NCBI GenBank assembly: GCA_963576725.1
Contig: OY755244.1
Location: forward strand, 34,878,446 to 34,942,445
DNA length: 64,000 nt
Source of the DNA: Azorinus chamasolen
Lineage: Eukaryota; Mollusca; Bivalvia; Cardiida; Solecurtidae
Reading direction: 5' to 3'
Shown here: positions 1-64,000 of the stretch, piece after piece
Layout: each line of letters opens with the position of its first letter
Position numbering within the stretch: the first letter of the stretch is position 1
Translations under genes and position numbers: made by a program
The notes under the pieces: generated by a model
What the model saw: the letters and a program-made list of their open reading frames with translations, nothing else
Database searches by the model: none
What the model was told of the DNA's origin: nothing

Positions 1-138
1 ATGTCCATTGGCAACATTTGGTTCAATAACTTTCTAGCATCTACAGTTCCAAATCATTAACTAGCAATTGAGTCATTGTGAATGGCAGCAAGATTTTGGC
101 CAAGTTCGTTTATCGTCAATTTGAATTGTAATTGATTT

Positions 139-527
139 GTTAGCATTTTCCTTCATAGAAATGCATTTTCACGCATTTCCAAACAGAGTAGACCCAGATC
201 AGATGGCTCCTGTAGGAGCCGTCTGCTATTTTAGGTTCATCTCTGTATGCTAATGAAATTTGATTCAACGGTTTCTTATCTAACAGGACTACAATGTTCC
301 ACCTTCCATATTTCATTAACTATTTTGTCCATGACTATTCAGTAGGTATTGAAATTTGGATCTGATCAGGGTATGCTCTGTTTGTTTGTAAAATCATAAT
401 AGATCTGAAACTTCTAGTACCAACAAATTCCTGTGTGTACATGTACATATGCCATTATAAAACTTCAGCTAATAAATATTCATGATGCCATTATTCCTGA
501 CATGAATATTCAACAGGGAAAGGGCTA
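139..527. mobile_element. Chimeric TTAA foldback element (A left part, C right part)
   Basis: The left part (from about 139) matches family A: tip CATTTTCCTTCATAG, the segment CAAACAGAGTAGACCCAGAT, and a body running through ATTCAGTAGGTATTGAAATTTGG. Near 355 it switches to the right half of family C, which carries CTAATAAATATTCATGATG and ends GGGAAAGGGCTAA. The core palindrome is damaged. Either two elements recombined or one inserted in another and lost sequence. The left TTAA is degenerate (TTAG). Confidence 0.6.
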
Positions 528-698
528 ATTCTCTAACCTCTTTATCAAGAATCCTCATCATATAAAAATAATCTGCAATATTTTGGCTGATGGTCTCCAG
601 ATGGTGTTGTTGACCATTCCATGCTGAGGTCAGACTTGATTGATCAATTGCCATTGGGACAGATATGAAGTATTTGTAGTATGACTTTGCAAACATCA

Positions 699-911
699 AT
701 AACCCTTACAACACTGAATTTTCTAATGGACTATTCCTAAGTTGAAACCGGTCGAGCTTATGGTAAATATTTAGGGATGTTTCTAAAGAAAAGTGTAATG
801 TGACAAACAGCACAGACCCTGATGAGAGGGCTCCTTTAGGAGCCCTCTCATCTGGGTCTACACTGTTTGCATAGGATATTAGTGACACGTGTCCCGCACT
901 GTAAGGGTTAA
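699..911 (-). mobile_element. Family D TTAA foldback element
   Basis: Reference copy of family D, about 210 bp. The tips are ATAACCCTTACAAC on the left and CACTGTAAGGGTTAA on the right. The core is a palindrome around GAGAGGGCTCC/GGAGCCCTCTC, with outer arms AGACCCTGATGAGAG and CTCATCTGGGTCT. The TTAA target plus CCCTT tip fits piggyBac-type non-autonomous elements. No coding capacity. Its right TTAA (908-911) is also the left TTAA of the next element. Confidence 0.75.
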
Positions 912-1129
912 CCCTTTCCTCCAGTAGACCAAGATCAGAGGACTCCTATTGGAGCCGTCTCATCAGTCTGCTCTTTTTGCTAATGGAATTTGAAAGATAT
1001 ACTTCTTTACTTTCTTAAATGACTACTACAATGTTTCACCTTCCACATTTCATTGTAACTACTTTGTCCATGAATAATATTCAGTAGGTACTGCAATTTG
1101 GAATAAACGTAGAACAGGGAAATGGTTAA
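908..1129 (+). mobile_element. Family A TTAA foldback element
   Basis: Starts TTAACCCTTTCCTCC on the TTAA shared with the preceding element and ends GGGAAATGGTTAA. The body shows the A-specific right half (TTTACTTTCTTAAATG, TTCAGTAGGTACTG, GGAATAAACGTAGAACAGGG). The left arm has lost the CGTGTTTTCACGCAT segment, so the palindrome is shortened. Confidence 0.75.
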
Positions 1130-1378
1130 ATACCCCATGTGACTTTATGTCCAGCAGAAATGAGTGTTTAGCATGCAATGACTGCATACTGTTATATTAT
1201 GGTCAACTTCTTGCGAAAATGAGAAAAGGAGAAATGACTGTTTATGTGTCTGCATGACAATGTTTATATCGGGCCAAGGAAGATGTGTTGGGCTATTTGG
1301 TTATTTATTTTCTTGTTGGATGAGGGAAATGAGTTGATCATTTTTTGCATACATTGAAGACCTCGATCAAATGAATCC

Positions 1379-1628
1379 TTAACCCTTTCCCTGTTCTATG
1401 TTTATTCCAGATTTTAATACCTACTGAATATTCATGAACACAATAGCTATAATGAAATATGGTAGATGGAACATTTTAGCCAATTTAGAAAGTATAGAAA
1501 CAGATCTTTCAAATTCTAATAGCAAACAGAGTAGACCCTGATCAGACAGCTCCTTTAGGAGCTGTCTGATCTGGGTCTACTCTGTTTGCAAATGCATGAA
1601 AACACGTTCATATGAGGGAAAGGGTTAA
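1379..1628 (-). mobile_element. Family A TTAA foldback element
   Basis: Well-preserved 250-bp copy in inverted orientation: TTAACCCTTTCCCTGTTC at the left and ATATGAGGGAAAGGGTTAA at the right. Core palindrome AACAGAGTAGACCCTGATCA / TGATCTGGGTCTACTCTGTT, with AGACAGCTCC and GGAGCTGTCT at the centre. Flanked by TTAA on both sides. Confidence 0.85.
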
Positions 1629-1757
1629 TTAAAGAGAGTTTTGGGGTATTGTTATGCGCTCTTTGCTAAGTTTATTTTATAAGCTATAGGTGAGCTATTC
1701 TGATTGTCCTATGTCCAGCGCTATCCATCATCCACTGTGCACTTGTATCAACAATTG

Positions 1758-2012
1758 TTCAACCCTTTCCCTGTTCTATTTTTATTATTCCATATTTCAA
1801 TACCTAATGAATATTAATGGACAAATAGTTATAATGAAATATGGAAGGTGAAACATTGTAGCCATTTTAGAAAGTAAAGAAACAGATCTATCAAATTTCA
1901 ATAGCAAACAGAGCAGACCCTGATCAGATGGCTCCTATAGGAGCCATCTGATCTGGGTTTTACTCTGTTTGCAAATGCGTGTAAACACGTTTATATTTAT
2001 AAGGGAAATTGT
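1758..2012 (-). mobile_element. Family A TTAA foldback element
   Basis: Inverted A copy with left tip TTCAACCCTTTCCCTG (mutated TTAA) and core GCAGACCCTGATCAGATGGC / GCCATCTGATCTGGGTTTT. The right end decays at AAGGGAAATTG, directly against the next fragment. Confidence 0.75.
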
Positions 2013-2013
2013 T

Positions 2014-2154
2014 GTTACCCTTTGCTCCATAAATATGCCTTTCTACGCCTTTGCAACAGAGATTCTACAGTTACTGCTATAGGAGCAGTCTGATCTGGAT
2101 CTACTCTGTTTGCAAATGCATGAAAAAGTGATCTTATTAAAGGAAAGAGGTTAA
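2014..2154 (+). mobile_element. Truncated TTAA foldback element (A/C type)
   Basis: Left arm CCCTTTGCTCCATAAATATG with CTACGCCTTTGCAACAGAG, a shortened core around CTGCTATAGGAGCAG, then CTACTCTGTTTGCAAATGCA and a terminal GGAAAGAGGTTAA. Only about 140 bp; the interior arm is deleted. Confidence 0.65.
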
Positions 2155-2716
2155 CCAGTGGATACTTTTTGTTCAATATTGATCTTGGCTGTTTCCAGTT
2201 AAATGAATTCTATGGGACTGCTTTGAAAGGAGGAGATTTAATTAAGGATTTTTTTTTTCTCCAAAATCAGTGTTAAAAATGTGTTTTCCTTAGAACGGGG
2301 AAAATTAATATATTTATCAAAATGTGAAGTAAATTTCTATTTTATTGTTTCAAAGGAAATGCACTCTCTCCACTGTCCTTGTACAATAATGGGAGACATT
2401 GCTCATCATTTGAAACATTCTCTCTCTTTTCTTGATCATGTTCTATAGCTTTTGGAGGGAGCGATTAGCAACATATTTCCCAAGTGGTCTTTGACTATTC
2501 ATATTGTGCTGAAGCATTAATTAAGACAGATGGAAAATGTATGGCTATTCGTGACCTAAATAATTAATTGGGAATTAACATGTAGTCCCCTGGTAGCGAA
2601 TTCATGATTATCCAGATCAGATGCCAAATACCAGCTAAGACACAGAGTAATAGGATATCTCATTTGAACCTAAACTGTGTGATACTCTGATTGCATATAA
2701 TTGTAGCAGATGAATC

Positions 2717-2956
2717 TTAACCCTTTCCTCCATAAATACGCCTTTCTCCGCCTCTGTAAAAAATAACCTATTGAAACCATTGTGATAAATAAAGCATTTG
2801 CTCCTGTAGGAGCAAATGCTCTATTTATCACAATGGTTTCAAATTACAAAAATTCTAAAAAAAATTCCTTTTCTGTAGTAAATGCTCCTTTTTGGTAGAT
2901 TCATTCAAAGAAGTTGCACCAGGGTCTTAAAATAGCCTAATGGAGGAAAGGTTTAA
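2717..2956 (+). mobile_element. Family B TTAA foldback element
   Basis: Reference copy of family B, 240 bp. TTAACCCTTTCCTCC opens it and GGAGGAAAGGTTTAA closes it. The core is a palindrome with arms AACCATTGTGATAAATAAAG / CTCTATTTATCACAATGGTT meeting at CTCCTGTAGGAG. The right half carries TTCCTTTTCTGTAG, TGCTCCTTTTTGGTAG and AAATAGCCTAATGG. Non-coding. Confidence 0.85.
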
Positions 2957-2983
2957 GCAGATGACAATTTGTTGCATTTAGAG

Positions 2984-3211
2984 TTTACCCAATCTCTCAT
3001 ATTGACGCCTTTTGACGCCTCTGTAAAAAACACATTTTGAAACCATTGTTATTAATAGAGCATTTGCTCCATAGTAGCAAATGCTCTATTTATCACAATG
3101 GTTTCAAAACTACACAATTCTGATTGTTTCCTTTTTCTAGTAAATGCTCTTTTTCGGTAGTTTTATTCAAAGATATGGGTTCCAAAAATAGCCTATTAGA
3201 GAATGGGTTAA
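2984..3211 (+). mobile_element. Family B TTAA foldback element
   Basis: Left end TTTACCCAATCTCTCAT (TTAA mutated), then GACGCCTTTTGACGCCTCTG. Core arms ATTTGCTCC/GCAAATGCTC with a disturbed centre. Right end AATAGCCTATTAGAGAATGG followed by GTTAA. This is the CCCATTCC-tip subtype of B. Confidence 0.75.
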
Positions 3212-3224
3212 GAGGAAGCGTGCC

Positions 3225-3403
3225 TGGGTCCATGCTTATAAAGCTTTTAGTTGAGTCTGAGTTTCGTTCTCAAGCTTTTGATTGGTTAGATTTGAGTTCT
3301 CAAGCTTTTTATTGGTCAGATTTGAGCCTTTGGCTCAAATCTGACCAATCAAAAGCTTGAGAACGATCTCAGGCTCAACTTTGCTTTATAAGCATGGACC
3401 CTG
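3225..3403. mobile_element. Family H long palindrome element
   Basis: Inverted repeat with outer arms GGGTCCATGCTTATAAAGC and GCTTTATAAGCATGGACCC, inner arms CTCAAGCTTTTGATTGGT / ACCAATCAAAAGCTTGAG, and centre GAGCCTTTGGCTC. The left arm carries an extra tandem TTGAGTTCTCAAGCTTTT unit. A second, diverged copy lies at 39226-39372. ATTGG/CCAAT boxes sit in the arms. No clear target duplication, so the transposon class is unassigned. Confidence 0.65.
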
Positions 3404-3862
3404 ATGTTGGATTTTAGTCTGCTGGGTATCCTTTGCTTGAAAAATATTTTTTTAATTGTTTAACTTTTTATTCATTAGCCAGTTGTAAAGATTTGCATCT
3501 ATAGATTTCTTAATCTGTTTGGCAATAAGGGAATCTTAATGAATCACAATTACTTGAACAATTATGGTAGAAGGCCTTCTATGTACTATTAATGCACAGT
3601 TATATTGAAATCACCCAGCAGTGTTGTAAAGAATATTATTTAAATTTTGTTAGTAGCCATATGAGGAAAATTAGCCCTACATCTGGCAGCCATGTTTTTT
3701 TTTAACAAACAAAAACTTTCGCTAAAGCCATTTAAGGAAAATTAGCTCTGTACCTGGCAGCCATGTTTTCCAAGATGGTCTTCTAACAAAGTGAAATACA
3801 GTTGCATGTACTTGCTGATTAAAAGGGTGAGCGATACAGGGCAAGCATGGCCCTTTTTAGTT

Positions 3863-4773
3863 CGAAGAATAGTGGAGCTATCCTACTCGCCCTGGCGTAG
3901 ATGTCAGTGTCGGCGCAGCGTCCACGTCACACCTTGGTTAAGGTTTTTGTTAAAGTCCACTTTTTGCCTCTACCCTTTGGAATAAAGCTTTCAATCTTGG
4001 AAGACTTGTTCACCACCACAAGCTTCATCTGTAGACAGGAGTGCATAACTCTGTCAATCATTTTGACAGAATTATGGCACTTTTTAACTTAGAATTTTTG
4101 GGTAAGGTTTTTGTTAAAGTCCACTTTTTGCCTCTAACCTTTAGAATAAAGTGTTGCAACTTGGAACACTTGTTCACCACTATCTCCATCTGTAGGCAAG
4201 AGTACATAACTCTGTCAAGCATTTTGACAGAATCATGACCATTTTTAACTTAGAACTTTTGGTTAAGGTTTTTGTTAAAGTCCACTTATTTACCTAACCC
4301 TTTGAGATTAAAAGCTTTGAGATTTGAATCACTTGTTTACCACCACCAGCTTCATAATTATGTAGGCAAGAGTACATTACTCTTGTCAAGGATTTTGACA
4401 GAATTATGGCCCTTTTTAACTTATAAATTTTGGTTAAGGTTTTTGGTAAAGTCCACTGATTTACTTAACCCTTTGAGATAAAGCTTTGAAACTTGGAACA
4501 CTTGTTCACCATCACATGCTTCATCTGTAGGCAATAGTACATTACTCTGTCAAGCATTTTAACAGGAATTATTGGCCTTTTTTGCGTAAGTTTTTCTCAT
4601 TCATTAAAAAGTTCAAAGAGATCCTACATCCTGAATACTATTAAATATATTTTACTGAGACTTTGATTACTTGCTTCTAGTATCATTGGACACTATTTTA
4701 GTCCACTATCAAGCATTTTTACACTAACAATTCTGAGAATAGTCGAGCGCACTGTCCTGTGACAGCTCTTGTT
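3863..4773 (+). repeat. Tandem-repeat module ending CTCTTGTT
   Basis: About four diverged units of ~175 bp, each with TTAAGGTTTTTGTTAAAGTC, CTTTGAGAT or similar, ACTTGTTCACCACC, TCATCTGTAGGCAAGAG and TTTTGACAGAATTATGG. The 5' end is GTGGAGCTATCCTACTCGCC followed by a CG-richer stretch. The 3' end is a stem-loop CTGTC-CTGT-GACAG abutting CTCTTGTT. The small ORFs here are just the repeat read in successive units. Preceded at 3828-3860 by the decayed 3' end of a similar module (GGTGAGCGATACAGGGC). Confidence 0.65.
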
Positions 4774-4774
4774 T

Positions 4775-5224
4775 GTGTCACCTGCCGAGAGGCAGTGTGT
4801 CCCTTAGGGATCACTTTTCCGTCGTCTTGTCTGTCTGTCTGTCTGTCTGACAGACTGTCTGTCCTTCACACTTTCCTTTTTTGGCTGTCATTTCTAAACT
4901 GATCATTAAAGAGCTTTTAAATTTCACATGAGTTTTGTGTCTTCCTCTCATTGAGGACCATTGATGTAACTAAGGTCTATCACTCTGAATGCAATAATTT
5001 TATGAGTTTTTCCCCTTTGTTCACACTTTCTTTTTTTGGGCTGTCATTTCTAAACGAATCATTATAGAGCTTTCAAATTTCATATGTGCCTTCCTCTCAT
5101 TGAGGACCATTGGTGTAACTAAGGTCCATCACTCTGCATTCAATACTTTGTAAGTTATTCCCCTTTGTTCTGATTTCACTCCAGCATATTAACAGTTTTT
5201 GTGTCAGCTGCGAGCAGGTGACAC
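4775..5224. repeat. Two-unit repeat with terminal inverted repeat
   Basis: Opens GTGTCACCTGC and closes GCAGGTGACAC. The inside has a (GTCT)n run at 4836-4862 and two ~150-bp units sharing TTTGGCTGTCATTTCTAAAC, CTTCCTCTCATTGAGGACCA and GTAACTAAGGTC. It starts immediately after the CTCTTGTT end of the preceding module. Unclassified non-autonomous element. Confidence 0.5.
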
Positions 5225-5789
5225 ATGTGTTCCTCTGAACACTGTTGTGTTACAATTGTTCCAAGAAGTTTGATAGAGGATAACTGCAAATTTATAATGA
5301 AACCTGCACGGTGGTTTCAGAGAAGAATATAATGTATTTTTATTATAGGCATATAATGGAAAATTAGCGTAGCCCCTGGTGACCACATGTTTAGCTCACC
5401 TGGCACAAAAAGTCATATGTGAGCTATTGGGATCACCCTGTGTCTGTTGTCCGTCATCACCAGTCATCCTTAGTCAACAATTTCTTAAAGGACAATTCGT
5501 CCTAAACCACTTACTAGTATTCACCAAATTTCACAGACATTATCTGCAGGTTACCCTGTATCAGATTTTCAAATGGTTCCAGTTCACCCCAGAAGTAGGT
5601 ATCACCTAGAAGCTAAAAATGGATTTTAAAGAGCAATTTCTTTAAAATGACATCTCCTAAACCAGGAAATGTATTTCCACAAAGTTTACAAGAATGGTCT
5701 TCAGGTGGCCCTCTATCAAAGCTATATAAATCATTCCGGTCCATTGCATAAGTACATGAGCTGAAAATAAATTTTCAACAAAAAAATAA

Positions 5790-6037
5790 AAAATCTCTTT
5801 CCCTCATATAAATGTGTTTTCACGCATTTGCAAACAGTAGACCCAGATCAGACGGCTCCTAGAGGAGCCGTCTGATCAGGGTCTGCTCTGTTTGCTAATA
5901 TAATTTGATATAACCATTTCTTTGCTTTCTAAAATGTCTAAAATGCAACACATCCGTGTTTCTTTATAACTATTTCATTAATGAATATTCAGAAGGTATT
6001 GAAATTTGGCATCAATACAGAACAGGGAAAGGGTTAA
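5790..6037 (+). mobile_element. Family A TTAA foldback element
   Basis: Left tip CTCTTTCCCTCATATAAATG (left TTAA lost), core GTAGACCCAGATCAGACGGC / GCCGTCTGATCAGGGTCTGC, right end CAGAACAGGGAAAGGGTTAA. Inserted in the decayed array module described for 5389-7470. Confidence 0.8.
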
Positions 6038-6510
6038 ACCACTCACTGAATTTTCATCAATGTCAGAATAAAGCTCTGTAGGTGACCTTATAATTATCTG
6101 TTTTGTATAATTTTTTGGGGTCCACAAGAGCTTAAAATAGTGTTTAAACACCATCTTTTCTTAAACCGATGAATGGATTTTCACAAAAGTTCACAGGAAT
6201 AATTTTCAGATTGCCCTTTATCAGATTTGTATAAATCCAAGATGGCAGGACAGGTGACCTTGAAATTTCTCATATTCTTGCAGAGCAAATTACAGTTTTT
6301 TCTGAATTTGCATGTCACACTTCATAAAATTCTCAAATCAAGGCATGTGTTGTTGGGGTATTTATAACCTTCAGTTAAATAGCTCTAGTTTCCATTATGG
6401 TCATGTGATCTGGACCAGGTTCAATTATGGTCAAGATAGATTAGAAGGTATTGAGTTATGTGCACTTGATTTGTCAAAAAATGTCATATCTTACCATGTC
6501 AACACCAGAA

Positions 6511-6904
6511 TACAGTAAAATCCCACTAATGCAGAATGAGGTTTTAGAGACTGGTGGTATCTTAATGCTGGATGAAAGTAATGCAGAAAGCTCCTGCAGG
6601 AGCTTTCTGTATTACTTTCATCCTGCATTAAGCAACCACCTGCTTTTAAAGAGACCAATATCTTCTCTTTAACCCTTTCCTCCATAACCTCTTTGAATGA
6701 ATCAGCCCAAAAGGAGCATTTAGTAAAATTTTAGAATTTTCTAGTTTGAAACCATTGTTATAAATAGAGCATTTGCTCCTATAGGAACAAAATTTAATGC
6801 TCTATTTATCACAATGGTTTCAAGAAGTAGTTATTACAGAGGCGTAGAAAGGCGTATTTATGGAGGAAAGGGTTAAGTGGTCGCTTTAGAGGGGTTTTAC
6901 TGTA
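6511..6904. mobile_element. TA-flanked mariner-like foldback element, interrupted
   Basis: Ends TACAGTAAAATCCCACTAAT and GCTTTAGAGGGGTTTTACTG-TA, so the tips are CAGTAAAA(T)CC with TA at both sides, as in Tc1/mariner-type elements. The interior is a palindrome AATGCAGAAAGCTCC / GGAGCTTTCTG(T)ATT with CTGGATGAAAGTA opposite TACTTTCATCCTG. A complete family B element (6669-6876) sits inside the right arm, so this element is the older of the two. Overlapping ORFs here are palindrome artefacts. Confidence 0.75.
6669..6876 (-). mobile_element. Family B TTAA element nested in a mariner-like element
   Basis: TTAACCCTTTCCTCCATAAC to GGAGGAAAGGGTTAA, exact TTAA on both sides. Core AACCATTGTTATAAATAGAG / CTCTATTTATCACAATGGTT; the centre has a small insertion (AAAATTTAA) in the right arm. 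It interrupts the TACAGTAAAA element between CTTCTCT and GTGGTCGC. Confidence 0.85.
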
Positions 6905-6969
6905 CCTTGACTTTTCTCAGATTTAGATCATAATTATTCACGACTGCCATGTTGTTATATACCCGTGTA

Positions 6970-7181
6970 TTAACCCTTTACTCCATGAATATTCATGTGA
7001 GAAATGATGACATCATGAATAGTAATTCACACATGAGGTTTGTGCAAAAACAAAACATTATGTACAATCAGATCTATATTATTCCATTATAAGCAAACAG
7101 AGCAGACCCTGATCAGACTGATCTAACAGGAGCTCTGTTTACAAAAGCATAGAAAGGTGTAATTCTGGAGTAAAGAGTTAA
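6970..7181 (-). mobile_element. Family C TTAA foldback element
   Basis: TTAACCCTTTACTCCATGAA opens, TGGAGTAAAGAGTTAA closes. C-specific segments: ATATTCATGTGAGAAATGAT, GACATCATGAATAGTAATT, CATTATAAGCAAACAGAGCA. The core is collapsed to CTGATCTAACAGGAGCTCTG, so one palindrome arm is mostly deleted. Confidence 0.75.
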
Positions 7182-7319
7182 GCATTTTATGCTTTTACAA
7201 ATAGGATAGACCCAGATCAGATGACTGTCATGGCTAAAAATCATCGGTAGAAAATCTACTAATAGATATTCATGATTTCATTATTTCTTACATAAATATT
7301 CATGAGATAAAGGATTTAA
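7178..7319 (+). mobile_element. Truncated family C element
   Basis: Shares the TTAA at 7178-7181 with the preceding element, reads ATAGACCCAGATCAGATGAC, then jumps to the C right end (ATTCATGATTTCATTATTTC, AATATTCATGAGATAAAGG). The core and right palindrome arm are deleted. Confidence 0.6.
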
Positions 7320-7339
7320 TCATGATCTTATCTACAAAT

Positions 7340-7406
7340 CGAGGGCTTGGTGCAAAACTATTCTAACTCCTTCAAGGAGTTAGAATAGTTTTGTACCAAG
7401 CCCTCG
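7340..7406. repeat. 67-bp palindrome
   Basis: CGAGGGCTTGGTGCAAAACT opposes AGTTTTGTACCAAGCCCTCG, with TTCTAACTCC-TTC-AAGGAGTTAGAA at the centre. One mismatch in 32 bp of arm. Possibly the core of a foldback element whose outer arms are gone. Confidence 0.7.
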
Positions 7407-7926
7407 AAATGCAAAATTGAACTGGTAGAAACTCAGGTGAGCGATTCAGGACAATCACAGCTCTCTTGTGTTTCTGTAGAATTTTATTTGTCTAACGGTT
7501 ATTTGCCTCAGTGCTCTAATTAAACGGTAATCCTCTTAGGGCCTCAGCTCATTATCTTGTGGGATAGTGCCTGTCTTATGACAGCCATCAAGCAAGCTAT
7601 TTTCACCAATATTAATTTCATAACTTGTGAAGGCTTGTGATACGCTAATACCTAATAGTATCCAAGTGTCTTTAAGTCTTTAGGTCAGCAAATATTAACA
7701 AAACATTTTCCTACACGTATCACATTTTCTGTGGACAGATTGTTATTTAGAGATCTCATAATGACCAGGGCAAATTTTTTTTCAAAATTTTCACTTGTCC
7801 TACAATATAGACAAAGAAGTCAATGCGAAATACTCTCTAGTCCTATAATATAGACATAGAAGAAAAAATTACATGCAGGATGAGCGAATGAGTGAATTTT
7901 TGTCCCCTGATGACATAGTAAGATAG

Positions 7927-8114
7927 AGCTACAGATAAAGGTGCGTACCTAAATACTAAAATCATCATTTCTCCACCAAATCGCATACAATGACCACTCT
8001 TTAGAATTGTCTCAAAGAGACAATTCTAAAGAGTGGTCTCAGTATAGGGTTTGGTGGAGAAATAAAGGAGTTATTCTTGAAAAATGTTTAAAATTACGCA
8101 TCTTATCTGTAGTT
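7927..8114 (+). mobile_element. Family F palindromic element
   Basis: Reference copy of family F, ~188 bp. Outer arms AGCTACAGATAAAGGTGCGT and ACGCATCTTATCTGTAG. Inner palindrome TTTCTCCACCAAA ... TTTGGTGGAGAAAT with arms CACTCTTTAGAATTGTCTC / GAGACAATTCTAAAGAGTG. Three further copies lie at 18311, 22489 and 37979. No target duplication could be fixed. Confidence 0.7.
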
Positions 8115-8150
8115 CTGAAACCATTGTGATAAATAGAGCATTTGCTCCTT
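8115..8150 (+). mobile_element. Family B core fragment
   Basis: A 35-bp piece (GAAACCATTGTGATAAATAG, GCATTTGCTCC) equal to one arm of the B palindrome, wedged between the F copy and the next C element. Confidence 0.55.
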
Positions 8151-8152
8151 AG

Positions 8153-8990
8153 TTAACCATTACTTCATAAATACTCTTTTTATACACATTTGCAGACAGA
8201 ACAGACCCAGATCAGCCGTCTGATCAGGTCTGCTCAGTGTGTGCATATGGAATAATATAGGTATGATTCTACAGTTTCTAATATTGCCAAAATTCCCTGT
8301 GTCAATGTGCCATTATAAAAGTAAATCAATCTAATTGATATTAATTCAGGATGATATTATATAAATATCACATCCTATGGAGAGAGACAGCACGTACTGT
8401 CAACCCGAGGTTGGTTATGTACATTACCATACCGAGGGTTGACAATACGTGCTTTCGCTCTCCATAGGATGTAATATTTATTTTATTATACCGAACAGCC
8501 CAATCAATTTTGTCAGCAAAAATATTTATTCAATGACAACAATATTTAAACAGTTTTAAACAATAGTTATAGAGCGACTCGGTGCTTACAAATCGCGGAA
8601 CACCTTCACATTTCTATTCATTACAAGTTATAAGTACTGGCCGAGCCCTTTTCACTGTCCAATCTTGACAGAGCCTCCTCCGAAATAGTCTCATAACGCG
8701 ACATTTCTCAAATATATAAACAAAAACAAAGCAATTGTCATAATGCCGTTTGTTGATCAAATTGCAAGCGTCAGATGGAGTCAGTCACACACAATTTAAT
8801 AAGCGCTCACTGATCTAGATGTTCCGTGCCTATGGTAGTGGGAGACAGTATTTTCCGACAGTATTTTTTTCCCGCTGGGACTGACAGTCATAATTTCTAT
8901 GTCACGGTGGCCTATGGGAAATTAACATTGTAAATGAAACTGAGGTATAATAATATTTCTTATGTGAATATTCATGGAGTAAAGGGTTAA
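8153..8990 (+). mobile_element. Family C TTAA element split by a ~590-bp insertion
   Basis: Left part TTAACCATTACTTCATAAAT through CAGATCAGCCGTCTGATCAG to ATTCAGGATGATATT. The terminal part TATGTGAATATTCATGGAG-TAAAGGGTTAA is only recovered near 8950-8990. The intervening 8356-8945 is foreign. TTAA at both outer ends. Confidence 0.65.
8356..8945. other. Unidentified insertion with a ~100-bp imperfect palindrome
   Basis: Starts with arms ACATCCTATGGAGAG and CTCTCCATAGGATGT, inner arms GACAGCACGTACTGTCAACC / GGTTGACAATACGTGCTTTC, and a short loop around TGTACATTACCATACC. The rest (8500-8945) has no ORF and no repeat I recognise; its base composition is more even than its surroundings. Because it lies inside a C element it must have arrived later, but its ends are not clear. 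Confidence 0.45.
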
Positions 8991-9120
8991 TATTTGGCAT
9001 ATACTCATGTAAATGTGATTTTACTTCCGTACCATTGTCCTAATATGGTCATGCACTACCCAATGCCTGCCCATCAACAACAAGCTAGGTCTAAGCCATT
9101 GTCTTAACTTTTTACTCCTA

Positions 9121-9262
9121 ACTTTTTACTCCATAAATACTCCTTTCTACACCTTCGCAAACAGCGTAGACCCAGATCAGACGGCTCCTGTAGGAGCCGT
9201 CTGATCAGGGTCTGCTCTGTTTGCTTATGATATAATATAGGAATGATCTTCAGTATGACCCT
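9121..9262 (+). mobile_element. Family C left-half fragment
   Basis: TTTTTACTCCATAAATACTC, CTACACCTTCGCAAACAGC, then intact core GACCCAGATCAGACGGCTCC / GGAGCCGTCTGATCAGGGTC and GTTTGCTTATGATATAATAT. The right half is missing. 9263-9645 beyond it shows nothing recognisable. Confidence 0.65.
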
Positions 9263-9649
9263 GTAGTCTAGTATCAATTAAATATGCCCGATCTGTTGCA
9301 TAAGGTCACATGTACAGTGACTTATAAAAGATTTTGATAACTAATTTCGTTAAAGTTCTAATATCGCTCATAATCTTGATAAAATCGCGTATTTTCTAAT
9401 AAGTATGTATCATCCCTGACACAAATAACCACTGAATCCATATTAATAATACCATTTTATCTAATCGGTCATAAGTAATCCGCTAATTATTGTACCATTT
9501 ATAATCCTGTTATCATGATTTCATGTTGAAAGGATATAGAAAATGCTGCGTTGTTGTTTGTTGTTGTTTCACTAAGCTACCAGATCGCCGGGGTTTTGTA
9601 ATCACTAATGTCCACACAACAGTGACTGGTTTTTAATATTTTCCCCTCA

Positions 9650-9878
9650 TATTTCATTTCCCTCATATTGACGACTTTTGACAACTCTGTAAAAGTCTTT
9701 TTGTGAAACCATTGTGATAAATAGAGCATTTGCTCCTATAGGAGCAAATGCTCTATTTATCACAATGGTTTTAAGCTAAAAAATTCAAAACTTTTCCTTT
9801 TCTCTAGTTAATGCTCCTTTTTGGTAGATTTATTCAAAGAGGTTGTATCTAAAAATAGCCTATGAGGTAATGGGTTAA
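9650..9878 (+). mobile_element. Family B TTAA foldback element
   Basis: TTTCCCTCATATTGACGAC left end (TTAA lost), long perfect core arms CCATTGTGATAAATAGAGCA / TGCTCTATTTATCACAATGG meeting at TTTGCTCCTATAGGAGCAAA, right end GAGGTAATGGGTTAA. 9879-10216 downstream holds nothing I recognise. Confidence 0.8.
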
Positions 9879-10216
9879 AAAGTTCCTCATACAGATCTTC
9901 ATTAACAAGTTCACACAAAGTTCCAGATCAAGGTTAGTATTAATCTAAATAGATATAAATCTAAAGATCCTCAAATAACACTCAGTATTAAACACGGAGT
10001 TTACTAAAATTACTTTGCTTTACTTGTTACTTATTGTCTCCTATTTTTCCTAATTTCATTCTGCCTTTCTTTTATAGCAGTAGGTTGAAGTATTGACACA
10101 TGCTCACGTAACATGACTTTATGCAAAGCTTGTTACAAAAGGTGTGAAAATATATAATTAAAAACAAGGTTACAAATTTCTGACTCCAAAATACTGAGCA
10201 ACCTATTTCAATTGAG

Positions 10217-10405
10217 TTAACCCTTTCCTCCATAAATACGCCTTTCTACGCCTCTGTAAAAGTCACTTTTTGAAACCATTGTGATAAATAGAGCATTTGC
10301 TCCTAAATTTCTAAAAAAAATTCCTCTTCTCTAGTTAATGCTCCTTTACGGTAGATTTATTCAAAGAGGTTGGGTCTAAAAATAGCCTATGGAGGAATGG
10401 AATAA
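10217..10405 (+). mobile_element. Family B element lacking one core arm
   Basis: TTAACCCTTTCCTCC, left arm CCATTGTGATAAATAGAGCA with TTTGCTCC, then directly AAATTTCTAAAAAAAATTCC. The whole right palindrome arm is absent, as expected from hairpin deletion. Ends GGAGGAATGGAATAA with a degenerate TTAA shared with the next element. Confidence 0.75.
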
Positions 10406-10652
10406 CCCTTTCCCTCATAGAAACGTGTTTTCACGCATCTGCAAACAGAGTAGACCCAGATCAGACGGCTCCTAGAGGAGTCGTCTGATCAGGGTCTACT
10501 CTGTTTGCTAATAGAATTTCAAAGATCTGTGTCGTTAACTTTCTAAAATGGCTACAATGCTCCACTTTCGATATTTCTTTATTACTCTTTTGTGAACGAA
10601 TATTCAGTAGGTATTGAAATTTGGAATAAACATAGAACAGGGAAAGGGTTAA
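10402..10652 (+). mobile_element. Family A TTAA foldback element
   Basis: ATAACCCTTTCCCTCATAG, AACGTGTTTTCACGCATCTG, core GTAGACCCAGATCAGACGGC / CGTCTGATCAGGGTCTACTC, A-type right half with GGCTACAATGCTCCAC and ATTCAGTAGGTATTGAAATT, closing CATAGAACAGGGAAAGGG-TTAA. Near-consensus copy. 10653-11217 downstream shows nothing clear. Confidence 0.85.
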
Positions 10653-11217
10653 GAAGCCTTTTGAAAGCCATGAAAGATGTGTTAATAACAAAGCAGGTAG
10701 AAAGTTTGCTGCATATGATTTGGATCCAATCTAAGAATTGAATGAAATATAAAAACACAAGATTAAATATGCAAGATACTTCTACAGCATGAAAACTGTC
10801 AAATCTGTCAAATTTTGCTTCATAATAATAACACTATCGAGCTAATGTTTAAATTTTGAAAACAATACTTTTTAGTTGGCTTGCCATAAACAATTTCGAT
10901 TGGCACGTTTCATGTGTGTTTACCACAATCTCATGATGTCATTAACAACTACATGTATGATAATGAGCTATGCGATTCATTCCAAGCGTAACCGAAGAAT
11001 TGTCGGCACAGTTCGTAAACAGTGAAAATGTCAACAGACCCTGGGTTATCTGAGCTAATTACACCATTAATTACTAGTTAAATGATGGTAATGCCTGCTT
11101 TATTTCTGCATGAAAACCATTTTAACCCTTTCTATGGCTCCTTCATTATATTTATATTTACAAGGCTCCTTGGACATTTATCAGATTTTTTAACTTAAAT
11201 ATGTTGAAATTTGTTTC

Positions 11218-11302
11218 AAGGGTGATGACTGTAGAAATACTAAGAGCCATCTCTGGCAGAGGGCGATTGATTGCTTGACAATACTTGCTTGTTTTAATGC
11301 TT
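11218..11302. repeat. Dispersed repeat shared with 18541-18620
   Basis: AGGGTGATGACTGTAGAAAT, CTAAGAGCCATCTCTGGC and GATTGCTTGACAATACTTGC recur with changes at 18541-18620 (GGTGATAACTAGAAATTCT, GGATTGCTTGACAATACTTG). The unit TTGACAATACTTGCTTGTTT is itself partly duplicated here. Unclassified. Confidence 0.5.
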
Positions 11303-11652
11303 GATAATACTTGCTTGTTTCACTTAATACCAGACGTAGTCATGGAAAATGTGCTCTGATATTATATTGGAATTACTTAATTTTACAAAGGATTAATCAT
11401 TTGAATGTTATATCAAAATGGAGATTAATGTGAGAGGATTCTAAATATTGAGATTTAAAATAATGAAAGTTTAATATTGGTGACTTTATTCATAAAAATA
11501 ATTTTGGATCTACTGAAATAACAGGATAGTCTGTGTAGCCTACAATTGATGCCTGGATACACCATGCTGGGAATGTGCTAAACCAGCAGTAGTGAACCCA
11601 TTAACCTCTTACTGACCACTCTCAGAAAAAGGCACCTTGACACTAATTAACA

Positions 11653-13494
11653 ATGGAAGCCATAAATAGTTCCTCAAAACAGTTAACACTTATTCTGCAG
11701 CAAGAGCCATCAGAAGATACATATGCTTCTAAGCAGTCAACCATACTTCTACAAAATGCAGAGCTGAACCTGACAGAAAGTGGCTCTTTCTCAGGATTTT
11801 CATCCATATCCTCCCTGAACACAGAGCAGACAATTTGTGACAAGTTGTCTGGTGTATTCTTCAGTATGGACTGCACAGACAGACAGACTAAGGTTGTGTT
11901 TGCCCTGCAAACTGTCTTTGAGATATTTTTGAAACAATTTACAAGGTCATTTGAGGGTCAAGCAGACACAGACAAAAACAATTTCAAGCTGACAACTCAT
12001 GTACAGAAGAGAATTGTGTATATAGAGATTGATAGGACAGGTAGACAGCTAACGGTTTCTGGACCAGGACATGTTTTCTGGCGAGATCACCAATTCAAAC
12101 GCCTATCCCTAAATTTGTACAAAACCCTGATGAATGACTCATCAGAGGATGAGCTGGACTCCCGACCGCCTCAGACCAGCACACCAGTTGGAACCCACAC
12201 CATGCAGAGCTTGTTTTCAACCCAGGCCTCTCCTGTGCAGACAATACCATCCTTGAGGGGAGTTGAAGTTTCCGTCAGCCAACAAATCACCATGGTTACG
12301 GAAATGATAACCCACATCTCAACACAGATTGGTTCCCTACAAACCCAGCTGACCAGTCTGACCACAGAAGTCATTAGACTTCAGGAGAGTCAAACCACAG
12401 GAGAACAAGTCCCTAGCAGTGCAAGCACACTGCAGCCCAGCGAACAATCAATTATAGTGGTAGAAACATCAAAGACTGTAAATGAAAAAAAATCTCTTCC
12501 TACAAGACAGAAAAAGACAGCCTCGGCATCAAAGCCCAAATCCACAAAGCCGAAGCCTGCCAACCCCACCCCAAAGCCCAAATCCACAGAGCTCAAGACA
12601 ATAGTAAATAATATACAGAGACCAACACCTGCCAAAGAAAACAATAACAAAAGTTCCAGCCAAACAAGCACAAAAACTCTAATTATTGGCGACTCCACTC
12701 TTTCGGGCATAAATCGAAAAGGGCTTAATTCCAACGTTGAATGCATGACATTACCCGGAGCAACTGTAAATACCGTTCACAGGAAGATTCAAATATTTGA
12801 CCTGATGAAGTTTCAAAATGTGATCATGTATGTAGGTGGAAATGATGCCTCACAGAATATAGACTATGAACTATTTGAAGAACACTATGAGCAGTTGATT
12901 AAATATGTACAGAAGTGTAATCCATCAGCTAGTATATACGTCTGCAATTCCTGTCCACGGGGCGATGTTGACGTAAGTGACATCAATGAAATAATGCAGG
13001 GGCTGTGTGCCACACATGGAGTAAACCTCATTAACACTTACTCTGCCTACTACGACAAAAAGGGCCAACTAAGGAGTTACTTCTACAAACCCAGAAACCA
13101 GGTACACTTGTCTAGCTCGGGCACAAGACATCTCCTAGGAACCATCAATTACTCTGTAAACATTGTGGAAGACTTTGAACAATGTGCACGAGAGCCACCC
13201 AAAACACACCAATTCCAAAGGACCAACTACACACGATATCCTAGCACATACGTCAGACCACCTTGGGATAAACAGCACTATCGATCGTGGGGAATACAAA
13301 ACAATGGCAAACGACATGAATTCTACGACACCAGTGGTAATGAGCCTACCCAAGGTACTCGTAGATCTGGTGAAAGGTGTATGAAATGCGGCTTCAACAA
13401 CCATGAAACTCGTGACTGTCGTCACAAAAATCAGCTACAGTGTTACAATTGTAAGCTAATGGGCCATAAGGACTCTGATTGTTGGAATAAATAG
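11653..13494 (+). CDS. Non-LTR retrotransposon ORF1 (SGNH esterase-like, zinc-knuckle RNA-binding protein)
   Basis: A 613-residue protein opening ATGGAAGCC and ending at TAG 13492-13494. Residues ~205-248 look like a coiled coil (VTEMITHISTQIGSLQ). A Lys/Pro-rich linker follows (~278-330). Residues ~341-500 resemble an SGNH/GDSL hydrolase: GDS at 346-348, GGND at 395-398 and VHLSSSG at 484-490. Two perfect CX2CX4HX4C knuckles lie at 576-589 and 597-610. In CR1-type elements such an ORF1 coats the transcript and carries an esterase domain of uncertain role; that this one does the same is inference. The frame is fully intact. ORF2 follows in the same frame directly after the stop, so the two proteins are separated only by one UAG. 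The 5' end of the element is not visible; nothing promoter-like stands out in 11303-11652. Confidence 0.9.
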   Translation: MEAINSSSKQLTLILQQEPSEDTYASKQSTILLQNAELNLTESGSFSGFSSISSLNTEQTICDKLSGVFFSMDCTDRQTKVVFALQTVFEIFLKQFTRSFEGQADTDKNNFKLTTHVQKRIVYIEIDRTGRQLTVSGPGHVFWRDHQFKRLSLNLYKTLMNDSSEDELDSRPPQTSTPVGTHTMQSLFSTQASPVQTIPSLRGVEVSVSQQITMVTEMITHISTQIGSLQTQLTSLTTEVIRLQESQTTGEQVPSSASTLQPSEQSIIVVETSKTVNEKKSLPTRQKKTASASKPKSTKPKPANPTPKPKSTELKTIVNNIQRPTPAKENNNKSSSQTSTKTLIIGDSTLSGINRKGLNSNVECMTLPGATVNTVHRKIQIFDLMKFQNVIMYVGGNDASQNIDYELFEEHYEQLIKYVQKCNPSASIYVCNSCPRGDVDVSDINEIMQGLCATHGVNLINTYSAYYDKKGQLRSYFYKPRNQVHLSSSGTRHLLGTINYSVNIVEDFEQCAREPPKTHQFQRTNYTRYPSTYVRPPWDKQHYRSWGIQNNGKRHEFYDTSGNEPTQGTRRSGERCMKCGFNNHETRDCRHKNQLQCYNCKLMGHKDSDCWNK

Positions 13495-16400
13495 GTCATC
13501 GGCAAAGATGCCAACAATGTGATAGCATGTAACAGTGCACTCAGATTGACAAGTTCCTTAAAACACTTTTCTGAAACCTCAGTGTTTTCATTATTAGAAC
13601 ATATATGTGATCAGTGTAACGTATTGCCATGTAGTTGCAATGAAACGACTATTTCTGAGGATAATAAGAGTTTGGATAATCAAGTTTACAAACATGATAC
13701 ATTCATTGATGCAAATAATCACATGTCATCCACCAGTGATTTGCATGCATATGACACCTCAACCATATATGATTACATCTCTCCTGATGATAAGCGATAC
13801 ACTACTGCAAATGACAATTCTATCTATGCTTGTAATAATAACTCTCAACATATGCTAAATCTTAATCTGAATTCAAAAGGTTTTAAAATTGGACATATTA
13901 ACATACAAGGCATATCAAACAAAATAGATCAAGTAACGGTAATGCTAAACGAGAGCAACAATGATATTCATGTCTTAGGTATTAGTGAAACAAAACTGAA
14001 CAGCTCCCACCCAGATAACTATTTTCAAATAAATAACTTTCAAACAGTCTATAGAAAAGATAGGGTAATAACCAGAGATAGAAGTGAAGTTGGTGGTGGT
14101 ATACTGGTATATGTGAAGGATGGTATAAATTGTCATAGGAGAGTTGATTTAGAGTGCAATAGGCTTGAATGCTTATGGCTAGAAATATATCCTAACAATA
14201 GCAAAAGCTTTCTTGTAGGACATATGTATAGACACCCTAATGAAACGGTAAACTGGAATGAGGAATTTGAAACACAAATTGAAAAAGTATTAAAAGAACA
14301 AAAGGAATTTTACCTACTGGGAGATTTCAATCGTGATCTGCTTAACAAACAATTAAGCAAGGGCTGGCTTGACTTTATTGAACCATTTGGTCTCACCCAG
14401 CTAGTCAGCACACCAACACGAGTAACGAATCGCTCGGAAACACTCATTGACCATGCTTACTGTAGTGTTAAATCAAATATAAGTTCAGTCACGGTACCAA
14501 AGATAGGGCTTAGTGATCACTTCCCCATTTTTATTACAAGAAAACCAATTTCAACTGAACCCAAAAATTCTCATTACTGCATATCATATAGATCATTTAA
14601 ACATTTTAATGAAAATGCTTTCAAAACTGATCTTGAAACTGCTCCATGGGATATTGTTAAATTGTTCGAAGAGGATGTGAACGATGAAATGGACATATGG
14701 TCAGGTCTTTTCATTGATATAGTAAATAAGCACTTACCAATGAAGCAACATAGGGTTAAGCGCAAACAACAGCCAAAGTGGCTTACACCAGACATTATTG
14801 ATGCTATGAAAATGAGAGATAGATTCAAATCGATCAATAATGAGAGCCAATATAAATTATATCGTAATAAAGTTAGGGAACTAATAAAAAAGTCAAAAAA
14901 GGCACAGTATACTGCTATTCTAAATGAAAACAACAACAAACCCTCAAGTGTATGGAAACTGTTTAAAGAAGTTGGTGCCAGTAAGAAAAATGCATCTGCC
15001 ACAATATTCTCATTGAATGTGGATGGTCGGAGCATTGTAAACCCAGAAGAAATATCAATGGAATTTAACAAGTTTTTTGTAAACATTGCATCTCAAATTA
15101 AAGAACCAATCAAACCATCTAAATTCAAAAAACTCAAAGCATTTTGTGTGATGAGGGTCCCAAGTGATGCATATTTTAGTATTCCAGAAATAACAAAGAT
15201 TCAGGTTGAAAAATATTTAAAAACAATTGATGTTTCGAAAGCCACAGGATTGGACGAAATTGGGCCGAGATTGTTAAAAATAGCTGCACCCTACATATCT
15301 GGAAGTATAACATATATATGTAACAAGAGTATTAAAACTGGCATATTTCCAGACCAGTGGAAACAGGGTAAAGTAGTACCATTATTTAAAGCTGGTAATA
15401 AAAATGACCCAAGTAATTACAGACCAATATCAATTCTCCCAGTTTTATCCAAACTTTTAGAAAAACATGTTCATGATTCATTAATGGATTTCTTGATTAG
15501 GTTCAAATTGTTACACACAACACAATCTGGCTTCAGACCAGATCATTCATGTGAGACGGCCTTAACTTGTATGACTGATAAATGGCTAGAGGCTATCAAT
15601 AAAGGGGAAATAATAGGTGCTGTCATGGTAGATTTCAAAAAAGCATTTGACCTAGTAGACCATTCTATTCTGCTAAAAAAGCTATGTCACTATAAATTAA
15701 CAAATACATCAGTTAAATGGTTTTCATCATATTTACTAAACAGAAGTCAAAAAGTTACCTCTAATAACACTTTATCGACAGCTGAATATATAACTTCTGG
15801 CGTTCCTCAGGGCTCTATATTAGGACCACTTTTGTTTTTGCTCTTTATCAATGACTTACCTTTATATACAGACATGGTTAAAACTGATATGTATGCAGAT
15901 GATACAACACTATATGATATGAATAAATCACTGCCCTCTGTTAAAGAAAACCTTGAAACTGCATTAGTGAAACTATCCACTTGGTGCAATAAGAATGGAA
16001 TGGTTATAAATTCCTCTAAAACTAAGGTTATGTTAGTATCCACACATCAAAAGCAAACCCGAATGAATATAGATTGCATAGATCTAAAACTTGATGGTAA
16101 AATTTTAAATACAGTATCTAATGACAAAATTTTAGGTGTCCACATAGATAATAATTTAACCTGGTCTGTTCACATTGACAAAATTTCAAAGAAAATCTCA
16201 ACTAATCTATGGCTTCTTAACACCATAAAAGATTTCTTGTCTACAGAACATAGAGTGCAATTCTACAAAACATATATACAGCCTCATATAGACTACTGTA
16301 GTATTGTATGGGGAGGCACATCTCAAACAAATTTGCAAAGATTACATAATTTACAGAAACGAGCATGCAAAATAATTCTAGACTATAATTATACCGATAT

Positions 16401-16731
16401 AAACAAAAGTATGGAAGAGCTTAAAATTTTAAGTGTACACGAACGTATATTTTTGCGGAAAGCCAAATTTATGTACAATGTTTCAAAATCTAAGACGCCT
16501 AATTATATAAACGAATTATTTCACTTAAGGCCACACAATGATAATTTACCAATGCTTAGATCAATTACAAATACCGATTATATCCCACCCAAGCCCAATA
16601 AAGAAATCTTCAGGCAAAGTCTATCCTATTCAGGCTCCATTATTTGGAATTGTTTGCCAACACACTTAAAAACACTTGAAACAGTTAACAATTTTCACTG
16701 CAAATGTATACAGTGGATGAAATCTAAATGA
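13495..16731 (+). CDS. Non-LTR retrotransposon ORF2 (APE endonuclease plus reverse transcriptase)
   Basis: An uninterrupted frame from just after the ORF1 stop to TGA 16729-16731. The first ATG is at 13723, well before the first domain, so starts by reinitiation there or by UAG readthrough are both possible; no ATG lies between 13495 and 13722 in this frame. Counting from 13519 (about 1070 residues), the AP endonuclease covers ~121-340: GHINIQG (from 13891), SETKL (156-160), MYRHP, GDFN (268-271) and SDHFPI (332-337). The reverse transcriptase covers ~550-870: VVPLFKAG, NYRPISIL (633-640), GFRPDHS, VDFKKAFD (catalytic Asp 705), GVPQGSILGP (761-770) and YADD (792-795, codon at 15892). All key residues are present. 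No RNase H domain is evident. This pairs with ORF1 to nick DNA and prime reverse transcription on the target. CR1/L2-like by layout; the exact clade needs a tree. Confidence 0.93.
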   Translation, partial: VIGKDANNVIACNSALRLTSSLKHFSETSVFSLLEHICDQCNVLPCSCNETTISEDNKSLDNQVYKHDTFIDANNHMSSTSDLHAYDTSTIYDYISPDDKRYTTANDNSIYACNNNSQHMLNLNLNSKGFKIGHINIQGISNKIDQVTVMLNESNNDIHVLGISETKLNSSHPDNYFQINNFQTVYRKDRVITRDRSEVGGGILVYVKDGINCHRRVDLECNRLECLWLEIYPNNSKSFLVGHMYRHPNETVNWNEEFETQIEKVLKEQKEFYLLGDFNRDLLNKQLSKGWLDFIEPFGLTQLVSTPTRVTNRSETLIDHAYCSVKSNISSVTVPKIGLSDHFPIFITRKPISTEPKNSHYCISYRSFKHFNENAFKTDLETAPWDIVKLFEEDVNDEMDIWSGLFIDIVNKHLPMKQHRVKRKQQPKWLTPDIIDAMKMRDRFKSINNESQYKLYRNKVRELIKKSKKAQYTAILNENNNKPSSVWKLFKEVGASKKNASATIFSLNVDGRSIVNPEEISMEFNKFFVNIASQIKEPIKPSKFKKLKAFCVMRVPSDAYFSIPEITKIQVEKYLKTIDVSKATGLDEIGPRLLKIAAPYISGSITYICNKSIKTGIFPDQWKQGKVVPLFKAGNKNDPSNYRPISILPVLSKLLEKHVHDSLMDFLIRFKLLHTTQSGFRPDHSCETALTCMTDKWLEAINKGEIIGAVMVDFKKAFDLVDHSILLKKLCHYKLTNTSVKWFSSYLLNRSQKVTSNNTLSTAEYITSGVPQGSILGPLLFLLFINDLPLYTDMVKTDMYADDTTLYDMNKSLPSVKENLETALVKLSTWCNKNGMVINSSKTKVMLVSTHQKQTRMNIDCIDLKLDGKILNTVSNDKILGVHIDNNLTWSVHIDKISKKISTNLWLLNTIKDFLSTEHRVQFYKTYIQPHIDYCSIVWGGTSQTNLQRLHNLQKRACKIILDYNYTDINKSMEELKILSVHERIFLRKAKFMYNVSKSKTPNYINELFHLRPHNDNLPMLRSITNTDYIPPKPNKEIFRQSLSYSGSIIWNCLPTHLKTLETVNNFHCKCIQWMKSK

Positions 16732-17628
16732 TTGCCTTATTCATAATGCTATAGACAACTCTCTCATTCTTGTAAATGTCTGTACATAATATAATTAGGT
16801 GTGTGTTTAGTTGGTACATGCATACATAGTTATATACTATAACTCTTGAATGCTGGGATTAATTTTGTTGTCTGCTGTTTGTATCTGTTTATGCCCCCTC
16901 CAATCTATATAATGGGGGTGGGGGGCACATTGCCTTTTTACCTGTTGAAGCAATGTCCGACCGTGGAGCGTCCGTCCGTTTCAGACATTTTTTGTAAGGA
17001 AAAAGTTTTTAGCATGCTTCCGTCAGGCCTGTGTCAAATGGACATATTTCTAGTTCCCCAGGTAGCTTAAGGAAAATGATTCTCAAGTGCTGTCAATAAA
17101 AAAACCATGTTTCTGGAGTGACCAGGTGGGATGTGGGTTTCTTCAATTTCCATATTCTGATAGTCAATAATAAATTCACACTATTGCAGACAGCAATTAT
17201 TAAATATTAAATATTTTGTAAATCTGTATTTACTTTGTGTTCTAATGTAGGCATTTCTTGGCATCTCATTAAAAGAGTTGTCTCCTTAGATACAATTCTG
17301 ATGAAATACCAAGACGTGTAATAAAATGTGCAGTTTGCAAAACAGATTTTCTAATAGTAAACAGTGCAGACCATGATGAGACAGAACCAACAGGATCTGT
17401 CTCATCTGGGTCTACACTGTCTGCAATTTCAGATATATCCGGGATCAGCAGGACAGGGGTTAATGATTGTCACATAATCATAATAATTGTAAACCAGCAT
17501 GAAATGTGCATGTTTCTTCTTGTTTTGTATGTATTAACATGTAAATGTATATAATAGAGGGCCACATGGAAGATTAGTAGTCACTAAATGTGTTACCCTC
17601 TGTAAATAAAGTCTATTATTATTATTTG
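16732..17628 (+). mobile_element. 3' region of the non-LTR retrotransposon, with insertions
   Basis: The untranslated tail continues to TGTAAATAAAGTCTATTATT followed by ATT repeats near 17628, a polyadenylation-like plus microsatellite end typical of CR1/L2-like elements. It is longer than expected because other DNA appears inserted: a 5' fragment of a TGCCCCCT/GGGGGCA repeat at about 16890-17060 and a family D-like foldback ending at 17463. The tail proper probably resumes near 17464 and includes AGAGGGCCACATGGAAG. The element's target duplication is not seen; CR1-type elements often lack one. Confidence 0.65.
17275..17463. mobile_element. Family D-like foldback element in the retrotransposon tail
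   Basis: Core AACAGTGCAGACCATGATGA / ATCTGGGTCTACACTGTC with GAGACAGAACC and GGATCTGTCTC. The right end is AGCAGGACAGGGGTTAA; the left boundary is uncertain. It places a TTAA element inside an otherwise young retrotransposon. Confidence 0.5.
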
Positions 17629-17630
17629 TT

Positions 17631-17987
17631 TTAACCCTTTACTCTATGGATATTCTTGAAAGAAATAATAGCATCATGAATATTTATCAAAGTAATTGTT
17701 ATAATAGCACATGGATACAGGAAAGTTTGGCCATGGCAGAAATTGTAAAATCATACTTCTATTGTATCATATCATGAATAGTAATTAGATTAATCATGGA
17801 TACAGGAAATTTGGCCATGGCAGGAACTGTAGAATCATATCATATCTATATTGTATCATAAGCAAACAGAGCAGACCCTGATCAGACAGCTCCTACAGGA
17901 GCTGTCTGATCTGGGCCTACTCTGTTTGCAAAAGGGTAGAAAGGCGTAATTATGGAGTAAGGGGTTATTTATGGAGTAAGGGGTTAA
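17631..17987 (-). mobile_element. Family C TTAA element with internal duplication
   Basis: TTAACCCTTTACTCTATGGA starts just after the retrotransposon's ATT tail. The segment CATGGATACAGGAAA..TTGGCCATGGCAG occurs twice (around 17710 and 17795), and the terminal ATTTATGGAGTAAGGGGTTA is also doubled. Core GCAGACCCTGATCAGACAGC / GCTGTCTGATCTGGGCCTAC. Confidence 0.8.
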
Positions 17988-18201
17988 CCCTATACATGTA
18001 CTTCATAAATACACCTTTTTACACTTTTGCAAAAAGTGTAGCCCCAGATCAGACGGCTCCTATATATAGCAGCTTTTAATATAATGTAGATGAGATTCTC
18101 TAGTTTATGTCACAATAAAGAATTAGTTTTTATAGTACCATTATAAAAATGCAGAGAATTAATATTCATGATGTTATTATATCTTACCAAAATAATCCTG
18201 G
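17984..18201 (+). mobile_element. Degenerate family C element
   Basis: Shares TTAA 17984-17987. CACCTTTTTACACTTTTGC, CCCAGATCAGACGGCTCC, then the right palindrome arm is missing and the C tail (TTAATATTCATGATGTTATT) follows. The right TTAA is near GGGTTTAAC at 18201. Confidence 0.6.
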
Positions 18202-18310
18202 GTTTAACTTTTAAATGTTCAAACATGTTCAGCCAGATCAGCAGCCATCTTCAAAATGAATGAACTACAATGTTACAAAAGTTGCACACCATCACTTATA
18301 TAATACAGGT

Positions 18311-18494
18311 CCAGATAAATACATATATTAAAACATTTTCAAGAATAATTTCTTTATTTCTTCACCTAAACCCTATGTTATGACCACTCTTTAGAATCGT
18401 CTCGAAGAGACGATTCTAAAGAGTGGTCACAACATAGGGTTTGGTGGAGAAATGACAATTTTAGTATTTGAGTACATACCTCTATCTGTAGCTC
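18311..18494 (-). mobile_element. Family F palindromic element
   Basis: Inverted relative to the 7927 copy: CCAGATAAATACATATATTA at the left, GTACATACCTCTATCTGTAG at the right. Core arms GACCACTCTTTAGAATCGTC / GACGATTCTAAAGAGTGGTC, perfect over more than 30 bp including AACCCTATGTTATG against CACAACATAGGGTT. Confidence 0.75.
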
Positions 18495-18540
18495 AAGTGA
18501 TATCAATAAAGATTTCCTATTAGTCCACATCCTACTGAAG

Positions 18541-18620
18541 GTGATAACTAGAAATTCTAAAAGCAGTCTCCGCGGGGAGAAAACGGATTGCTTGACAATA
18601 CTTGCTTGTTATCACAAATT
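18541..18620. repeat. Second copy of the 11218 dispersed repeat
   Basis: GGTGATAACTAGAAATTCT, AAGCAGTCTCCGCGGGGAG, GGATTGCTTGACAATACTTG. The 18621-18978 stretch that follows holds nothing I recognise. Confidence 0.5.
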
Positions 18621-18978
18621 TTAAAAACTGTGAATAATTTGGTATGAAATCAAATATGACAAGCTATTTGCATCTCATTGCGAAAGAATTAACAGCTTGA
18701 CAGAATGAATCGATGGGTGATATATTTTACACCATTTAGTCTGTGCTGCGAGGCCATAATTTTCTTAGCATTGTCTTAACCTTTTGTCTGCTGAGAAAAA
18801 TATTGTTGGCAGTTTAAGTATCATTTTTCAGCGATGTAATCAGAATATTATAGCGGCCCAGCAATGCGGAAGCGTAGTTTGGCAAAACACAATTGCTATT
18901 GAATTGTAAAATAAAAACAACACTGTTCGTTTGTTGATACATGTATATTTATTCTACAGAACTGTCATAATTGTTCAT

Positions 18979-19168
18979 TTTAACCCATTCCCTCATAGGC
19001 TTAATTTAGACCCAACCTCTTTGAATAAATCTACCAAAAAGGAGCATTAACTAGAGAAAAGGAAAATTTTAGAATTTTATAGTTTGAAACCATTGTGATA
19101 TCACAATGGTATCATAAAGTGACTTTTACAGAGGCGTAGAAAGGTGTATTTATAGAAGAAAGTGTTAA
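18979..19168 (-). mobile_element. Family B element with most of the core deleted
   Basis: TTAACCCATTCCCTCATAGG, the B right-half signature reversed (AATAAATCTACCAAAAAGG), then a core reduced to GAAACCATTGTGATATCACA, and end AAGAAAGTGTTAA. The deletion removed the inner ~45 bp symmetrically. Confidence 0.75.
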
Positions 19169-19309
19169 TACAGAATAAACAAGTGTCATGTAAAATGTGT
19201 AATTGCCAAACCAGTAAATGCTAGCTGAAAGCCTACTCTGCAATAATGTATATGTTGGTGGGGTATACTACGGTGCAACATTAACCCCAAGGTAGTATCC
19301 TACTAGTAT

Positions 19310-19539
19310 TTAACCCTTTCCTCCATAAAAACGCCTTTCTACACCTTTGTAAAAGTCACTTTTTGAAACCATTGTGATAAATAGAGCATTTGCTCCTATG
19401 GAGCAAATGCTCTATTTATCACAAAAGTTTCTAAACTACGCAATTCAAAAATGTTCCTTTTTCTCTAGTAAATGCTCCTTTTCGGTAGATTTATTCAAAG
19501 AGGTTGGGTCTAAAAATAGCCTATGAGGGAATGGGTTAA
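19310..19539 (+). mobile_element. Family B TTAA foldback element
   Basis: TTAACCCTTTCCTCCATAAA to GAGGGAATGGGTTAA. Core arms TTGTGATAAATAGAGCATTT / AAATGCTCTATTTATCACAA meeting at GCTCCTATGGAGC. Exact TTAA at both ends. Confidence 0.85.
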
Positions 19540-19574
19540 CTGCGGTGTCCACTCAATATGAACAGCTTAAACTT

Positions 19575-19675
19575 GCAAGAGTATTTTGAATGACAAACAG
19601 GGCAGACCCTGATTAGAAGGCTCCTACACGGTTTGCAAATGTCAGTGGACGAGTGTCTAGGGTTGAAAGGGTTAA
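19575..19675 (-). mobile_element. Family D right-end fragment
   Basis: GACAAACAGGGCAGACCCTG, AAGGCTCCTACACGGTTTGC, then CGAGTGTCTAGGGTTGAAAG and TTAA at 19672-19675. One core arm is lost. Confidence 0.5.
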
Positions 19676-20449
19676 TCAAACTTCCTGTGAATGATCCTTA
19701 AACATCTGTCACACCTTATTGGATAGCATTAATGGACGTTGGACAGAAAACAGAATTTTTAATCTGTTCATCTCCGTCCGCATGCGTTTCTTGTCTGTTT
19801 CTCATTTGGGATGTGCGCTTCTTGTCATGCAAGGTCCATTCAATCCGACGGAAAGTTTCAAACATGCACAAAATTCAGAACGGACTCCATCGGACAAAGG
19901 CAGCTGTTGGATGTATGGTATCTATGCGCTGGCATGTGGTTTGTTTGGAATTTGTGCGTTCCTTCTCCTTCACTTGTCCAGTCATTGTGCATTTTATGTG
20001 CTCCAATTACACCGATCATAAGAGCCTCAAGCAGGAGTGGGGACGACTTTCATCACCAAATTTTTTTTCAATCCATGTGACATACGTTTATGCTATCCGG
20101 CAAAGTGTGACAGACGCTTTAGACAAAATGACAAGTTTGGTAGATATGGCATAATAGATCACTTAGGTGAGCCACATCTAAGGGCCATCAGTTGTTTAAA
20201 TTTTCACTACACTAGCAGCCCCTGGCAGTCATGTTCTTTATTAATCAAAATGGTTTGAACAATTTTAGTATAGGGTCATCTAGAGATTATTTCTGCCAAA
20301 TAGTATCGAAATTTGCCCAGCGGGTCCAGACAAGAAGATTATCTTTATTTTCTCCTTTCATTTGCCATAGCAACCAGAGTTCTACAAGAATCATTTCTGC
20401 AAAATTTTATCACATTTATCACATGTATTTTAGTGATTTTGTTTAGTCT
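19676..20449. other. Non-repetitive stretch with overlapping short ORFs, no gene recognised
   Basis: Several overlapping frames of 70-140 codons are open on the plus strand between 19719 and 20446. Their translations are compositionally odd (many Cys, His, Ser), none matches a family I know, and four overlapping frames in one place argues for low stop density rather than a gene. Could be a decayed repeat or exon debris. Confidence 0.35.
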
Positions 20450-20534
20450 GATTTAATCTGATCTTGTTTAGTCTGATCATGGTCTACTCTGTCAGCAAAG
20501 GCATTAAAAGATATATTTATGGATAGAGGGTTAA
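20450..20534. mobile_element. TTAA element right-end fragment
   Basis: GTCTGATCATGGTCTACTCT, GTCAGCAAAGGCATTAAAAG, TTATGGATAGAGGGTTAA. About 85 bp of a C-type right arm. Confidence 0.55.
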
Positions 20535-20776
20535 CCCTTTACTCCATAAATATGCCTTTCTATGCCTATGCAAACAGAGTAGACCATGATCAGACGGCTC
20601 CTATAGGAGCCATCTGATCAGGGTCTGCTCTTTTTGTGTTATGGAATAATATGTATTTAATTCCACAGTGTCTGTCAGGGTCAAACCAGTTTTTGTTCTT
20701 ATACTGTGATATAGTTTAAGCTAATTAATATTCATGTTTACATTAATTCATAAATATTCATGGATTAATGGTTTAA
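20531..20776 (+). mobile_element. Family C TTAA foldback element
   Basis: Starts on the TTAA shared with the fragment before it: TTAACCCTTTACTCCATAAA. Core GTAGACCATGATCAGACGGC / GCCATCTGATCAGGGTCTGC. C right half with CTAATTAATATTCATG and AAATATTCATGGATTAATGG. Its right TTAA (20773-20776) is again shared. Confidence 0.85.
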
Positions 20777-21001
20777 CCCTTTCCTCGATAAATACACCTT
20801 TCTACACCTCTATAAAATCCACTTCTTGAAACCATCACGATAAATAGAGCATTTGCTCCATAGGAGCAAATGCTCTATTTATCACGATGGTTTCAAAACT
20901 AAACAATTCTAACATTTTCCTTTTCTCTACTAAATGCTCCTTTTCAGTAGATTTATTCATAGAGTTTGGATCTAAAAATAGCCTATGAGTGAATGGGTTA
21001 A
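20773..21001 (+). mobile_element. Family B TTAA foldback element
   Basis: Third link of a TTAA-sharing chain. TTAACCCTTTCCTCGATAAA, core GAAACCATCACGATAAATAG / CTATTTATCACGATGGTTTC. Both arms carry the same change from the family sequence (CATCACGATA opposite TATCACGATG), so the stem has been kept paired. Confidence 0.85.
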
Positions 21002-21159
21002 GTTTATAGTTGCTCAGTCAGTGGTGTTGTCAGTTTATTCTATTATAATTGCAAACGCTTAGAAAATTGTTATGATTTCATATTGGCAGTTACTCTACTG
21101 ACATTAGTTTTGTATCTTGTTGATAGATCCATATCAAAGGACCTTTCCTGAACTTATCA

Positions 21160-22310
21160 CATAGCTGATATGTATGTACTATATCAGTATAGTATGGCCA
21201 GTGACACTGGTATCAGCAACACATAGTAGATATGTGTTTACTGTGTCAGTATATTGCAGTCAGTGATACTGGTGTCACTAGATGACATCTATTTACTGTA
21301 TCAGTATAGTACAGCCAGTGACACTGGTATCTGTAACACATAGTTGACATGTATTTACTGTATCTGTATAGTACGGCCAGTGATACTGGTATCACATAGC
21401 TGATATGTATTTACTAGTATAGTAGAGCCAGTGACACTGGTATCACATAGCTGATATGTATTTATTGTATCAGTATAGTACAGCCAGTGACATTGGTAAC
21501 ACATAGCTGATATGTATTTACTGTATCAGTATAGTATGGCCAGTGTCACTGGTATCGGTAACATTCCGTCATAACTGATATGTATTTACTGTATCAGTAT
21601 AGTACAGCCAATGACGCTGGTATCAGTAACACATAGCTGACATATATTTACTGTATCAGTATAGTACACAATGACACTAGTATTGGTGCATTTACTGTAT
21701 CAGTATAGTACAGCCAGTGACACTGGTAACACAGCTGATATATATTTAACGTATCAGTATAGTACAACCAGTGACACTGGTATCGGTGCATTTACTGTAT
21801 CAGTATAGTACAGCCAGTGGCACTGGTATCAGTGCTTTTACTGTATCAGTATAGTACAGCCAGTGACGCTGGTAACACATAGCTGATATGCTTTTACTGT
21901 ATCAGTATAGTACAGCCAGTGACACTGGTATCACATAGCTGACATATATTTATTGTATCAGTACAGTACACCCCAGTGACACTGGTATCGGTAACACATA
22001 GCTGATATGTATTTACAGTATCAGTATAGTACAGTGACATTGGTATCGGTAACACGTAGCTGATATGTATTTAATGTATCAGTATAGTATGGCCAGTGAC
22101 ACTCAGGTATCAGTAACACATAGTTGACATGCATATATTTTATCAGTATAGTACGGCCAGTGACTTTGGTATCGATAACACATAGTTGACATGTATTTAT
22201 TTTATCAGTTGAGTAAGGCTAGTGACACTGGCATCAATAACACATAGTTGACATATATTTATTGTATCAGTATAGTGCAGCCAGTGACACTGGCATCAAT
22301 CAATCAACAC
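21160..22310 (+). repeat. Minisatellite, ~65-bp unit with an internal palindrome
   Basis: About eighteen units of the form TTTACTGTATCAGTATAGTA, CAGCCAGTGACACTGGTATC, GGTAACACATAGCTGATATG. Unit length varies because the ACACATAGCTGATATG portion is missing in some (e.g. 21690-21870). Each unit includes CCAGTG-A-CACTGG, a 13-bp hyphenated palindrome. No coding frame. Confidence 0.85.
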
Positions 22311-22379
22311 AGATAACGTTTGTCTGCAAATATTGTTGTCTGTCAATTCTTAAAGGAAATATTTCTGTTATTTCTTTCC

Positions 22380-22470
22380 AAATACATAATAAGAGTGCCA
22401 AACACTTTGGATCCTGATGAGATAGTGAGTTGCTAAGCTTCTCATCTGAACTAAAGCTGTTTGCAAAAAT
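22380..22470. mobile_element. Decayed family D core
   Basis: GGATCCTGATGAGATAGTGA and TTCTCATCTGAACTAAAGC with CTGTTTGCAAA give the arms of a D-type core without recognisable tips. Confidence 0.35.
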
Positions 22471-22488
22471 TACACAGAAATCATACAG

Positions 22489-22674
22489 AGCAACCGATAA
22501 AGATGTGTACTCAAATACTAAAATCTTTATTTCTGCACCAAACCCTATGTTGTGACCACTCTTTAGAATCGTCTCGAAGAGACGATTCTAAAGAGTGGTC
22601 ACAACATACGGTTTGGTGCAGAAATATAAAAAAAATCATTCTTAAAAAATGTTTTAATTTACGTATCTTATCTG
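22489..22674 (+). mobile_element. Family F palindromic element
   Basis: AACCGATAAAGATGTGTACT and TTACGTATCTTATCTG outer arms. Inner TTTCTGCACCAAACCCTATG / CATACGGTTTGGTGCAGAAA. Note TCTGCACC here against TCTCCACC in other copies, changed in both arms. 22675-23006 shows nothing clear. Confidence 0.75.
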
Positions 22675-23006
22675 AACCCTCTGTTCATAGTCTGGAAGAG
22701 TTATTTGTTGTCTATCAGACTGGAACAGATGATGTTGGCAAACATTATTGACTGCAAAACGAGCCCAACAGTCAGGCATCATTGACACAAACATTACTTA
22801 CAGGAATGAACTGATTTAGAAACCTCTTGTCTCCTGTCTGGCTATTCTGGCTGATAATTTGAAAACATACAGCTCAGAAGGTATCAAATAGCATAAAAAA
22901 TACCCAAGTGTTTTGTTATCTAATCTAAAGGTAGATGTTATTCCTATTCAAGACTGAAAGAAGAAACTATGTGATACCCAATTGACAACCTGAAAAGAAT
23001 GATTAA

Positions 23007-23202
23007 TTAACCATTTCCCTGTTCTATATTTAGTCTAAATTTCAATACCAATTGAATATTCATGGCAGGTGGAACATTGTAGTCATTTTAGAAAGTTAAG
23101 AAACAGATCTATCAAATTCCATTAGCAAACATGGCTCTAGGAGCCGTCTGATCTGGGTTTACTCAGTGTGTTAAAAGGCATTTATATGAAGGAAAGGATT
23201 AA
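23007..23202 (-). mobile_element. Family A element with shortened core
   Basis: TTAACCATTTCCCTGTTCTA, A body reversed (AATATTCATGGCAGGTGGAA, TTTTAGAAAGTTAAGAAACA), core reduced to GCTCTAGGAGCCGTCTGATC, end AAGGAAAGGATTAA. Confidence 0.75.
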
Positions 23203-23339
23203 AAATCTGAATTTATAAGTAGAACAGTATTTATTAGGTCCAAAATTCATTAAGACATTTCCCTGGTAACATTCCTTCTCGTTTGCTATTGTAAATAAAT
23301 TAACAAATCAGAAAATTCTATGATTGCTTCTGTACACGA

Positions 23340-23556
23340 GATTCTAAGTTCATAGCATGTGAATACATAGCAAGTAAGTACATGGCATGTGAGTACAGAG
23401 CAATTGAGTACATGGCAAGTGAGTGCAGAGCAAGTGAGTGTATAACAAATGAGTATACAACAAGTGAGTACATAACAAGTGAATACATTGTAAGCTAGTA
23501 CATTGCCATGTCAGTATATATCAAATGAGTACATGACATGTCAGTACATTTTTTTT
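23340..23556 (+). repeat. Short tandem repeat, ~15-bp GAGTACATGGCAAGT unit
   Basis: About fourteen imperfect units varying as GAGTACATGGCATGT, GAGTACAGAGCAATT, GAGTATACAACAAGT. Followed by a T-rich run and an 18-base G run to 23589, then (GTCT)n. Confidence 0.75.
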
Positions 23557-23621
23557 TATTTTTTTTTTGTTGGGGGGGGGGGGGGGGGTATTGGAATCAG
23601 GTTGTCTGTCTGTCTGTCTGG

Positions 23622-24820
23622 CAGGGCTCTAGAAATCCGGAAAATCGCCGGTCTGGACCGATTTTTGCATTTTGAGACCGGTTTGTATTTCAGAATCTGA
23701 AAAAAATCGGTCCGAAAATCTTAAGCAGACAACGTTTGTAATCAAAATCACTGTTTTCATTTGACCAGCATTAACGTGTCAAGAGATTAAAGGCTAGAGG
23801 CCCCGGGCAGTCAGTCCAGTTCCACTTGGTCTCTTCTCAGCTAGCCAATCAAACATGGTAGTAATATTGATAAGACATTTATCTCTTATGACACAAATCG
23901 AAACATTACCTACCTTGTACCTTACAGTCCATAGATTTAGGCTACTGTAATTATATTAAAGCTGAAAGGTCACTGAGAAATAACATCTTTGCATCGGGTA
24001 ATCAGTTTTTTAAGAGCAAATACTCTCTTGATATCCATCAGCAACACAATTAACTTTGAACAATCATAACAAAAAGTCAACAACATGTCCGCTTGTTTCA
24101 AGGTAAAGATTGACCTATTTTTGAGACTCCTCATTAAAGAGCTCCTTAGGTAGATCCACAGGGGTCTGAAGTGTGCCTGGACCCAAAAATGGCACACCTG
24201 TGTAAAAAATCCATTCTGGGTCGAAGTCATTGATTACACATATTATATACATAAGAATGTATATATATAAATTATGTAATCAATGACTTCGACCCAGAAT
24301 GGATTTTTTACACAGGTGCGTCATTTTGGGGTCCAGACAAACTTCAGACCCCTGTGGGTAGATCTACATTTATCTGCCAAAAATATGCTGCAGTGAACAG
24401 AAAAACAATGTTGGCTTGTTGCTTTCGTTTATCTGATGAGAAATAAGTATGCATCATAAACTAAATGATAATAACTAATCATGTAAGATTTTAAATACAA
24501 ACTAGTTTTCTTGCTTCTCTGTCAAAGTCTTCAAAACTGCCATTCATGCAAACTTGAAATGTCATTAGTTTACGCGAATGTCAAATGGTGTTCACAAATT
24601 TCGATATTTCATGCTATCATATTATTATATACAAACTATAAGTTGGCAATAGCCCCTCATAAACATATTACCGGGTGGCTTATGTCCGCATATCACAAGA
24701 AGACAAGGGGGCTAATGTCCGCTCATCAAGAAATAGGTGGCAAATGTCCGGGAAAGGGGGGGGTGCTAATGTCCGTTTACCGGCTGGACCGGTTGGGTTT
24801 TGAAAATTTCTAGAGCCCTG
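23622..24820. mobile_element. Non-autonomous hAT-like element with 8-bp target duplication
   Basis: Tips CAGGGCTCTAGAAAT and ATTTCTAGAGCCCTG are exact inverted repeats, extended imperfectly by CCGGTCTGGACCG against CGGCTGGACCGG. The flanks carry the 8-bp duplication CTGTCTGG at 23614-23621 and 24821-24828. CAGGG tips plus an 8-bp duplication are the hAT hallmark. No transposase is present; the interior includes a nested palindrome (24151-24368) and, near the right end, four spaced copies of a motif like TAATGTCCG (24683, 24715, 24745, 24769 area). The 86-residue minus-strand frame inside comes from the nested palindrome and is not convincing. Confidence 0.88.
24151..24368. repeat. Large palindrome inside the hAT-like element
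   Basis: Arms of ~90 bp: TAGATCCACAGGGGTCTGAA at the left matches TTCAGACCCCTGTGGGTAGA at the right, and CCATTCTGGGTCGAAGTCAT matches ATGACTTCGACCCAGAATGG. The loop is ~36 bp of AT-rich sequence. May be a separate foldback insertion or part of the hAT body. Confidence 0.8.
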
Positions 24821-24989
24821 CTGTCTGGAGACACAAAATTTATATCTCCTACTCCTCCAAAATTTGACTGAGCTGGTAAATTCACACTGGTGCTTTGTTG
24901 TAAATTTGAAAATAACAAATGTTCAGCATTAAAGAAATAATGAGTATAAGGGGCATGGATTATGCATATTCAAATACAAAAACGAGTAA

Positions 24990-25144
24990 TGTTTGTCTCA
25001 TATACTAGTCAGGGTACCATTTCACTAAGCTTCATAACTTACAAAAACGAGTACTGTTTGTCTCATATACTAGTCAGGGTACCATTTCACTAATGTTTGT
25101 CTCATATACTAGTCAGGGTACCATTTCACTAAGCTTCATAACTT
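24990..25144 (+). repeat. Three-copy tandem duplication
   Basis: GTTTGTCTCATATACTAGTC with AGGGTACCATTTCACTAA occurs three times; the outer copies also share GCTTCATAACTTA. The copies are almost identical, so the duplication is recent. 25145-25504 shows nothing clear. Confidence 0.8.
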
Positions 25145-25504
25145 AAGAACTTCAGCAGGCTTAAGAACTCTTCTTGCAAAGTTTGTACAAAAAACATTAA
25201 GAGCGTTTCCCTAATACATTTGTATGATGGTCTCTGGTGAACAGCACAGCTACAAAATTCATAACTTCTCATCACAAATGAGGCAAGCGCTAGCATTATA
25301 GAAATTCACGCTGTATTTCACTGTGTAATATTTTCCATTTAAAATGTTTATTTCTCTTTGAATTTGCTACACAGCTTGGAGCTTTGTGTCTTTTTATAAC
25401 TGTGTAATGACGGAATGTTTTTAAGAGATGTTCAAGCTCGCTGAAGTGAACATAAAGCAGAACTTGTCCTAAGCTGTCATTCTGTTACTGAACACAGGAG
25501 TTGC

Positions 25505-25590
25505 TTAATGCTGGGCAAAAGCAATGCAGAAAGCTCCTATGAGCTTTCTGCATTGCTTTTGACCTGTATTAAGTAACTACCTGTATTACA
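25505..25590. mobile_element. Mariner-like foldback remnant
   Basis: AAAGCAATGCAGAAAGCTCC / GAGCTTTCTGCATTGCTTT palindrome with CTGTATTAAGTAACTACCTG, the interior of the TACAGTAAAACC family (compare 6511-6904). The tips are lost. Confidence 0.6.
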
Positions 25591-25596
25591 GATCCA

Positions 25597-25832
25597 TAAA
25601 CCTTTCCTCCATAAATATCCCTTTCTACGCCTCTGTAAAAGTCACCTGTTGAAACCATTGTGATAAATAGAGCATTTGCTCCTATAGGAGCAAAATTTTT
25701 AATGCTCTATTTATCACAATGGTTTCAAATTACAAAATTCTAAAAATGTCCTTTTCTCTAGTTAATGCTCCTTTTAGGTAGATTTATTCAAAGAGGTTGG
25801 ATTTAAAAATAGCCTATGGAGGAATGGGATAA
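25597..25832 (+). mobile_element. Family B TTAA foldback element
   Basis: TAAACCTTTCCTCCATAAAT start and GGAGGAATGGGATAA end; both TTAA sites are mutated. Core arms perfect for ~30 bp, with the same AAATTTTTAATG insertion in the right arm as the 6669 copy, so these two share a subfamily. Confidence 0.8.
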
Positions 25833-25956
25833 GACCTTATTGATGGCCACTTCATACAGGTTCTATGGTATGTCAAGGGTTTTACTAAAACCTGTTACAC
25901 TTAGCCAATTTCAGTTGAGGATTTGTTTTACGAATACAGTTGAATATTGCAGTCAT

Positions 25957-26169
25957 TTAACCCTTACAGTGCGGGACACGAGTCACTAATGTCCTTTGCA
26001 AACAGTGTAGACCCAGATGAGAGGGCTCCTTGAGGAGCCCTCTCATCAGGGTCTGCACTGTTTGTCATGTTGCACTTTTCTTCAGCAATACCCCTACATA
26101 TTCACCATAGGCTTGACCTGTTTGAATTTTGGAATAGTCCATTTGAAAACTCAGCGTTGTAAGGGTTAA
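25957..26169 (+). mobile_element. Family D TTAA foldback element
   Basis: TTAACCCTTACAGTGCGGGA opens, CAGCGTTGTAAGGGTTAA closes. Core GTAGACCCAGATGAGAGGGC / GCCCTCTCATCAGGGTCTGC. Best-preserved D copy, opposite orientation to 699-911. Confidence 0.88.
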
Positions 26170-26189
26170 AATTATTTACAGTAATAAAT

Positions 26190-26319
26190 TAAGTTATCCT
26201 GTATCATTTTATAAGACAACGAAGCAGACCCAGACCAGATGGCTCCTATAGGAGCCATCTGATCTGGGTGTTCTCTGTTTGCAAAGACATAGAAAGGTGT
26301 ATTTATGGAGTAAAGGGTC
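26190..26319 (-). mobile_element. Family C right-end fragment
   Basis: GCAGACCCAGACCAGATGGC / GCCATCTGATCTGGGTG, then GTTTGCAAAGACATAGAAAG and TTTATGGAGTAAAGGGTCA. The left body is missing. Confidence 0.65.
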
Positions 26320-26332
26320 ATATTGACTTTTT

Positions 26333-28157
26333 ATGCCGCCAAAGCCTAGTTATGCCCCCAAAGCTAGGCTTTGGCGGCATATAGTGATCGCACCGTGCGT
26401 GTGTGGGTGGGTGTGTGGGTGGGTGGGTGTGTGGGTGGGTGGGTGTGTGGGTGGGTGGGTGTGTGTACCTTTTGTCCGGAGTATATTTCCTTTGTCACAT
26501 CAGCTACGGATACCAAATTTGGTGTGTCAGTTCATCTTGGGATGGGGGAGTGTCGCGTACCATTTTCATGTCACTGTGACCTTGACCTTGACCTTTGACC
26601 TTGATTTTACAAAAAGCTTGTCCGGAGCATATCTCCTTTACCTTACCAGCTACAGATTCCAAATTTGGTGTGTGAGTTCATCTTAGGATGGCGGAGTGTC
26701 GCGTACCATTTCCAGGTCCCTGTGACCTTGACCTTGACCTTTGACCTCGATTTTAAAAAAAGCTTATGCCTTACCAGCTACAAAAAGCTTGTCCGGAGTA
26801 TATCTCCTATACCTTACCAGCTAAGGATTCCAAATTTGGTGTGTTAGTTCATCTTGGGATGGAGGAGTGTCGCGTACCATTTTCAGATCACTGTGACCTT
26901 GACCATGACCTTTGACCGATTTTACAAAAAGCTTGTCCGGAGCATATCTCCTTTACCTTACCAGCTACAGATTCCAAATTTGGTGTGTGAGTTCATCTTG
27001 GGATGGCGGAGTGTCGCGTACCATTTCCAGGTCACTGTGACCTTGACCTTGACCTTTGACCTCGATTTTAAAAACCGCTTATACCTTACCAGCTACAAAA
27101 AGCTTGTCCGGAGTATATCTCCTATTCCTTACCAGCTAAGGATTCCAAATTTGGTGTGTGAGTTCATATTTGGATGGAGGAGTGTCGCATACCATTTTCA
27201 GATCACTGTGACCTTGACCATGACCTTTGACCGATTTTACAAAAAGCTTGTCCGGAGCATATCTCCTTTACCTTACCAGCTACAGATTCCAAATTTGGTG
27301 TGTGAGTTCATCTTGGGATGGCGGAATGTCATGTACCATTTCCAGGTCACTATGACCTTAACCTTGACCTTGACCTTGACCGATTTTACAAAAAGCTTGT
27401 CCAGAGCATATCTCCTATACCTTACCAGATACGGATTCCAAATTTGGTTTGTGAGATCACCTTCAGATGGCGGAGTGTCGCGTACCATTTTCAGGTCACT
27501 GTGACCTTGACCTTGACCTTCGACCTCGATTTTACAAAAAAGGTTGTCCAGAGAATATCTCTTATACCTTACCAGCTACGGATTCCAAATTTAATGTGTG
27601 AGTTTATCTTGGGATGGCGGTGTGTCGCGTACCATTTTCAGGTCACTGTGACCTTGACCTTTGACCTAGATTTTACACAAAGCTTGTCTGGAGCATTTCT
27701 CCTATACCTTACCAGCTACGGAATCCAAATTTGGTTTGTGAGTTCATCTTGGGATAGGGGAGAGTCATGTACCATTTTCAGATCACTGACCTTGACCTTC
27801 ACCTTTGACCTCAATTTTACAGTCCGGAGCATATCTCCTATATCTTACCAGATACAAAAAGCTTGTCCAGAGCATATCTCCTATACCTTAAACGTTGACA
27901 ATCAACCCAGGGTCCTTTTTAACGTTGAGAATGACTTAGGGTCCTTTTTAACTAAGTTTTGACGCTTGGCTCTTTTCTTAGCTATCATAATCGTCAAAGG
28001 TTCTGTTTCTAAGGTTAAGAACTGACTCCTGTGTCATTTTTAACAGCATCAAAATTTCATGTTACACCTGCATTACATTGTATTGTTTTTCCACCAAAAT
28101 GCATTTCGGTGTCAAACACTTTGGGGGCATTTGTCACCCGTGACGACCCTCTTGTTT
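26333..28157 (+). repeat. Array module of ~150-bp units rich in TGACCT half-sites
   Basis: Opens with the inverted pair ATGCCGCCAAAGCCTAG / CTAGGCTTTGGCGGCAT, then (GGGTGGGTGTGT)n at 26398-26465, then about nine units. Each unit reads AAAAAGCTTGTCCGGAGCAT, ACCTTACCAGCTAC, CCAAATTTGGTGTGTGAGTT, GGATGGCGGAGTGTCGCGTA and GTGACCTTGACC, with TTTGACC in most. It closes with TTGGGGGCATTT, a GTCAC-CC-GTGAC stem and CTCTTGTT (28149-28156). The units read through as apparent 200-residue frames because the unit length keeps frame; they are not genes. Family resemblance to 40726-42271. Confidence 0.8.
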
Positions 28158-28439
28158 CTACATGTCATATCTATGATAAACTGCAGTATCCTAGATGACC
28201 ACCATTCAGCAGTTTTGAATTGGATGAAAGAAATATGTCAAGCACAACTATCAATTATATTGATCGTATCTGTGTTTCATGACAATTGTATGAAAACTGT
28301 GACAGTAGTTTGTTTCACAATCTGCATGGGTTGATGCCAACAACAACGACAGACAAGCTCACTCCTACATACTGTATCAGCTTCATTTGCGAGAGTTTGA
28401 CACAGGTCTGGCAAAATATGTGCTTTAAGAAATCTGAAA

Positions 28440-29170
28440 AAGGGAGATAATTAAAAAACTAATAATCAAACTTGGCCAAGATATTATTACCAAAACATTT
28501 AATGTTCTCACCAAGTTTGGTGACAGTGCAATAGGAACTGCTTGAATTAGAGAGCGGACAAGACTAAAATAGGCATTTTTTGCTAACTTAACCTTTTCCC
28601 TCATATAAACGTGTTTTCACGCATCTGCAAACAGAGTAGACCCAGATCAGACGGCTCCTAGAGGAGACGTCTGATCAGCCTCTGATCTGCTCTGTTTGCT
28701 AATGGAATTTGATAGCTATGTTTCTTTACTTTCTAAGTTTCTTTACTTTCTAAAATGGCCACAATATTCCACCTTCAATATTTGATTATAATTATTTTTT
28801 CCACGAATATTCAGTTGGTATTGAAATTTGGACTAAATATAGAACAGGGAAAGGGTTAAGGGCCATAGCTCTGAAGTGCCTGAAGCCATTGAATACCTGG
28901 TTATCCAACTTGGCCAAGAATATATTACCACAAACATTTCTACCAAGTTTGGTGACAATCTGATAGAAACTACTCAAGTTAAAGAGCGGACAATGCAAGG
29001 CTGAAATGGGCAATTTTTGCTAATTCAAAGGCCATAACTCTAACTTGCTTGGGTTCGTTTAGCTGATTATCTATAAACTTGGCTGAGATATTATTACAAC
29101 AAAATTTATATTTTAGCGACAATCGTATAGAAACTATTCACCGTCGAGAGCAGACATGTTTTGGAAACTA
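28440..29170 (+). repeat. Array of three ~170-bp units, interrupted
   Basis: Units share AACTTGGCCAAGATATTATT, ACCAAGTTTGGTGACA, AACTACTCAAGTTAAAGAGC and GGACA. A complete family A element (28588-28859) splits the first unit from the second. No ends with CTCTTGTT were found here. Confidence 0.65.
28588..28859 (+). mobile_element. Family A TTAA foldback element
   Basis: TTAACCTTTTCCCTCATATA to AACAGGGAAAGGGTTAA. Core GTAGACCCAGATCAGACGGC / CGTCTGATCAG, followed by a duplicated CCTCTGATCTGCTCTG and a doubled TTTCTTTACTTTCTAA. Nested in the 28440-29170 array. Confidence 0.85.
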
Positions 29171-29449
29171 CTGGCCTGCCCAACTGCCATAGAGTTTCAT
29201 ATAATTTGACCCTTTTTTCAATGGATGTATTCAAATATGGTCGCCATACGCGAGACTAGATATCTTGCTATAGCTTAAGGGGAAAATTGAAAAGGCTTAT
29301 TCTCTAAAACCATCGATTAAATTTGTTTACGAATACATGTATTCCTTAAGTGATTTTTTGCCAAGATTGTTCAAATTATAGCAATTCCTTAAAAACAACA
29401 AGCCTGCAGGGGATAAACATCTTGCTAGTTTTTACACAGACCAATGTTC

Positions 29450-29732
29450 TTAACGCTTTCCCTCATATAAATGTGTTTTCACGCATCTGCAAACAGAGTA
29501 GACTCAGATCAGATGGCTCCTAGAGGAGCCGTCTGATCAGGGTCTACTCTGTTTGCTAATAGAATTTGATAGTAGATCTGTTTCTCTACTTTCTAAAATG
29601 GGTACAATGTTCCACCTTATATACTTCATTATATCTATTTGGCCATGAATATTACTTCATTATATCTATTTGGCCATGAATATTCAGTAGGTATAGAAAT
29701 TTGAAATAAACGTAGAACAGGGAAAGGGTTAA
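29450..29732 (+). mobile_element. Family A TTAA element with a 42-bp internal duplication
   Basis: TTAACGCTTTCCCTCATATA to AACAGGGAAAGGGTTAA. TTACTTCATTATATCTATTT with GGCCATGAATA is present twice in tandem near 29620-29690. Core GTAGACTCAGATCAGATGGC / GCCGTCTGATCAGGGTCTAC. Confidence 0.85.
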
Positions 29733-29804
29733 AGACACAATAGGTCACATGATTAATTGTTACAGGTGAGAAACACAAAGCTATTATAGCATTTCTGTTT
29801 TATT

Positions 29805-29843
29805 TTTATCAATTCTTTTTGTTTTTCTCTTTTACAGGTAAGT
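29805..29843 (+). other. Candidate recursive (ratchet) splice site
   Basis: A long pyrimidine-rich tract (TTTTTATCAATTCTTTTTG, TTTTTCTCTTTTACAG) runs straight into GTAAGT, giving ...TTTTACAG|GTAAGT at 29837/29838. A 3' splice site fused to a consensus 5' splice site with no exon between is the layout of ratchet points in long introns. Alternatively a 38-base exon ends at 29875 before another GTAAGT. No flanking coding exon is visible, so this is a lead only. Confidence 0.35.
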
Positions 29844-29942
29844 GATTTGTGTTTTTCCGCCAAGCCATTGAACTGGTAAGTTTTGTAATTTTCACGTTTA
29901 AAAATGTTAAATTGATTGGGATTTTCTATTTACGCTAATTAT

Positions 29943-30120
29943 ATCCCCCAAACGATGTCAGGGGACATATTGTGTTTACTGTGTTTCTTCTTATTATTAT
30001 TATAATGACTATCATTCTTTTTCTGATTCTTATTCTTGCTCTTATTCTTCTACTTCCACTGTGAACTTGTCCGTCGCATTTCTCGGTAAGTATTAATCCA
30101 ATTTGAATCAAACTTTACAT
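29943..30120 (+). repeat. 5' end of a molluscan-type dispersed repeat
   Basis: ATCCCCCAAACGATGTCAGG with GGACATATTGTGTTTACTG, then a (TTA)n-like stretch (CTTATTATTATTATAATG) and TTCTCGGTAAGTATTAATCC. A similar inverted pair GTCCCCCTACC/AGGGGGACAT lies alone at 42450-42475. Truncated. Confidence 0.45.
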
Positions 30121-30159
30121 GAAAATTGCTAGTTATGTGCAGAAGTGCATTCAACTTTG

Positions 30160-30255
30160 GTTTTTAAAATGTTGCCATGGTAAGCGAATGGTTGGCTCTG
30201 ATTGGTTAATAAAATGTTGCCATGGTAAACGAATGGTGGGCTCTGATTGGTTAAA
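30160..30255 (+). repeat. Two-copy tandem repeat, ~46 bp
   Basis: AAAATGTTGCCATGGTAARC, GAATGGTKGGCTCTGATTGG and TTAA are repeated twice. Each contains ATTGG (an inverted CCAAT box). Confidence 0.7.
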
Positions 30256-30341
30256 ATTTAGATATTGTTCGATTTTGGTGGTGGCACATGATTGGTCGAA
30301 TAAATTCTGATCTATTCGTTCTCTTTTTCAAGTTGATCATT

Positions 30342-30790
30342 TGTTTAAACCCTTGCCTGTGTTTCATATTCATGCAGAAAATAATGCCATTGTGGATATT
30401 AATACGAACACAGGACATTTTGGCTCAGGCAGAAACTGTAGAATCAGATCTATCCCTTTCCCTGTTCTATGTTTATTACAAATTTTGGTACCTACTGAAT
30501 ATTCATGGAGAAAATTCTTATAAGGAAATATGCAAGATGAAACATTGTACCCAATTTGGAAAGTAAAGAAACCGAGCTTTCAAATTCCATTAGCAAACAG
30601 AGCAGACCCTGATCAGACGGCTCCTCTAGGAGCCGTCTGATCTGGGTCTGCTCTGTTTGCAGATGCGTGAAAACACGTTTATATGAGGGAAAGAGTTAAA
30701 TTCAACCATAAGCAAACAGAGCAGACCCTTATCAGAGGGCTCTAGTAACTGATCTGTCTGATCTTGGTCTACTCTGTTTGTAGTAATTGA
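30342..30790 (-). mobile_element. Family C element split by a family A insertion
   Basis: Left part 30342-30452 (AACCCTTGCCTGTGTTTCAT, CATTCATGCAG, CAGAAACTGTAGAATCAGAT) and right part 30700-30790 (CAACCATAAGCAAACAGAGC, ..TCTGATCTTGGTCTACTCTG) together make a C body. The A element lies between them. The right tip is decayed. Confidence 0.7.
30453..30699 (-). mobile_element. Family A element nested in a family C element
   Basis: CCCTTTCCCTGTTCTATG to ATATGAGGGAAAGAGTTAA. Core GCAGACCCTGATCAGACGGC / GCCGTCTGATCTGGGTCTGC. The left TTAA is mutated to CTAT. Confidence 0.85.
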
Positions 30791-30877
30791 CAATCAGGAA
30801 TTTTAACTTCTCATCTTAAGGTACCTATTCTCATGACGTAAATAAATTGATGGATTTCATTGCAATTTGTAGTCTAA

Positions 30878-31316
30878 TACAGTGAAACCCCGATCTCTGG
30901 GACACCTTGGGAACCATAAATTTTGGTTCGAGTTAAGGGTGGTTTGAGAGATCCGATTCTCGTAATTTGTTCTGTAGCAAATGGTACATTAACACGAGTA
31001 ACACTTGTACGAATGTTAGTAATGAAGCAGGTTGAGAATATTTTCATGTCGAAAATGAATAAACAAACTTCTTAACAAAACTCACTGTTTTTGTTGTCTT
31101 TGCAATAAAATCAAAATGCTAATGCAGCCAATTACTCTACAAAAACATCATCCGATTATTCCGAAGTTTGAATTTCTACTTTTAACGTATCTTTGCTATG
31201 TGCACATCTCACCATTTTGGTCTGGTTAAATACGAGACTGAATGACTTGTCATCATTGTTTCAGTTCTGCGTCTGTACAGTTTTCCAGGGTTTGAGAGTT
31301 CGGGGTTTTCACTGTA
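30878..31316. mobile_element. TA-flanked mariner-like element, 439 bp
   Basis: Begins TA-CAGTGAAACCCCGATCTC and ends GAGAGTTCGGGGTTTTCACTG-TA. CAGTG tips with TA target sites fit Tc1/mariner/pogo-type non-autonomous elements. Interior single-copy in this window; the 72-residue minus-strand frame there is not recognisable. Confidence 0.75.
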
Positions 31317-31578
31317 TGTATGTGTCTAGAAATTTTTATGACTGTCACTGAAAATACAGGACTGTTTAAAGCAATTAACTGCTTCAAAATATTGACGTTT
31401 TGGATGGATATTGAAAGCAAATATTTGTGATCAATTTGCATCTTTGATAAAAATGATTTGCATAATTTCAAGATTGTGTCAGCTCTTGCTGGTGACTTTT
31501 AAGTCCTGAAATTGAATTTTGAAATACAGATTTTAGTTAGTTGTGGGTCTTTTGTCTAGGTTGTTTCTGTGTTCAATA

Positions 31579-32017
31579 TTAACCCTTTCCCTCATATAAA
31601 CAAATTTGCAAACAGAATAGACCCAGATCAGATGGCTCCTGTTGGAGCCCTTTGATCAGAGCCTGCTGTTTCCTAACGGAATTTGATAGTTCTGTTTCTT
31701 TACTGTCTAAAATTGCTACACTGTTCCTTCCAACTTCTGTATTTCATTATAATTATTTTGTCCATGAATATTCAGTAGGTATTAAAATTTGGAATTAACA
31801 TACAGTAAAACCTCTCTATAACAGCCACCAAATTGTGTTAATTAGTTTTTATTTAGGGCAGGTGTCTACATAAAGCAAGGTGATCGAAAGTAAAACAGAA
31901 CGCTCCTATAGGAGCGTTCTGTTTTACTTTCACCTTGCTTTAAGCAGCCACCTGCCCTTAACACAAAATACTTGATGTAATTTAGTGGCCGTTATAGAGA
32001 GGTTTCACTGTAGTTAA
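31579..32017 (+). mobile_element. Family A element split by a mariner-like insertion
   Basis: TTAACCCTTTCCCTCATATA through ATTCAGTAGGTATTAAAATT and GGAATTAACA, then the TA-flanked element, then TAG-TTAA. The A terminus CATAGAACAGGG is interrupted at its TA dinucleotide and largely deleted. Confidence 0.7.
31801..32012. mobile_element. TA-flanked mariner-like foldback element
   Basis: Reference copy: tips CAGTAAAACCTCTCTATAAC and GTTATAGAGAGGTTTCACTG, TA on each side. Inner arms GTTTTATTTAGGGCAGGTG-like / CACCTGCCCTTAA, then AAGCAAGGTGATCGAAAGTA / TACTTTCACCTTGCTT, and a perfect centre AACAGAACGCTCC / GGAGCGTTCTGTT. The whole 208 bp folds on itself. Confidence 0.85.
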
Positions 32018-32239
32018 AACATTCTTGTAGCTTTTTGGGGGGGCTAATCTGTGATCACCTCTGCAGTTTGTATGTAGAAATGTCAAGTAGGCTCGGTATC
32101 TAATCATGATCTAAACTAATCAATACTTCTTACCAAAAGGAAGAAATTTCACCAATGCAAATTGAAGTAAATGACTAATCTGCAGATAGCAGTGTGTTGC
32201 AGGGAAACAGTTCATCTTATAAGACGAGAGTTCTGGGCT

Positions 32240-32490
32240 TTTAGCTCACCTGAACACCATGTGCTTAATGTGAACCATTGTTTTTAAATTGTTGTGTCCA
32301 TTGGCGTCCGTCTTCACCAATTGACTTAAACAGCATCTCCTTTAATGAAAGACGTAGGCCAGTTGCTGCCAAAGTTAATAGAAATTGTCCTTGTTAGGTT
32401 ATCTTTTTTCCATATAATTTTACAGGAATTGACCTAAGTTGGCCCAGTTCTAAAATAATTCAAATCATTTTGTTGCTTAGGTGGCCATCT
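32240..32490 (+). repeat. 5' fragment of a TAGCTCACC array module
   Basis: TTTTAGCTCACCTGAACACC, CATTGGCGTCCGTCTTCACC and one partial unit (AACAGCATCTCCTTTAATGA, AATTTTACAGGAATTGACC). No 3' terminus found; truncated against the next TTAA element. Confidence 0.5.
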
Positions 32491-32491
32491 T

Positions 32492-32720
32492 TTAACCCAT
32501 TCCCTCATATTGACGACTTTTGACGACTCTGTAAACGTCACTGTGAAACCATTGTGATAAATAGAGCATTTGTTCCTATAGGAGCAAATGCTCTATTTAT
32601 CACAACGGTTTCAAACTACAAAATTCTAAAAAAAAATCCTTTTCTATAGTTAATGCTCCTTTTTGGTAGATTTAGTCAAAGAGGTTGGATATAAAAATAG
32701 CCTATGAGGTAATGGGTTAA
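32492..32720 (+). mobile_element. Family B TTAA foldback element
   Basis: TTAACCCATTCCCTCATATT to GAGGTAATGGGTTAA. Core CCATTGTGATAAATAGAGCA / TGCTCTATTTATCACAACGG around TTGTTCCTATAGGAGCAA. Confidence 0.87.
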
Positions 32721-32726
32721 AGCTGA

Positions 32727-32982
32727 TTAACCCTTTACTGAATGAATATTCATATAAGAAATGATGACATCATGAATATTAATGTGATTATTTTTTTATA
32801 ATTAGTTATGAGCACAGGAAGTTTTGGCCAAGACTGAAGCTGTGGATTCAGTTCTATATTATTTCATAAGCAAACAGAGCAGATCCTGATCGGATGGCTC
32901 CTAACAGGAGACGTCTTTAATAAACTGGGTCTATTCTATTTTTAAAGGAGTAGACAGGCGTATTTATGGAGGAAAGAGTTAC
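32727..32982 (-). mobile_element. Family C TTAA foldback element
   Basis: TTAACCCTTTACTGAATGAA, ATTCATATAAGAAATGATGA, GCACAGGAAGTTTTGGCC, core GCAGATCCTGATCGGATGGC / degraded right arm, end ATGGAGGAAAGAGTTAC. Confidence 0.78.
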
Positions 32983-33115
32983 TACAAATTTTCAGGAATT
33001 TTGCTTAGTTGACCCTGTACTATCGTTGTTCAAACCATCATGATTTGTTTATACTTTTTACTCCATAAATATTTATGTAAAATAATGGCACGAATCATAG
33101 TTAGCTCTATTGTTA

Positions 33116-33417
33116 TACCGTGAACCCTCGTTAGAACGGCAGTGTTTGTTTTCAGACATTTCGCCGTTATATCGAATTTGGCATTGTAACGATTTCAAAT
33201 ATTACTCAAAGTCATTGCGATAGATATTAGACTATTGCATTCAAATAATCGCTTTATATAGAACTCAAGTGCATTGGGAGCTTTCTGCACTTGTGTTCTG
33301 CATTAAGTGATCATGTGACTATTGTTTCTTTGGACGTTTCATATGCTTAGCTGCAATTTGGTTCCACAACAGACTGGTGTTATAACGAATTTGCCGGTAT
33401 AACGAGAGTTCACTGTA
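33116..33417. mobile_element. TA-flanked mariner-like element nested in a family C element
   Basis: Tips CCGTGAACCCTCGTTA and TAACGAGAGTTCACTG, TA each side, restoring the C sequence GTTATA-ATAGCA when removed. A second tip-like pair near the inner ends (GCCGTTATATCG / GTTATAACG) extends the inverted repeat. No ORF. Confidence 0.78.
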
Positions 33418-33566
33418 ATAGCATATGGACATGAGAATCTTTTACCATTGCATATATATATAAACTGTAGAATCATATCTAACAGAGCTCCTGCATGTAC
33501 AGTGTACACATGTAAACTGTGATAGTTTATGATACAAAAACATACAGAAACACATCAAAATAAATT

Positions 33567-34397
33567 TTGAGTTACAGTCAAGTTGTTGGTATACCCATGG
33601 GTACAAATTGTGCCCCTCTTGTTGCAGATTTGTTTTTGTATTGCTACGAGAGGGATTTTATGCTTAGCTTAAAACTTGATACACAGACCGATATTGTTAA
33701 TGCTTTTAATAAAACTTCAAGGTATTTAGACGATATTTTGAATTTAGATAATCCTTATTTTGATACTATGGTTTCTTCAATCTACCCAAAAGAACTGTCT
33801 TTAAACAAAGCTAATCAATCTGACATTAATGCTTCATTTTTAGATTTGAATCTTTCAATTACAAATGATAAAGTTTCGTCCAAAGTATACGATAAAAGAG
33901 AAGATTTTAATTTTAAAATTGTTAATTATCCTTTTCTAGATGGGGATGTGCCACGTTCTACATCTTATGGGGTTTATATTTCTCAACTTATTAGGTTTGC
34001 CCGAGCCTGTTCTTTGCTTGAAGATTTTAACAGACGTAATTTAGTTATAACTGATAAACTTCTTAAGCAAGGTTACAGATATCACAAACTTCGGAAAACC
34101 TTTTCTAAATTTTATTATCGAAATTTACCTCTCATTAGTAAATATAATTGCAATCTACGGACGTTACTGCGACAAGGCATTTCTCAACCAGAATTTTATG
34201 GGGATGTTATCTACAAACTTAGGAAAATTCGGGGTCATATCCATTTTCATGATTTGTTTATAAAACGCATTAAAACATTTAAAAAGAAAGGTTATGATCC
34301 TATTATATTGCAACACACTGCATGTTTGGTTATCGACCCTTTTACAGTCGGTAGCTACGCTTCCCTCTTTGCTTGCGCGATGACAGGCCGAGGGTAG
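33567..34397 (+). CDS. Reverse transcriptase C-terminal fragment (Penelope-like)
   Basis: A 276-residue open frame beginning in the RT palm and ending TAG. GIPMGTNCAP (residues 8-17) corresponds to the RT motif after the fingers, RYLDDIL (52-58) to the catalytic YxDD, LNKAN (79-83) to the next palm motif and FLDLNLSI (91-98) to the last. A conserved thumb-like region with YGVYISQLIRFARAC and a basic tail (KRIKTFKKKGYD) follows. The N-terminal RT fingers are missing, the apparent start is TTG, and no endonuclease (for example GIY-YIG) is visible, so the copy is a 5'-truncated, dead insertion whose frame is nonetheless undamaged. The GIPMG-type RT is widespread in aquatic invertebrates; I favour Penelope-like by the YLDD context but cannot exclude another lineage. 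Confidence 0.75.
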   Translation: MSYSQVVGIPMGTNCAPLVADLFLYCYERDFMLSLKLDTQTDIVNAFNKTSRYLDDILNLDNPYFDTMVSSIYPKELSLNKANQSDINASFLDLNLSITNDKVSSKVYDKREDFNFKIVNYPFLDGDVPRSTSYGVYISQLIRFARACSLLEDFNRRNLVITDKLLKQGYRYHKLRKTFSKFYYRNLPLISKYNCNLRTLLRQGISQPEFYGDVIYKLRKIRGHIHFHDLFIKRIKTFKKKGYDPIILQHTACLVIDPFTVGSYASLFACAMTGRG

Positions 34398-35784
34398 TAC
34401 TCTATGATGGTATACTCTTAAACTTGGATACAGGAGGAGCTTACCAGACTCATGTATTACTTTTTCCCTGTCGTGCCCTTAACGGCTTACCTGCAGGTGC
34501 TCTGACTTCAGCAAAGTCATTGAGTACATGTTTGACGGATTGTCACAGTTATTATGCTATGTTTTACATGTTGTCCTGTGTTCCCCGTCGTCTATGTTGT
34601 GGGTAAGTCCAGCGGGGATACCTTTATTTACAATATTTGTAAAGCTAGGGTGACTTTGAGAGAAGTGTGAGGTTAGGACGTCCGTAAATTGGTTTAAACC
34701 CCCAGTTGTGTTTTTGCTGCTGACCGTGCCAAGGCGGTACTCTCTTTGTCACCCTTCCTTTTGTTTGCCTTGCGTCTTTGTGCTTGTGGTTTGTTCATGT
34801 TGTGGAACGTTTGTCCCTGTTTCTTGTGTGTCTTTTGGTGTTTTCTGTGTTCATTTCGTGTGTGTGTGTGTGTGTGTGCGTTTGGGTGTGTGGTTGTGTG
34901 TGTGTGTGTGTCATGCTGTCTATCGGTGTTTTGGTGGTGGTTGCGTCTTGCATGTGGCTTTGCCTACTTGACTTTACTACTTGTCCATACATAGTTACAA
35001 ACACGTCACATTATGACGTCATTGTACACAACATGTGTCTATGTAAAGCGCGCCATTTACATGAAGACCCACATACAGTCGCCAACACGTCCGACACTCA
35101 CTGTCAATGGGATTCGAAATGCGCCTTCGTTTTGGTATATTAAGCCATTCATTAGTGTTGTATGTATACACATGGACATGGACATTTCCACCGAGAAGAA
35201 AATCTCGATTCAAGTTCAGTGAAAATTTTTGAAATGGACTAAAGATTCAGTACGAACTGCTGCATAAAATGTGTTGGAACTGGAGGAAGATTTTCTCGAT
35301 CAGCTGAGTTAGTGAGTATAGCATATTGAAATATGTTTGTGCTGTGCTGGATTCAGATGACTATAGTTGTTGATTGATGAGATATTTGTATGAGTAGAAA
35401 TCTGCATAAACAAAAGGACATGCGGTGAAGAAAATGCAAAGTTGAGGAGGCATTTTAAATGTAGAATGGATTGTATGGGTCTGAGTAGCTGGTAGGTCTT
35501 TTTTGGCATACATTTTGTATATGATTCCTGACAGCGATTACAATTTGTATTATTTTATCGAAATTAAGGCGCAAGTGCCAACAATCCTTTGCCATCTATC
35601 ATGACTCAGTCGTGGACAGGTAGGTCGACCACCGTCCGCCAGTTTGTTTGTTTTGACAGCGCGTATGAATCGTTCGAATGTCATTCGGTCGTTCGAATGT
35701 TATTCACTAGTGAATATATGCCCATGATTATCAAAAAATAAATGATAGTGTTACGTCACGCTGAAGCCACGAGTTATGTTATAA
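34398..35784 (+). repeat. 3' region of the retroelement insertion
   Basis: Non-coding despite several overlapping short frames. It contains a 32-base (TG)n at 34857-34878 and a second at 34892-34912, a palindromic ATTCGGTCGTTCGAATG patch near 35670-35700 and ends near GAGTTATGTTATAA. The frame after the RT stop (34373-34606, translation with LLFPCRALNGLPAGALTSA) overlaps the RT in another frame and lacks domains I recognise. Confidence 0.5.
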
Positions 35785-35940
35785 ATATATAAACTGTAGA
35801 ATCATATCTAACAGAGCTCCTGCATGTACAGGAGCCATCGGATCTGTGTCTATTCTGTTTGCAAAGGCATAGAAAGGGGTATTGATGGAGGAAAAGGTTT
35901 AAAAAAAACATTGTGAACAGGGATGGGGATAATTTTTATA

Positions 35941-37395
35941 CGCCCGAAGGGTCGTATTATGTTATGGTCTCCATCGTCTGGCCGTCTGGCTGGGTGTCCG
36001 TCTGTCCGTCTGTCTGTCTGTCCGTCTGTCCGTCCGTCCGTCCGTCTGTCTGTCCGCACTCACCAAAGGGTAGTTGTGTGACTTTTTCTAACTAGTCCCA
36101 CAAGTAAAATCATTAACCTGGCCATCTCTTGTGACATTAACCTGGCCATTTCTTGTGACATTAACCTGGCCAGTTGTGGGACATAGGGTTAGGGTTAGGG
36201 TTAGCTTCCAGATCATTCTTTTCCAAAGTTAGAGCCAAAAATAGTTTTTCTTGTGGGACTAGTCACACAAGAAAAGATCAAAGGAAAAAGTCACACAACT
36301 ACCCATTTGTTAGTATGTCCGTCCGTCCGTCCGTCCGTCCGTTAGCAAATTCGTGTCCTGGCTATAACTTACTCATTTTTTCTCCGATTTTCAAAATTCT
36401 TTCACACAAATGTTCAGTATCACTTGAAGGTGTGTCGCGTACAAAACCCAATTGTGAACTTTCAAGGTCAAGGTCACAAATAGGGCGTTAGCAATTTTCG
36501 TGTCCTTGCTAAAACTTACTCATCTTTTCACCAATTTTCAAAATTCTTTCACACGTATGTTCAGTATCACTTGAAGGTGTGTCGCGTACAAAACCCAATG
36601 GTGAACTTTCAAGGTCAAGGTCACAAATAGGGCGTTAGCAATTCTGTCCGTCCGTCCGTTAGCAAATTCGTGTCCTGGCTATAACTTACTCATTTTTTCT
36701 CCGATTTTCAAAATTCTTTCACACAAATGTTCAGTATCACTTGAAGGTGTGTCGCGTACAAAACCCAATTGTGAACTTTCAAGGTCAAGGTCACAAATAG
36801 GGCGTTAGCAATTTTCGTGTCCTTGGTAAAACTTACTCATCTTTTCACCAATTTTCAAAATTCTTTCACACATATGTTCAGTATCACTTGAAGGTGTGTC
36901 GCGTACAAAACCCAATGGTGAACTTTCAAGGTCAAGGTCACAAATAGGGCGTTAGCAATTCTGTCCGTCCGTTAGCAAATTCGTGTCCTGGCTATAACTT
37001 ACTCATTTTTTCTCCGATTTTCAAAATTCTTTCACACATATGTTCAGTATCACTTGAAGGTGTGTCGCGTACAAAACCCAATTGTGAACTTTCAAGGTCA
37101 AGGTCACAAATAGGGCTTCAGTATCACTTGAAGGTGTGTTGCATACAAAACCCAATTGTGAACTTTCAAGGTCAAGGTCACAAATAGAGCGTTAGCAAAT
37201 TTTGTGTCCTGGCTGTAGCTAACTAGACCTACATCATTACCTTTAAGGTCAGTCATATTTTTCATTCTGGAGTTATTGCCCTTTGATAGTTTCGGGTAGC
37301 AATTTCTTGTGCAACTAACTCCTCCTTTATTTTTCAACATAATTTTATAGAACAGCCTTCGGGCGTATATTGCCCCGTCTTGCGGTGCTCTTGTT
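35941..37395 (+). repeat. Array module with CGCCCGAAGG ends and dimeric ~310-bp units
   Basis: Starts CGCCCGAAGGGTCGTATTAT, ends CAGCCTTCGGGCGTATATTG, then CCG-TCTTG-CGG and CTCTTGTT (37388-37395). Between lie (GTCC/GTCT)n runs and a higher-order array: unit type 1 (CTGGCTATAACTTACTCATT, CCGATTTTC) alternates with type 2 (CCTTGCTAAAACTTACTCATC, CCAATTTTC). Both carry GGTGTGTCGCGTACAAAACC and CTTTCAAGGTCAAGGTCAC. About three dimers from 36330 to 37190; the last is truncated. Confidence 0.8.
36068..36306. repeat. Foldback insert with three 23-bp repeats and a short TTAGGG tract
   Basis: Arms GGTAGTTGTGTGACTTTTTC and GAAAAAGTCACACAACTACC, with CTAGTCCCACAAG / CTTGTGGGACTAG inside. The loop holds ATTAACCTGGCCATNTCTTG three times and then about three and a half TTAGGG units (36184-36204). 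It lies at the front of the 35941 module. Confidence 0.7.
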
Positions 37396-37683
37396 CTTGT
37401 ATAGCTAACTGTCTGTGAAAATATAAAAAGTGATCTTCTCTGAAACCACTGGCTGGATTTCAGTAATATATTGCAAGAATGTTTCTGGGATGAACCGTAA
37501 TCAAATTTGCTCAAGCTATTATTGTTAATAAAAAAGGCATGGCCATCACAAATGAGGCTAACTTTTTGTATATAGCCGTTGGGGGATATGTTTCTTAGAT
37601 GACCATTCTCCAAGAAGGCGGAAATTATTGTAATTCTTGAAACACCATGACAGCCAGGTGGTACGCTTGTTATTGTATTTTAT

Positions 37684-37890
37684 TTTTGAATATTCATGTC
37701 AAAAATAATGACATCATGAATATTAATTAGATTAATTTCTATTACAGCAAAATGAACACAGGAAGTTTTGGCCATGACAGAAACTTAAAAATCATAGCTA
37801 TATTATATCATAAGCAAACAGAGCCATCTAATCTGGGTCTACTCTGTTTGCCAATACATGTTAAAGTGTTTATATGAAGGAAAGGGTTAA
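37684..37890 (-). mobile_element. Family C element, left tip and core arm lost
   Basis: TTGAATATTCATGTCAAAAA, GACATCATGAATATTAATTA, GGAAGTTTTGGCCATGAC, then GCAAACAGAGCCATCTAATC (one arm removed) and AAGGAAAGGGTTAA. Confidence 0.7.
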
Positions 37891-37978
37891 ACAATGGATC
37901 AATATGCCTATATAGAGGATATTACATAGTTCTTTTACCAGTGATTTTTACAAGGGATGGGACCGAGTACTTAGGCAG

Positions 37979-38161
37979 AGCTACAGATTAGGGTGCATAC
38001 CCAAGTACTAAAATCGTCATTTCTCCACCAGACCCTATACTGTGACCACTCTTTAGAATCGTCTCTTCGAGACAATTCTAAAGAGTGGTCACAGTATAGG
38101 GTTTGGTGGAGAAATAAAGGAGTTATTCTTGAAAATGTTTTAATTTACACATTTTATCAGG
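37979..38161 (+). mobile_element. Family F palindromic element
   Basis: AGCTACAGATTAGGGTGCAT to TTTACACATTTTATCAG. Core ATACTGTGACCACTCTTTAG / CTAAAGAGTGGTCACAGTAT, centre GTCTCTTCGAGAC. 38162-38676 shows nothing I recognise. Confidence 0.75.
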
Positions 38162-38676
38162 AACTCTGCTTAGGTACTAGGTAAAACACCCGTGTATCGA
38201 ATAACATTTCTATTATTCAAGTACTCACAATAAATAAGATAAAAAACAAAACAAAAACGATGCTCTTTCTTTCTTATATTTTTCATCCAGATATAATTAT
38301 AGAACTTTTGGTTGTATTTGACAGTGTGGCTGTTAATTGCAACTATCTAGATACCTGCTGGTTGATCAAGACATAATTCCTCAAATTGCTTATAAGCTAT
38401 GACTATGGCGGCATCTGATTGTGTAATCATAATAATTAGACATTTGTAAGACACACACCACTGCTGATTGTGTCATAGTCTGTAAAATCAATGTTGAATG
38501 TGTGTCAATAAGTCATCGTTTGATCAAAATCTAAAATTGCCTATTCGTTTTAAACTAATGCATATTTAATGGTATAACAATATACTTATGTTTGAAGCCA
38601 CTTTCATGACTTGGTAGAATTATTGTATTTCCTGAAACACCATGGCTAGCCTGGTGGCATTAGCTTGTTGCTATAT

Positions 38677-38895
38677 TTCAACCCATACCCTCATATTGAC
38701 ACCTTTGTATTGTCACTTTTTGAAACCACTGTGATAAATAGAGCATTTGCCCCATAGGAGCAAGTGGTCCATTTACCACAAAAGTTTCAGAACTACACAA
38801 TTCAAAAATGTTCCTTTTTTCTAGTAAATTCCCCTTTTTGGTACATTTATTCCAAGAGGTTTGGTCTAAAAATAGCCTATGAGGGAATGGGTTAA
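38677..38895 (+). mobile_element. Family B TTAA foldback element, diverged
   Basis: TTCAACCCATACCCTCATAT to GAGGGAATGGGTTAA. The core arms have accumulated several mismatches (GCAAGTGGTCCATTTACCAC), making this one of the older B copies. Followed at 38976-38983 by a CTCTTGTT module end. Confidence 0.75.
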
Positions 38896-39189
38896 ACAAT
38901 GGACCTATATTCTTATATATTCAACGGAGCTCATATCCAGTTGTCTCAGATGAGCGATGCAGAGTCGTCATGGCTCTCTTGTTTTAGTTGCAGTCACATT
39001 TTCTGCCCTGATTCTCTTTACAAGATACAGACGATACTTTTGCATGCTGCCAGTCATTAGATATGATGAACTTATCGTAAACCTGGTCTTTCTGTTGCTG
39101 TGTATGTGATCTTTTGCTCTCAGGACTGTCATTGATTCTGCCGTACAGGCTGGTCTTGCTGAATACCAGAAATGTGTTTGAATACAGGA

Positions 39190-39521
39190 AACGTGTTAGT
39201 AATTGCAAACAGTGTACACCCAGATCAGGCTCCGAGCTTGTAAAGCTTCTTGCTTGAGTCTGAGATTATTCTCAAGCATCTGATTGGTTAGATTCTGAGC
39301 TTGCTCAGAATCTGACCAATCAGATACTTGAGAATTATCTCAGATTCAGAAGTTTTATAACCTTGGACCCTGAGGGATCTTTGAGATCAGAGTGATGCTG
39401 GAGTTATCTTCATCAGGGTGTACACTGTTTATTATTTTGTAACAACTCATTCATACCAAATGTATTGTATTGATGAACCATTCCACTTGGAACATGCATT
39501 GATCAGCACATAGAGGATTAA
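39190..39521. mobile_element. Family D element split by a family H palindrome
   Basis: GCAAACAGTGTACACCCAGA before and ATCAGGGTGTACACTGTTT after the H copy are the two D core arms. The outer right end is near GAGGATTAA; the left tip is not clear. Confidence 0.5.
39226..39372. mobile_element. Family H long palindrome element
   Basis: CAGGCTCCGAGCTTGTAAAG and CTTGGACCCTG outer arms; inner TCTGATTGGTTAGATTCTGA / TCAGAATCTGACCAATCAGA, centre GAGCTTGCTC. Nested inside a family D core, which shows H elements are mobile. Confidence 0.7.
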
Positions 39522-39765
39522 CCCATTCCCATATATTGACGCAGAGGATTAACCCATTCCCATATATCGACGCCTTTCGACGCCTTTGTAAAAGTCATTT
39601 TTTGAAACCATTGTGATAAATAGAGCATTTGCTCCACAGGAGCAAATGCTGTATTTATCACATTGGTTTTAAAACTAAACATTTCTAAACAAAATCCGAT
39701 TTTCTTTTAAGTAGATTTATTCAAAGGGATTGAGTCTAAAAATGACATCTAAAATAATGGGTTTA
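39518..39765 (+). mobile_element. Family B element with a duplicated left tip
   Basis: GAGGATTAACCCATTCCCAT is present twice (39514 and 39545), so the first 30 bp are tandemly duplicated. Core CCATTGTGATAAATAGAGCA / TGCTGTATTTATCACATTGG. Right end decayed to AATGGGTTTA. Confidence 0.75.
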
Positions 39766-40060
39766 CAATTTCAACACTGAGCAAATTTTTGTTAACAAAT
39801 ACTAACAGATGCAACACAGCAAATTGTTGTTAACCATTCTCTAAATAAAAACACTTAACAATTTCAACACTGAGCAAATTGTTGCTAACAAACACTTAAC
39901 AATTTCAACACTGAGCAAATTGTTTTTATCAGTTTTCTAAATTGTAATATTAACAATTTCAACACTGAGCAAATTGTTGTTAATCATTCTGTAAATAAAA
40001 ATACAATTTCAACACTAAACAAAAATACAATTTCAACACTGAGCAAATTGTTTTTAACTT
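39766..40060 (+). repeat. Minisatellite, ~60-bp unit
   Basis: Five to six units of CAATTTCAACACTGAGCAAA with TTGTTGTTAA and a variable AT-rich remainder (CATTCTGTAAATAAAAA). 40061-40490 beyond it has no clear feature; a possible 3' splice site TTTCTTTGTAG lies at 40158. Confidence 0.75.
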
Positions 40061-40495
40061 TCCTCTGGAACTTTTTTTGTGTTTCTGTCTTGAAGAGGTT
40101 TTAGTACTAAATAGAGATAATGGTAATAACAATATGTTAACTTTATCTTTCTTTGTAGATTACCAGCCTCCATTTCCATCCATCCTTCCTTTCCTCTTTT
40201 AAAATGCATTATCCCAAAGCACATATATATTTCTGAAAGATTTTATTGTATCCTTAATTATTGACTTACATAAAACTGGGTTAAACAGGCTGAAGAACTG
40301 GTGCTTCACTATCATCAGCCCATTTTGTATTGGAATGTCTGTGCTATCTCCGCCCCTGAGGGTCATCTACTTGTTACAGTATAATAACACTCGTCTGATC
40401 AGCCAATCTTAATAGCTTCTAACTTCTAATTCTTAGCACTCTAAAAAATTACTGTCTGAGTTAGTTTTTAGTTTTTGTCTATATACCCATCTACC

Positions 40496-40707
40496 TGTTC
40501 AATATTCATGTAAGAAATAATGACATCATGAATATTTATTAGCTGAAATTTTTGTAACTCAAATTTTTCAAGGGTTTGCTTTTGGCATGATATAGATCTG
40601 ATTCTACAGTCTTTGTCAAAAGCAAAATATTTCCTTGAAAAGTTTTCATTAAAAATTCAGCTAATAAATATTCATGGTGTCCTAACTTCTTACAGGGAAA
40701 GAGTTAA
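40496..40707. mobile_element. Family C element lacking the central core
   Basis: CAATATTCATGTAAGAAATA and TTCAGCTAATAAATATTCATG give two outer arms, with CTTTTGGCATGATATAGATC / CTGATTCTACAGTCTTTGTC between. The GATCAGACGGCTCC core is absent. Right end AGGGAAAGAGTTAA. Confidence 0.6.
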
Positions 40708-40725
40708 GAAACGATGCCATTTTTA

Positions 40726-42271
40726 AACCCGTGGAAAACCCGGTTATTGAAATGGTAATGTACGGCCGGCGGGCGGGCGGACGGCTGCCAATCTTGCCCG
40801 GACGATAACTCCTCTATGGCTCATGCCATTGGATTGAAACTTCATACATAGAAAGATCATGATAAGAGGAAGTGTCATGCACAAAGTCCATAACTCTTGC
40901 TTCACTAATATTGGAGTTATGCCCCTTTGAACTTAGAAATGTGTCAGTCCGTCCGTGCTTCCGTCCGGTCTTGTCTGGGCTCTAACTTAGAACTCCATGG
41001 ATGGATTGTGAAATCACTTGGCATTAATGTTCCTTTAGAAGGTATGGCATATCGCATGAAAAAACCATGTATATAGCTGAAAGGTCAAGGTCATACTTAG
41101 AGGTCAAAGGTCAAAATCATGTATATTTTTAACCGGATTAACAGATTTTGCTTGTCCTGAGCATATCTTCTACACTACTTTGGCTAGGATCACCAAATAT
41201 GGTGTGTTAGTACATCTTGGGATGGCGGAGTGTCACATACTATTTATAGGTCAATGTGACCTTGACCTTTGGCTTCATTTACAATAAAAACTTGTCTGGA
41301 GCATATCTCCTACACTATTTCAGCTGGGATAAAAAAAATATGGTGTGTGAGTTCATCTTGGGATGGCGGAGTGTCATGTACTATTTTTTGGTCAATGTGA
41401 CCTTGACCTTGAACTTTGACCCCATTTACAAAAAAGCTTGTCTGGAACATATCTCCTACACTACTTCAGCTAGGATACCAAGTATGGTGTGTGAGTACAT
41501 CTTGGGAGGGCGGAGTGTCACGTGTACTATTTATAGGTCAATGTGACCTTGACCTTGGGCTTCATTTACAAGAAAAACTTATCCGGAGCATACCTCCTAT
41601 ATGGAATCAGCTAGGATCACCAAATATGGTGTGCGAGTTCATCTTGGGATGGCGGAGTGTCACATATTATTTTTAGGTCAATGTGACCTTGACCTTGAAC
41701 TTTGACCTCATTTGCAAAAAAAGGCTTGTCCGGAACATATCTCCTACCCTACTTCAGCTAGGATCACCAAATATGGTGTGTGAGTACATCTTGGGATGGC
41801 GGAGTGTCGCATACTATTTATAGGTCAGTGTGACCTTGACCTTGGGCTTCATTTACAAAAAAAACTTGTCCGGAGAATACCTCCTATACGGAGTCAGCTA
41901 GGAACACCAAATATGGTGTGCGAGTTCATCTTTGGTTGGTGGATGTCGCATACTATTTTTAGGTAAATGTGACCTTGACCTTGACCTTTGACCTCAGTTA
42001 CAAAAAAAGCTTGTCCGCAGCATATCTCCTACACTTCTTCTGCTAGGATCACCAAATATGGTGTGTGAGTTCGTCTTGCGATCACATACTAGTTATAGCT
42101 CAATGTGACCATGACCTTGACCTTTGACCTCATTTTAAAAAAGGCTTGTCCGGAAATATATCTCCTACACTACTTCAGCCAGGATCACCAAATATGGTGT
42201 GTGAGTACATCTCGGGATAGCAGAGTGTCGCATACTATTTATAGGTCAGTGTGACCATGACCTTGACCAAA
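40726..42271 (+). repeat. Array module of ~150-bp units rich in TGACCT half-sites
   Basis: Begins AAACCCGTGGAAAACCCGG with a GC-rich CGGCGGGCGGGCGGACGG stretch (the strongest local CpG content). About eight units follow with CTTGTCCGGAGCATATCTCC, CTACACTACTTCAGCTAGG, ATCACCAAATATGGTGTGTG, GGATGGCGGAGTGTC and CAATGTGACCTTGACC. Related unit to 26333-28157 but distinctly diverged. The 3' end is cut off by a family B fragment, so no CTCTTGTT. Confidence 0.8.
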
Positions 42272-42317
42272 GTGGTCGGATCTAAAAAAAAAAATAGCCT
42301 ATGGAGGAATGGGTTAA
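42272..42317 (+). mobile_element. Family B right-end fragment
   Basis: GGTCGGATCTAAAAAAAAAA, ATAGCCTATGGAGGAATGGG, TTAA. Joined directly to the truncated array. Confidence 0.6.
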
Positions 42318-42538
42318 TTAACAATATCTCCTCTTAACCTGCTCATTGGAATATGACTCCACATGAATAATCCTTAAGTGATAATTCATCAAAGTTATAT
42401 AAACATGGTGTTAAATGTGCCTAGTTCAAATCTTTTCAGGGACACTGATGTCCCCCTACCAAACATTTAGGGGGACATTTGAAAATTCAGAGTAACACAA
42501 TTAAAGACTACACTGAAGCATTATTTCTGTCAGTTTGT

Positions 42539-42768
42539 TTAACCTATTCCTCCATAGGCTATTTTTAGATCCAACCTCTTTGAATAAATCTACCGAAAAG
42601 GAGCATTAACTAGAAAAAAGGAAAATTTTTAGAATTTTGCAATTTGAAACCATTGTGGTAAATAGAGCATTTGCTCCTGTAGGAGCAAATGCTCTATTTA
42701 TCACAATGGTTTCAAGAAGTAACTTTTACAGAGGCGTAGAAAGGCGTAGTTATGGAGGAAAGGGTTAA
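42539..42768 (-). mobile_element. Family B TTAA foldback element
   Basis: TTAACCTATTCCTCCATAGG to GGAGGAAAGGGTTAA. Core GAAACCATTGTGGTAAATAG / CTATTTATCACAATGGTTTC around TTTGCTCCTGTAGGAGCAAA. One mismatch in the arms. Confidence 0.88.
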
Positions 42769-43012
42769 TTCAGTCAGTGGTTCATATTTGGAAATTGCTA
42801 GTTCCTGTTTGGCAATGTAATAATGATTTTCATGAAATTAATAGTTGCCTCATCTTTCTTGTGAAATTCTTTCTAAACAGCCTTTATCATGTCATTTTTC
42901 AGCTGACATGCGACAACCACTCGCTTGTAATCAGCAAAAAAATTGATGCCTGTTAAGCGTGCTTGTTCTCATATTTGTTCTGTCACTGTCAGAAATAAAT
43001 GGGTCAGATAGT

Positions 43013-43549
43013 TTAACCCTTTCCTCCATAAATGTGCCTTTCTAAGCCTTTACAAACAGAGCAGACCCAGGTCAGATGTCTGCTATAGGAGCCGTCTGAT
43101 CAGGGTCTGCTCTGTTTGCTTATGATGTGATATACCGTTTTATACCTAATAGACGCCCTGCCCTAATAAAGGCTCCCGGCTATTTTTGTAAGAAAAATCT
43201 ACTCACCAGGCTAAACTCGAAGGAAAATCCAAATTCAAATCCATCCAAATCCAGTATATCTTAATAAAATCCAGTCAATCCAAAAGTTAAAATGAATACT
43301 TAAAATGTAACAAAAACTTCCGAGCAATGGATTTAGGAAAAAGCTTACCTTAATAATTGCCCCTCTTTTGGCAAATGTTAAGCCCCCGGGGGCGTTTATT
43401 AGGAATAATACGGTAGATATGATTCTGGAGTTTCTGCCATGGACAAAAATTCCTGCGCCCATGTGCTATTATAACAAATTATTCTAATTACATGTAATAT
43501 TCATTACATCATTATTTCTTACATGAATATTCATGGAGGAAAGGGTTAA
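43013..43549 (+). mobile_element. Family C element split by a mariner-like insertion
   Basis: TTAACCCTTTCCTCCATAAA, core GCAGACCCAGGTCAGATGTC / GCCGTCTGATCAGGGTCTGC, GTTTGCTTATGATGTGATA, then the insertion, then GATATGATTCTGGAGTTTCT to ATTCATGGAGGAAAGGGTTAA. Confidence 0.85.
43133..43415 (-). mobile_element. TA-flanked mariner-like element (CCGTATTATTCC tip)
   Basis: CCGTTTTATACCTAATAGAC opens and GTTTATTAGGAATAATACGG closes, TA on each side; removing it restores family C sequence GATATA-GATATGATTC. Inside: CCTGCCCTAATAAAGGC, tandem AAATCCA-rich stretch, GCCCCCGGGGGC. The same element lies inverted at 50280-50578. Confidence 0.85.
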
Positions 43550-43670
43550 GCTTTGATGAACTGCTCAACCATCTTTCTGGAAATTCCTGTTCTTTTTCTT
43601 GCTACATGTATTTATCTCGGTAGTTCACTGATGACATAAACTGAGACTGTTGTTGGTACTATGCTTTCTT

Positions 43671-43891
43671 TTAACCTTTTCCCTCATATAAACGCGTTTT
43701 CACACATCTTCATCCTAGAGGAGCCGTCTGATCAGGGTCTACTCTGTTGCTAATAGAATTTCAAAGATCTGTGTCTACTTTCTCAAATGGCTACAATGCT
43801 CCACCTTCCATATTTCATAATAACCTTTTTGTCCATGAATATTCAGTAGGTATTGAAATTTGTAATAAGCATAGATCAAGGAAAGGGTTAA
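43671..43891 (+). mobile_element. Family A TTAA element with deleted left core arm
   Basis: TTAACCTTTTCCCTCATATA, CGCGTTTTCACACATCTTC, then directly CTAGAGGAGCCGTCTGATCA and the A right half. The left arm (GTAGACCCAGATCAGACGGC) is missing. Confidence 0.8.
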
Positions 43892-44131
43892 CCCTTTCCT
43901 CCATAAATGCGCCTTTCTACGCCTCTGTAAAAGTCACTTTATGAAACCATTGTGATAAATAGAGCATTTGCTCCATAGGAGCATTTTTTTCTCTTTTTAT
44001 CACAATGGCTTCAAACTACAATAATGAACTACAAAATTCTAAAGTTTTCCTTTTCTCTAGTAAATGCTCCATTTCGGTAGATTTATTCAAAGAGGTTGGG
44101 TCTAAAAATAGCCTATGAGGTAATGAGTTAA
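43888..44131 (+). mobile_element. Family B TTAA foldback element
   Basis: Shares TTAA 43888-43891 with the previous A copy. TTAACCCTTTCCTCCATAAA to GAGGTAATGAGTTAA. The right core arm is altered to TTTTTTTCTCTTTTTATCAC, so the inner palindrome is broken, and CTACAATAATGA is duplicated. Confidence 0.82.
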
Positions 44132-44464
44132 TGCAGAAGACCATTAATCTGCTGTTTAATTAGCTTGCCTGGGTTCAAAGTGCTCAAAGTGAACTATTGT
44201 AATTGTACTATGTCTGGTAATGATGTGCCAATCAATCACAGTGCCTGACGATCACGTGAAGGTTCCAACGTGATGATCGACAAGGGACAGACCATCGTTG
44301 ATGATATTTATACATAACCTTATGGTGACCATACGGTATAGCAAACAGTAGAAGCCAGACAGGTCAAATATCTGATTAGAGTTTTACACATTATTTTAAC
44401 TGAATAGAATCATTTTGCAATCTAAGATTGAAAACGGAGTTTACTCTTATCATTGAATGTCATG

Positions 44465-44694
44465 TTTGACCCATTCCCTCATAGGCTATTTTTAGACCCA
44501 TCCTCATTGAATAAATATACTGAAAAGGAGCATTTACTAGAGAAAAGGAAATTGTTAGAATTTTGTAGTATTGAAACCATTGTGATAAACAGAGCATTTG
44601 CTCCTATGGAGCAAATGCTCTATTTATCACAATGGTTTCAAGAAGTGACTATTACAGAGGCGTAGAAAGGTGTATTTATGGAGGAAAGGGTTAA
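44465..44694 (-). mobile_element. Family B TTAA foldback element
   Basis: TTGACCCATTCCCTCATAGG to GGAGGAAAGGGTTAA. Core CCATTGTGATAAACAGAGCA / TGCTCTATTTATCACAATGG around GCTCCTATGGAGC. The 70-residue frame here is the palindrome read through. Confidence 0.85.
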
Positions 44695-44717
44695 GACAAA
44701 GAGAATGCTCGGGATAT

Positions 44718-45253
44718 AAATTGATTGCAAACCTACAACCAGATCAGACAGCTCCTATAGGAGCCGTCTGATCAGGGTCTGCTCTGTTTGCTAATGGAAT
44801 TTGATCTTAACTTTCTAAAATGGCTACAATGTTCCACCTTCCATATTTCAGTATAACTATATATTTTGTCCATGTATATTTAGTAGGTCTTACCGGCCGC
44901 ATGGCTCAGTGGTAGAGTGTCCGCCTGTGGTACAGAAGGTCGTGGGTTCGATCCCTGGCCGTGACAGACCAAAAGTCATTTAAAGTTAGTACTGGTAGCT
45001 CCCTTGTCTACGCTTGACATTAAAGGGTTAGTTCTAGGACTGTTCGGCCCAGTGTCAGGATAATGTGACTGGGTGGGGTGCGCTTGCCAGGTGCCCGTGG
45101 CAGGGGCATTCCAGTAAGGCAGCACTATACCTTGTCTCATGCGGGTGTCGTCTGCTAATAAATGAAATACTGTTGGTCGGACGTAAAACCCAACTCACTC
45201 ACTTAGTGCAGGTCTTAAAATTTAGAATAAACATATAACAGGGAAAGGGTTAA
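44718..45253 (+). mobile_element. Family A element split by a SINE
   Basis: AACCAGATCAGACAGCTCC / GGAGCCGTCTGATCAGGGTC core, A right half (GGCTACAATGTTCCACCTTC), interrupted after TTTAGTAGGTCTTA and resumed at GCAGGTCTTAAAATTTAGAA to AACAGGGAAAGGGTTAA. Left tip lost. Confidence 0.75.
44893..45202 (+). mobile_element. tRNA-derived SINE, ~310 bp
   Basis: The head is tRNA-like: A box TGGCTCAGTGG (44902-44912) and B box GGTTCGATCC (44945-44954), the internal RNA polymerase III promoter. The ~230-bp body includes GGGTGGGGTGCGCTTGCCAG and AAGGCAGCACTATACC. The tail is AACCCAACTCACTCAC. It is flanked by imperfect target duplications TTAGTAGGTCTTA (44880-44892) and TTAGTGCAGGTCTTA (45203-45217), both derived from the family A host element. 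No poly(A), so its partner LINE would recognise the tail motif. Not a functional tRNA: the anticodon-arm folding is poor. Confidence 0.88.
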
Positions 45254-45553
45254 ATATTACATGACCATTCCGATCACTTCTTTGTTATCTGTCCAACTAA
45301 TCCATGGCTTAGACAAACCTGTCTAATATAACATCGCTTGGAAAAAGGATATCGAAAAGATAAACTTTCAATTATTCTTAACTTTAATAGGCTTTGGTCT
45401 ATCTGATCAACTTAAATGTCAAACTGCTGAAGGAAAAGGTATCGGTGAGAACGCAGTAACTGTCCTATTGTTATAAGTAGAATAGAGTAAAAACCCTCTA
45501 AACCAGAATTCTAGTAGAGAAGAGTTTAGATGCACCTTTAGGCTGGTGGCTGT

Positions 45554-45804
45554 TTAACCCTTTCCCTGTTCTGCATTTAGGCCACATGTCAATATCAATT
45601 GAATATTCATTACCAAAATAGTTATAAAGAAATGTGGAAGGTGAAACATTGTTGCCATTTTAGGAAGCAAACAAACCCAATCTTTCAAAATCCATTAGCA
45701 AACAAAGCAGACCCAGATCAGACGGCTCCTACAGGAGCCGTCTGATCTGGGTCTACTCTGTTTGCAAATGCGTGAAAACGCGTTTATTTCAGGGAAAGGG
45801 TTAA
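45554..45804 (-). mobile_element. Family A TTAA foldback element
   Basis: TTAACCCTTTCCCTGTTCTG to TTCAGGGAAAGGGTTAA. Core GCAGACCCAGATCAGACGGC / GCCGTCTGATCTGGGTCTAC: in this copy the usual arm mismatch is absent, so the core is almost perfectly palindromic. Confidence 0.87.
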
Positions 45805-45936
45805 TGCAGGGTAACAGTTATGCAGAAAGCTCCTAGCGGAGCATGCATTTCACCCTGCATTAAGCTGCCACCTGTCTCCTAGATCGATATTTATACTGAA
45901 TTTAACGTCCAGTTTAGAGAGGTTTTACTGTTCTAT
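45801..45936. mobile_element. Mariner-like foldback, left end decayed
   Basis: AATGCAGGGTAACAGTTATG, AGAAAGCTCCTAGCGGAGC, CACCCTGCATTAAGC, and right tip GTTTAGAGAGGTTTTACTGT. Abuts the TTAA of the preceding A copy. Confidence 0.6.
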
Positions 45937-45963
45937 GTTAACCCTTTGAATGTTTCATTATTG

Positions 45964-46203
45964 TTAATCCTTCATATAAACATGTTTTCATACCTTTGCA
46001 AACAGAGTAGACACAGATCAGTTAGCTCCTATAGGAGCCATCTGATCCAGGTCTACTCTGTTTGCTTATGGTATAACGTAAATCTGAGTCTCTGCCTCGG
46101 CCAAAAATTCATGCGTTTATAATATGCCATTATAAGAATTAACCCGATAAATATTCACTGAGTCATTATTTCTTACATGAATATTCAACAGGGAAAGTGT
46201 TAA
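45964..46203 (+). mobile_element. Family C TTAA foldback element
   Basis: TTAATCCTTCATATAAACAT, core GTAGACACAGATCAGTTAGC / GCCATCTGATCCAGGTCTAC, GTTTGCTTATGGTATAACG, AATATTCACTGAGTCATTAT, end CAGGGAAAGTGTTAA. Confidence 0.82.
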
Positions 46204-46234
46204 GAATAAGAGTCCATTCTGTATGTACTGAGGA

Positions 46235-46484
46235 TTAACCCTTCGCTTGCTATTCACGTCAATATACCTACCTGTAAATAGTGAAGACCCAGATGAGACA
46301 GCTCCTGCAGGAGCTGTCTCATCAGGGTCTGCACTATTTACAAGTTGATTGTGCAAGCAGTGCACTCCACAGCAGTGATTGCACAGCGAAATACTTGTAC
46401 ACAGTGAAGATATATGTAATTATACAACAGGGCATGGGTAAAGAAAGAGACATGTATTTTAAAATTCAGCAAGCGAAGGGTTAA
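46235..46484 (+). mobile_element. Family E TTAA foldback element
   Basis: Reference copy of family E, 250 bp: TTAACCCTTCGCTTGCTATT to TTCAGCAAGCGAAGGGTTAA, a 15-bp perfect tip repeat. Core GAAGACCCAGATGAGACAGC / GCTGTCTCATCAGGGTCTGC, then ATTTACAAGTTGATTGTGC and CACTCCACAGCAGTGATTG. One more copy at 53982-54233. Confidence 0.9.
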
Positions 46485-46586
46485 ATTCTAATAACAGGAC
46501 TTGGATGATAGGATACTTGTTACTGTTGGGAACTAGAATATTTTGTGACCTTCTGTGAATCAGAAATACTGCTCTATTCCTCTTTC

Positions 46587-46820
46587 TTAACCATTTCCCT
46601 GTTGAATATTCATGTAAGAAATAATGACAAAAGGAATATATATTAGCTGAATTTCTAGAATGGCATCATGTTGGTATTGGTAGAAACTGTAGGGTCAGTT
46701 CTATTATAATTTCATAAGTGAACAGAGCAGAACGTTGTCAGATGGCTCCTACAGATGTTTGATGTGGGTCCACTCTGTTTCAAAAGGCGGTAAAAGGTGT
46801 TTATTTAAAGGAAAGGGTCA
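46587..46820 (-). mobile_element. Family C TTAA element, diverged
   Basis: TTAACCATTTCCCTGTTGAA, ATATTCATGTAAGAAATAAT, TTCATAAGTGAACAGAGCAG, shortened core GATGGCTCCTACAGATG, end AAAGGAAAGGGTCA. Confidence 0.75.
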
Positions 46821-46869
46821 TGGGAGAACAGTTATATATGAATATTTCTGTTTCTGAAAGGTTCGCTGT

Positions 46870-47790
46870 CTCAAAATGTTTTATATGGGTACTTCTCAGT
46901 ATGGATATTTCTCTGTGTCAATGTTTTATGTGATTATTTCTGTGTCTCAAATCTTTTATATGGGTATTCTCTGTCTCAATGTTTTGTGTGAGTATTTCTG
47001 TGCCTCAGATCTTTTATATGGGTATTTCTCTGTATGGGTATTTCTGTGTCGTACTGTTTTGTGTGAGTATTTCTATGTCTCAAATGTTTTACATGTATAT
47101 GGGTATTTCTCCATCACATGTTTTATATGGGTATTTTTCAGTCTCATATATTTTATATGGGTATTCTCTGTTCAAATGTTTTATATAGGTATTCTCTATC
47201 TCAAATGTTTTATATTATGGGTAGTTCTATGTCTCAAATGTTTATATATGGGTATATCTGTGTCTCAAATGTTTTATATGGGTATTCTCCGTCTCAATGT
47301 TTATGTAAGTATTTCTCTGTCTTATATGTTTTATGTGAGTATTTCTCTGTCTCAATGTTTTATGTAAGTATTTCTCTGTCACATATGTTTTATGTGAGTA
47401 TTTCTGTGTCTCATAATTATGTTTTATATGGGTATTTCTGTGTCTCAAATGTCTTATATAGATATATCTCTGTCTCAATTGTTTTATATATGGGTTTGTC
47501 TGTGTCTCAAATATTTTATATGGGTATTTCTCTGTCTCAAAGTTTTATGTGAGTATTTCTCTGTCTCAATGCTTTATGTAAGTATTTCTCTGTCTCATAT
47601 GTTTTATGTGAGTATTTCTGTGTCACATAATTATGTTTTATATGGATATTTCTGTGTCTCAAATGTTTTATATGGATATTTCTGTGTCTCAAATGTTTTA
47701 TGCGGGTATTTCTCTGTCTCAAATGTTTAATACGGGTATTTCTCTGTCTCAAATGTTTTATTTGCATGTTTTTCTGTCTTAAAGTTTGAA
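46870..47790 (+). repeat. Minisatellite, ~30-bp unit
   Basis: About thirty units of TTTTATATGGGTATTTCTCT with GTCTCAAATG. Variants TTTTATGTGAGTATTTC and TTTTATGTAAGTATTTC cluster. A block of several units around 47300-47440 recurs around 47540-47640, including the rare CATAATTATGTTTTATATGG, so part of the array was duplicated as a block. Long Tyr/Phe/Ser-rich frames on one strand and His/Arg-rich frames on the other are repeat artefacts. Confidence 0.85.
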
Positions 47791-48045
47791 GATGAATTTT
47801 TTTATTACAGCAAGCCAGTACATGTGTGAACTTGACAGTGTTATAGCCCTAATAACTATTTCCATAAGGGAGATGACAAGTTTTGATTATTAGAGCAAGA
47901 AATGAAGGAGAAATTATAGTGATGAATCAGCTTCATTTCCTGATAATCAGATATTTATTGCCAGACAGGATATTGAGATCTGGCTGGTTGAGTGGGTGCT
48001 GGAAAGGTTCACTCATCAAAACAGTACCAATATTATACTTGGCTA

Positions 48046-48191
48046 TTAACCATTTCCCTCGTATTAACACCTTTTCGCGCATTTGCAAACAGAGTGGACC
48101 CTGATCAGACTGCTCCTATAGGAGCAGTCTGATCTGGGTCCACTCTGTTTGTAAATGCATGAAAACACGTTTCTGTGAAGGAAAGGGTTAA
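48046..48191. mobile_element. Minimal family A element, nearly all palindrome
   Basis: 146 bp between exact TTAA sites: TTAACCATTTCCCTCGTATT to GTGAAGGAAAGGGTTAA, with CATTTGCAAACAGAGTGGAC / GTCCACTCTGTTTGTAAATG flanking GACTGCTCC/GGAGCAGTC. The A-specific right half is gone and the two tips form one hairpin. Confidence 0.87.
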
Positions 48192-48209
48192 TATTTATTC
48201 AAGATTTCT

Positions 48210-48421
48210 TCATTCCATGAATATTCATGAAAAGAATCGATAAAATGGAACTTGGAAAACGAAATTATTTCACTGGTGTGGAGACTGCATAATCAGATCT
48301 ATAAATTTTGATAAGCAAACAGAGCAGACCTTGACCAGATGGCTCTTACAAGAGCCATCAGATCTGGGTCTACTTTGTTTGCAAATGTGTGAAAACGCGT
48401 TAATATCAAAGAAAGGGTTAA
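48210..48421 (-). mobile_element. TTAA element, A/C-like, diverged left half
   Basis: CATGAATATTCATGAAAAGA, CTGCATAATCAGATCTATAA, TTTGATAAGCAAACAGAGCA, core CCAGATGGCTCTTACAAGAG / CCATCAGATCTGGGTCTAC, end CAAAGAAAGGGTTAA. The left end may reuse the TTAA at 48188. Confidence 0.7.
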
Positions 48422-48479
48422 CTAAGATTTAAAACAGACAACAAACTTTGCACGTAACAATCACATGGCATGCTTAAAG

Positions 48480-48706
48480 TTAACGCCTTTCTGTGCCTTT
48501 GTAAAAAGAGTAGACGCAGATCAAATGTCTCCTGTAGGAGCCGTCTGATCAGGGTTTGCTCTGTTTGCTTATGGCATGATATAGATCTGAATCTACAGCT
48601 TCTACCATGGCCAAAAGTGTGTTCATATACCATTACAAAAAATAATGTTATTGATATCCATGATACTTTTATTTGTTACATAAATATCTATGGGGCAAAG
48701 GGTTAA
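48480..48706 (+). mobile_element. Family C TTAA foldback element
   Basis: TTAACGCCTTTCTGTGCCTT, core GTAGACGCAGATCAAATGTC / GCCGTCTGATCAGGGTTTGC, CTTCTACCATGGCCAAAAG, end TGGGGCAAAGGGTTAA, whose TTAA opens the next element. Confidence 0.82.
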
Positions 48707-48953
48707 CCATTTCCTCCATGAATATTTATGTAAGAAATAATGACATCATGGATATTAATTACATGTAGATGAATTTGTTATAACAGCACACAGAATTTTT
48801 TGTCCTTGGCAGAAACTGTAGATCATATCTGTATTATATGACATAAGCAAACAGAGCAGACCCTGATCAGACAGCTCCTGTAGTAGCCGTCTGATCTAGG
48901 TCAACTCTGTTTGCAAAGACGAAAAAAGGTGTATTTATGGAGTAAAGGCTTAA
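48703..48953 (-). mobile_element. Family C TTAA foldback element
   Basis: TTAACCATTTCCTCCATGAA, AAGAAATAATGACATCATGG, ACATAAGCAAACAGAGCAGA, core CCTGATCAGACAGCTCCTG / GCCGTCTGATCTAGGTC, end TGGAGTAAAGGCTTAA. Tail-to-tail with the preceding C copy. 48954-49235 holds nothing clear. Confidence 0.85.
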
Positions 48954-49235
48954 GAAAGAATACATATGCAAAAAGTTAAGGAAAACATTTTATCAGAATA
49001 TTTCCTCAGTAACGTCAGAATATTTGAGTGAAATTATAGTAGTAGACTCTATTAAAATCAAAGTGCTGATAGCGATAGAAAAACTGTGTTTTTTACAGTA
49101 AGAAAAGGAAATTAGGAATTTACTTGACATGGAGAGACATTTCAGATAAGATTACTTTATTTTCCACATTAGTCATACGGTCTCGACCCTAACGATAGAA
49201 ATGGCCAGGACTGAAGAAAAAAGTTTTCACCATCA

Positions 49236-49518
49236 GATCATGCCCCCCCCCCCCGATCAAGAGTAGGGGGGGGAGTATTGTTTTTGACCTGTCTGTTGGT
49301 TGGTTGGTTTGTTGACAACTTTAACGTTGGCGATACTTTTGTAGCCATTGCACATACATACTTCAAACTTGGCATGCATGTGCAGCTTATGAAGGTGAAC
49401 ATTTTTAGGGGTCACTTATTAAGGTCAAGGTCATAGATCAAGGTTAAAGGTCAAACTACGGGTCAAATTTATATTGGTGATAATGGGGGGCATAGTGTTT
49501 CACAAACATATCTTGTTA
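49236..49518 (+). repeat. Short module with poly-C/poly-G ends and ATCTTGTT terminus
   Basis: Starts ATGCCCCCCCCCCCCGATC and AGTAGGGGGGGGAG, then TTGACAACTTTAACGTTGGC, AAGGTCAAGGTCATAGATC, and ends GGGGGGCATAGTGTTTCACA with ATATCTTGTT. A single-unit relative of the array modules. Confidence 0.55.
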
Positions 49519-49624
49519 TTGAAAGTATGCCAAAGGTTTTAGGCAAGATGAAAGTGAAAGTGTGTCATTTTGGTTGCTATGGTAATCAAAGTTATACATT
49601 CTGCAAAATTGTTCAACTCCAGTT

Positions 49625-49875
49625 TTAACCCTTTCCCTGTTCTATATTTAGTTCAAATTTCTATACCTACTGAATATCCATGAACATAATAGTTATCATG
49701 AAATATGGAAGATGTAACATTGTAACCATTTTAGAAACAAAAAAAACAGATTTATCAAATTCCATAAGCAAACAGAGCAGACCCTGATCAGACAGCTCCT
49801 ATAAGAACCATCTGATCTGGGTCTCCTCTGTTTGCAAATGCGTGAAAAATGCGTTTATATGATGGAAAGGGTTAA
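49625..49875 (-). mobile_element. Family A TTAA foldback element
   Basis: TTAACCCTTTCCCTGTTCTA to TGATGGAAAGGGTTAA. Core GCAGACCCTGATCAGACAGC / ACCATCTGATCTGGGTCTCC. Confidence 0.87.
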
Positions 49876-50109
49876 ACTCTAGGCTTGCGAATCATATTTA
49901 ATCCGGATTTCTAAGAAAACCATTTGCCAGGGGCTGTTTGTCTCAGATGTAGAGACATCATTTTTCTCAGCAAGCATTCATAACATGATTTTCTTTCACA
50001 ACTCCATTTGTTGCTTGTAAACAAGTTGTTTACAGGAGTTGCTTTCTGAGATATTTTTTTCATTTCAATCAGACTAACTTACTCTCAAACATGTGAAACT
50101 GTGGCCACA

Positions 50110-51060
50110 CTTTATACAATGCCAATAGTGGGCAGACCAATAACAGAACAGTAATAGCTATCTACATGTTATGTAACAAAATGATAACAATAACAAGTAT
50201 GTACATGCTATGTAACAAAACAAACAATAACAGCTATCTACATGTTATGTAACATAAGAGTAACAGCTAAGCAGCAATCTACCCGTATTATTCCTAATAA
50301 ATGCCCCGGGGGCTTAACATTTTCCAAAAGGGAGGCGATTATTAAGGTAAGCTTTTTCCTAAATCCATTGATCGGAAGTTTTTGTTAACGTTACATTTAA
50401 GTGTTCATTAAAATGATTTTAACTTTTGGATTGACTGGATTTTATTAAGATATACTGGATTTGGATGGATTTGAATTTGGATTTTCCTTTGAGTTTACAC
50501 TGGTGAGTAGATTTTTCCTACAAAAATAGCCGGGGGGCCTTTATTAGGGCAGGGGCGTCTATTAGGAATAATACGGTACATACTATATAACAGAACAATA
50601 ATATTATGATAGCCATCTACACGCTGTGTAACAGAACAATAACAGATGTGCACATACTATGTAACAGAACAATAACAGATGTGCACATACTATGTAACAG
50701 AACAATAACAGATGTGCACATACTATGTAACAGAACAATAACAATAAGAGCTATCTACATGCAATGTAACAGAACAATAACAATAACAGCTATCTACATA
50801 CTATGTAACATAACAATAACAGCTACCGGTATGTACAACTACCGGTATGTACATACTATGTAACAGAACAATAATAATAACAGCTATCTACATGCTTTGT
50901 AAAATGACAGTAACACTAACAGCTATCTACATGCTATGTAACGGAACAGTAATTATAGCTATCTACATGGAAGATGATATGTAACAGAACAATAACAGCT
51001 ATCTACATGCTATGTAATAGAACGTTAACAGTCACAGATATCTACATACAACATAACCAT
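50110..51060 (+). repeat. Minisatellite, ~35-bp unit, interrupted
   Basis: About twenty units of CTATCTACATGCTATGTAAC with AGAACAATAACAG. Sub-block 50640-50740 has three perfect copies with GATGTGCACATACTATGTAA. A mariner-like element (50280-50578) splits the array. An 85-residue frame (50606-50863) is the repeat translated. Confidence 0.83.
50280..50578 (+). mobile_element. TA-flanked mariner-like element (CCGTATTATTCC tip)
   Basis: TA-CCCGTATTATTCCTAATA to TCTATTAGGAATAATACGG-TA, inserted in a minisatellite unit. Aligns over its whole length, inverted, with 43133-43415 (TTTTTCCTAAATCCATTG, TTGACTGGATTTTATTAAG). Two insertions of one family in unrelated sites prove mobility. Confidence 0.87.
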
Positions 51061-51079
51061 CTGGCTGCCTTTGTTAGCT

Positions 51080-51313
51080 ATATTTTATGCTGATTATTCG
51101 TGTAAGAAATAATGACAGCATGAATAGTAATTAATTGAATTTTTATAATGGCACTATGAAGAAAGAATTTTTTTTATCTTGACAGAAAGTGTAGAATCTG
51201 AGCTATGTAATTTTAAAAGCTAAAAATCAGGCGCTGATCAGACAGCTCCTACAGAAGCCGTCTGATCTGGGTCTGCTCTGTTTGCAAAGGCATTTATATG
51301 AGAGAAGGGGATA
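51080..51313 (-). mobile_element. Family C element, tips decayed
   Basis: GATTATTCGTGTAAGAAATA, GACAGCATGAATAGTAATTA, core CTGATCAGACAGCTCCTAC / GCCGTCTGATCTGGGTCTGC, end TGAGAGAAGGGGATAA. 51314-51799 has no feature I can support. Confidence 0.7.
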
Positions 51314-51799
51314 ATCACTTCAAGCTTACACAATCAGTACATTTACAACCATAAAAAGATGCTTAGTTTTATTCGGTGCCCAGTCTGGTTTGAACTTTTT
51401 GTATTCTTAGTGTAAGCAAATGAATACAAATTAATAGGTGTATTCTGGCGTCAGCCACATGCTCCTCTTGCCGACCATACAACCGCAATTCCGCATGGCA
51501 GTCTAGTACAAGTTATTGACTTGCATATGATAGATTCAAAAGGTGTATATTAACATGACATCCGGAAACAATCAAGATATACTATTTCTGACATGAAAAC
51601 GCTTCGTAGCATTAGCTTTGGTTTAGTATTTGTAAGAAAGTCCACAAAATATAGCCATGTGTAAGGAGTGCGCACGAATATACAAATATTAGGCTCAAAG
51701 CGAAATCATGTGACCATAATTTGAATGAAATTATTCTGCCAGAGGATACTCAATGAATAAAGATGTGCACGTCATGGTCAGATGACCTTATGCAAGCGA

Positions 51800-52030
51800 T
51801 TAACCCATTCTCGCATATTGACGCCTTTTGACGCTTCTGTAAAAGTCACTTTGTGAAACATGATTGTGATAAATAGAGCATTTGCTGCACAGGAGCAAAT
51901 GCTCTATTTATCACAATGGTTTTAAAACTACACAATTCTGAAACTTTCCTTTTCTCTAGTTAATTCTCCTTTTTGGTAGATTCATTCAAAGAAGTTAGAT
52001 CTAAAAATAGCCTAAGTGGGAATTGGTTAA
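51800..52030 (+). mobile_element. Family B TTAA foldback element
   Basis: TTAACCCATTCTCGCATATT to AAGTGGGAATTGGTTAA. Core TTGTGATAAATAGAGCATTT / AAATGCTCTATTTATCACAA around GCTGCACAGGAGC. Confidence 0.85.
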
Positions 52031-52047
52031 GTAATATTACACCAGTC

Positions 52048-52326
52048 CTATAACTTCAAAAGTAACTCCGAGTGGTCAGTTTGATAAGCATAGTGGGAAA
52101 CGGCCGAAATGTCAGCTGCAACTGAATCACTCACTAGAAAGAGTGTTAGATCTAATAGTTTCCCTTCTCTAAGACCCTCTATTTTATGCCAAATATCAGA
52201 AATTTTATTTTCAAAACATTGTTTCCATGCAAAGAATACTGCAGTGTCTACAGCGCTTTGATTTAGTAAAAGTCTTGTGCTAACTTTGAGATAAACTGGT
52301 TTTAACTTGCATTCCCACTTGTGCAA
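52048..52326 (-). CDS. Unrecognised 92-codon open frame, low support
   Basis: Starts ATG and ends TAA on the minus strand within an otherwise repeat-free stretch (52031-52620). The predicted peptide is mixed in composition, with hydrophobic and charged residues alternating (AVFFAWKQCFENKISDIWHK) and no domain, signal peptide or zinc motif I recognise. It may be a fragment of a decayed transposon protein, an exon of a host gene, or chance. Nothing around it helps: a family B element is on one side and a family C element on the other. Confidence 0.2.
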   Translation of the reverse strand: MHKWECKLKPVYLKVSTRLLLNQSAVDTAVFFAWKQCFENKISDIWHKIEGLREGKLLDLTLFLVSDSVAADISAVSHYAYQTDHSELLLKL

Positions 52327-52625
52327 TTGTATGACCTATTAGTACAGACTAAAAGCCATCCATGAAAGGTTAATTATATGTATGTTGTGGTGTTTTTGCG
52401 CGAATACTGTTGTGATTGATGCAAGCGTGTGTCAAACATTTATCTTAAGATAATCAAGTGCAAATTGCAATGTTGCATGATAAGTTACGTCTTTCGTATT
52501 TTTCCCTAGTGTCTTTGAACTATTATGTATATTTCTGTACAGATTGAGGCAAATCTCTGTCTCTCAGCTAACACAAAGTGCCAAAGTGAGCGATTGCCGT
52601 GTTTCATGCATCATCAACAATTTCT

Positions 52626-53503
52626 TTAACCCTTTCACTTCATTACTACATCTTTCTACGCCTTTGAAAATAGAGTAGACAAAGATCAGACAGCTTCTAC
52701 AGGGACCATCTGATCTTGGTCTACTCTGCCAACAGCGTAGACCAAGATCAGATGTCTCCTGTAGAAGTCGTCAGCTGATCAAATTCTACTCATTAGCTCC
52801 ACTTTTTCAAAAAGAGGAGCTATTGTCATGACCCTCTCGTCTGCGTCGGCGTTGGTTAACCTTTTTGTTAAGGTCCTTTTCTCAGAAACCATCAAAGATA
52901 TTTGGTTCATATTTGGTATGTATGTTTACTATCACAAGGGGAACCCATTTCACAAGGGTAGGTAACTCTAAAATTATTTTTGCCATAGTTATGCCCCTTT
53001 TTCGACTTAGAATTTTCATTGTTGGTTAAGTTTTATGTTCAGGTCCTTGTCTCAGAAACTGTCAAAGATATTTGGTTCATCTTTGGTATACATATTAACT
53101 ATCACAAGGGGAACCCATTTCACAAGGGTAGGTAACCCTAAAATTAATTTTGCCATAGTTATGCCCCTGTTTCGACTTACAATTTCGTTGTTGGTTAAGT
53201 TTTATGTTCAGGTCCATGTCTCAGAAACTGTCCAAGATATTTGGTTCATCTTTGGTAGACATATTAACTAAAACAAGGGGGACTCACTTCACAAGGGTAG
53301 GTAACCCTAAAATTAATTTTGTTGTTGTTATCTCCCCTTTCTTACTTAGACTTCCACTACACTATCCAGCACTAAAGAAAGTGGAGCGCACTGTCTGCGG
53401 ACAGCTCTTGTTTTACTTATGATATAATATGGATATTATTCTTCAGTTTCTACAGTGACCAAAAAATCCCATGTCCATGTCCCGTTATATTTATTGAAAT
53501 TAA
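52626..53503 (+). mobile_element. Family C element split by an array module
   Basis: TTAACCCTTTCACTTCATTA, then a doubled core (AGATCAGACAGCTTCTACAG and AGATCAGATGTCTCCTGTAG), CAAATTCTACTC, the insertion, then CTTATGATATAATATGGATA and CATGTCCCGTTATATTTATT. The C right tip is missing; the next element's TTAA follows. Confidence 0.7.
52795..53412 (+). repeat. Array module, three ~165-bp units, inserted between T residues of a C element
   Basis: Starts TAGCTCCACTTTTTCAAAAA with GAGGAGCTATTGTCATGACC, so the first 32 bp form a hairpin. Three units share CAAAGATATTTGGTTCAT, AAGGGGAACCCATTTCAC, AAGGGTAGGTAACCCTAAAA and ATTTTGCCATAGTTATGCCC. The 3' end is CTGTC-TGCG-GACAG (53391-53404) then CTCTTGTT. 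The C host continues with TT-ACTTATGATA. Confidence 0.8.
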
Positions 53504-53730
53504 CCCTTTCCCTCATAGACTATTTTTAGACTCTGAACCTCTTTGAATAAATCTACCGAAAAGGAGCATTTACTAGAGAAAAGAAAAAATATAGAATTGT
53601 GTAGTATTGAAACCGTTGTGATAAATAGAGCATTTGCTCCTATAGAGCAAATGCTCTATTTATTACAATGGTTTCAAGAAGTGACTATTACAGAGGCGTA
53701 GAAAGGCGTATTTATGGAGGAAAGGGTTAA
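53500..53730 (-). mobile_element. Family B TTAA foldback element
   Basis: TTAACCCTTTCCCTCATAGA to GGAGGAAAGGGTTAA. Core GTTGTGATAAATAGAGCATT / AATGCTCTATTTATTACAAT around TTTGCTCCTATAGAGCAAA. Confidence 0.86.
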
Positions 53731-53747
53731 ACAAGAATGGACTTAAG

Positions 53748-53985
53748 TTAACCCTTTCCTTCATACTTGTATAAACTTATTTTCACACATTTGCAAACAT
53801 AATAGACCTTGGAGCCGTCTGATCAGGGTCTGCTTTGATTGGTTATGGAATTTGATAGATCTGTTCCTTTACTTTCTAAAATAGCTACGATGTTTCTTCT
53901 TCCATATTTCATTATAACTCTTTTGTCCATGAATATTCTTTAGGTACTGAAATTTGGAATAAACGTAGAATTGGGAAAGGATTAA
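53748..53985 (+). mobile_element. Family A TTAA element, left core arm deleted
   Basis: TTAACCCTTTCCTTCATACT, CACACATTTGCAAACATAAT, AGACCTTGGAGCCGTCTGAT, A right half, end TTGGGAAAGGATTAA, whose TTAA opens the E element. Confidence 0.83.
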
Positions 53986-54233
53986 CCCTTTGCTTGCTAT
54001 TCACATAAATATACCTACCTGTAAACAGTGAAGACCCAGATGAGACAGCTCCTGCAGGAGCTGTATCATCATGGTCTGCACTATTTACAAGTTGATTGTG
54101 CAACCAGTGCACACCACAGCAGTGATTACACAGCGATATACTTGTACACAGTGAAGATATATATGTAATTATACAACAGGGCATGGGTAAAGAAGGAGAA
54201 ATGTATTTTAAAATTCAGCAAGAGAAGGGTGAA
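53982..54233 (+). mobile_element. Family E TTAA foldback element
   Basis: TTAACCCTTTGCTTGCTATT to TTCAGCAAGAGAAGGGTGAA. Nearly collinear with 46235-46484. Core GAAGACCCAGATGAGACAGC / GCTGTATCATCATGGTCTGC. The two E copies differ at roughly one base in fifteen by eye. Confidence 0.87.
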
Positions 54234-54269
54234 ACATTTACTATATGGGGGACTGGATTTTCACCAAAT

Positions 54270-54470
54270 GTCACTGTAGGAGCCATCGGATCAGGGTCTG
54301 CTCTGTTTGCCTATGAAATCGAAATAGATCTATTCTTATAATCATTACACCATTTTTTACCAATACCAAAATATCCTGTGTACATAAGTTATTCCATTAT
54401 AAAAATTAAATTATTAGATATTCATGATGTCATTATTTCTAACATGAATATTAAATGGGGAAAGGGTTAA
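54270..54470 (+). mobile_element. Family C right-part fragment
   Basis: TGTAGGAGCCATCGGATCAG, GTCTGCTCTGTTTGCCTATG, GATATTCATGATGTCATTAT, end TGGGGAAAGGGTTAA. Left arm missing. Confidence 0.75.
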
Positions 54471-54665
54471 CCCTTTCCTTCATATAAACATGTTTTCATG
54501 CATTTGCAAACAGACTAGACCCAGATCAGACAGCTCCTTTATAACCTTTCTTTACTTTCTAAAATGGCTACAATTTTCCGTGTTTCATATTTCTTAATTA
54601 TTTTGTCCATAAATATTCAGTAGGTATTGAAATTTGGAATAAACATAGAACAGAGAAAGGGTTAA
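54467..54665 (+). mobile_element. Family A element, right core arm deleted
   Basis: TTAACCCTTTCCTTCATATA, CTAGACCCAGATCAGACAGC with TCC, then directly ATAACCTTTCTTTACTTTCT and the A right half to CAGAGAAAGGGTTAA. Last of a run of four tightly packed elements. Confidence 0.83.
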
Positions 54666-54944
54666 GATAAAGACCACAGTTGAGGTAACTTATGTGAGAA
54701 CAAATCAGTGTAATCTGACATTGTCAGTATTATACATCAATAAAAAAGTACTTTTCTCTCACCTGAGTAGGTACCTATCATTTGATTGACAGAGAACTAT
54801 TTGGGTAATTTGTTCAAAGTTCTGTAATTGACAGGCACCAGCCAAGATATTTATCTGCACAAAGTTGATATGTCTGATTTGTGCTGCAACATATCAGCAT
54901 AACTTCCAAGACTGAGTGTCTTTTGTATACAAACATATTGTCTG

Positions 54945-55055
54945 CTATAAGGAGCTTTCTGCATAACTTTCGTCCTGCATTAAGTTACCACCTGCCTCTG
55001 CCGCCCAGAGTTATGCCCATTTTTGATGGTCGCATTAGAAGGGTTTTGCTGTAAA
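54945..55055. mobile_element. Mariner-like foldback remnant
   Basis: AAGGAGCTTTCTGCATAAC, CGTCCTGCATTAAGTTACCA, CGCATTAGAAGGGTTTTGCTG-TA. Right half of the CAGTAAAACC family only. 55056-55950 downstream shows no feature I can name. Confidence 0.6.
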
Positions 55056-55989
55056 CTGGAATCACACTTGTGGTCGGTTGGGTGGTCGGCCGGGCCCATC
55101 TGCATTTAAGCATGGGTAGCTGATGTTGCAAACTGCTGTAACAATTTTTTGAATGTCAATGATTTGATATTTGTCATATACATTATCACAAATAGTAGAT
55201 GTGCAAGACGCAATTTTCATGTGTTAACTGCCAGGCATTGCATTTTTTGACGGTTTTGACATTGACAGCGACCAAAGCATTGTTTCTTTACAGTTGGTAC
55301 CCTTAGCAAAATTGCAAGTGCAGAAGCAATAGCAGCTAACTTCATTTTTTCAAGTCTGTCCTCGACCATCAAATTTAGAAAAATATTAAAAAAAAGCCTG
55401 AAGAAACTGAAGAGTGATGCAGTTGTTGCAGGCCAAATTATGTTGCACTTATTTATAGCAGATTTGTGGCCCTTTGTTACTTTAAAATTTTGTCTGGAGC
55501 CACATCTATTTATTTGGATGCCATTGAAACTTGGTACAAATATTTGTTTGTTTAGGCAAATAATGAATCTTAAATATAATAAAATTAATCATTTATTGCC
55601 TGCATTATAGCCCTTTGTTATTTTCAGAAAACCATTTTATACAAACTATGTCTAAGCACTTGTTGGTCATTTTTGATACTCACTGTGAAGGGTACTGGTT
55701 AGTCATATTTCCTTGACATTGTGAGTACAGATGTTGAATTTACTGTATTTCTACAAAGAATGTTTAGTGGAGTTTGCCTTTGGCAGTCCTGGGAACTTCC
55801 GAGACAGATGCCAATCAGTCCCAGACACAGACCCACCATCTTATTGCCATGAAATTCAATGAATCTGTCACAGAGATTGGCCTGTAGTCAGCATGATTAG
55901 TTCATTTATTATGACTGCTTAGATGTTACCCATAAGAACACAGATGCCCATTATCATGCATACCAAGTCTAATAATCACCCCAAACTGC

Positions 55990-57280
55990 TCACATTGGGA
56001 CTCACATGTCTGCTTTCTCTGAAACAAATTGAAATACCATGATTCGCCACGCAGTCCTGCACCATGATTCACAATACAACTCTGACTTTTCTATGGTTCT
56101 GGTACTGTCATTTACAATACAGTGTGATCTTTCCTACAGTACTAGTACCATGATTCACAATATAGTCCTGTCATTCTTATAATTCAAAATATAGTCCTGT
56201 CTTTCCTACTGTTCTAATACAGTTATTCACATATATATACAGCCATGCCTTCTAACAGTACTGATACCATGATTCACAACACAGCCCTGCCTTCCTACAG
56301 TACTGATACCATGATTCACAGATACATCCATACCTTCCTACAGTACTGATACCATGATTCACAACACAGCCCTGCCTTCCTACAGTACTGATACCATGAT
56401 TCACAGATACAGTCCTGCCTTCTTACAGTACTGATACCATGATTCACAGATACAGCCATACCTTCCTACAGTACTGATACCATGATTCACAACACAGTCC
56501 TGCCTTTCCTACAGTACTCAGATACCATGATTCACAGATACAGCCCTGTCTTTCCTACAGTACTGATACCATGATTCACAACACAGCCCTGCCTTCCTAC
56601 AGTACTGATACCATGATTCACAACACAGCCCTGTCTTCCTACAGTACTGATACCATGATTCACAACACAGTCCTGCCTTTCCTACAGTACTCAGATACCA
56701 TGATTCACAGATACAGCCCTGCCTTCCTACAGTACTGATACCATGATTCACAGATACAGCCCTGCCTTCCTACAGTACTGATACCATGATTCACAACACA
56801 GCCCTGTCTTACCTACATTACTGATACCATGATTCACAACACAGCCCTGCCTTCCTACAGTACTGATACCATGATTCACAACAGTCCTGCCTTTCCTACA
56901 GTACTGATACCATGATTCACAGATACAGCCCTGCCTTCCTACAGTACTGATACCATGATTCACAACACAGTCCTGCCTTTCCTACAGTACTCAGATACCA
57001 TGATTCACAGATACAGCCCTGCCTTCCTACAGTACTGATACCATGATTCACAACACAGCCCTGCCTTTCCTACAGTACTGATACCATGATTCACAGATAC
57101 AGCCCTGCCTTCCTACAGTACTGATACCATGATTCACAACACAGCCCTGCATTTCTTACAGTACTGATACCTTGATTTTCAACACAGCCCTACCTTTCTT
57201 ACAATATTGATTCACAACACAGCCCTGCCTTTCTTACAGTACTGATACCATGATTCACAACACAGCCCTGCCTTCCTACA
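55990..57280 (+). repeat. Satellite array, ~42-bp unit, main block
   Basis: Units of ACAGTACTGATACCATGATT, CACAACACAGCCCTGCCTTC, CT. A sister type has CACAGATACAG in place of CACAACACAG, and the two alternate irregularly, giving partial dimers. Degenerate at 55990-56220, regular from 56230. Minus-strand frames rich in NHGIST/ESWYQYC are the unit translated; none is a gene. Confidence 0.9.
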
Positions 57281-57572
57281 GTACTGATCACAGGTGCTAG
57301 GCGTGTGGCCATTTCACAAATACTGCTTATAAATACCTTCAAATACGTTTAGACATCATAACTTGACATTATAAAAATAAGAAAAAAAAATGATTTTTTT
57401 TTTTTTTCGTATAGTATATTACTATATAAAGGTATGTAACTAAATGGTCCAAAGTGGCAGAAAAAATGCACCAACTACATTCCGCGTCTTGTTACGACGT
57501 CAATTTCCGCTCGATTTCAATCAAATATGAGTCAATGCATGCAGAAATGTCCAGTCTTTCAAATACACACCA

Positions 57573-57857
57573 TTGATTGCCGATCATAAGCCGAAAAATT
57601 ACTGTTTTGAGACGATAAACTCCAGCTTAGATTTAGTCGACCGAGTCACTACCGACACATACTTGCACATTTTCACCACTGATGACATCGAAAGTCACAC
57701 TAGATCTCAAAATATGGTCCGTTTTCCACTCTCATTCAATAAAACTAACATAACCATTCAACTTACTGTCGATGTCAACCTCAAAGTTACTACCGGTTCT
57801 ACGAAACTGAAGAGTTTTCGAAACAACCCGCGACTGTCAACATTCGGCCAGCCATGA
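57573..57857 (+). CDS. 94-codon frame in the left arm, uncertain coding status
   Basis: Opens on TTG, not ATG, and ends TGA 57855-57857. The inverted copy at 58572-58856 has the same frame. Between the two there are five base changes, four of which alter the peptide (F/Y, S/A, L/M, Q/H), so there is no sign of purifying selection since the arms separated. The peptide (FTTDDIESHT, VDVNLKVTTG) matches no domain I know. Could be 5' untranslated or promoter sequence that happens to be open. Confidence 0.25.
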   Translation: MIADHKPKNYCFETINSSLDLVDRVTTDTYLHIFTTDDIESHTRSQNMVRFPLSFNKTNITIQLTVDVNLKVTTGSTKLKSFRNNPRLSTFGQP

Positions 57858-57932
57858 TTTTTCGTGACCCGGAAATGCTTGAAGCGAAGAAGCGACTGGT
57901 GCCCGGCAGACCATTTGACTACTATAAAGCAG
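57854..57932 (+). other. Exon-like segment: ATG, 26 codons, splice donor
   Basis: ATG 57854-57856 (context GCCATGA) starts a peptide MIFRDPEMLEAKKRLVPGRP followed by FDYYKA, and the frame reaches AAAGCAG|GTAACA, a plausible 5' splice site at 57932/57933. The arms' homology stops about 20 bp past this donor. In the right arm a run of five T is four T, which shifts the frame. Looks like a promoter plus first coding exon; the gene is not identified. Confidence 0.35.
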
Positions 57933-58212
57933 GTAACAAGTGCCCTGTAAACTGTTGATTATGTTCGCCCAAAATTTAGATTTTCTATTCTAATAAGACT
58001 GAAAAAAAAAGAAAGAACTAGCTCTATTTCAAATTTAATGACAGCCTTCATTTCATATATATATTAGGAACAATGACTATAGTTACTTGGTAATTATACT
58101 GATTATTTTATAATCGTTTGCTTTCTAATATTTGTGTTAATTTATTTTTCATATATAGTGTCCAGCACATGACTGAAAAATGTATACGTCGACTGCATTT
58201 TATTTTCCAGTT

Positions 58213-58439
58213 AACCTTTCCCTGTTCAATAATCATGTAAGAAAAAGTAACACCATGAATATTTATTAGATTAATTTTTATCATTTTCAAGGGCATGTTT
58301 GCTTCGAGGAATGGTATAGAATTATATCTATATATTATGGCACAAATAGAGTAGATCCTGGTCTTCTATGAGCTATCTGATTTGGGTCTATACTGTTTTC
58401 AAATGCGTGAAAAGGTGTTTATAGGAGGGAAAGGGTTAA
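58213..58439 (-). mobile_element. TTAA element in the spacer of the long-inverted-repeat element
   Basis: TTAACCTTTCCCTGTTCAAT, ATCATGTAAGAAAAAGTAAC, GGCACAAATAGAGTAGATCC, shortened core CTTCTATGAGCTATCTGATT, end GGAGGGAAAGGGTTAA. C-like left body with an A-like right tip. Confidence 0.75.
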
Positions 58440-58571
58440 CAGGGTGTTTTATACAGAAACCGGGCACCAGTAATCATGTTTACAGGGCACTTGTTACCTG
58501 CTTCAAAGTAGTCAAATGGTCTGCCGGGCACCAGTTGCTTCTTCGCTTCAAGCATTTCCGGGTCACGAAAA

Positions 58572-58856
58572 TCATGGCTGGCCGAATGTTGACAGCCGCG
58601 GGTTGTTTCGAAAACTCTTCAGTTTCGTAGAACCGGTAGTAACTTTGAGGTTGACATCGACAGTAAGTTGAATGGTTATGTTAGTTTTATTGAATGAGAG
58701 TGGAAAACGGACCATATTATGAGATCTAGTGTGACTTTCGATGTCATCAGTGGTGAAAATGTGCATGTATGTGTCGGTAGTGACTCGGTCGACTAAATCT
58801 AAGCTGGCGTTTATCGTCTCATAACAGTAATTTTTCGGCTTATGATCGGCAATCAA
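58572..58856 (-). CDS. 94-codon frame in the right arm, inverted copy
   Basis: Mirror of the frame at 57573-57857. The ATG exon that overlaps its stop is disrupted here by loss of one T. On the opposite strand, ATGGCTGGCCGAATGTTGAC opens a short frame ending TAG, present in both arms, so strand and reading direction of any real gene remain open. Confidence 0.25.
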   Translation of the reverse strand: MIADHKPKNYCYETINASLDLVDRVTTDTYMHIFTTDDIESHTRSHNMVRFPLSFNKTNITIQLTVDVNLKVTTGSTKLKSFRNNPRLSTFGQP

Positions 58857-59116
58857 TGGTGTGTATTTGAAAGACTGGACATTTCTGCGTGCATTGATTC
58901 ATATTTGATTAAAATCGAGCGGAAATTGACGTCGTAACAAGACGCGGAATGTAGTTGGTGCATTTTTTCTGCCACTTTGGACCATTATACTATACGAAAA
59001 AAAAAAAAAATCTTTTTTTTTTTCTTATTTTTATAATGTCAAGTTATGATGTCTAAACGTATTTGAAGGTATTTATAAGCAGTATTTGTGAAATGGCCAC
59101 ATGCCTAGCACCTGTG

Positions 59117-59393
59117 GTACTGATACCATGATTCACAACACAGCCCTGCATTTCTTACAGTACTGATACCTTGATTTTCAACACAGCCCTACCTTTCTTA
59201 CAATATTGATTCACAACACAGCCCTGCCTTTCTTACAGTACTGATACCATGATTCACAACACAGCCCTGCCTTCCTACAGTACTGATACCATGATTCACA
59301 ACACAGCCCTGCATTTCTTACAGTACTGATACCTTGATTTTCAATACAGCCCTACCTTTCTTACAATATTGATTCACAACACAGCCCTGCCTT
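59117..59393 (+). repeat. Satellite block between two insertions
   Basis: Units include a rarer variant, CTGATACCTTGATTTTCAAC followed by CAATATTGATTCACAACAC. This same ordered set occurs at 57119-57280, 61820-61970 and 62100-62190, so it marks larger duplicated blocks. Confidence 0.85.
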
Positions 59394-61706
59394 TTTAGCT
59401 CACCAGAGCACAAAGTGCTCAGGGTGAGCTTTTGTGATCGCCTGATGTCCGTCGGCGTGCGTCGTCCGTCGTCAGTCGTCAACAATTTGAACCTTTAAAA
59501 ATCTTCTCCTCTGAATCTACAGGGTTCTCAGCTTTCATCTTTGGCACATAGTATCATCTTTAGGTCCTCTACAAAAGTTATATAAATTATGGCCCTGGGG
59601 TCAAAATTGGCCCCACCCCAGGGGTTCCATGTTTTCAATAGAAACATATAGTAAAACTTTGAAAATCTTCTCCTCTGAAACCAGAAGGCTCTCAACTTTC
59701 ATATTTGGCACATAGCATCATGTTCAGGTCCTCTACAAAAGTTATATAAATTATGCCCCTGGGGTCAAAATTGGCCCCGCCCCAGGGGTGGGCAGTTTTC
59801 AATAGAAACAAATAGTGAAATCTTTGAAAATCTTCTCCTCTGAAACTGGAAGGCTCTCAGCTTTCATATTTGGCACATAGCATCATGTTCAGGTCCACTA
59901 CAAAAGTTATATAAATTATGGCCCTAGGGTCAAAATTGGCCCCGCCCCAGGGTAGGCAGTTTTCAATAGAAACAAATAGTGAAATCTTTGAAAATCTTCT
60001 TCTCTGAAACTGGAAGGCTCTCAGCTTGTATATTTGGCACATAGCATCATGTTCAGGTGCTCTAAAAATGTTATATAAATTATGGCCCTAGGGTCAAAAT
60101 TGGCCCTGCCCCAGGGTTGGGCAGTTTTCAATAGAAACAAATAGTGAAATCTTTGAAAATCTTCTTCTCTGAAACTGGAAGGCTCTCAGCTTTCATATTT
60201 GGCACATAGCTCCATGTTCAGGTCCACTACAAAAGTTATATAAATTATGGCCCTAGGGTCAAAATTGGCCCCGCCCCAGGGGTGGGCAGTTTTTAATAGA
60301 AACAAATAGTGAAATCTTTGAAAATCTTCTCCTCTGAAACTGGAAGGCTCTCAGCTTTCATATTTGGCACATAGCATTATGTACAGGTCCTCTACAAAAG
60401 TTATATAAATTATGGCCCGGGGGTCAAAATTGGCCCCGCCCTAGGGGGGGGGGGGGGGGGGCAGTTTTCAGTAGAAACAAATAGTGAAATCTTTGAAAAT
60501 CTTCTTCTCTGAAACTGGAAGGCTCTCAGCTTTCATATTTGGCACAGAGCATCATGTTCAGGTCCACTACAAAAGTTATATAAATTATGCCCCTGGGGTC
60601 AAAATTGGCCCCGCCCCAGGGGTGGGCAGTTTTCAATAGAAACAAATAGTGAAATCTTTGAAATTCTTCTTCTCTGAAACTGGAAGGCTCTCAGCTTTCA
60701 TATTTGGCACATAGCATTATGTACAGGTCCTCTACAAAAGTTATATAAATTATGGCCCGGGGGTCAAAATTGGCCCTGCCCCAGGGGCGGGCAGTTTTCA
60801 ATAGAAACAAATAGTGAAATCTTTGAAAATCTTCTCCTCTGAGACTGGAAGGCTCTTAACCTTCATATTTGGCACAGAGCATCATGTTTAGGTCATCTAC
60901 AAAAATTATATAAATTATGGCCCTATGGTCAAAATTGGCCCCACCCCAGGGTGGGCAGTTTTCAGTAGAAACAAATAGTGAACTCTTTGAAAATCTTCTT
61001 CTCTGAAACTGGAAGGCTCTCAGCTTTCATATTTGGCACAGAGCATCATGTTCAGGTCCACTACAAAAGTTATATAAATTATGGCCCTAGGGTCAAAATT
61101 GGCCCCACCCCAGGGGTGGGCAGTTTTCAATAGAAACAAATAGTGAAATCTTTGAAATTCTTCTTCTCTGAAACTGGAATTCTCTCAGCTTTCATATTTG
61201 GCACATAGCATCATGTTCAGGTCCTCTACAAAAGTTATATAAATTATGGCCCTGGGGTCAAAATTAGCCCGCTCCAGGGGTGGGCAGTTTTCAATAGAAA
61301 CAAATAGTGAAATATTTGAATATCTTCTTCTCTGAAACTGGGTGGTTCTTAGCCTTCATACTTTGCATGTATCATCATGTTCAGGTCCTCTGCAAAAGGT
61401 AAATAAATTATGCCCCAGGGGTAAATATTGGCCCCGCCCCAGGGGAGGGTAGTTTTCAGTAGAAACAAATAGTGAAATCTTTGAAAATCTTCTTCTCTGA
61501 AACTGGAAGGTTCTCAGCTTTCATATTTGGCACATAGCACCATGTCCAGGTCCTCTACAAAAGTTATATAAATTGTGCCTCTTGGGTCAAAATTAGCCCA
61601 GCCCCAGGGCAGGCTAGTTTTCTAAAGAAACATATAGTTAAAACTTTGAAAAGCTTCTCCTCTGATTGTCTGGTGAGCGCTTCAGGGCCATTCTGGCCCT
61701 CTTGTT
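59394..61706 (+). repeat. Array module, ~sixteen 138-bp units, TAGCTCACC to CTCTTGTT
   Basis: 5' end TTAGCTCACCAGAGCAC with TGCTCAGGGTGAGCTTT forms a hairpin; then (CGTCGT)n-like TCCGTCGGCGTGCGTCGTCC. Units: GAAATCTTTGAAAATCTTCT, CTGAAACTGGAAGGCTCTCA, GCTTTCATATTTGGCACATA, GTCCTCTACAAAAGTTATAT, AAATTATGGCCCTGGGGTCA and CCCCGCCCCAGGGGTGGGCA. 3' end GGTGAGCGCTTCAGGGCCA-TTC-TGGCCCT with CTCTTGTT. A 19-base G run interrupts one unit near 60446. Inserted within the 42-bp satellite. Confidence 0.88.
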
Positions 61707-62190
61707 TACAGTACTGATACCATGATTCATAACACAGCCCTGCCTTTCCTACAGTACTGATACCATGATTCACAGATATAGCCCTGCCTTCCTACAGTAC
61801 TGATACCATGATTCACAACACAGCCCTGCATTTCTTACAGTACTGATACCTTGATTTTCAACACAGCCCTACCTTTCTTACAATATTGATTCACAACACA
61901 ACCCTGCCTTTCTTACAGTACTGATACCATGATTCACAACACAGCCCTGCCTTCCTACAGTACTGATACCATGATTCACAACACAGCCCTACCTTTCTTA
62001 CAATATTGATTCACAACACAACCCTGCCTTTCTTACAGTACTGATACCATGATTCACAACACAGCCCTGCCTTCCTACAGTACTGATACCATGATTCACA
62101 ACACAGTCCTGCATTTCTTACAGTACTGATACCTTGATTTTCAATACAGCCCTACCTTTCTTACAATATTGATTCACAACACAGCCCTGC
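61707..62190 (+). repeat. Satellite block between the two array modules
   Basis: Eleven or so 42-bp units including two copies of the TTGATTTTCAACACAG variant and a locally duplicated block (61880-61980 matches 61980-62080). Confidence 0.87.
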
Positions 62191-63845
62191 CTTTTTAGCT
62201 CACCAGAGCACAAAGTGCTCAGGGTGAGCTTTTGTGATTGCCTGATGTCCGTCGTCCGTCAGCGTGCGTCGTGCGTCGTCAGTCGTCAACAATTTGAACC
62301 TTTAAAAATCTTCTCCTCTGAATCTACAGGATTCTCAGCTTTCACCTTTGGCACATAGTATCATCTTTAGGTCCTCTACAAAAGTTATATAAATTATGGC
62401 CCTGGGGTCAAAATTGGCCCGCCCCAAGGATTCCTTGTTTTCAATAGAAACATATAGTAAAACTTTGAAAATCTTCTCCTCTGAAACTGGAAGGCTCTCA
62501 ACTTTCATATTTGGCACAGAGCATCATGTTCAGGTCCTCTACAAAGTTATATAAATTATGGCCCTGGGGTCAAAATTGGCCCCGCCCCAGGGGTGGGCAG
62601 TTTTCAATAGAAACAAATAGTGAAATCTTTGAAAATCTTCTCCTCTGAAACTGGAAGGCTCGCAGCTTTCATATTTGGCACATAGCATCTTGTTCAGGTC
62701 CTCTACAAAATTTATATAAATTATGTCCCTGGGGTCAAAGTTAACCCCGCCCCAGGGGTGGGCAGTTTTCAATAGAAACAAATAGTGAAATCTTTGAAAA
62801 TCTTCTCCTGAAACTGGAAGGCTCTCAGCTTTCAGATCTGGCACCGAGCATCATGTTCAGGTCCTCTACAAAAGTTATATAAATTATGGCCCTGGGGTCA
62901 AAATTGGCCCTGCCCCAGGGGTTGGGCAGTTTTCAATAGAAAAAAATTAGTGAAATCTTTGAAAATCTTCTTCTCTAAAACTGGAAGGCTCTCAGCTTTC
63001 ATATTTGGCACATAGCATCTTGTTTAGGTCCTCTACAAAAGTTATATAAATTATGGCCCTGGGGTCAAAATTAACCCCGCCCCAGGGGTGGGCAGTTTTC
63101 AATAGAAACAAATAATGAAATCTTTGAAAATCTTCTTCTCTGAAACTGGACGGCTCTCAACTTTCATATTTGGCACAGAGCATCATGTTCAGGTCCTCTA
63201 CAAAAGTTATATGAATTATGGCCCTGGGGTCAAAATTGGCCCGCCCCAGGGGTTGGGCAGTTTGCAATAGAAACAAATAGTGAAATCTTTGAAAATCTTC
63301 TCCTCTTAAACTGGAAGGCTCTCAGCTTTCATATTTGGCACAGAGCATCATGTTCAGGTCCTCTACAAAAGTGATATAAATTATGGCCCTGGGGTCAAAA
63401 TTGGCCCCGCCTCAGGGGTTGAGCAGTTTTCAATAGAAACAAATAGTGGAATCTTTTAAAATCTTTTCCTCTGAAACTGGAAGGATCTCAGCTTTCATAT
63501 TTGGCACAGAGCATCATGTTCAGGTCCGCTACAAAATTGATATAAATTATGGCCCTGGGCTCAAAATTGGCCCCGCCTCAGGAGTGGGCAGTTTTCAATA
63601 GAAACAAATAGTGAAATCTTTGAATATCTTCTTCTCTGAAACTGGGTGGTTCTCAGCTTTCATATTTTGCACATAGCATCATTTTCAGGTGCTCTACAAA
63701 AGTTATATAAATTATTGCCCTGGGGTCAAAATTGGCCCCGCCCCAGGGGTAGCCAGTTTTCAACAGAAACATATAGTGAAAACTTTGAATATCTTCTCCT
63801 CTGATTGTCTGGTGAGCGCTTCAGGGCCATTCTGGCCCTCTTGTT
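62191..63845 (+). repeat. Second copy of the 138-bp-unit array module
   Basis: Same 5' hairpin and 3' stem-loop as the first module and the same junctions to the satellite on both sides, but about twelve units instead of sixteen. Ends CTCTTGTT at 63838-63845. Minus-strand frames (for example at 62539-62844) are the unit translated. Confidence 0.88.
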
Positions 63846-64000
63846 TACAGTACTGATACCATGATTCACAACACAGCCCTGCCTTTCTGACAATACTGAT
63901 GCCATGATTCACAACACAGCCCTACCTTTCTAAAACACAGCCCTGCCTTTCTTACAGTACGGACACCATGATTCACAACACAGCCCTGTATGTCCTGTGG
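63846..64000 (+). repeat. Satellite block running off the window
   Basis: TACAGTACTGATACCATGAT and derivatives, with a shortened unit (CCTTTCTAAAACACAGCC). Continues past 64000. Confidence 0.85.

What the first reader, a model, noticed from the sequence alone, without database searches (positions are those of the whole stretch)
3863..63845. Unrelated tandem-array modules end in the same stem-loop plus CTCTTGTT
Modules with completely different internal units terminate identically: CTGTC-CTGT-GACAG-CTCTTGTT (4752-4773), GTCAC-CC-GTGAC then CTCTTGTT (28133-28156), CCG-TCTTG-CGG then CTCTTGTT (37384-37395), CTGTC-TGCG-GACAG-CTCTTGTT (53391-53412) and AGGGCCA-TTC-TGGCCCT overlapping CTCTTGTT (61684-61706, 63823-63845). 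Several also start with a hairpin at TAGCTCACC or TAGCTCC. The 52795-53412 copy is inserted cleanly between T residues of a family C element with no target duplication. A 3' hairpin, internal tandem repeats, no TIRs and T-T insertion are the features of Helentron-derived non-autonomous elements. So these may be one replication system amplifying many unrelated satellites.
Basis: partly seen in the sequence, partly recalled or inferred. Interest (0 to 1): 0.78.

Follow-up and report, generated by a model that had tools for sequence, protein, structure and literature searches.

The report
Helentron-borne satellite elements sharing one tail
The repeat modules in this probable clam-like genome are parasitic rolling-circle DNA elements that carry satellite repeats between short matching ends, and the genome also holds gene-bearing Helentrons with closely similar tails, one of which carries a satellite unit related to one in the window.

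Summary
Six of nine CTCTTGTT in the window end repeat modules, directly after a hairpin. With 5' complementary repeats, GTCY-type microsatellites, ~140-170 bp arrays, T^T insertion and no target duplication, this is the published anatomy of Helentron-associated elements (HINEs) in oyster. The window's own 1.72-Gb assembly has 3,485 CTGTC-loop-GACAG-CTCTTGTT ends against 1 for the reversed pattern and 109 Helitron_like_N matches; of six loci read, two hold Rep, PIF1 and endonuclease in one frame with the Helentron GSPH motif. Copy boundaries fix two 3' ends: CCCTTGTT|T and TTCTAG|T. The second Helentron carries, after its stop codon, DNA 71% identical over 220 columns to module E2's array. No Helentron ending in exactly CTCTTGTT was proven. 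So these are HINEs; 'one system' holds at superfamily level, probably with several Helentron families behind it. The kind is known; new are the tail-satellite link and an apparent common terminus YYCTWG|T.

The parts
3858..4773 (+). E1: HINE; degenerate 5' subTIR/IR, ~161-bp array 3934-4583, stem CTGTC-CTGT-GACAG, end CTCTTGTT 4766-4773
   Evidence: relative L015:123-1513 in the same assembly has an intact 5' end with a perfect 11-bp subTIR
26332..28156 (+). E2: HINE; nested 5' palindrome, subTIR 26352-26363 / 28119-28130 (12 bp), GTGG microsatellite, ~144-bp array 26472-27821, stem GTCAC-CC-GTGAC 28133-28144, CTCTTGTT 28149-28156
   Evidence: array unit matches the tail of Helentron L042
35937..37395 (+). 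E3: HINE; subTIR 35937-35950 / 37356-37369 (14 bp), GTCY microsatellite 35975-36056, ~147-170-bp array 36328-37187, imperfect stem GCCCCG-TCTTG-CGGTGC 37372-37388, CTCTTGTT 37388-37395
52795..53412 (+). E4: HINE; subTIR 52796-52805 / 53378-53387 (10 bp), 5' hairpin, 170-bp array 52851-53321, stem CTGTC-TGCG-GACAG 53391-53404, CTCTTGTT 53405-53412
   Evidence: empty sites in paralogous repeat copies
59397..61706 (+). E5: HINE in a 43-bp minisatellite; subTIR 59398-59407 / 61669-61678 (10 bp), 5' hairpin, GTC-rich microsatellite, ~165-bp array from 59493, stem AGGGCCA-TTC-TGGCCCT 61684-61700 overlapping CTCTTGTT 61699-61706
62197..63845 (+). E6: second copy of the E5 family; subTIR 62198-62207 / 63808-63817 (10 bp), stem 63823-63839, CTCTTGTT 63838-63845
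   Evidence: left flank 272 of 281 columns identical to that of E5, right flank 121 of 175, element ends 189 of 207 and 179 of 201
3821..3853 (+). E0: apparent remnant of another HINE 3' end (GGGTGAGCG...AGGGC/GGCCC) directly left of E1
   Evidence: the reading is inferred, no 5' end was found
41150..42266 (+). E7: array homologous to the E2 array, same orientation, without HINE ends that I could recognise

Best explanation
The modules are HINEs, non-autonomous Helentrons, of a mollusc-like (probably bivalve) genome. Their ends are a 5' subTIR with a nearby complementary repeat and, at the 3' side, a subTIR copy, a short hairpin and a terminal CTCTTG|TT. These are what a Helentron Rep-helicase-endonuclease presumably recognises: it would nick, copy one strand by rolling circle, stop at the 3' hairpin and terminus, and join the product between T residues of a new site without target duplication. 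The interior is free to vary, so mostly unrelated arrays ride on equivalent ends; at least one array type resembles the non-coding 3' tail of a coding Helentron and is tandemly repeated in some related copies. Shown: anatomy, empty sites, genome-wide copy number, Helentron genes, two Helentron 3' boundaries, the tail-array homology. Inferred: which protein moves which HINE, the enzymology, and how arrays grow.
For: Stem and octamer beyond chance. SubTIRs in 5 of 6 modules, 5' complementary hairpins and GTCY-type microsatellites, as the oyster paper defines HINEs. T^T insertion without duplication for E4 and E5. 3,485 stem-octamer ends against 1 control. Seven further ends in the 200-kb sample were searched for a 5' subTIR partner and 3 of 7 have one. 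109 Helitron_like_N matches, none in 14 control genomes; L042 and L044 encode Rep, PIF1 and an endonuclease domain over the Pfam cut-offs, with RGSPH motifs. L045 3' boundary: 35 of 41 non-self pieces end at query 600-606 and CCCTTGTT ends at 602; 6 of 6 copies read end CCCTTGTT|T. L042 3' boundary: TTCTAG ends at query 483, 29 of 32 pieces of a flanking repeat start at 484, and 4 of 7 element places end at 485-486.
Against: No Helentron with exactly CTCTTGTT was proven; the CTCTTGTT near L043 belongs to a separate HINE and the one 3.2 kb beyond the L044 frame is unresolved. No 5' end of a coding Helentron was reached. 14 of 20 sampled CTCTTGTT have no stem of 5 bp or more, and 4 of 7 sampled ends had no subTIR partner found. 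E1 has no perfect subTIR. E1, E2 and E3 gave no spanning empty site. The stem before CCCTTGTT in the L045 family is only 4 bp with a loop of 11-13 bases in most copies read. The endonuclease matches of L045 are below the Pfam cut-offs and L043 shows none.
Confidence: 0.92

Rival explanations
1. Canonical Helitrons (CTRR end, A^T insertion, no subTIR) rather than Helentrons.
For: The L042 family ends in CTAG followed by T; oyster CTAG elements often carry subTIRs, 257 of 751.
Against: SubTIRs and 5' complementary repeats, T^T insertion, CTTG rather than CTRR in the window, and the RGSPH motif and endonuclease domain of L042 and L044.
Confidence: 0.04
2. MITEs or other TIR DNA transposons with palindromic ends that happen to contain tandem repeats.
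For: The window holds many ~230-bp dispersed repeats, some palindromic, and one of them hosts E4.
Against: Asymmetric ends and no target duplication for E4 and E5.
Confidence: 0.02
3. Chance or satellite-internal octamers mistaken for element ends.
For: 3 of 9 window octamers are not element ends; GACAGCTCTTGTT also sits in a 47-bp satellite.
Against: 3,485 against 1 with the full stem; stem association; empty sites of E4 and E5 place the boundary at the octamer.
Confidence: 0.01
4. One single Helentron family mobilises all these modules (strict 'one system').
For: Common terminus and hairpin across different subTIRs and arrays.
Against: Several distinct Helentron loci coexist, with differing termini in the two solved cases.
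Confidence: 0.12

Closest known systems
Cg_HINE elements of Crassostrea gigas (Vojvoda Zeljko et al. 2020, PMC7492417; Results and part 1 of Discussion read)
   Same: 5' subTIR, complementary IR, GTCY microsatellite, 140-180-bp arrays, 3' subTIR, 3' palindrome, TT insertion without TSD, unrelated arrays on equivalent ends.
   Different: Its main text prints neither CTTGTT nor TTGTT (figures and supplements not seen), and its authors could not relate Cg_HINEs to the 10 autonomous elements they found. Here the 3' boundaries of coding Helentrons are fixed and one Helentron tail shares an array unit.
HINE / DINE-1 and Helentrons of mite, Culex and Drosophila (Thomas et al. 2014, PMC4067079; parts 1-2 of 3 of Results read)
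   Same: SubTIRs of 11-15 bp, 3' palindrome, T-rich target, Rep-helicase-endonuclease with S between G and P in motif 2.
   Different: HINEs there are described as deletion derivatives sharing 84-99.9% (mite) identity with a partner; here arrays dominate and no window family was matched to a Helentron at that level.
CTAG elements with subTIRs of C. gigas (PMC7992393; passages only) and canonical Helitrons
   Same: Hairpin before a CT-G terminus; L042 joins a CTAG|T end with a Helentron-type protein, a mix like the intermediates suggested there.
   Different: Window elements end CTTG|TT and insert at T^T, not at AT.
Pearl, DTC84 and MgE bivalve elements
   Same: Pearl: up to six ~160-bp central repeats between HINE-like ends; DTC84 and MgE of comparable architecture, as stated in PMC7492417.
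   Different: The Donax paper is not held, the others were not looked up; no sequences compared.

Membership tests
HINE (non-autonomous Helentron) | Subterminal inverted repeats near both ends | tested here: met
   E2 12 bp, E3 14 bp, E4, E5 and E6 10 bp, all perfect; E1 degenerate, a relative intact
HINE (non-autonomous Helentron) | Short palindrome close to the 3' end | tested here: met
   Perfect in 5 of 6, 5 of 6 pairs in E3; free folding prefers it plainly only in E2, E5 and E6
HINE (non-autonomous Helentron) | Insertion in T-rich sequence between Ts, no target duplication | tested here: met
   E4 and E5 against paralogous empty sites; E1-E3 had none in the window
HINE (non-autonomous Helentron) | 5' IR complementary to the subTIR plus microsatellite (bivalve HINEs) | tested here: met
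   Both plain in E2 (GTGG), E5 and E6 (GTC-rich); E4 has the IR and a weak microsatellite, E3 the GTCY microsatellite and an imperfect IR, E1 degenerate
HINE (non-autonomous Helentron) | No coding capacity of its own | tested here: met
   Of 16 frames of 110 aa or more, four overlap modules (119-218 aa); none of the four has a Pfam family. Six others were scanned, six not at all
HINE (non-autonomous Helentron) | Autonomous Helentron partner with near-identical ends | tested here: inconclusive
   Helentrons are present; two solved 3' ends are one or two letters from CTCTTG; no window family was matched to a Helentron over 60 bp
Helentron (L042, L044) | Rep + PIF1 helicase + endonuclease, GSPH in Rep motif 2 | tested here: met
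   All three domains in one frame, QHRGSPHVH and QQRGSPHAH
Helentron (L045) | Rep + PIF1 helicase + endonuclease, GSPH in Rep motif 2 | tested here: inconclusive
   Domains lie in two adjacent frames, endonuclease below the Pfam cut-offs, motif pattern not found
Canonical Helitron | CTRR 3' end, A^T target, no subTIR | tested here: not met
   Window elements end CTTG, E4 and E5 insert T^T, five of six have subTIRs

The most novel reading that the evidence does not exclude
In this genome satellite monomers arise in the 3' non-coding tail of coding Helentrons, between stop codon and 3' subTIR. Loss of the genes and tandem growth of that tail unit make HINEs. The Helentron proteins read only a loose terminal code (subTIR, any short hairpin, YYCTWG|T), so a few Helentrons cross-mobilise many otherwise unrelated satellite carriers, and CTCTTG|TT is a one-letter shift of the Helitron CTAG|T terminus.
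Probability: 0.35. Interest if true: 0.72.

Novelty: new member of a known kind. Interest (0 to 1): 0.5.

Why it matters
Dispersed satellite arrays of bivalves are known to ride on HINEs, but their gene-bearing partners and the origin of the monomers were left open in the oyster work. Here are Helentrons in the same assembly, two exact 3' termini, and a satellite-like unit already present in a Helentron tail and repeated in tandem in some related copies. That gives a concrete test of how satellites are born and spread, and the shared terminus is a handle for annotating such elements.

Tried and rejected
Chance octamers: rejected. The raw count of GACAGCTCTTGTT (5,007, reversed control 45) was not used alone, because L017-L021 show that a 47-bp satellite contributes. 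A first look for an autonomous CTCTTGTT end took the octamers downstream of L043 and L044 as candidates. The L043 one belongs to a 1.1-kb HINE with its own perfect 11-bp subTIR and was rejected; the L044 one has no subTIR partner in the stretch held and stays open. A resemblance of the L045 tail to the E3 unit is weak (score 25, 3 of 200 shuffles as good): dropped. A de novo subTIR-plus-stem scan of the window was swamped by palindromic repeats. Viral and prokaryote collections gave 12 and 1 pattern hits; the 12 viral sites were read and look to me like phage coding sequence, the 1 prokaryote hit was not inspected. Helentron motif scan of viral contigs: 0. Rfam: 0. Literature (open-access text only): CTCTTGTT with helitron gave 1 paper, judged from its listing; CTCTTGTT with satellite and bivalve gave 2, one opened and found to be a PCR primer, one seen only in the listing; GGCCTCTTGTT gave 9, all judged from the listing. 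From memory, oyster elements end similarly; this was not tested.

Genome searches answered: 56, 67, 94, 103, 107, 123. Busy and not answered: 4, 5, 10, 22, 24, 31, 34, 37, 40, 45, 51, 54, 57, 60, 63, 65, 74, 75, 77, 79, 81, 84, 87, 89, 92, 97, 98, 99, 101, 105, 109, 110, 112, 114, 115, 118, 121, 124, 125, 126, 130, 132, 133, 136. Boundary searches with the L044 and L049 tails and a count of the E5-type end were therefore never obtained.
Full report
What was checked. I call the modules E1 (3858-4773), E2 (26332-28156), E3 (35937-37395), E4 (52795-53412), E5 (59397-61706) and E6 (62197-63845); key coordinates were re-read. The octamer CTCTTGTT is modestly over-represented, 9 against 3.45 expected. 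Its association with a hairpin is clear: 5 of 9 against 27 of 459 permuted octamers (p=1.1e-4); hairpin plus inverted repeat 4 of 9 against 6 of 459 (p=1.3e-5); inverted repeat alone 5 of 9 against 146 of 459, not significant. E5 and E6 are one family in the same 43-bp minisatellite. Their left flanks agree in 272 of 281 columns and their right flanks in 121 of 175, so they may be a local duplication rather than two insertions.

Anatomy. A module reads, 5' to 3': T-run; subTIR with a complementary repeat; a GC-rich or GTCY/GTGG microsatellite-like stretch; an array of 140-170 bp units; a copy of the subTIR in inverse orientation; a short hairpin; CTCTTG then TT. The 5' hairpin is plain in E2, E4, E5 and E6, imperfect in E3 and degenerate in E1. 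The subTIR pairs are perfect over 12 (E2), 14 (E3) and 10 bp (E4, E5, E6); E1 is degenerate but its relative L015 is intact. The 3' hairpin arms differ between families (CTGTC/GACAG, GTCAC/GTGAC, GCCCCG/CGGTGC with one mismatch, AGGGCCA/TGGCCCT) while pairing is kept, which points to structure rather than letters; yet free folding prefers the named hairpin plainly only in E2, E5 and E6. Units: E2/E7 and E5/E6 are homologous; E1/E4 (31 against a shuffle maximum of 30), E4/E5 (26 against 24), E4/E6, and on opposite strands E2/E3 (34 against 23) and E7/E3 (32 against 24) exceed 200 shuffles; the other pairs do not in the forward sense (the reverse alignments were not printed, and I read the shared block as AAGGTCAAGGTCA). 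So the arrays are mostly unrelated, not completely so. Four frames of 119-218 aa overlap modules; none has a Pfam family.

Insertion. Joined flanks of E4 match 13 uninterrupted paralogous places; the 8 alignments printed put the insertion between Ts with no duplication. E5 sits between Ts of the 43-bp unit (4 alignments printed). E1, E2 and E3 have no spanning hit in the window. The terminal TT cannot be assigned to element or target, an ambiguity Thomas et al. also report.

The assembly. The window is G000:C10:34878446-34942445 of a 1.72-Gb, 137-contig assembly. The window's RT frame is 73% identical to a protein labelled as from a Sedimenticola MAG, and other close hits carry names of Thiodiazotropha and Lucinoma-symbiont MAGs. 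I read these as host contamination in bivalve-symbiont assemblies, hence a bivalve host; that is inference. CTGTCN{3,6}GACAGCTCTTGTT occurs 1,701+1,784 times against 1+0 for the reversed pattern. In 200 kb of further sequence 20 CTCTTGTT were found, 6 with a stem of 5 bp or more against 124 of 1,554 permutations (p=0.004); with at least 3 G or C in the arm, 4 of 20 against 28 of 1,554 (p=0.0005). Of the 6, five look to me like HINE ends, one with an arm not seen in the window (GTACCG-TATG-CGGTAC); the sixth, TTTCC/GGAAA, may be chance. Two more without a 5-bp stem look like a further family by reading (CTCGTCTGAT subTIR, 4-bp CCGC-AA-GCGG or CGCC-GCA-GGCG). One search covered 67 sites for a subTIR partner: 58 lie in the overlapping 47-bp-satellite loci L017-L021 and have none; both GACAG sites of L015 and L016 have one; of 7 chosen sample sites 3 have one (L024:9020, L027:1467, L032:8882) and 4 do not. 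L014 gave no site in that script.

Helentron genes. PF14214 gives 109 matches here and none in 14 control genomes. I read six loci in part. L042 (C14) and L044 (C15) hold Rep, PIF1 and endonuclease domains in one frame with QHRGSPHVH and QQRGSPHAH, the serine that Thomas et al. give as diagnostic of Helentrons. L045 (C12) holds Rep in one frame and PIF1 plus a sub-threshold endonuclease in the next; L043 (C16) shows Rep and PIF1 only; L048 and L049 show RGSPH motifs and were not scanned with Pfam. At the DNA level these loci share only pieces of 49-300 bases that I take to be dispersed repeats.

Two Helentron 3' ends. L045: with its tail as query, 40 of 1,578 candidates were scored, giving 42 pieces; 35 of 41 non-self pieces end at query 600-606. 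Two of the other six belong to places whose second piece ends at 602-603, and four run on to 613-632. CCCTTGTT ends at 602. Six copies read at the end (L045 and L051-L055, that is 5 of 39 other places) all have GGGGGACTCATGTCTTGCAT...ATGCCCTTGTT followed by T; the stem there is GCAT/ATGC, 4 bp, with a loop of 11-13 bases. 31 of the places share only the last ~210-250 bases (query starts 356-396) and so look non-autonomous; only the ends of two of them were read. The C4 and C7 copies lie 2.7-3.6 kb from Rep matches on the same strand. The 15-mer of the L045 end with any base at octamer position two occurs 41 times (control 5): A 20, C 18, T 3; these were not shown to be element ends. L042: TTCTAG ends at query 483. 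Of 1,864 candidates 40 were scored: seven other element places end at 468, 485, 508, 486, 486, 485 and 496; 32 pieces of a neighbouring repeat begin at 476-485, 29 of them at exactly 484. Two shorter copies, L032:5468 and L040, share the hairpin and TTCTAG followed by T. Thus CTCTTG|TT (window), CCCTTG|TT (L045) and TTCTAG|T (L042) fit YYCTWG|T; CTAG is the usual Helitron end. The E2 and L042 ends also align by eye (GGGGGCATTTGTCAC-CC-GTGAC and GGGGGTATTCATCAC-CTTTA-GTGAT), the stem differing by a paired change. This common code is my inference from three termini.

Tail and satellite. The ~480 bases between the L042 stop and its 3' end contain DNA matching the E2 array, 71% over 220 columns, E=3e-23 in the sequence held, same orientation. 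Local score 121 against a shuffle maximum of 27; E1, E3, E4 and E5 units score within shuffles. At two of the seven other places (C1:51944280-51945096 and C5:93591304-93591720) overlapping matches of the same part show it repeated in tandem. The direction, tail to satellite or satellite captured by a Helentron, is open. For L045 no window unit matches convincingly.

How it probably works. Helentron protein in trans recognises subTIR, hairpin and terminus, copies one strand by rolling circle and inserts between Ts; the interior is neutral cargo, so arrays of unrelated units persist on equivalent ends. Shown: ends, target, copy number, genes, boundaries. Inferred: trans-mobilisation, replication mode, array growth. 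Against a strict single system: several Helentron loci without shared DNA, differing termini, no exact CTCTTGTT Helentron.

Known or new. The anatomy is that of Cg_HINE (PMC7492417) and HINE/Helentron (PMC4067079). The oyster authors could not link their HINEs to ten autonomous elements, and oyster CTAG elements with subTIRs were called possible intermediates. That satellites can form by expansion of short arrays inside transposons, Helitrons and Helentrons being a common example, is already said in a 2025 review (PMC12628747, passages), and the 2021 oyster satellitome paper discusses such arrays too (PMC8268682, passages). I saw no mention of a shared CTCTTGTT end in the texts searched within or in the searches; figures and supplements were not seen. 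Hence a new member of a known kind, with a useful link to its probable partners.

Noticed in passing
window 57289-59116: A 1.8-kb element with inverted ends CACAGGTGCTAGG...CCTAGCACCTGTG sits in the 43-bp minisatellite between two copies of GTACTGAT, an 8-bp duplication as hAT elements make (family name recalled).
   Followed up: partly
own assembly, contig C7: 39 of 109 Helitron_like_N matches (counted by hand) lie on C7, which is 5.7% of the assembly; binomial P about 4e-21 if pieces were independent, which some are not.
   Followed up: partly
L017-L021 (C1 about 0.787-0.789 Mb): A 47-bp satellite contains GACAGCTCTTGTT without the HINE stem.
   Followed up: no
window 3821-3860: E1 begins directly after the 3' hairpin of what looks like another HINE remnant, possibly an insertion into the T-run of that element's end.
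   Followed up: partly
window 11647-16728: Two-frame non-LTR retrotransposon: ORF1 with a GDSL-like domain, ORF2 with endonuclease and reverse transcriptase; its nearest named relatives come from bivalve-symbiont MAGs, suggesting host DNA in those assemblies.
   Followed up: partly
window arrays 26472-27821, 36328-37187, 41150-42266: AAGGTCAAGGTCA-type direct repeats recur in array units, on opposite strands in E2 and E3; they look like nuclear-receptor half-sites (recalled).
   Followed up: no
L029:7251: A further hairpin end TTTTTG-TAT-CAAAAA...TTCTAG|T, a possible other CTAG-type family.
   Followed up: no
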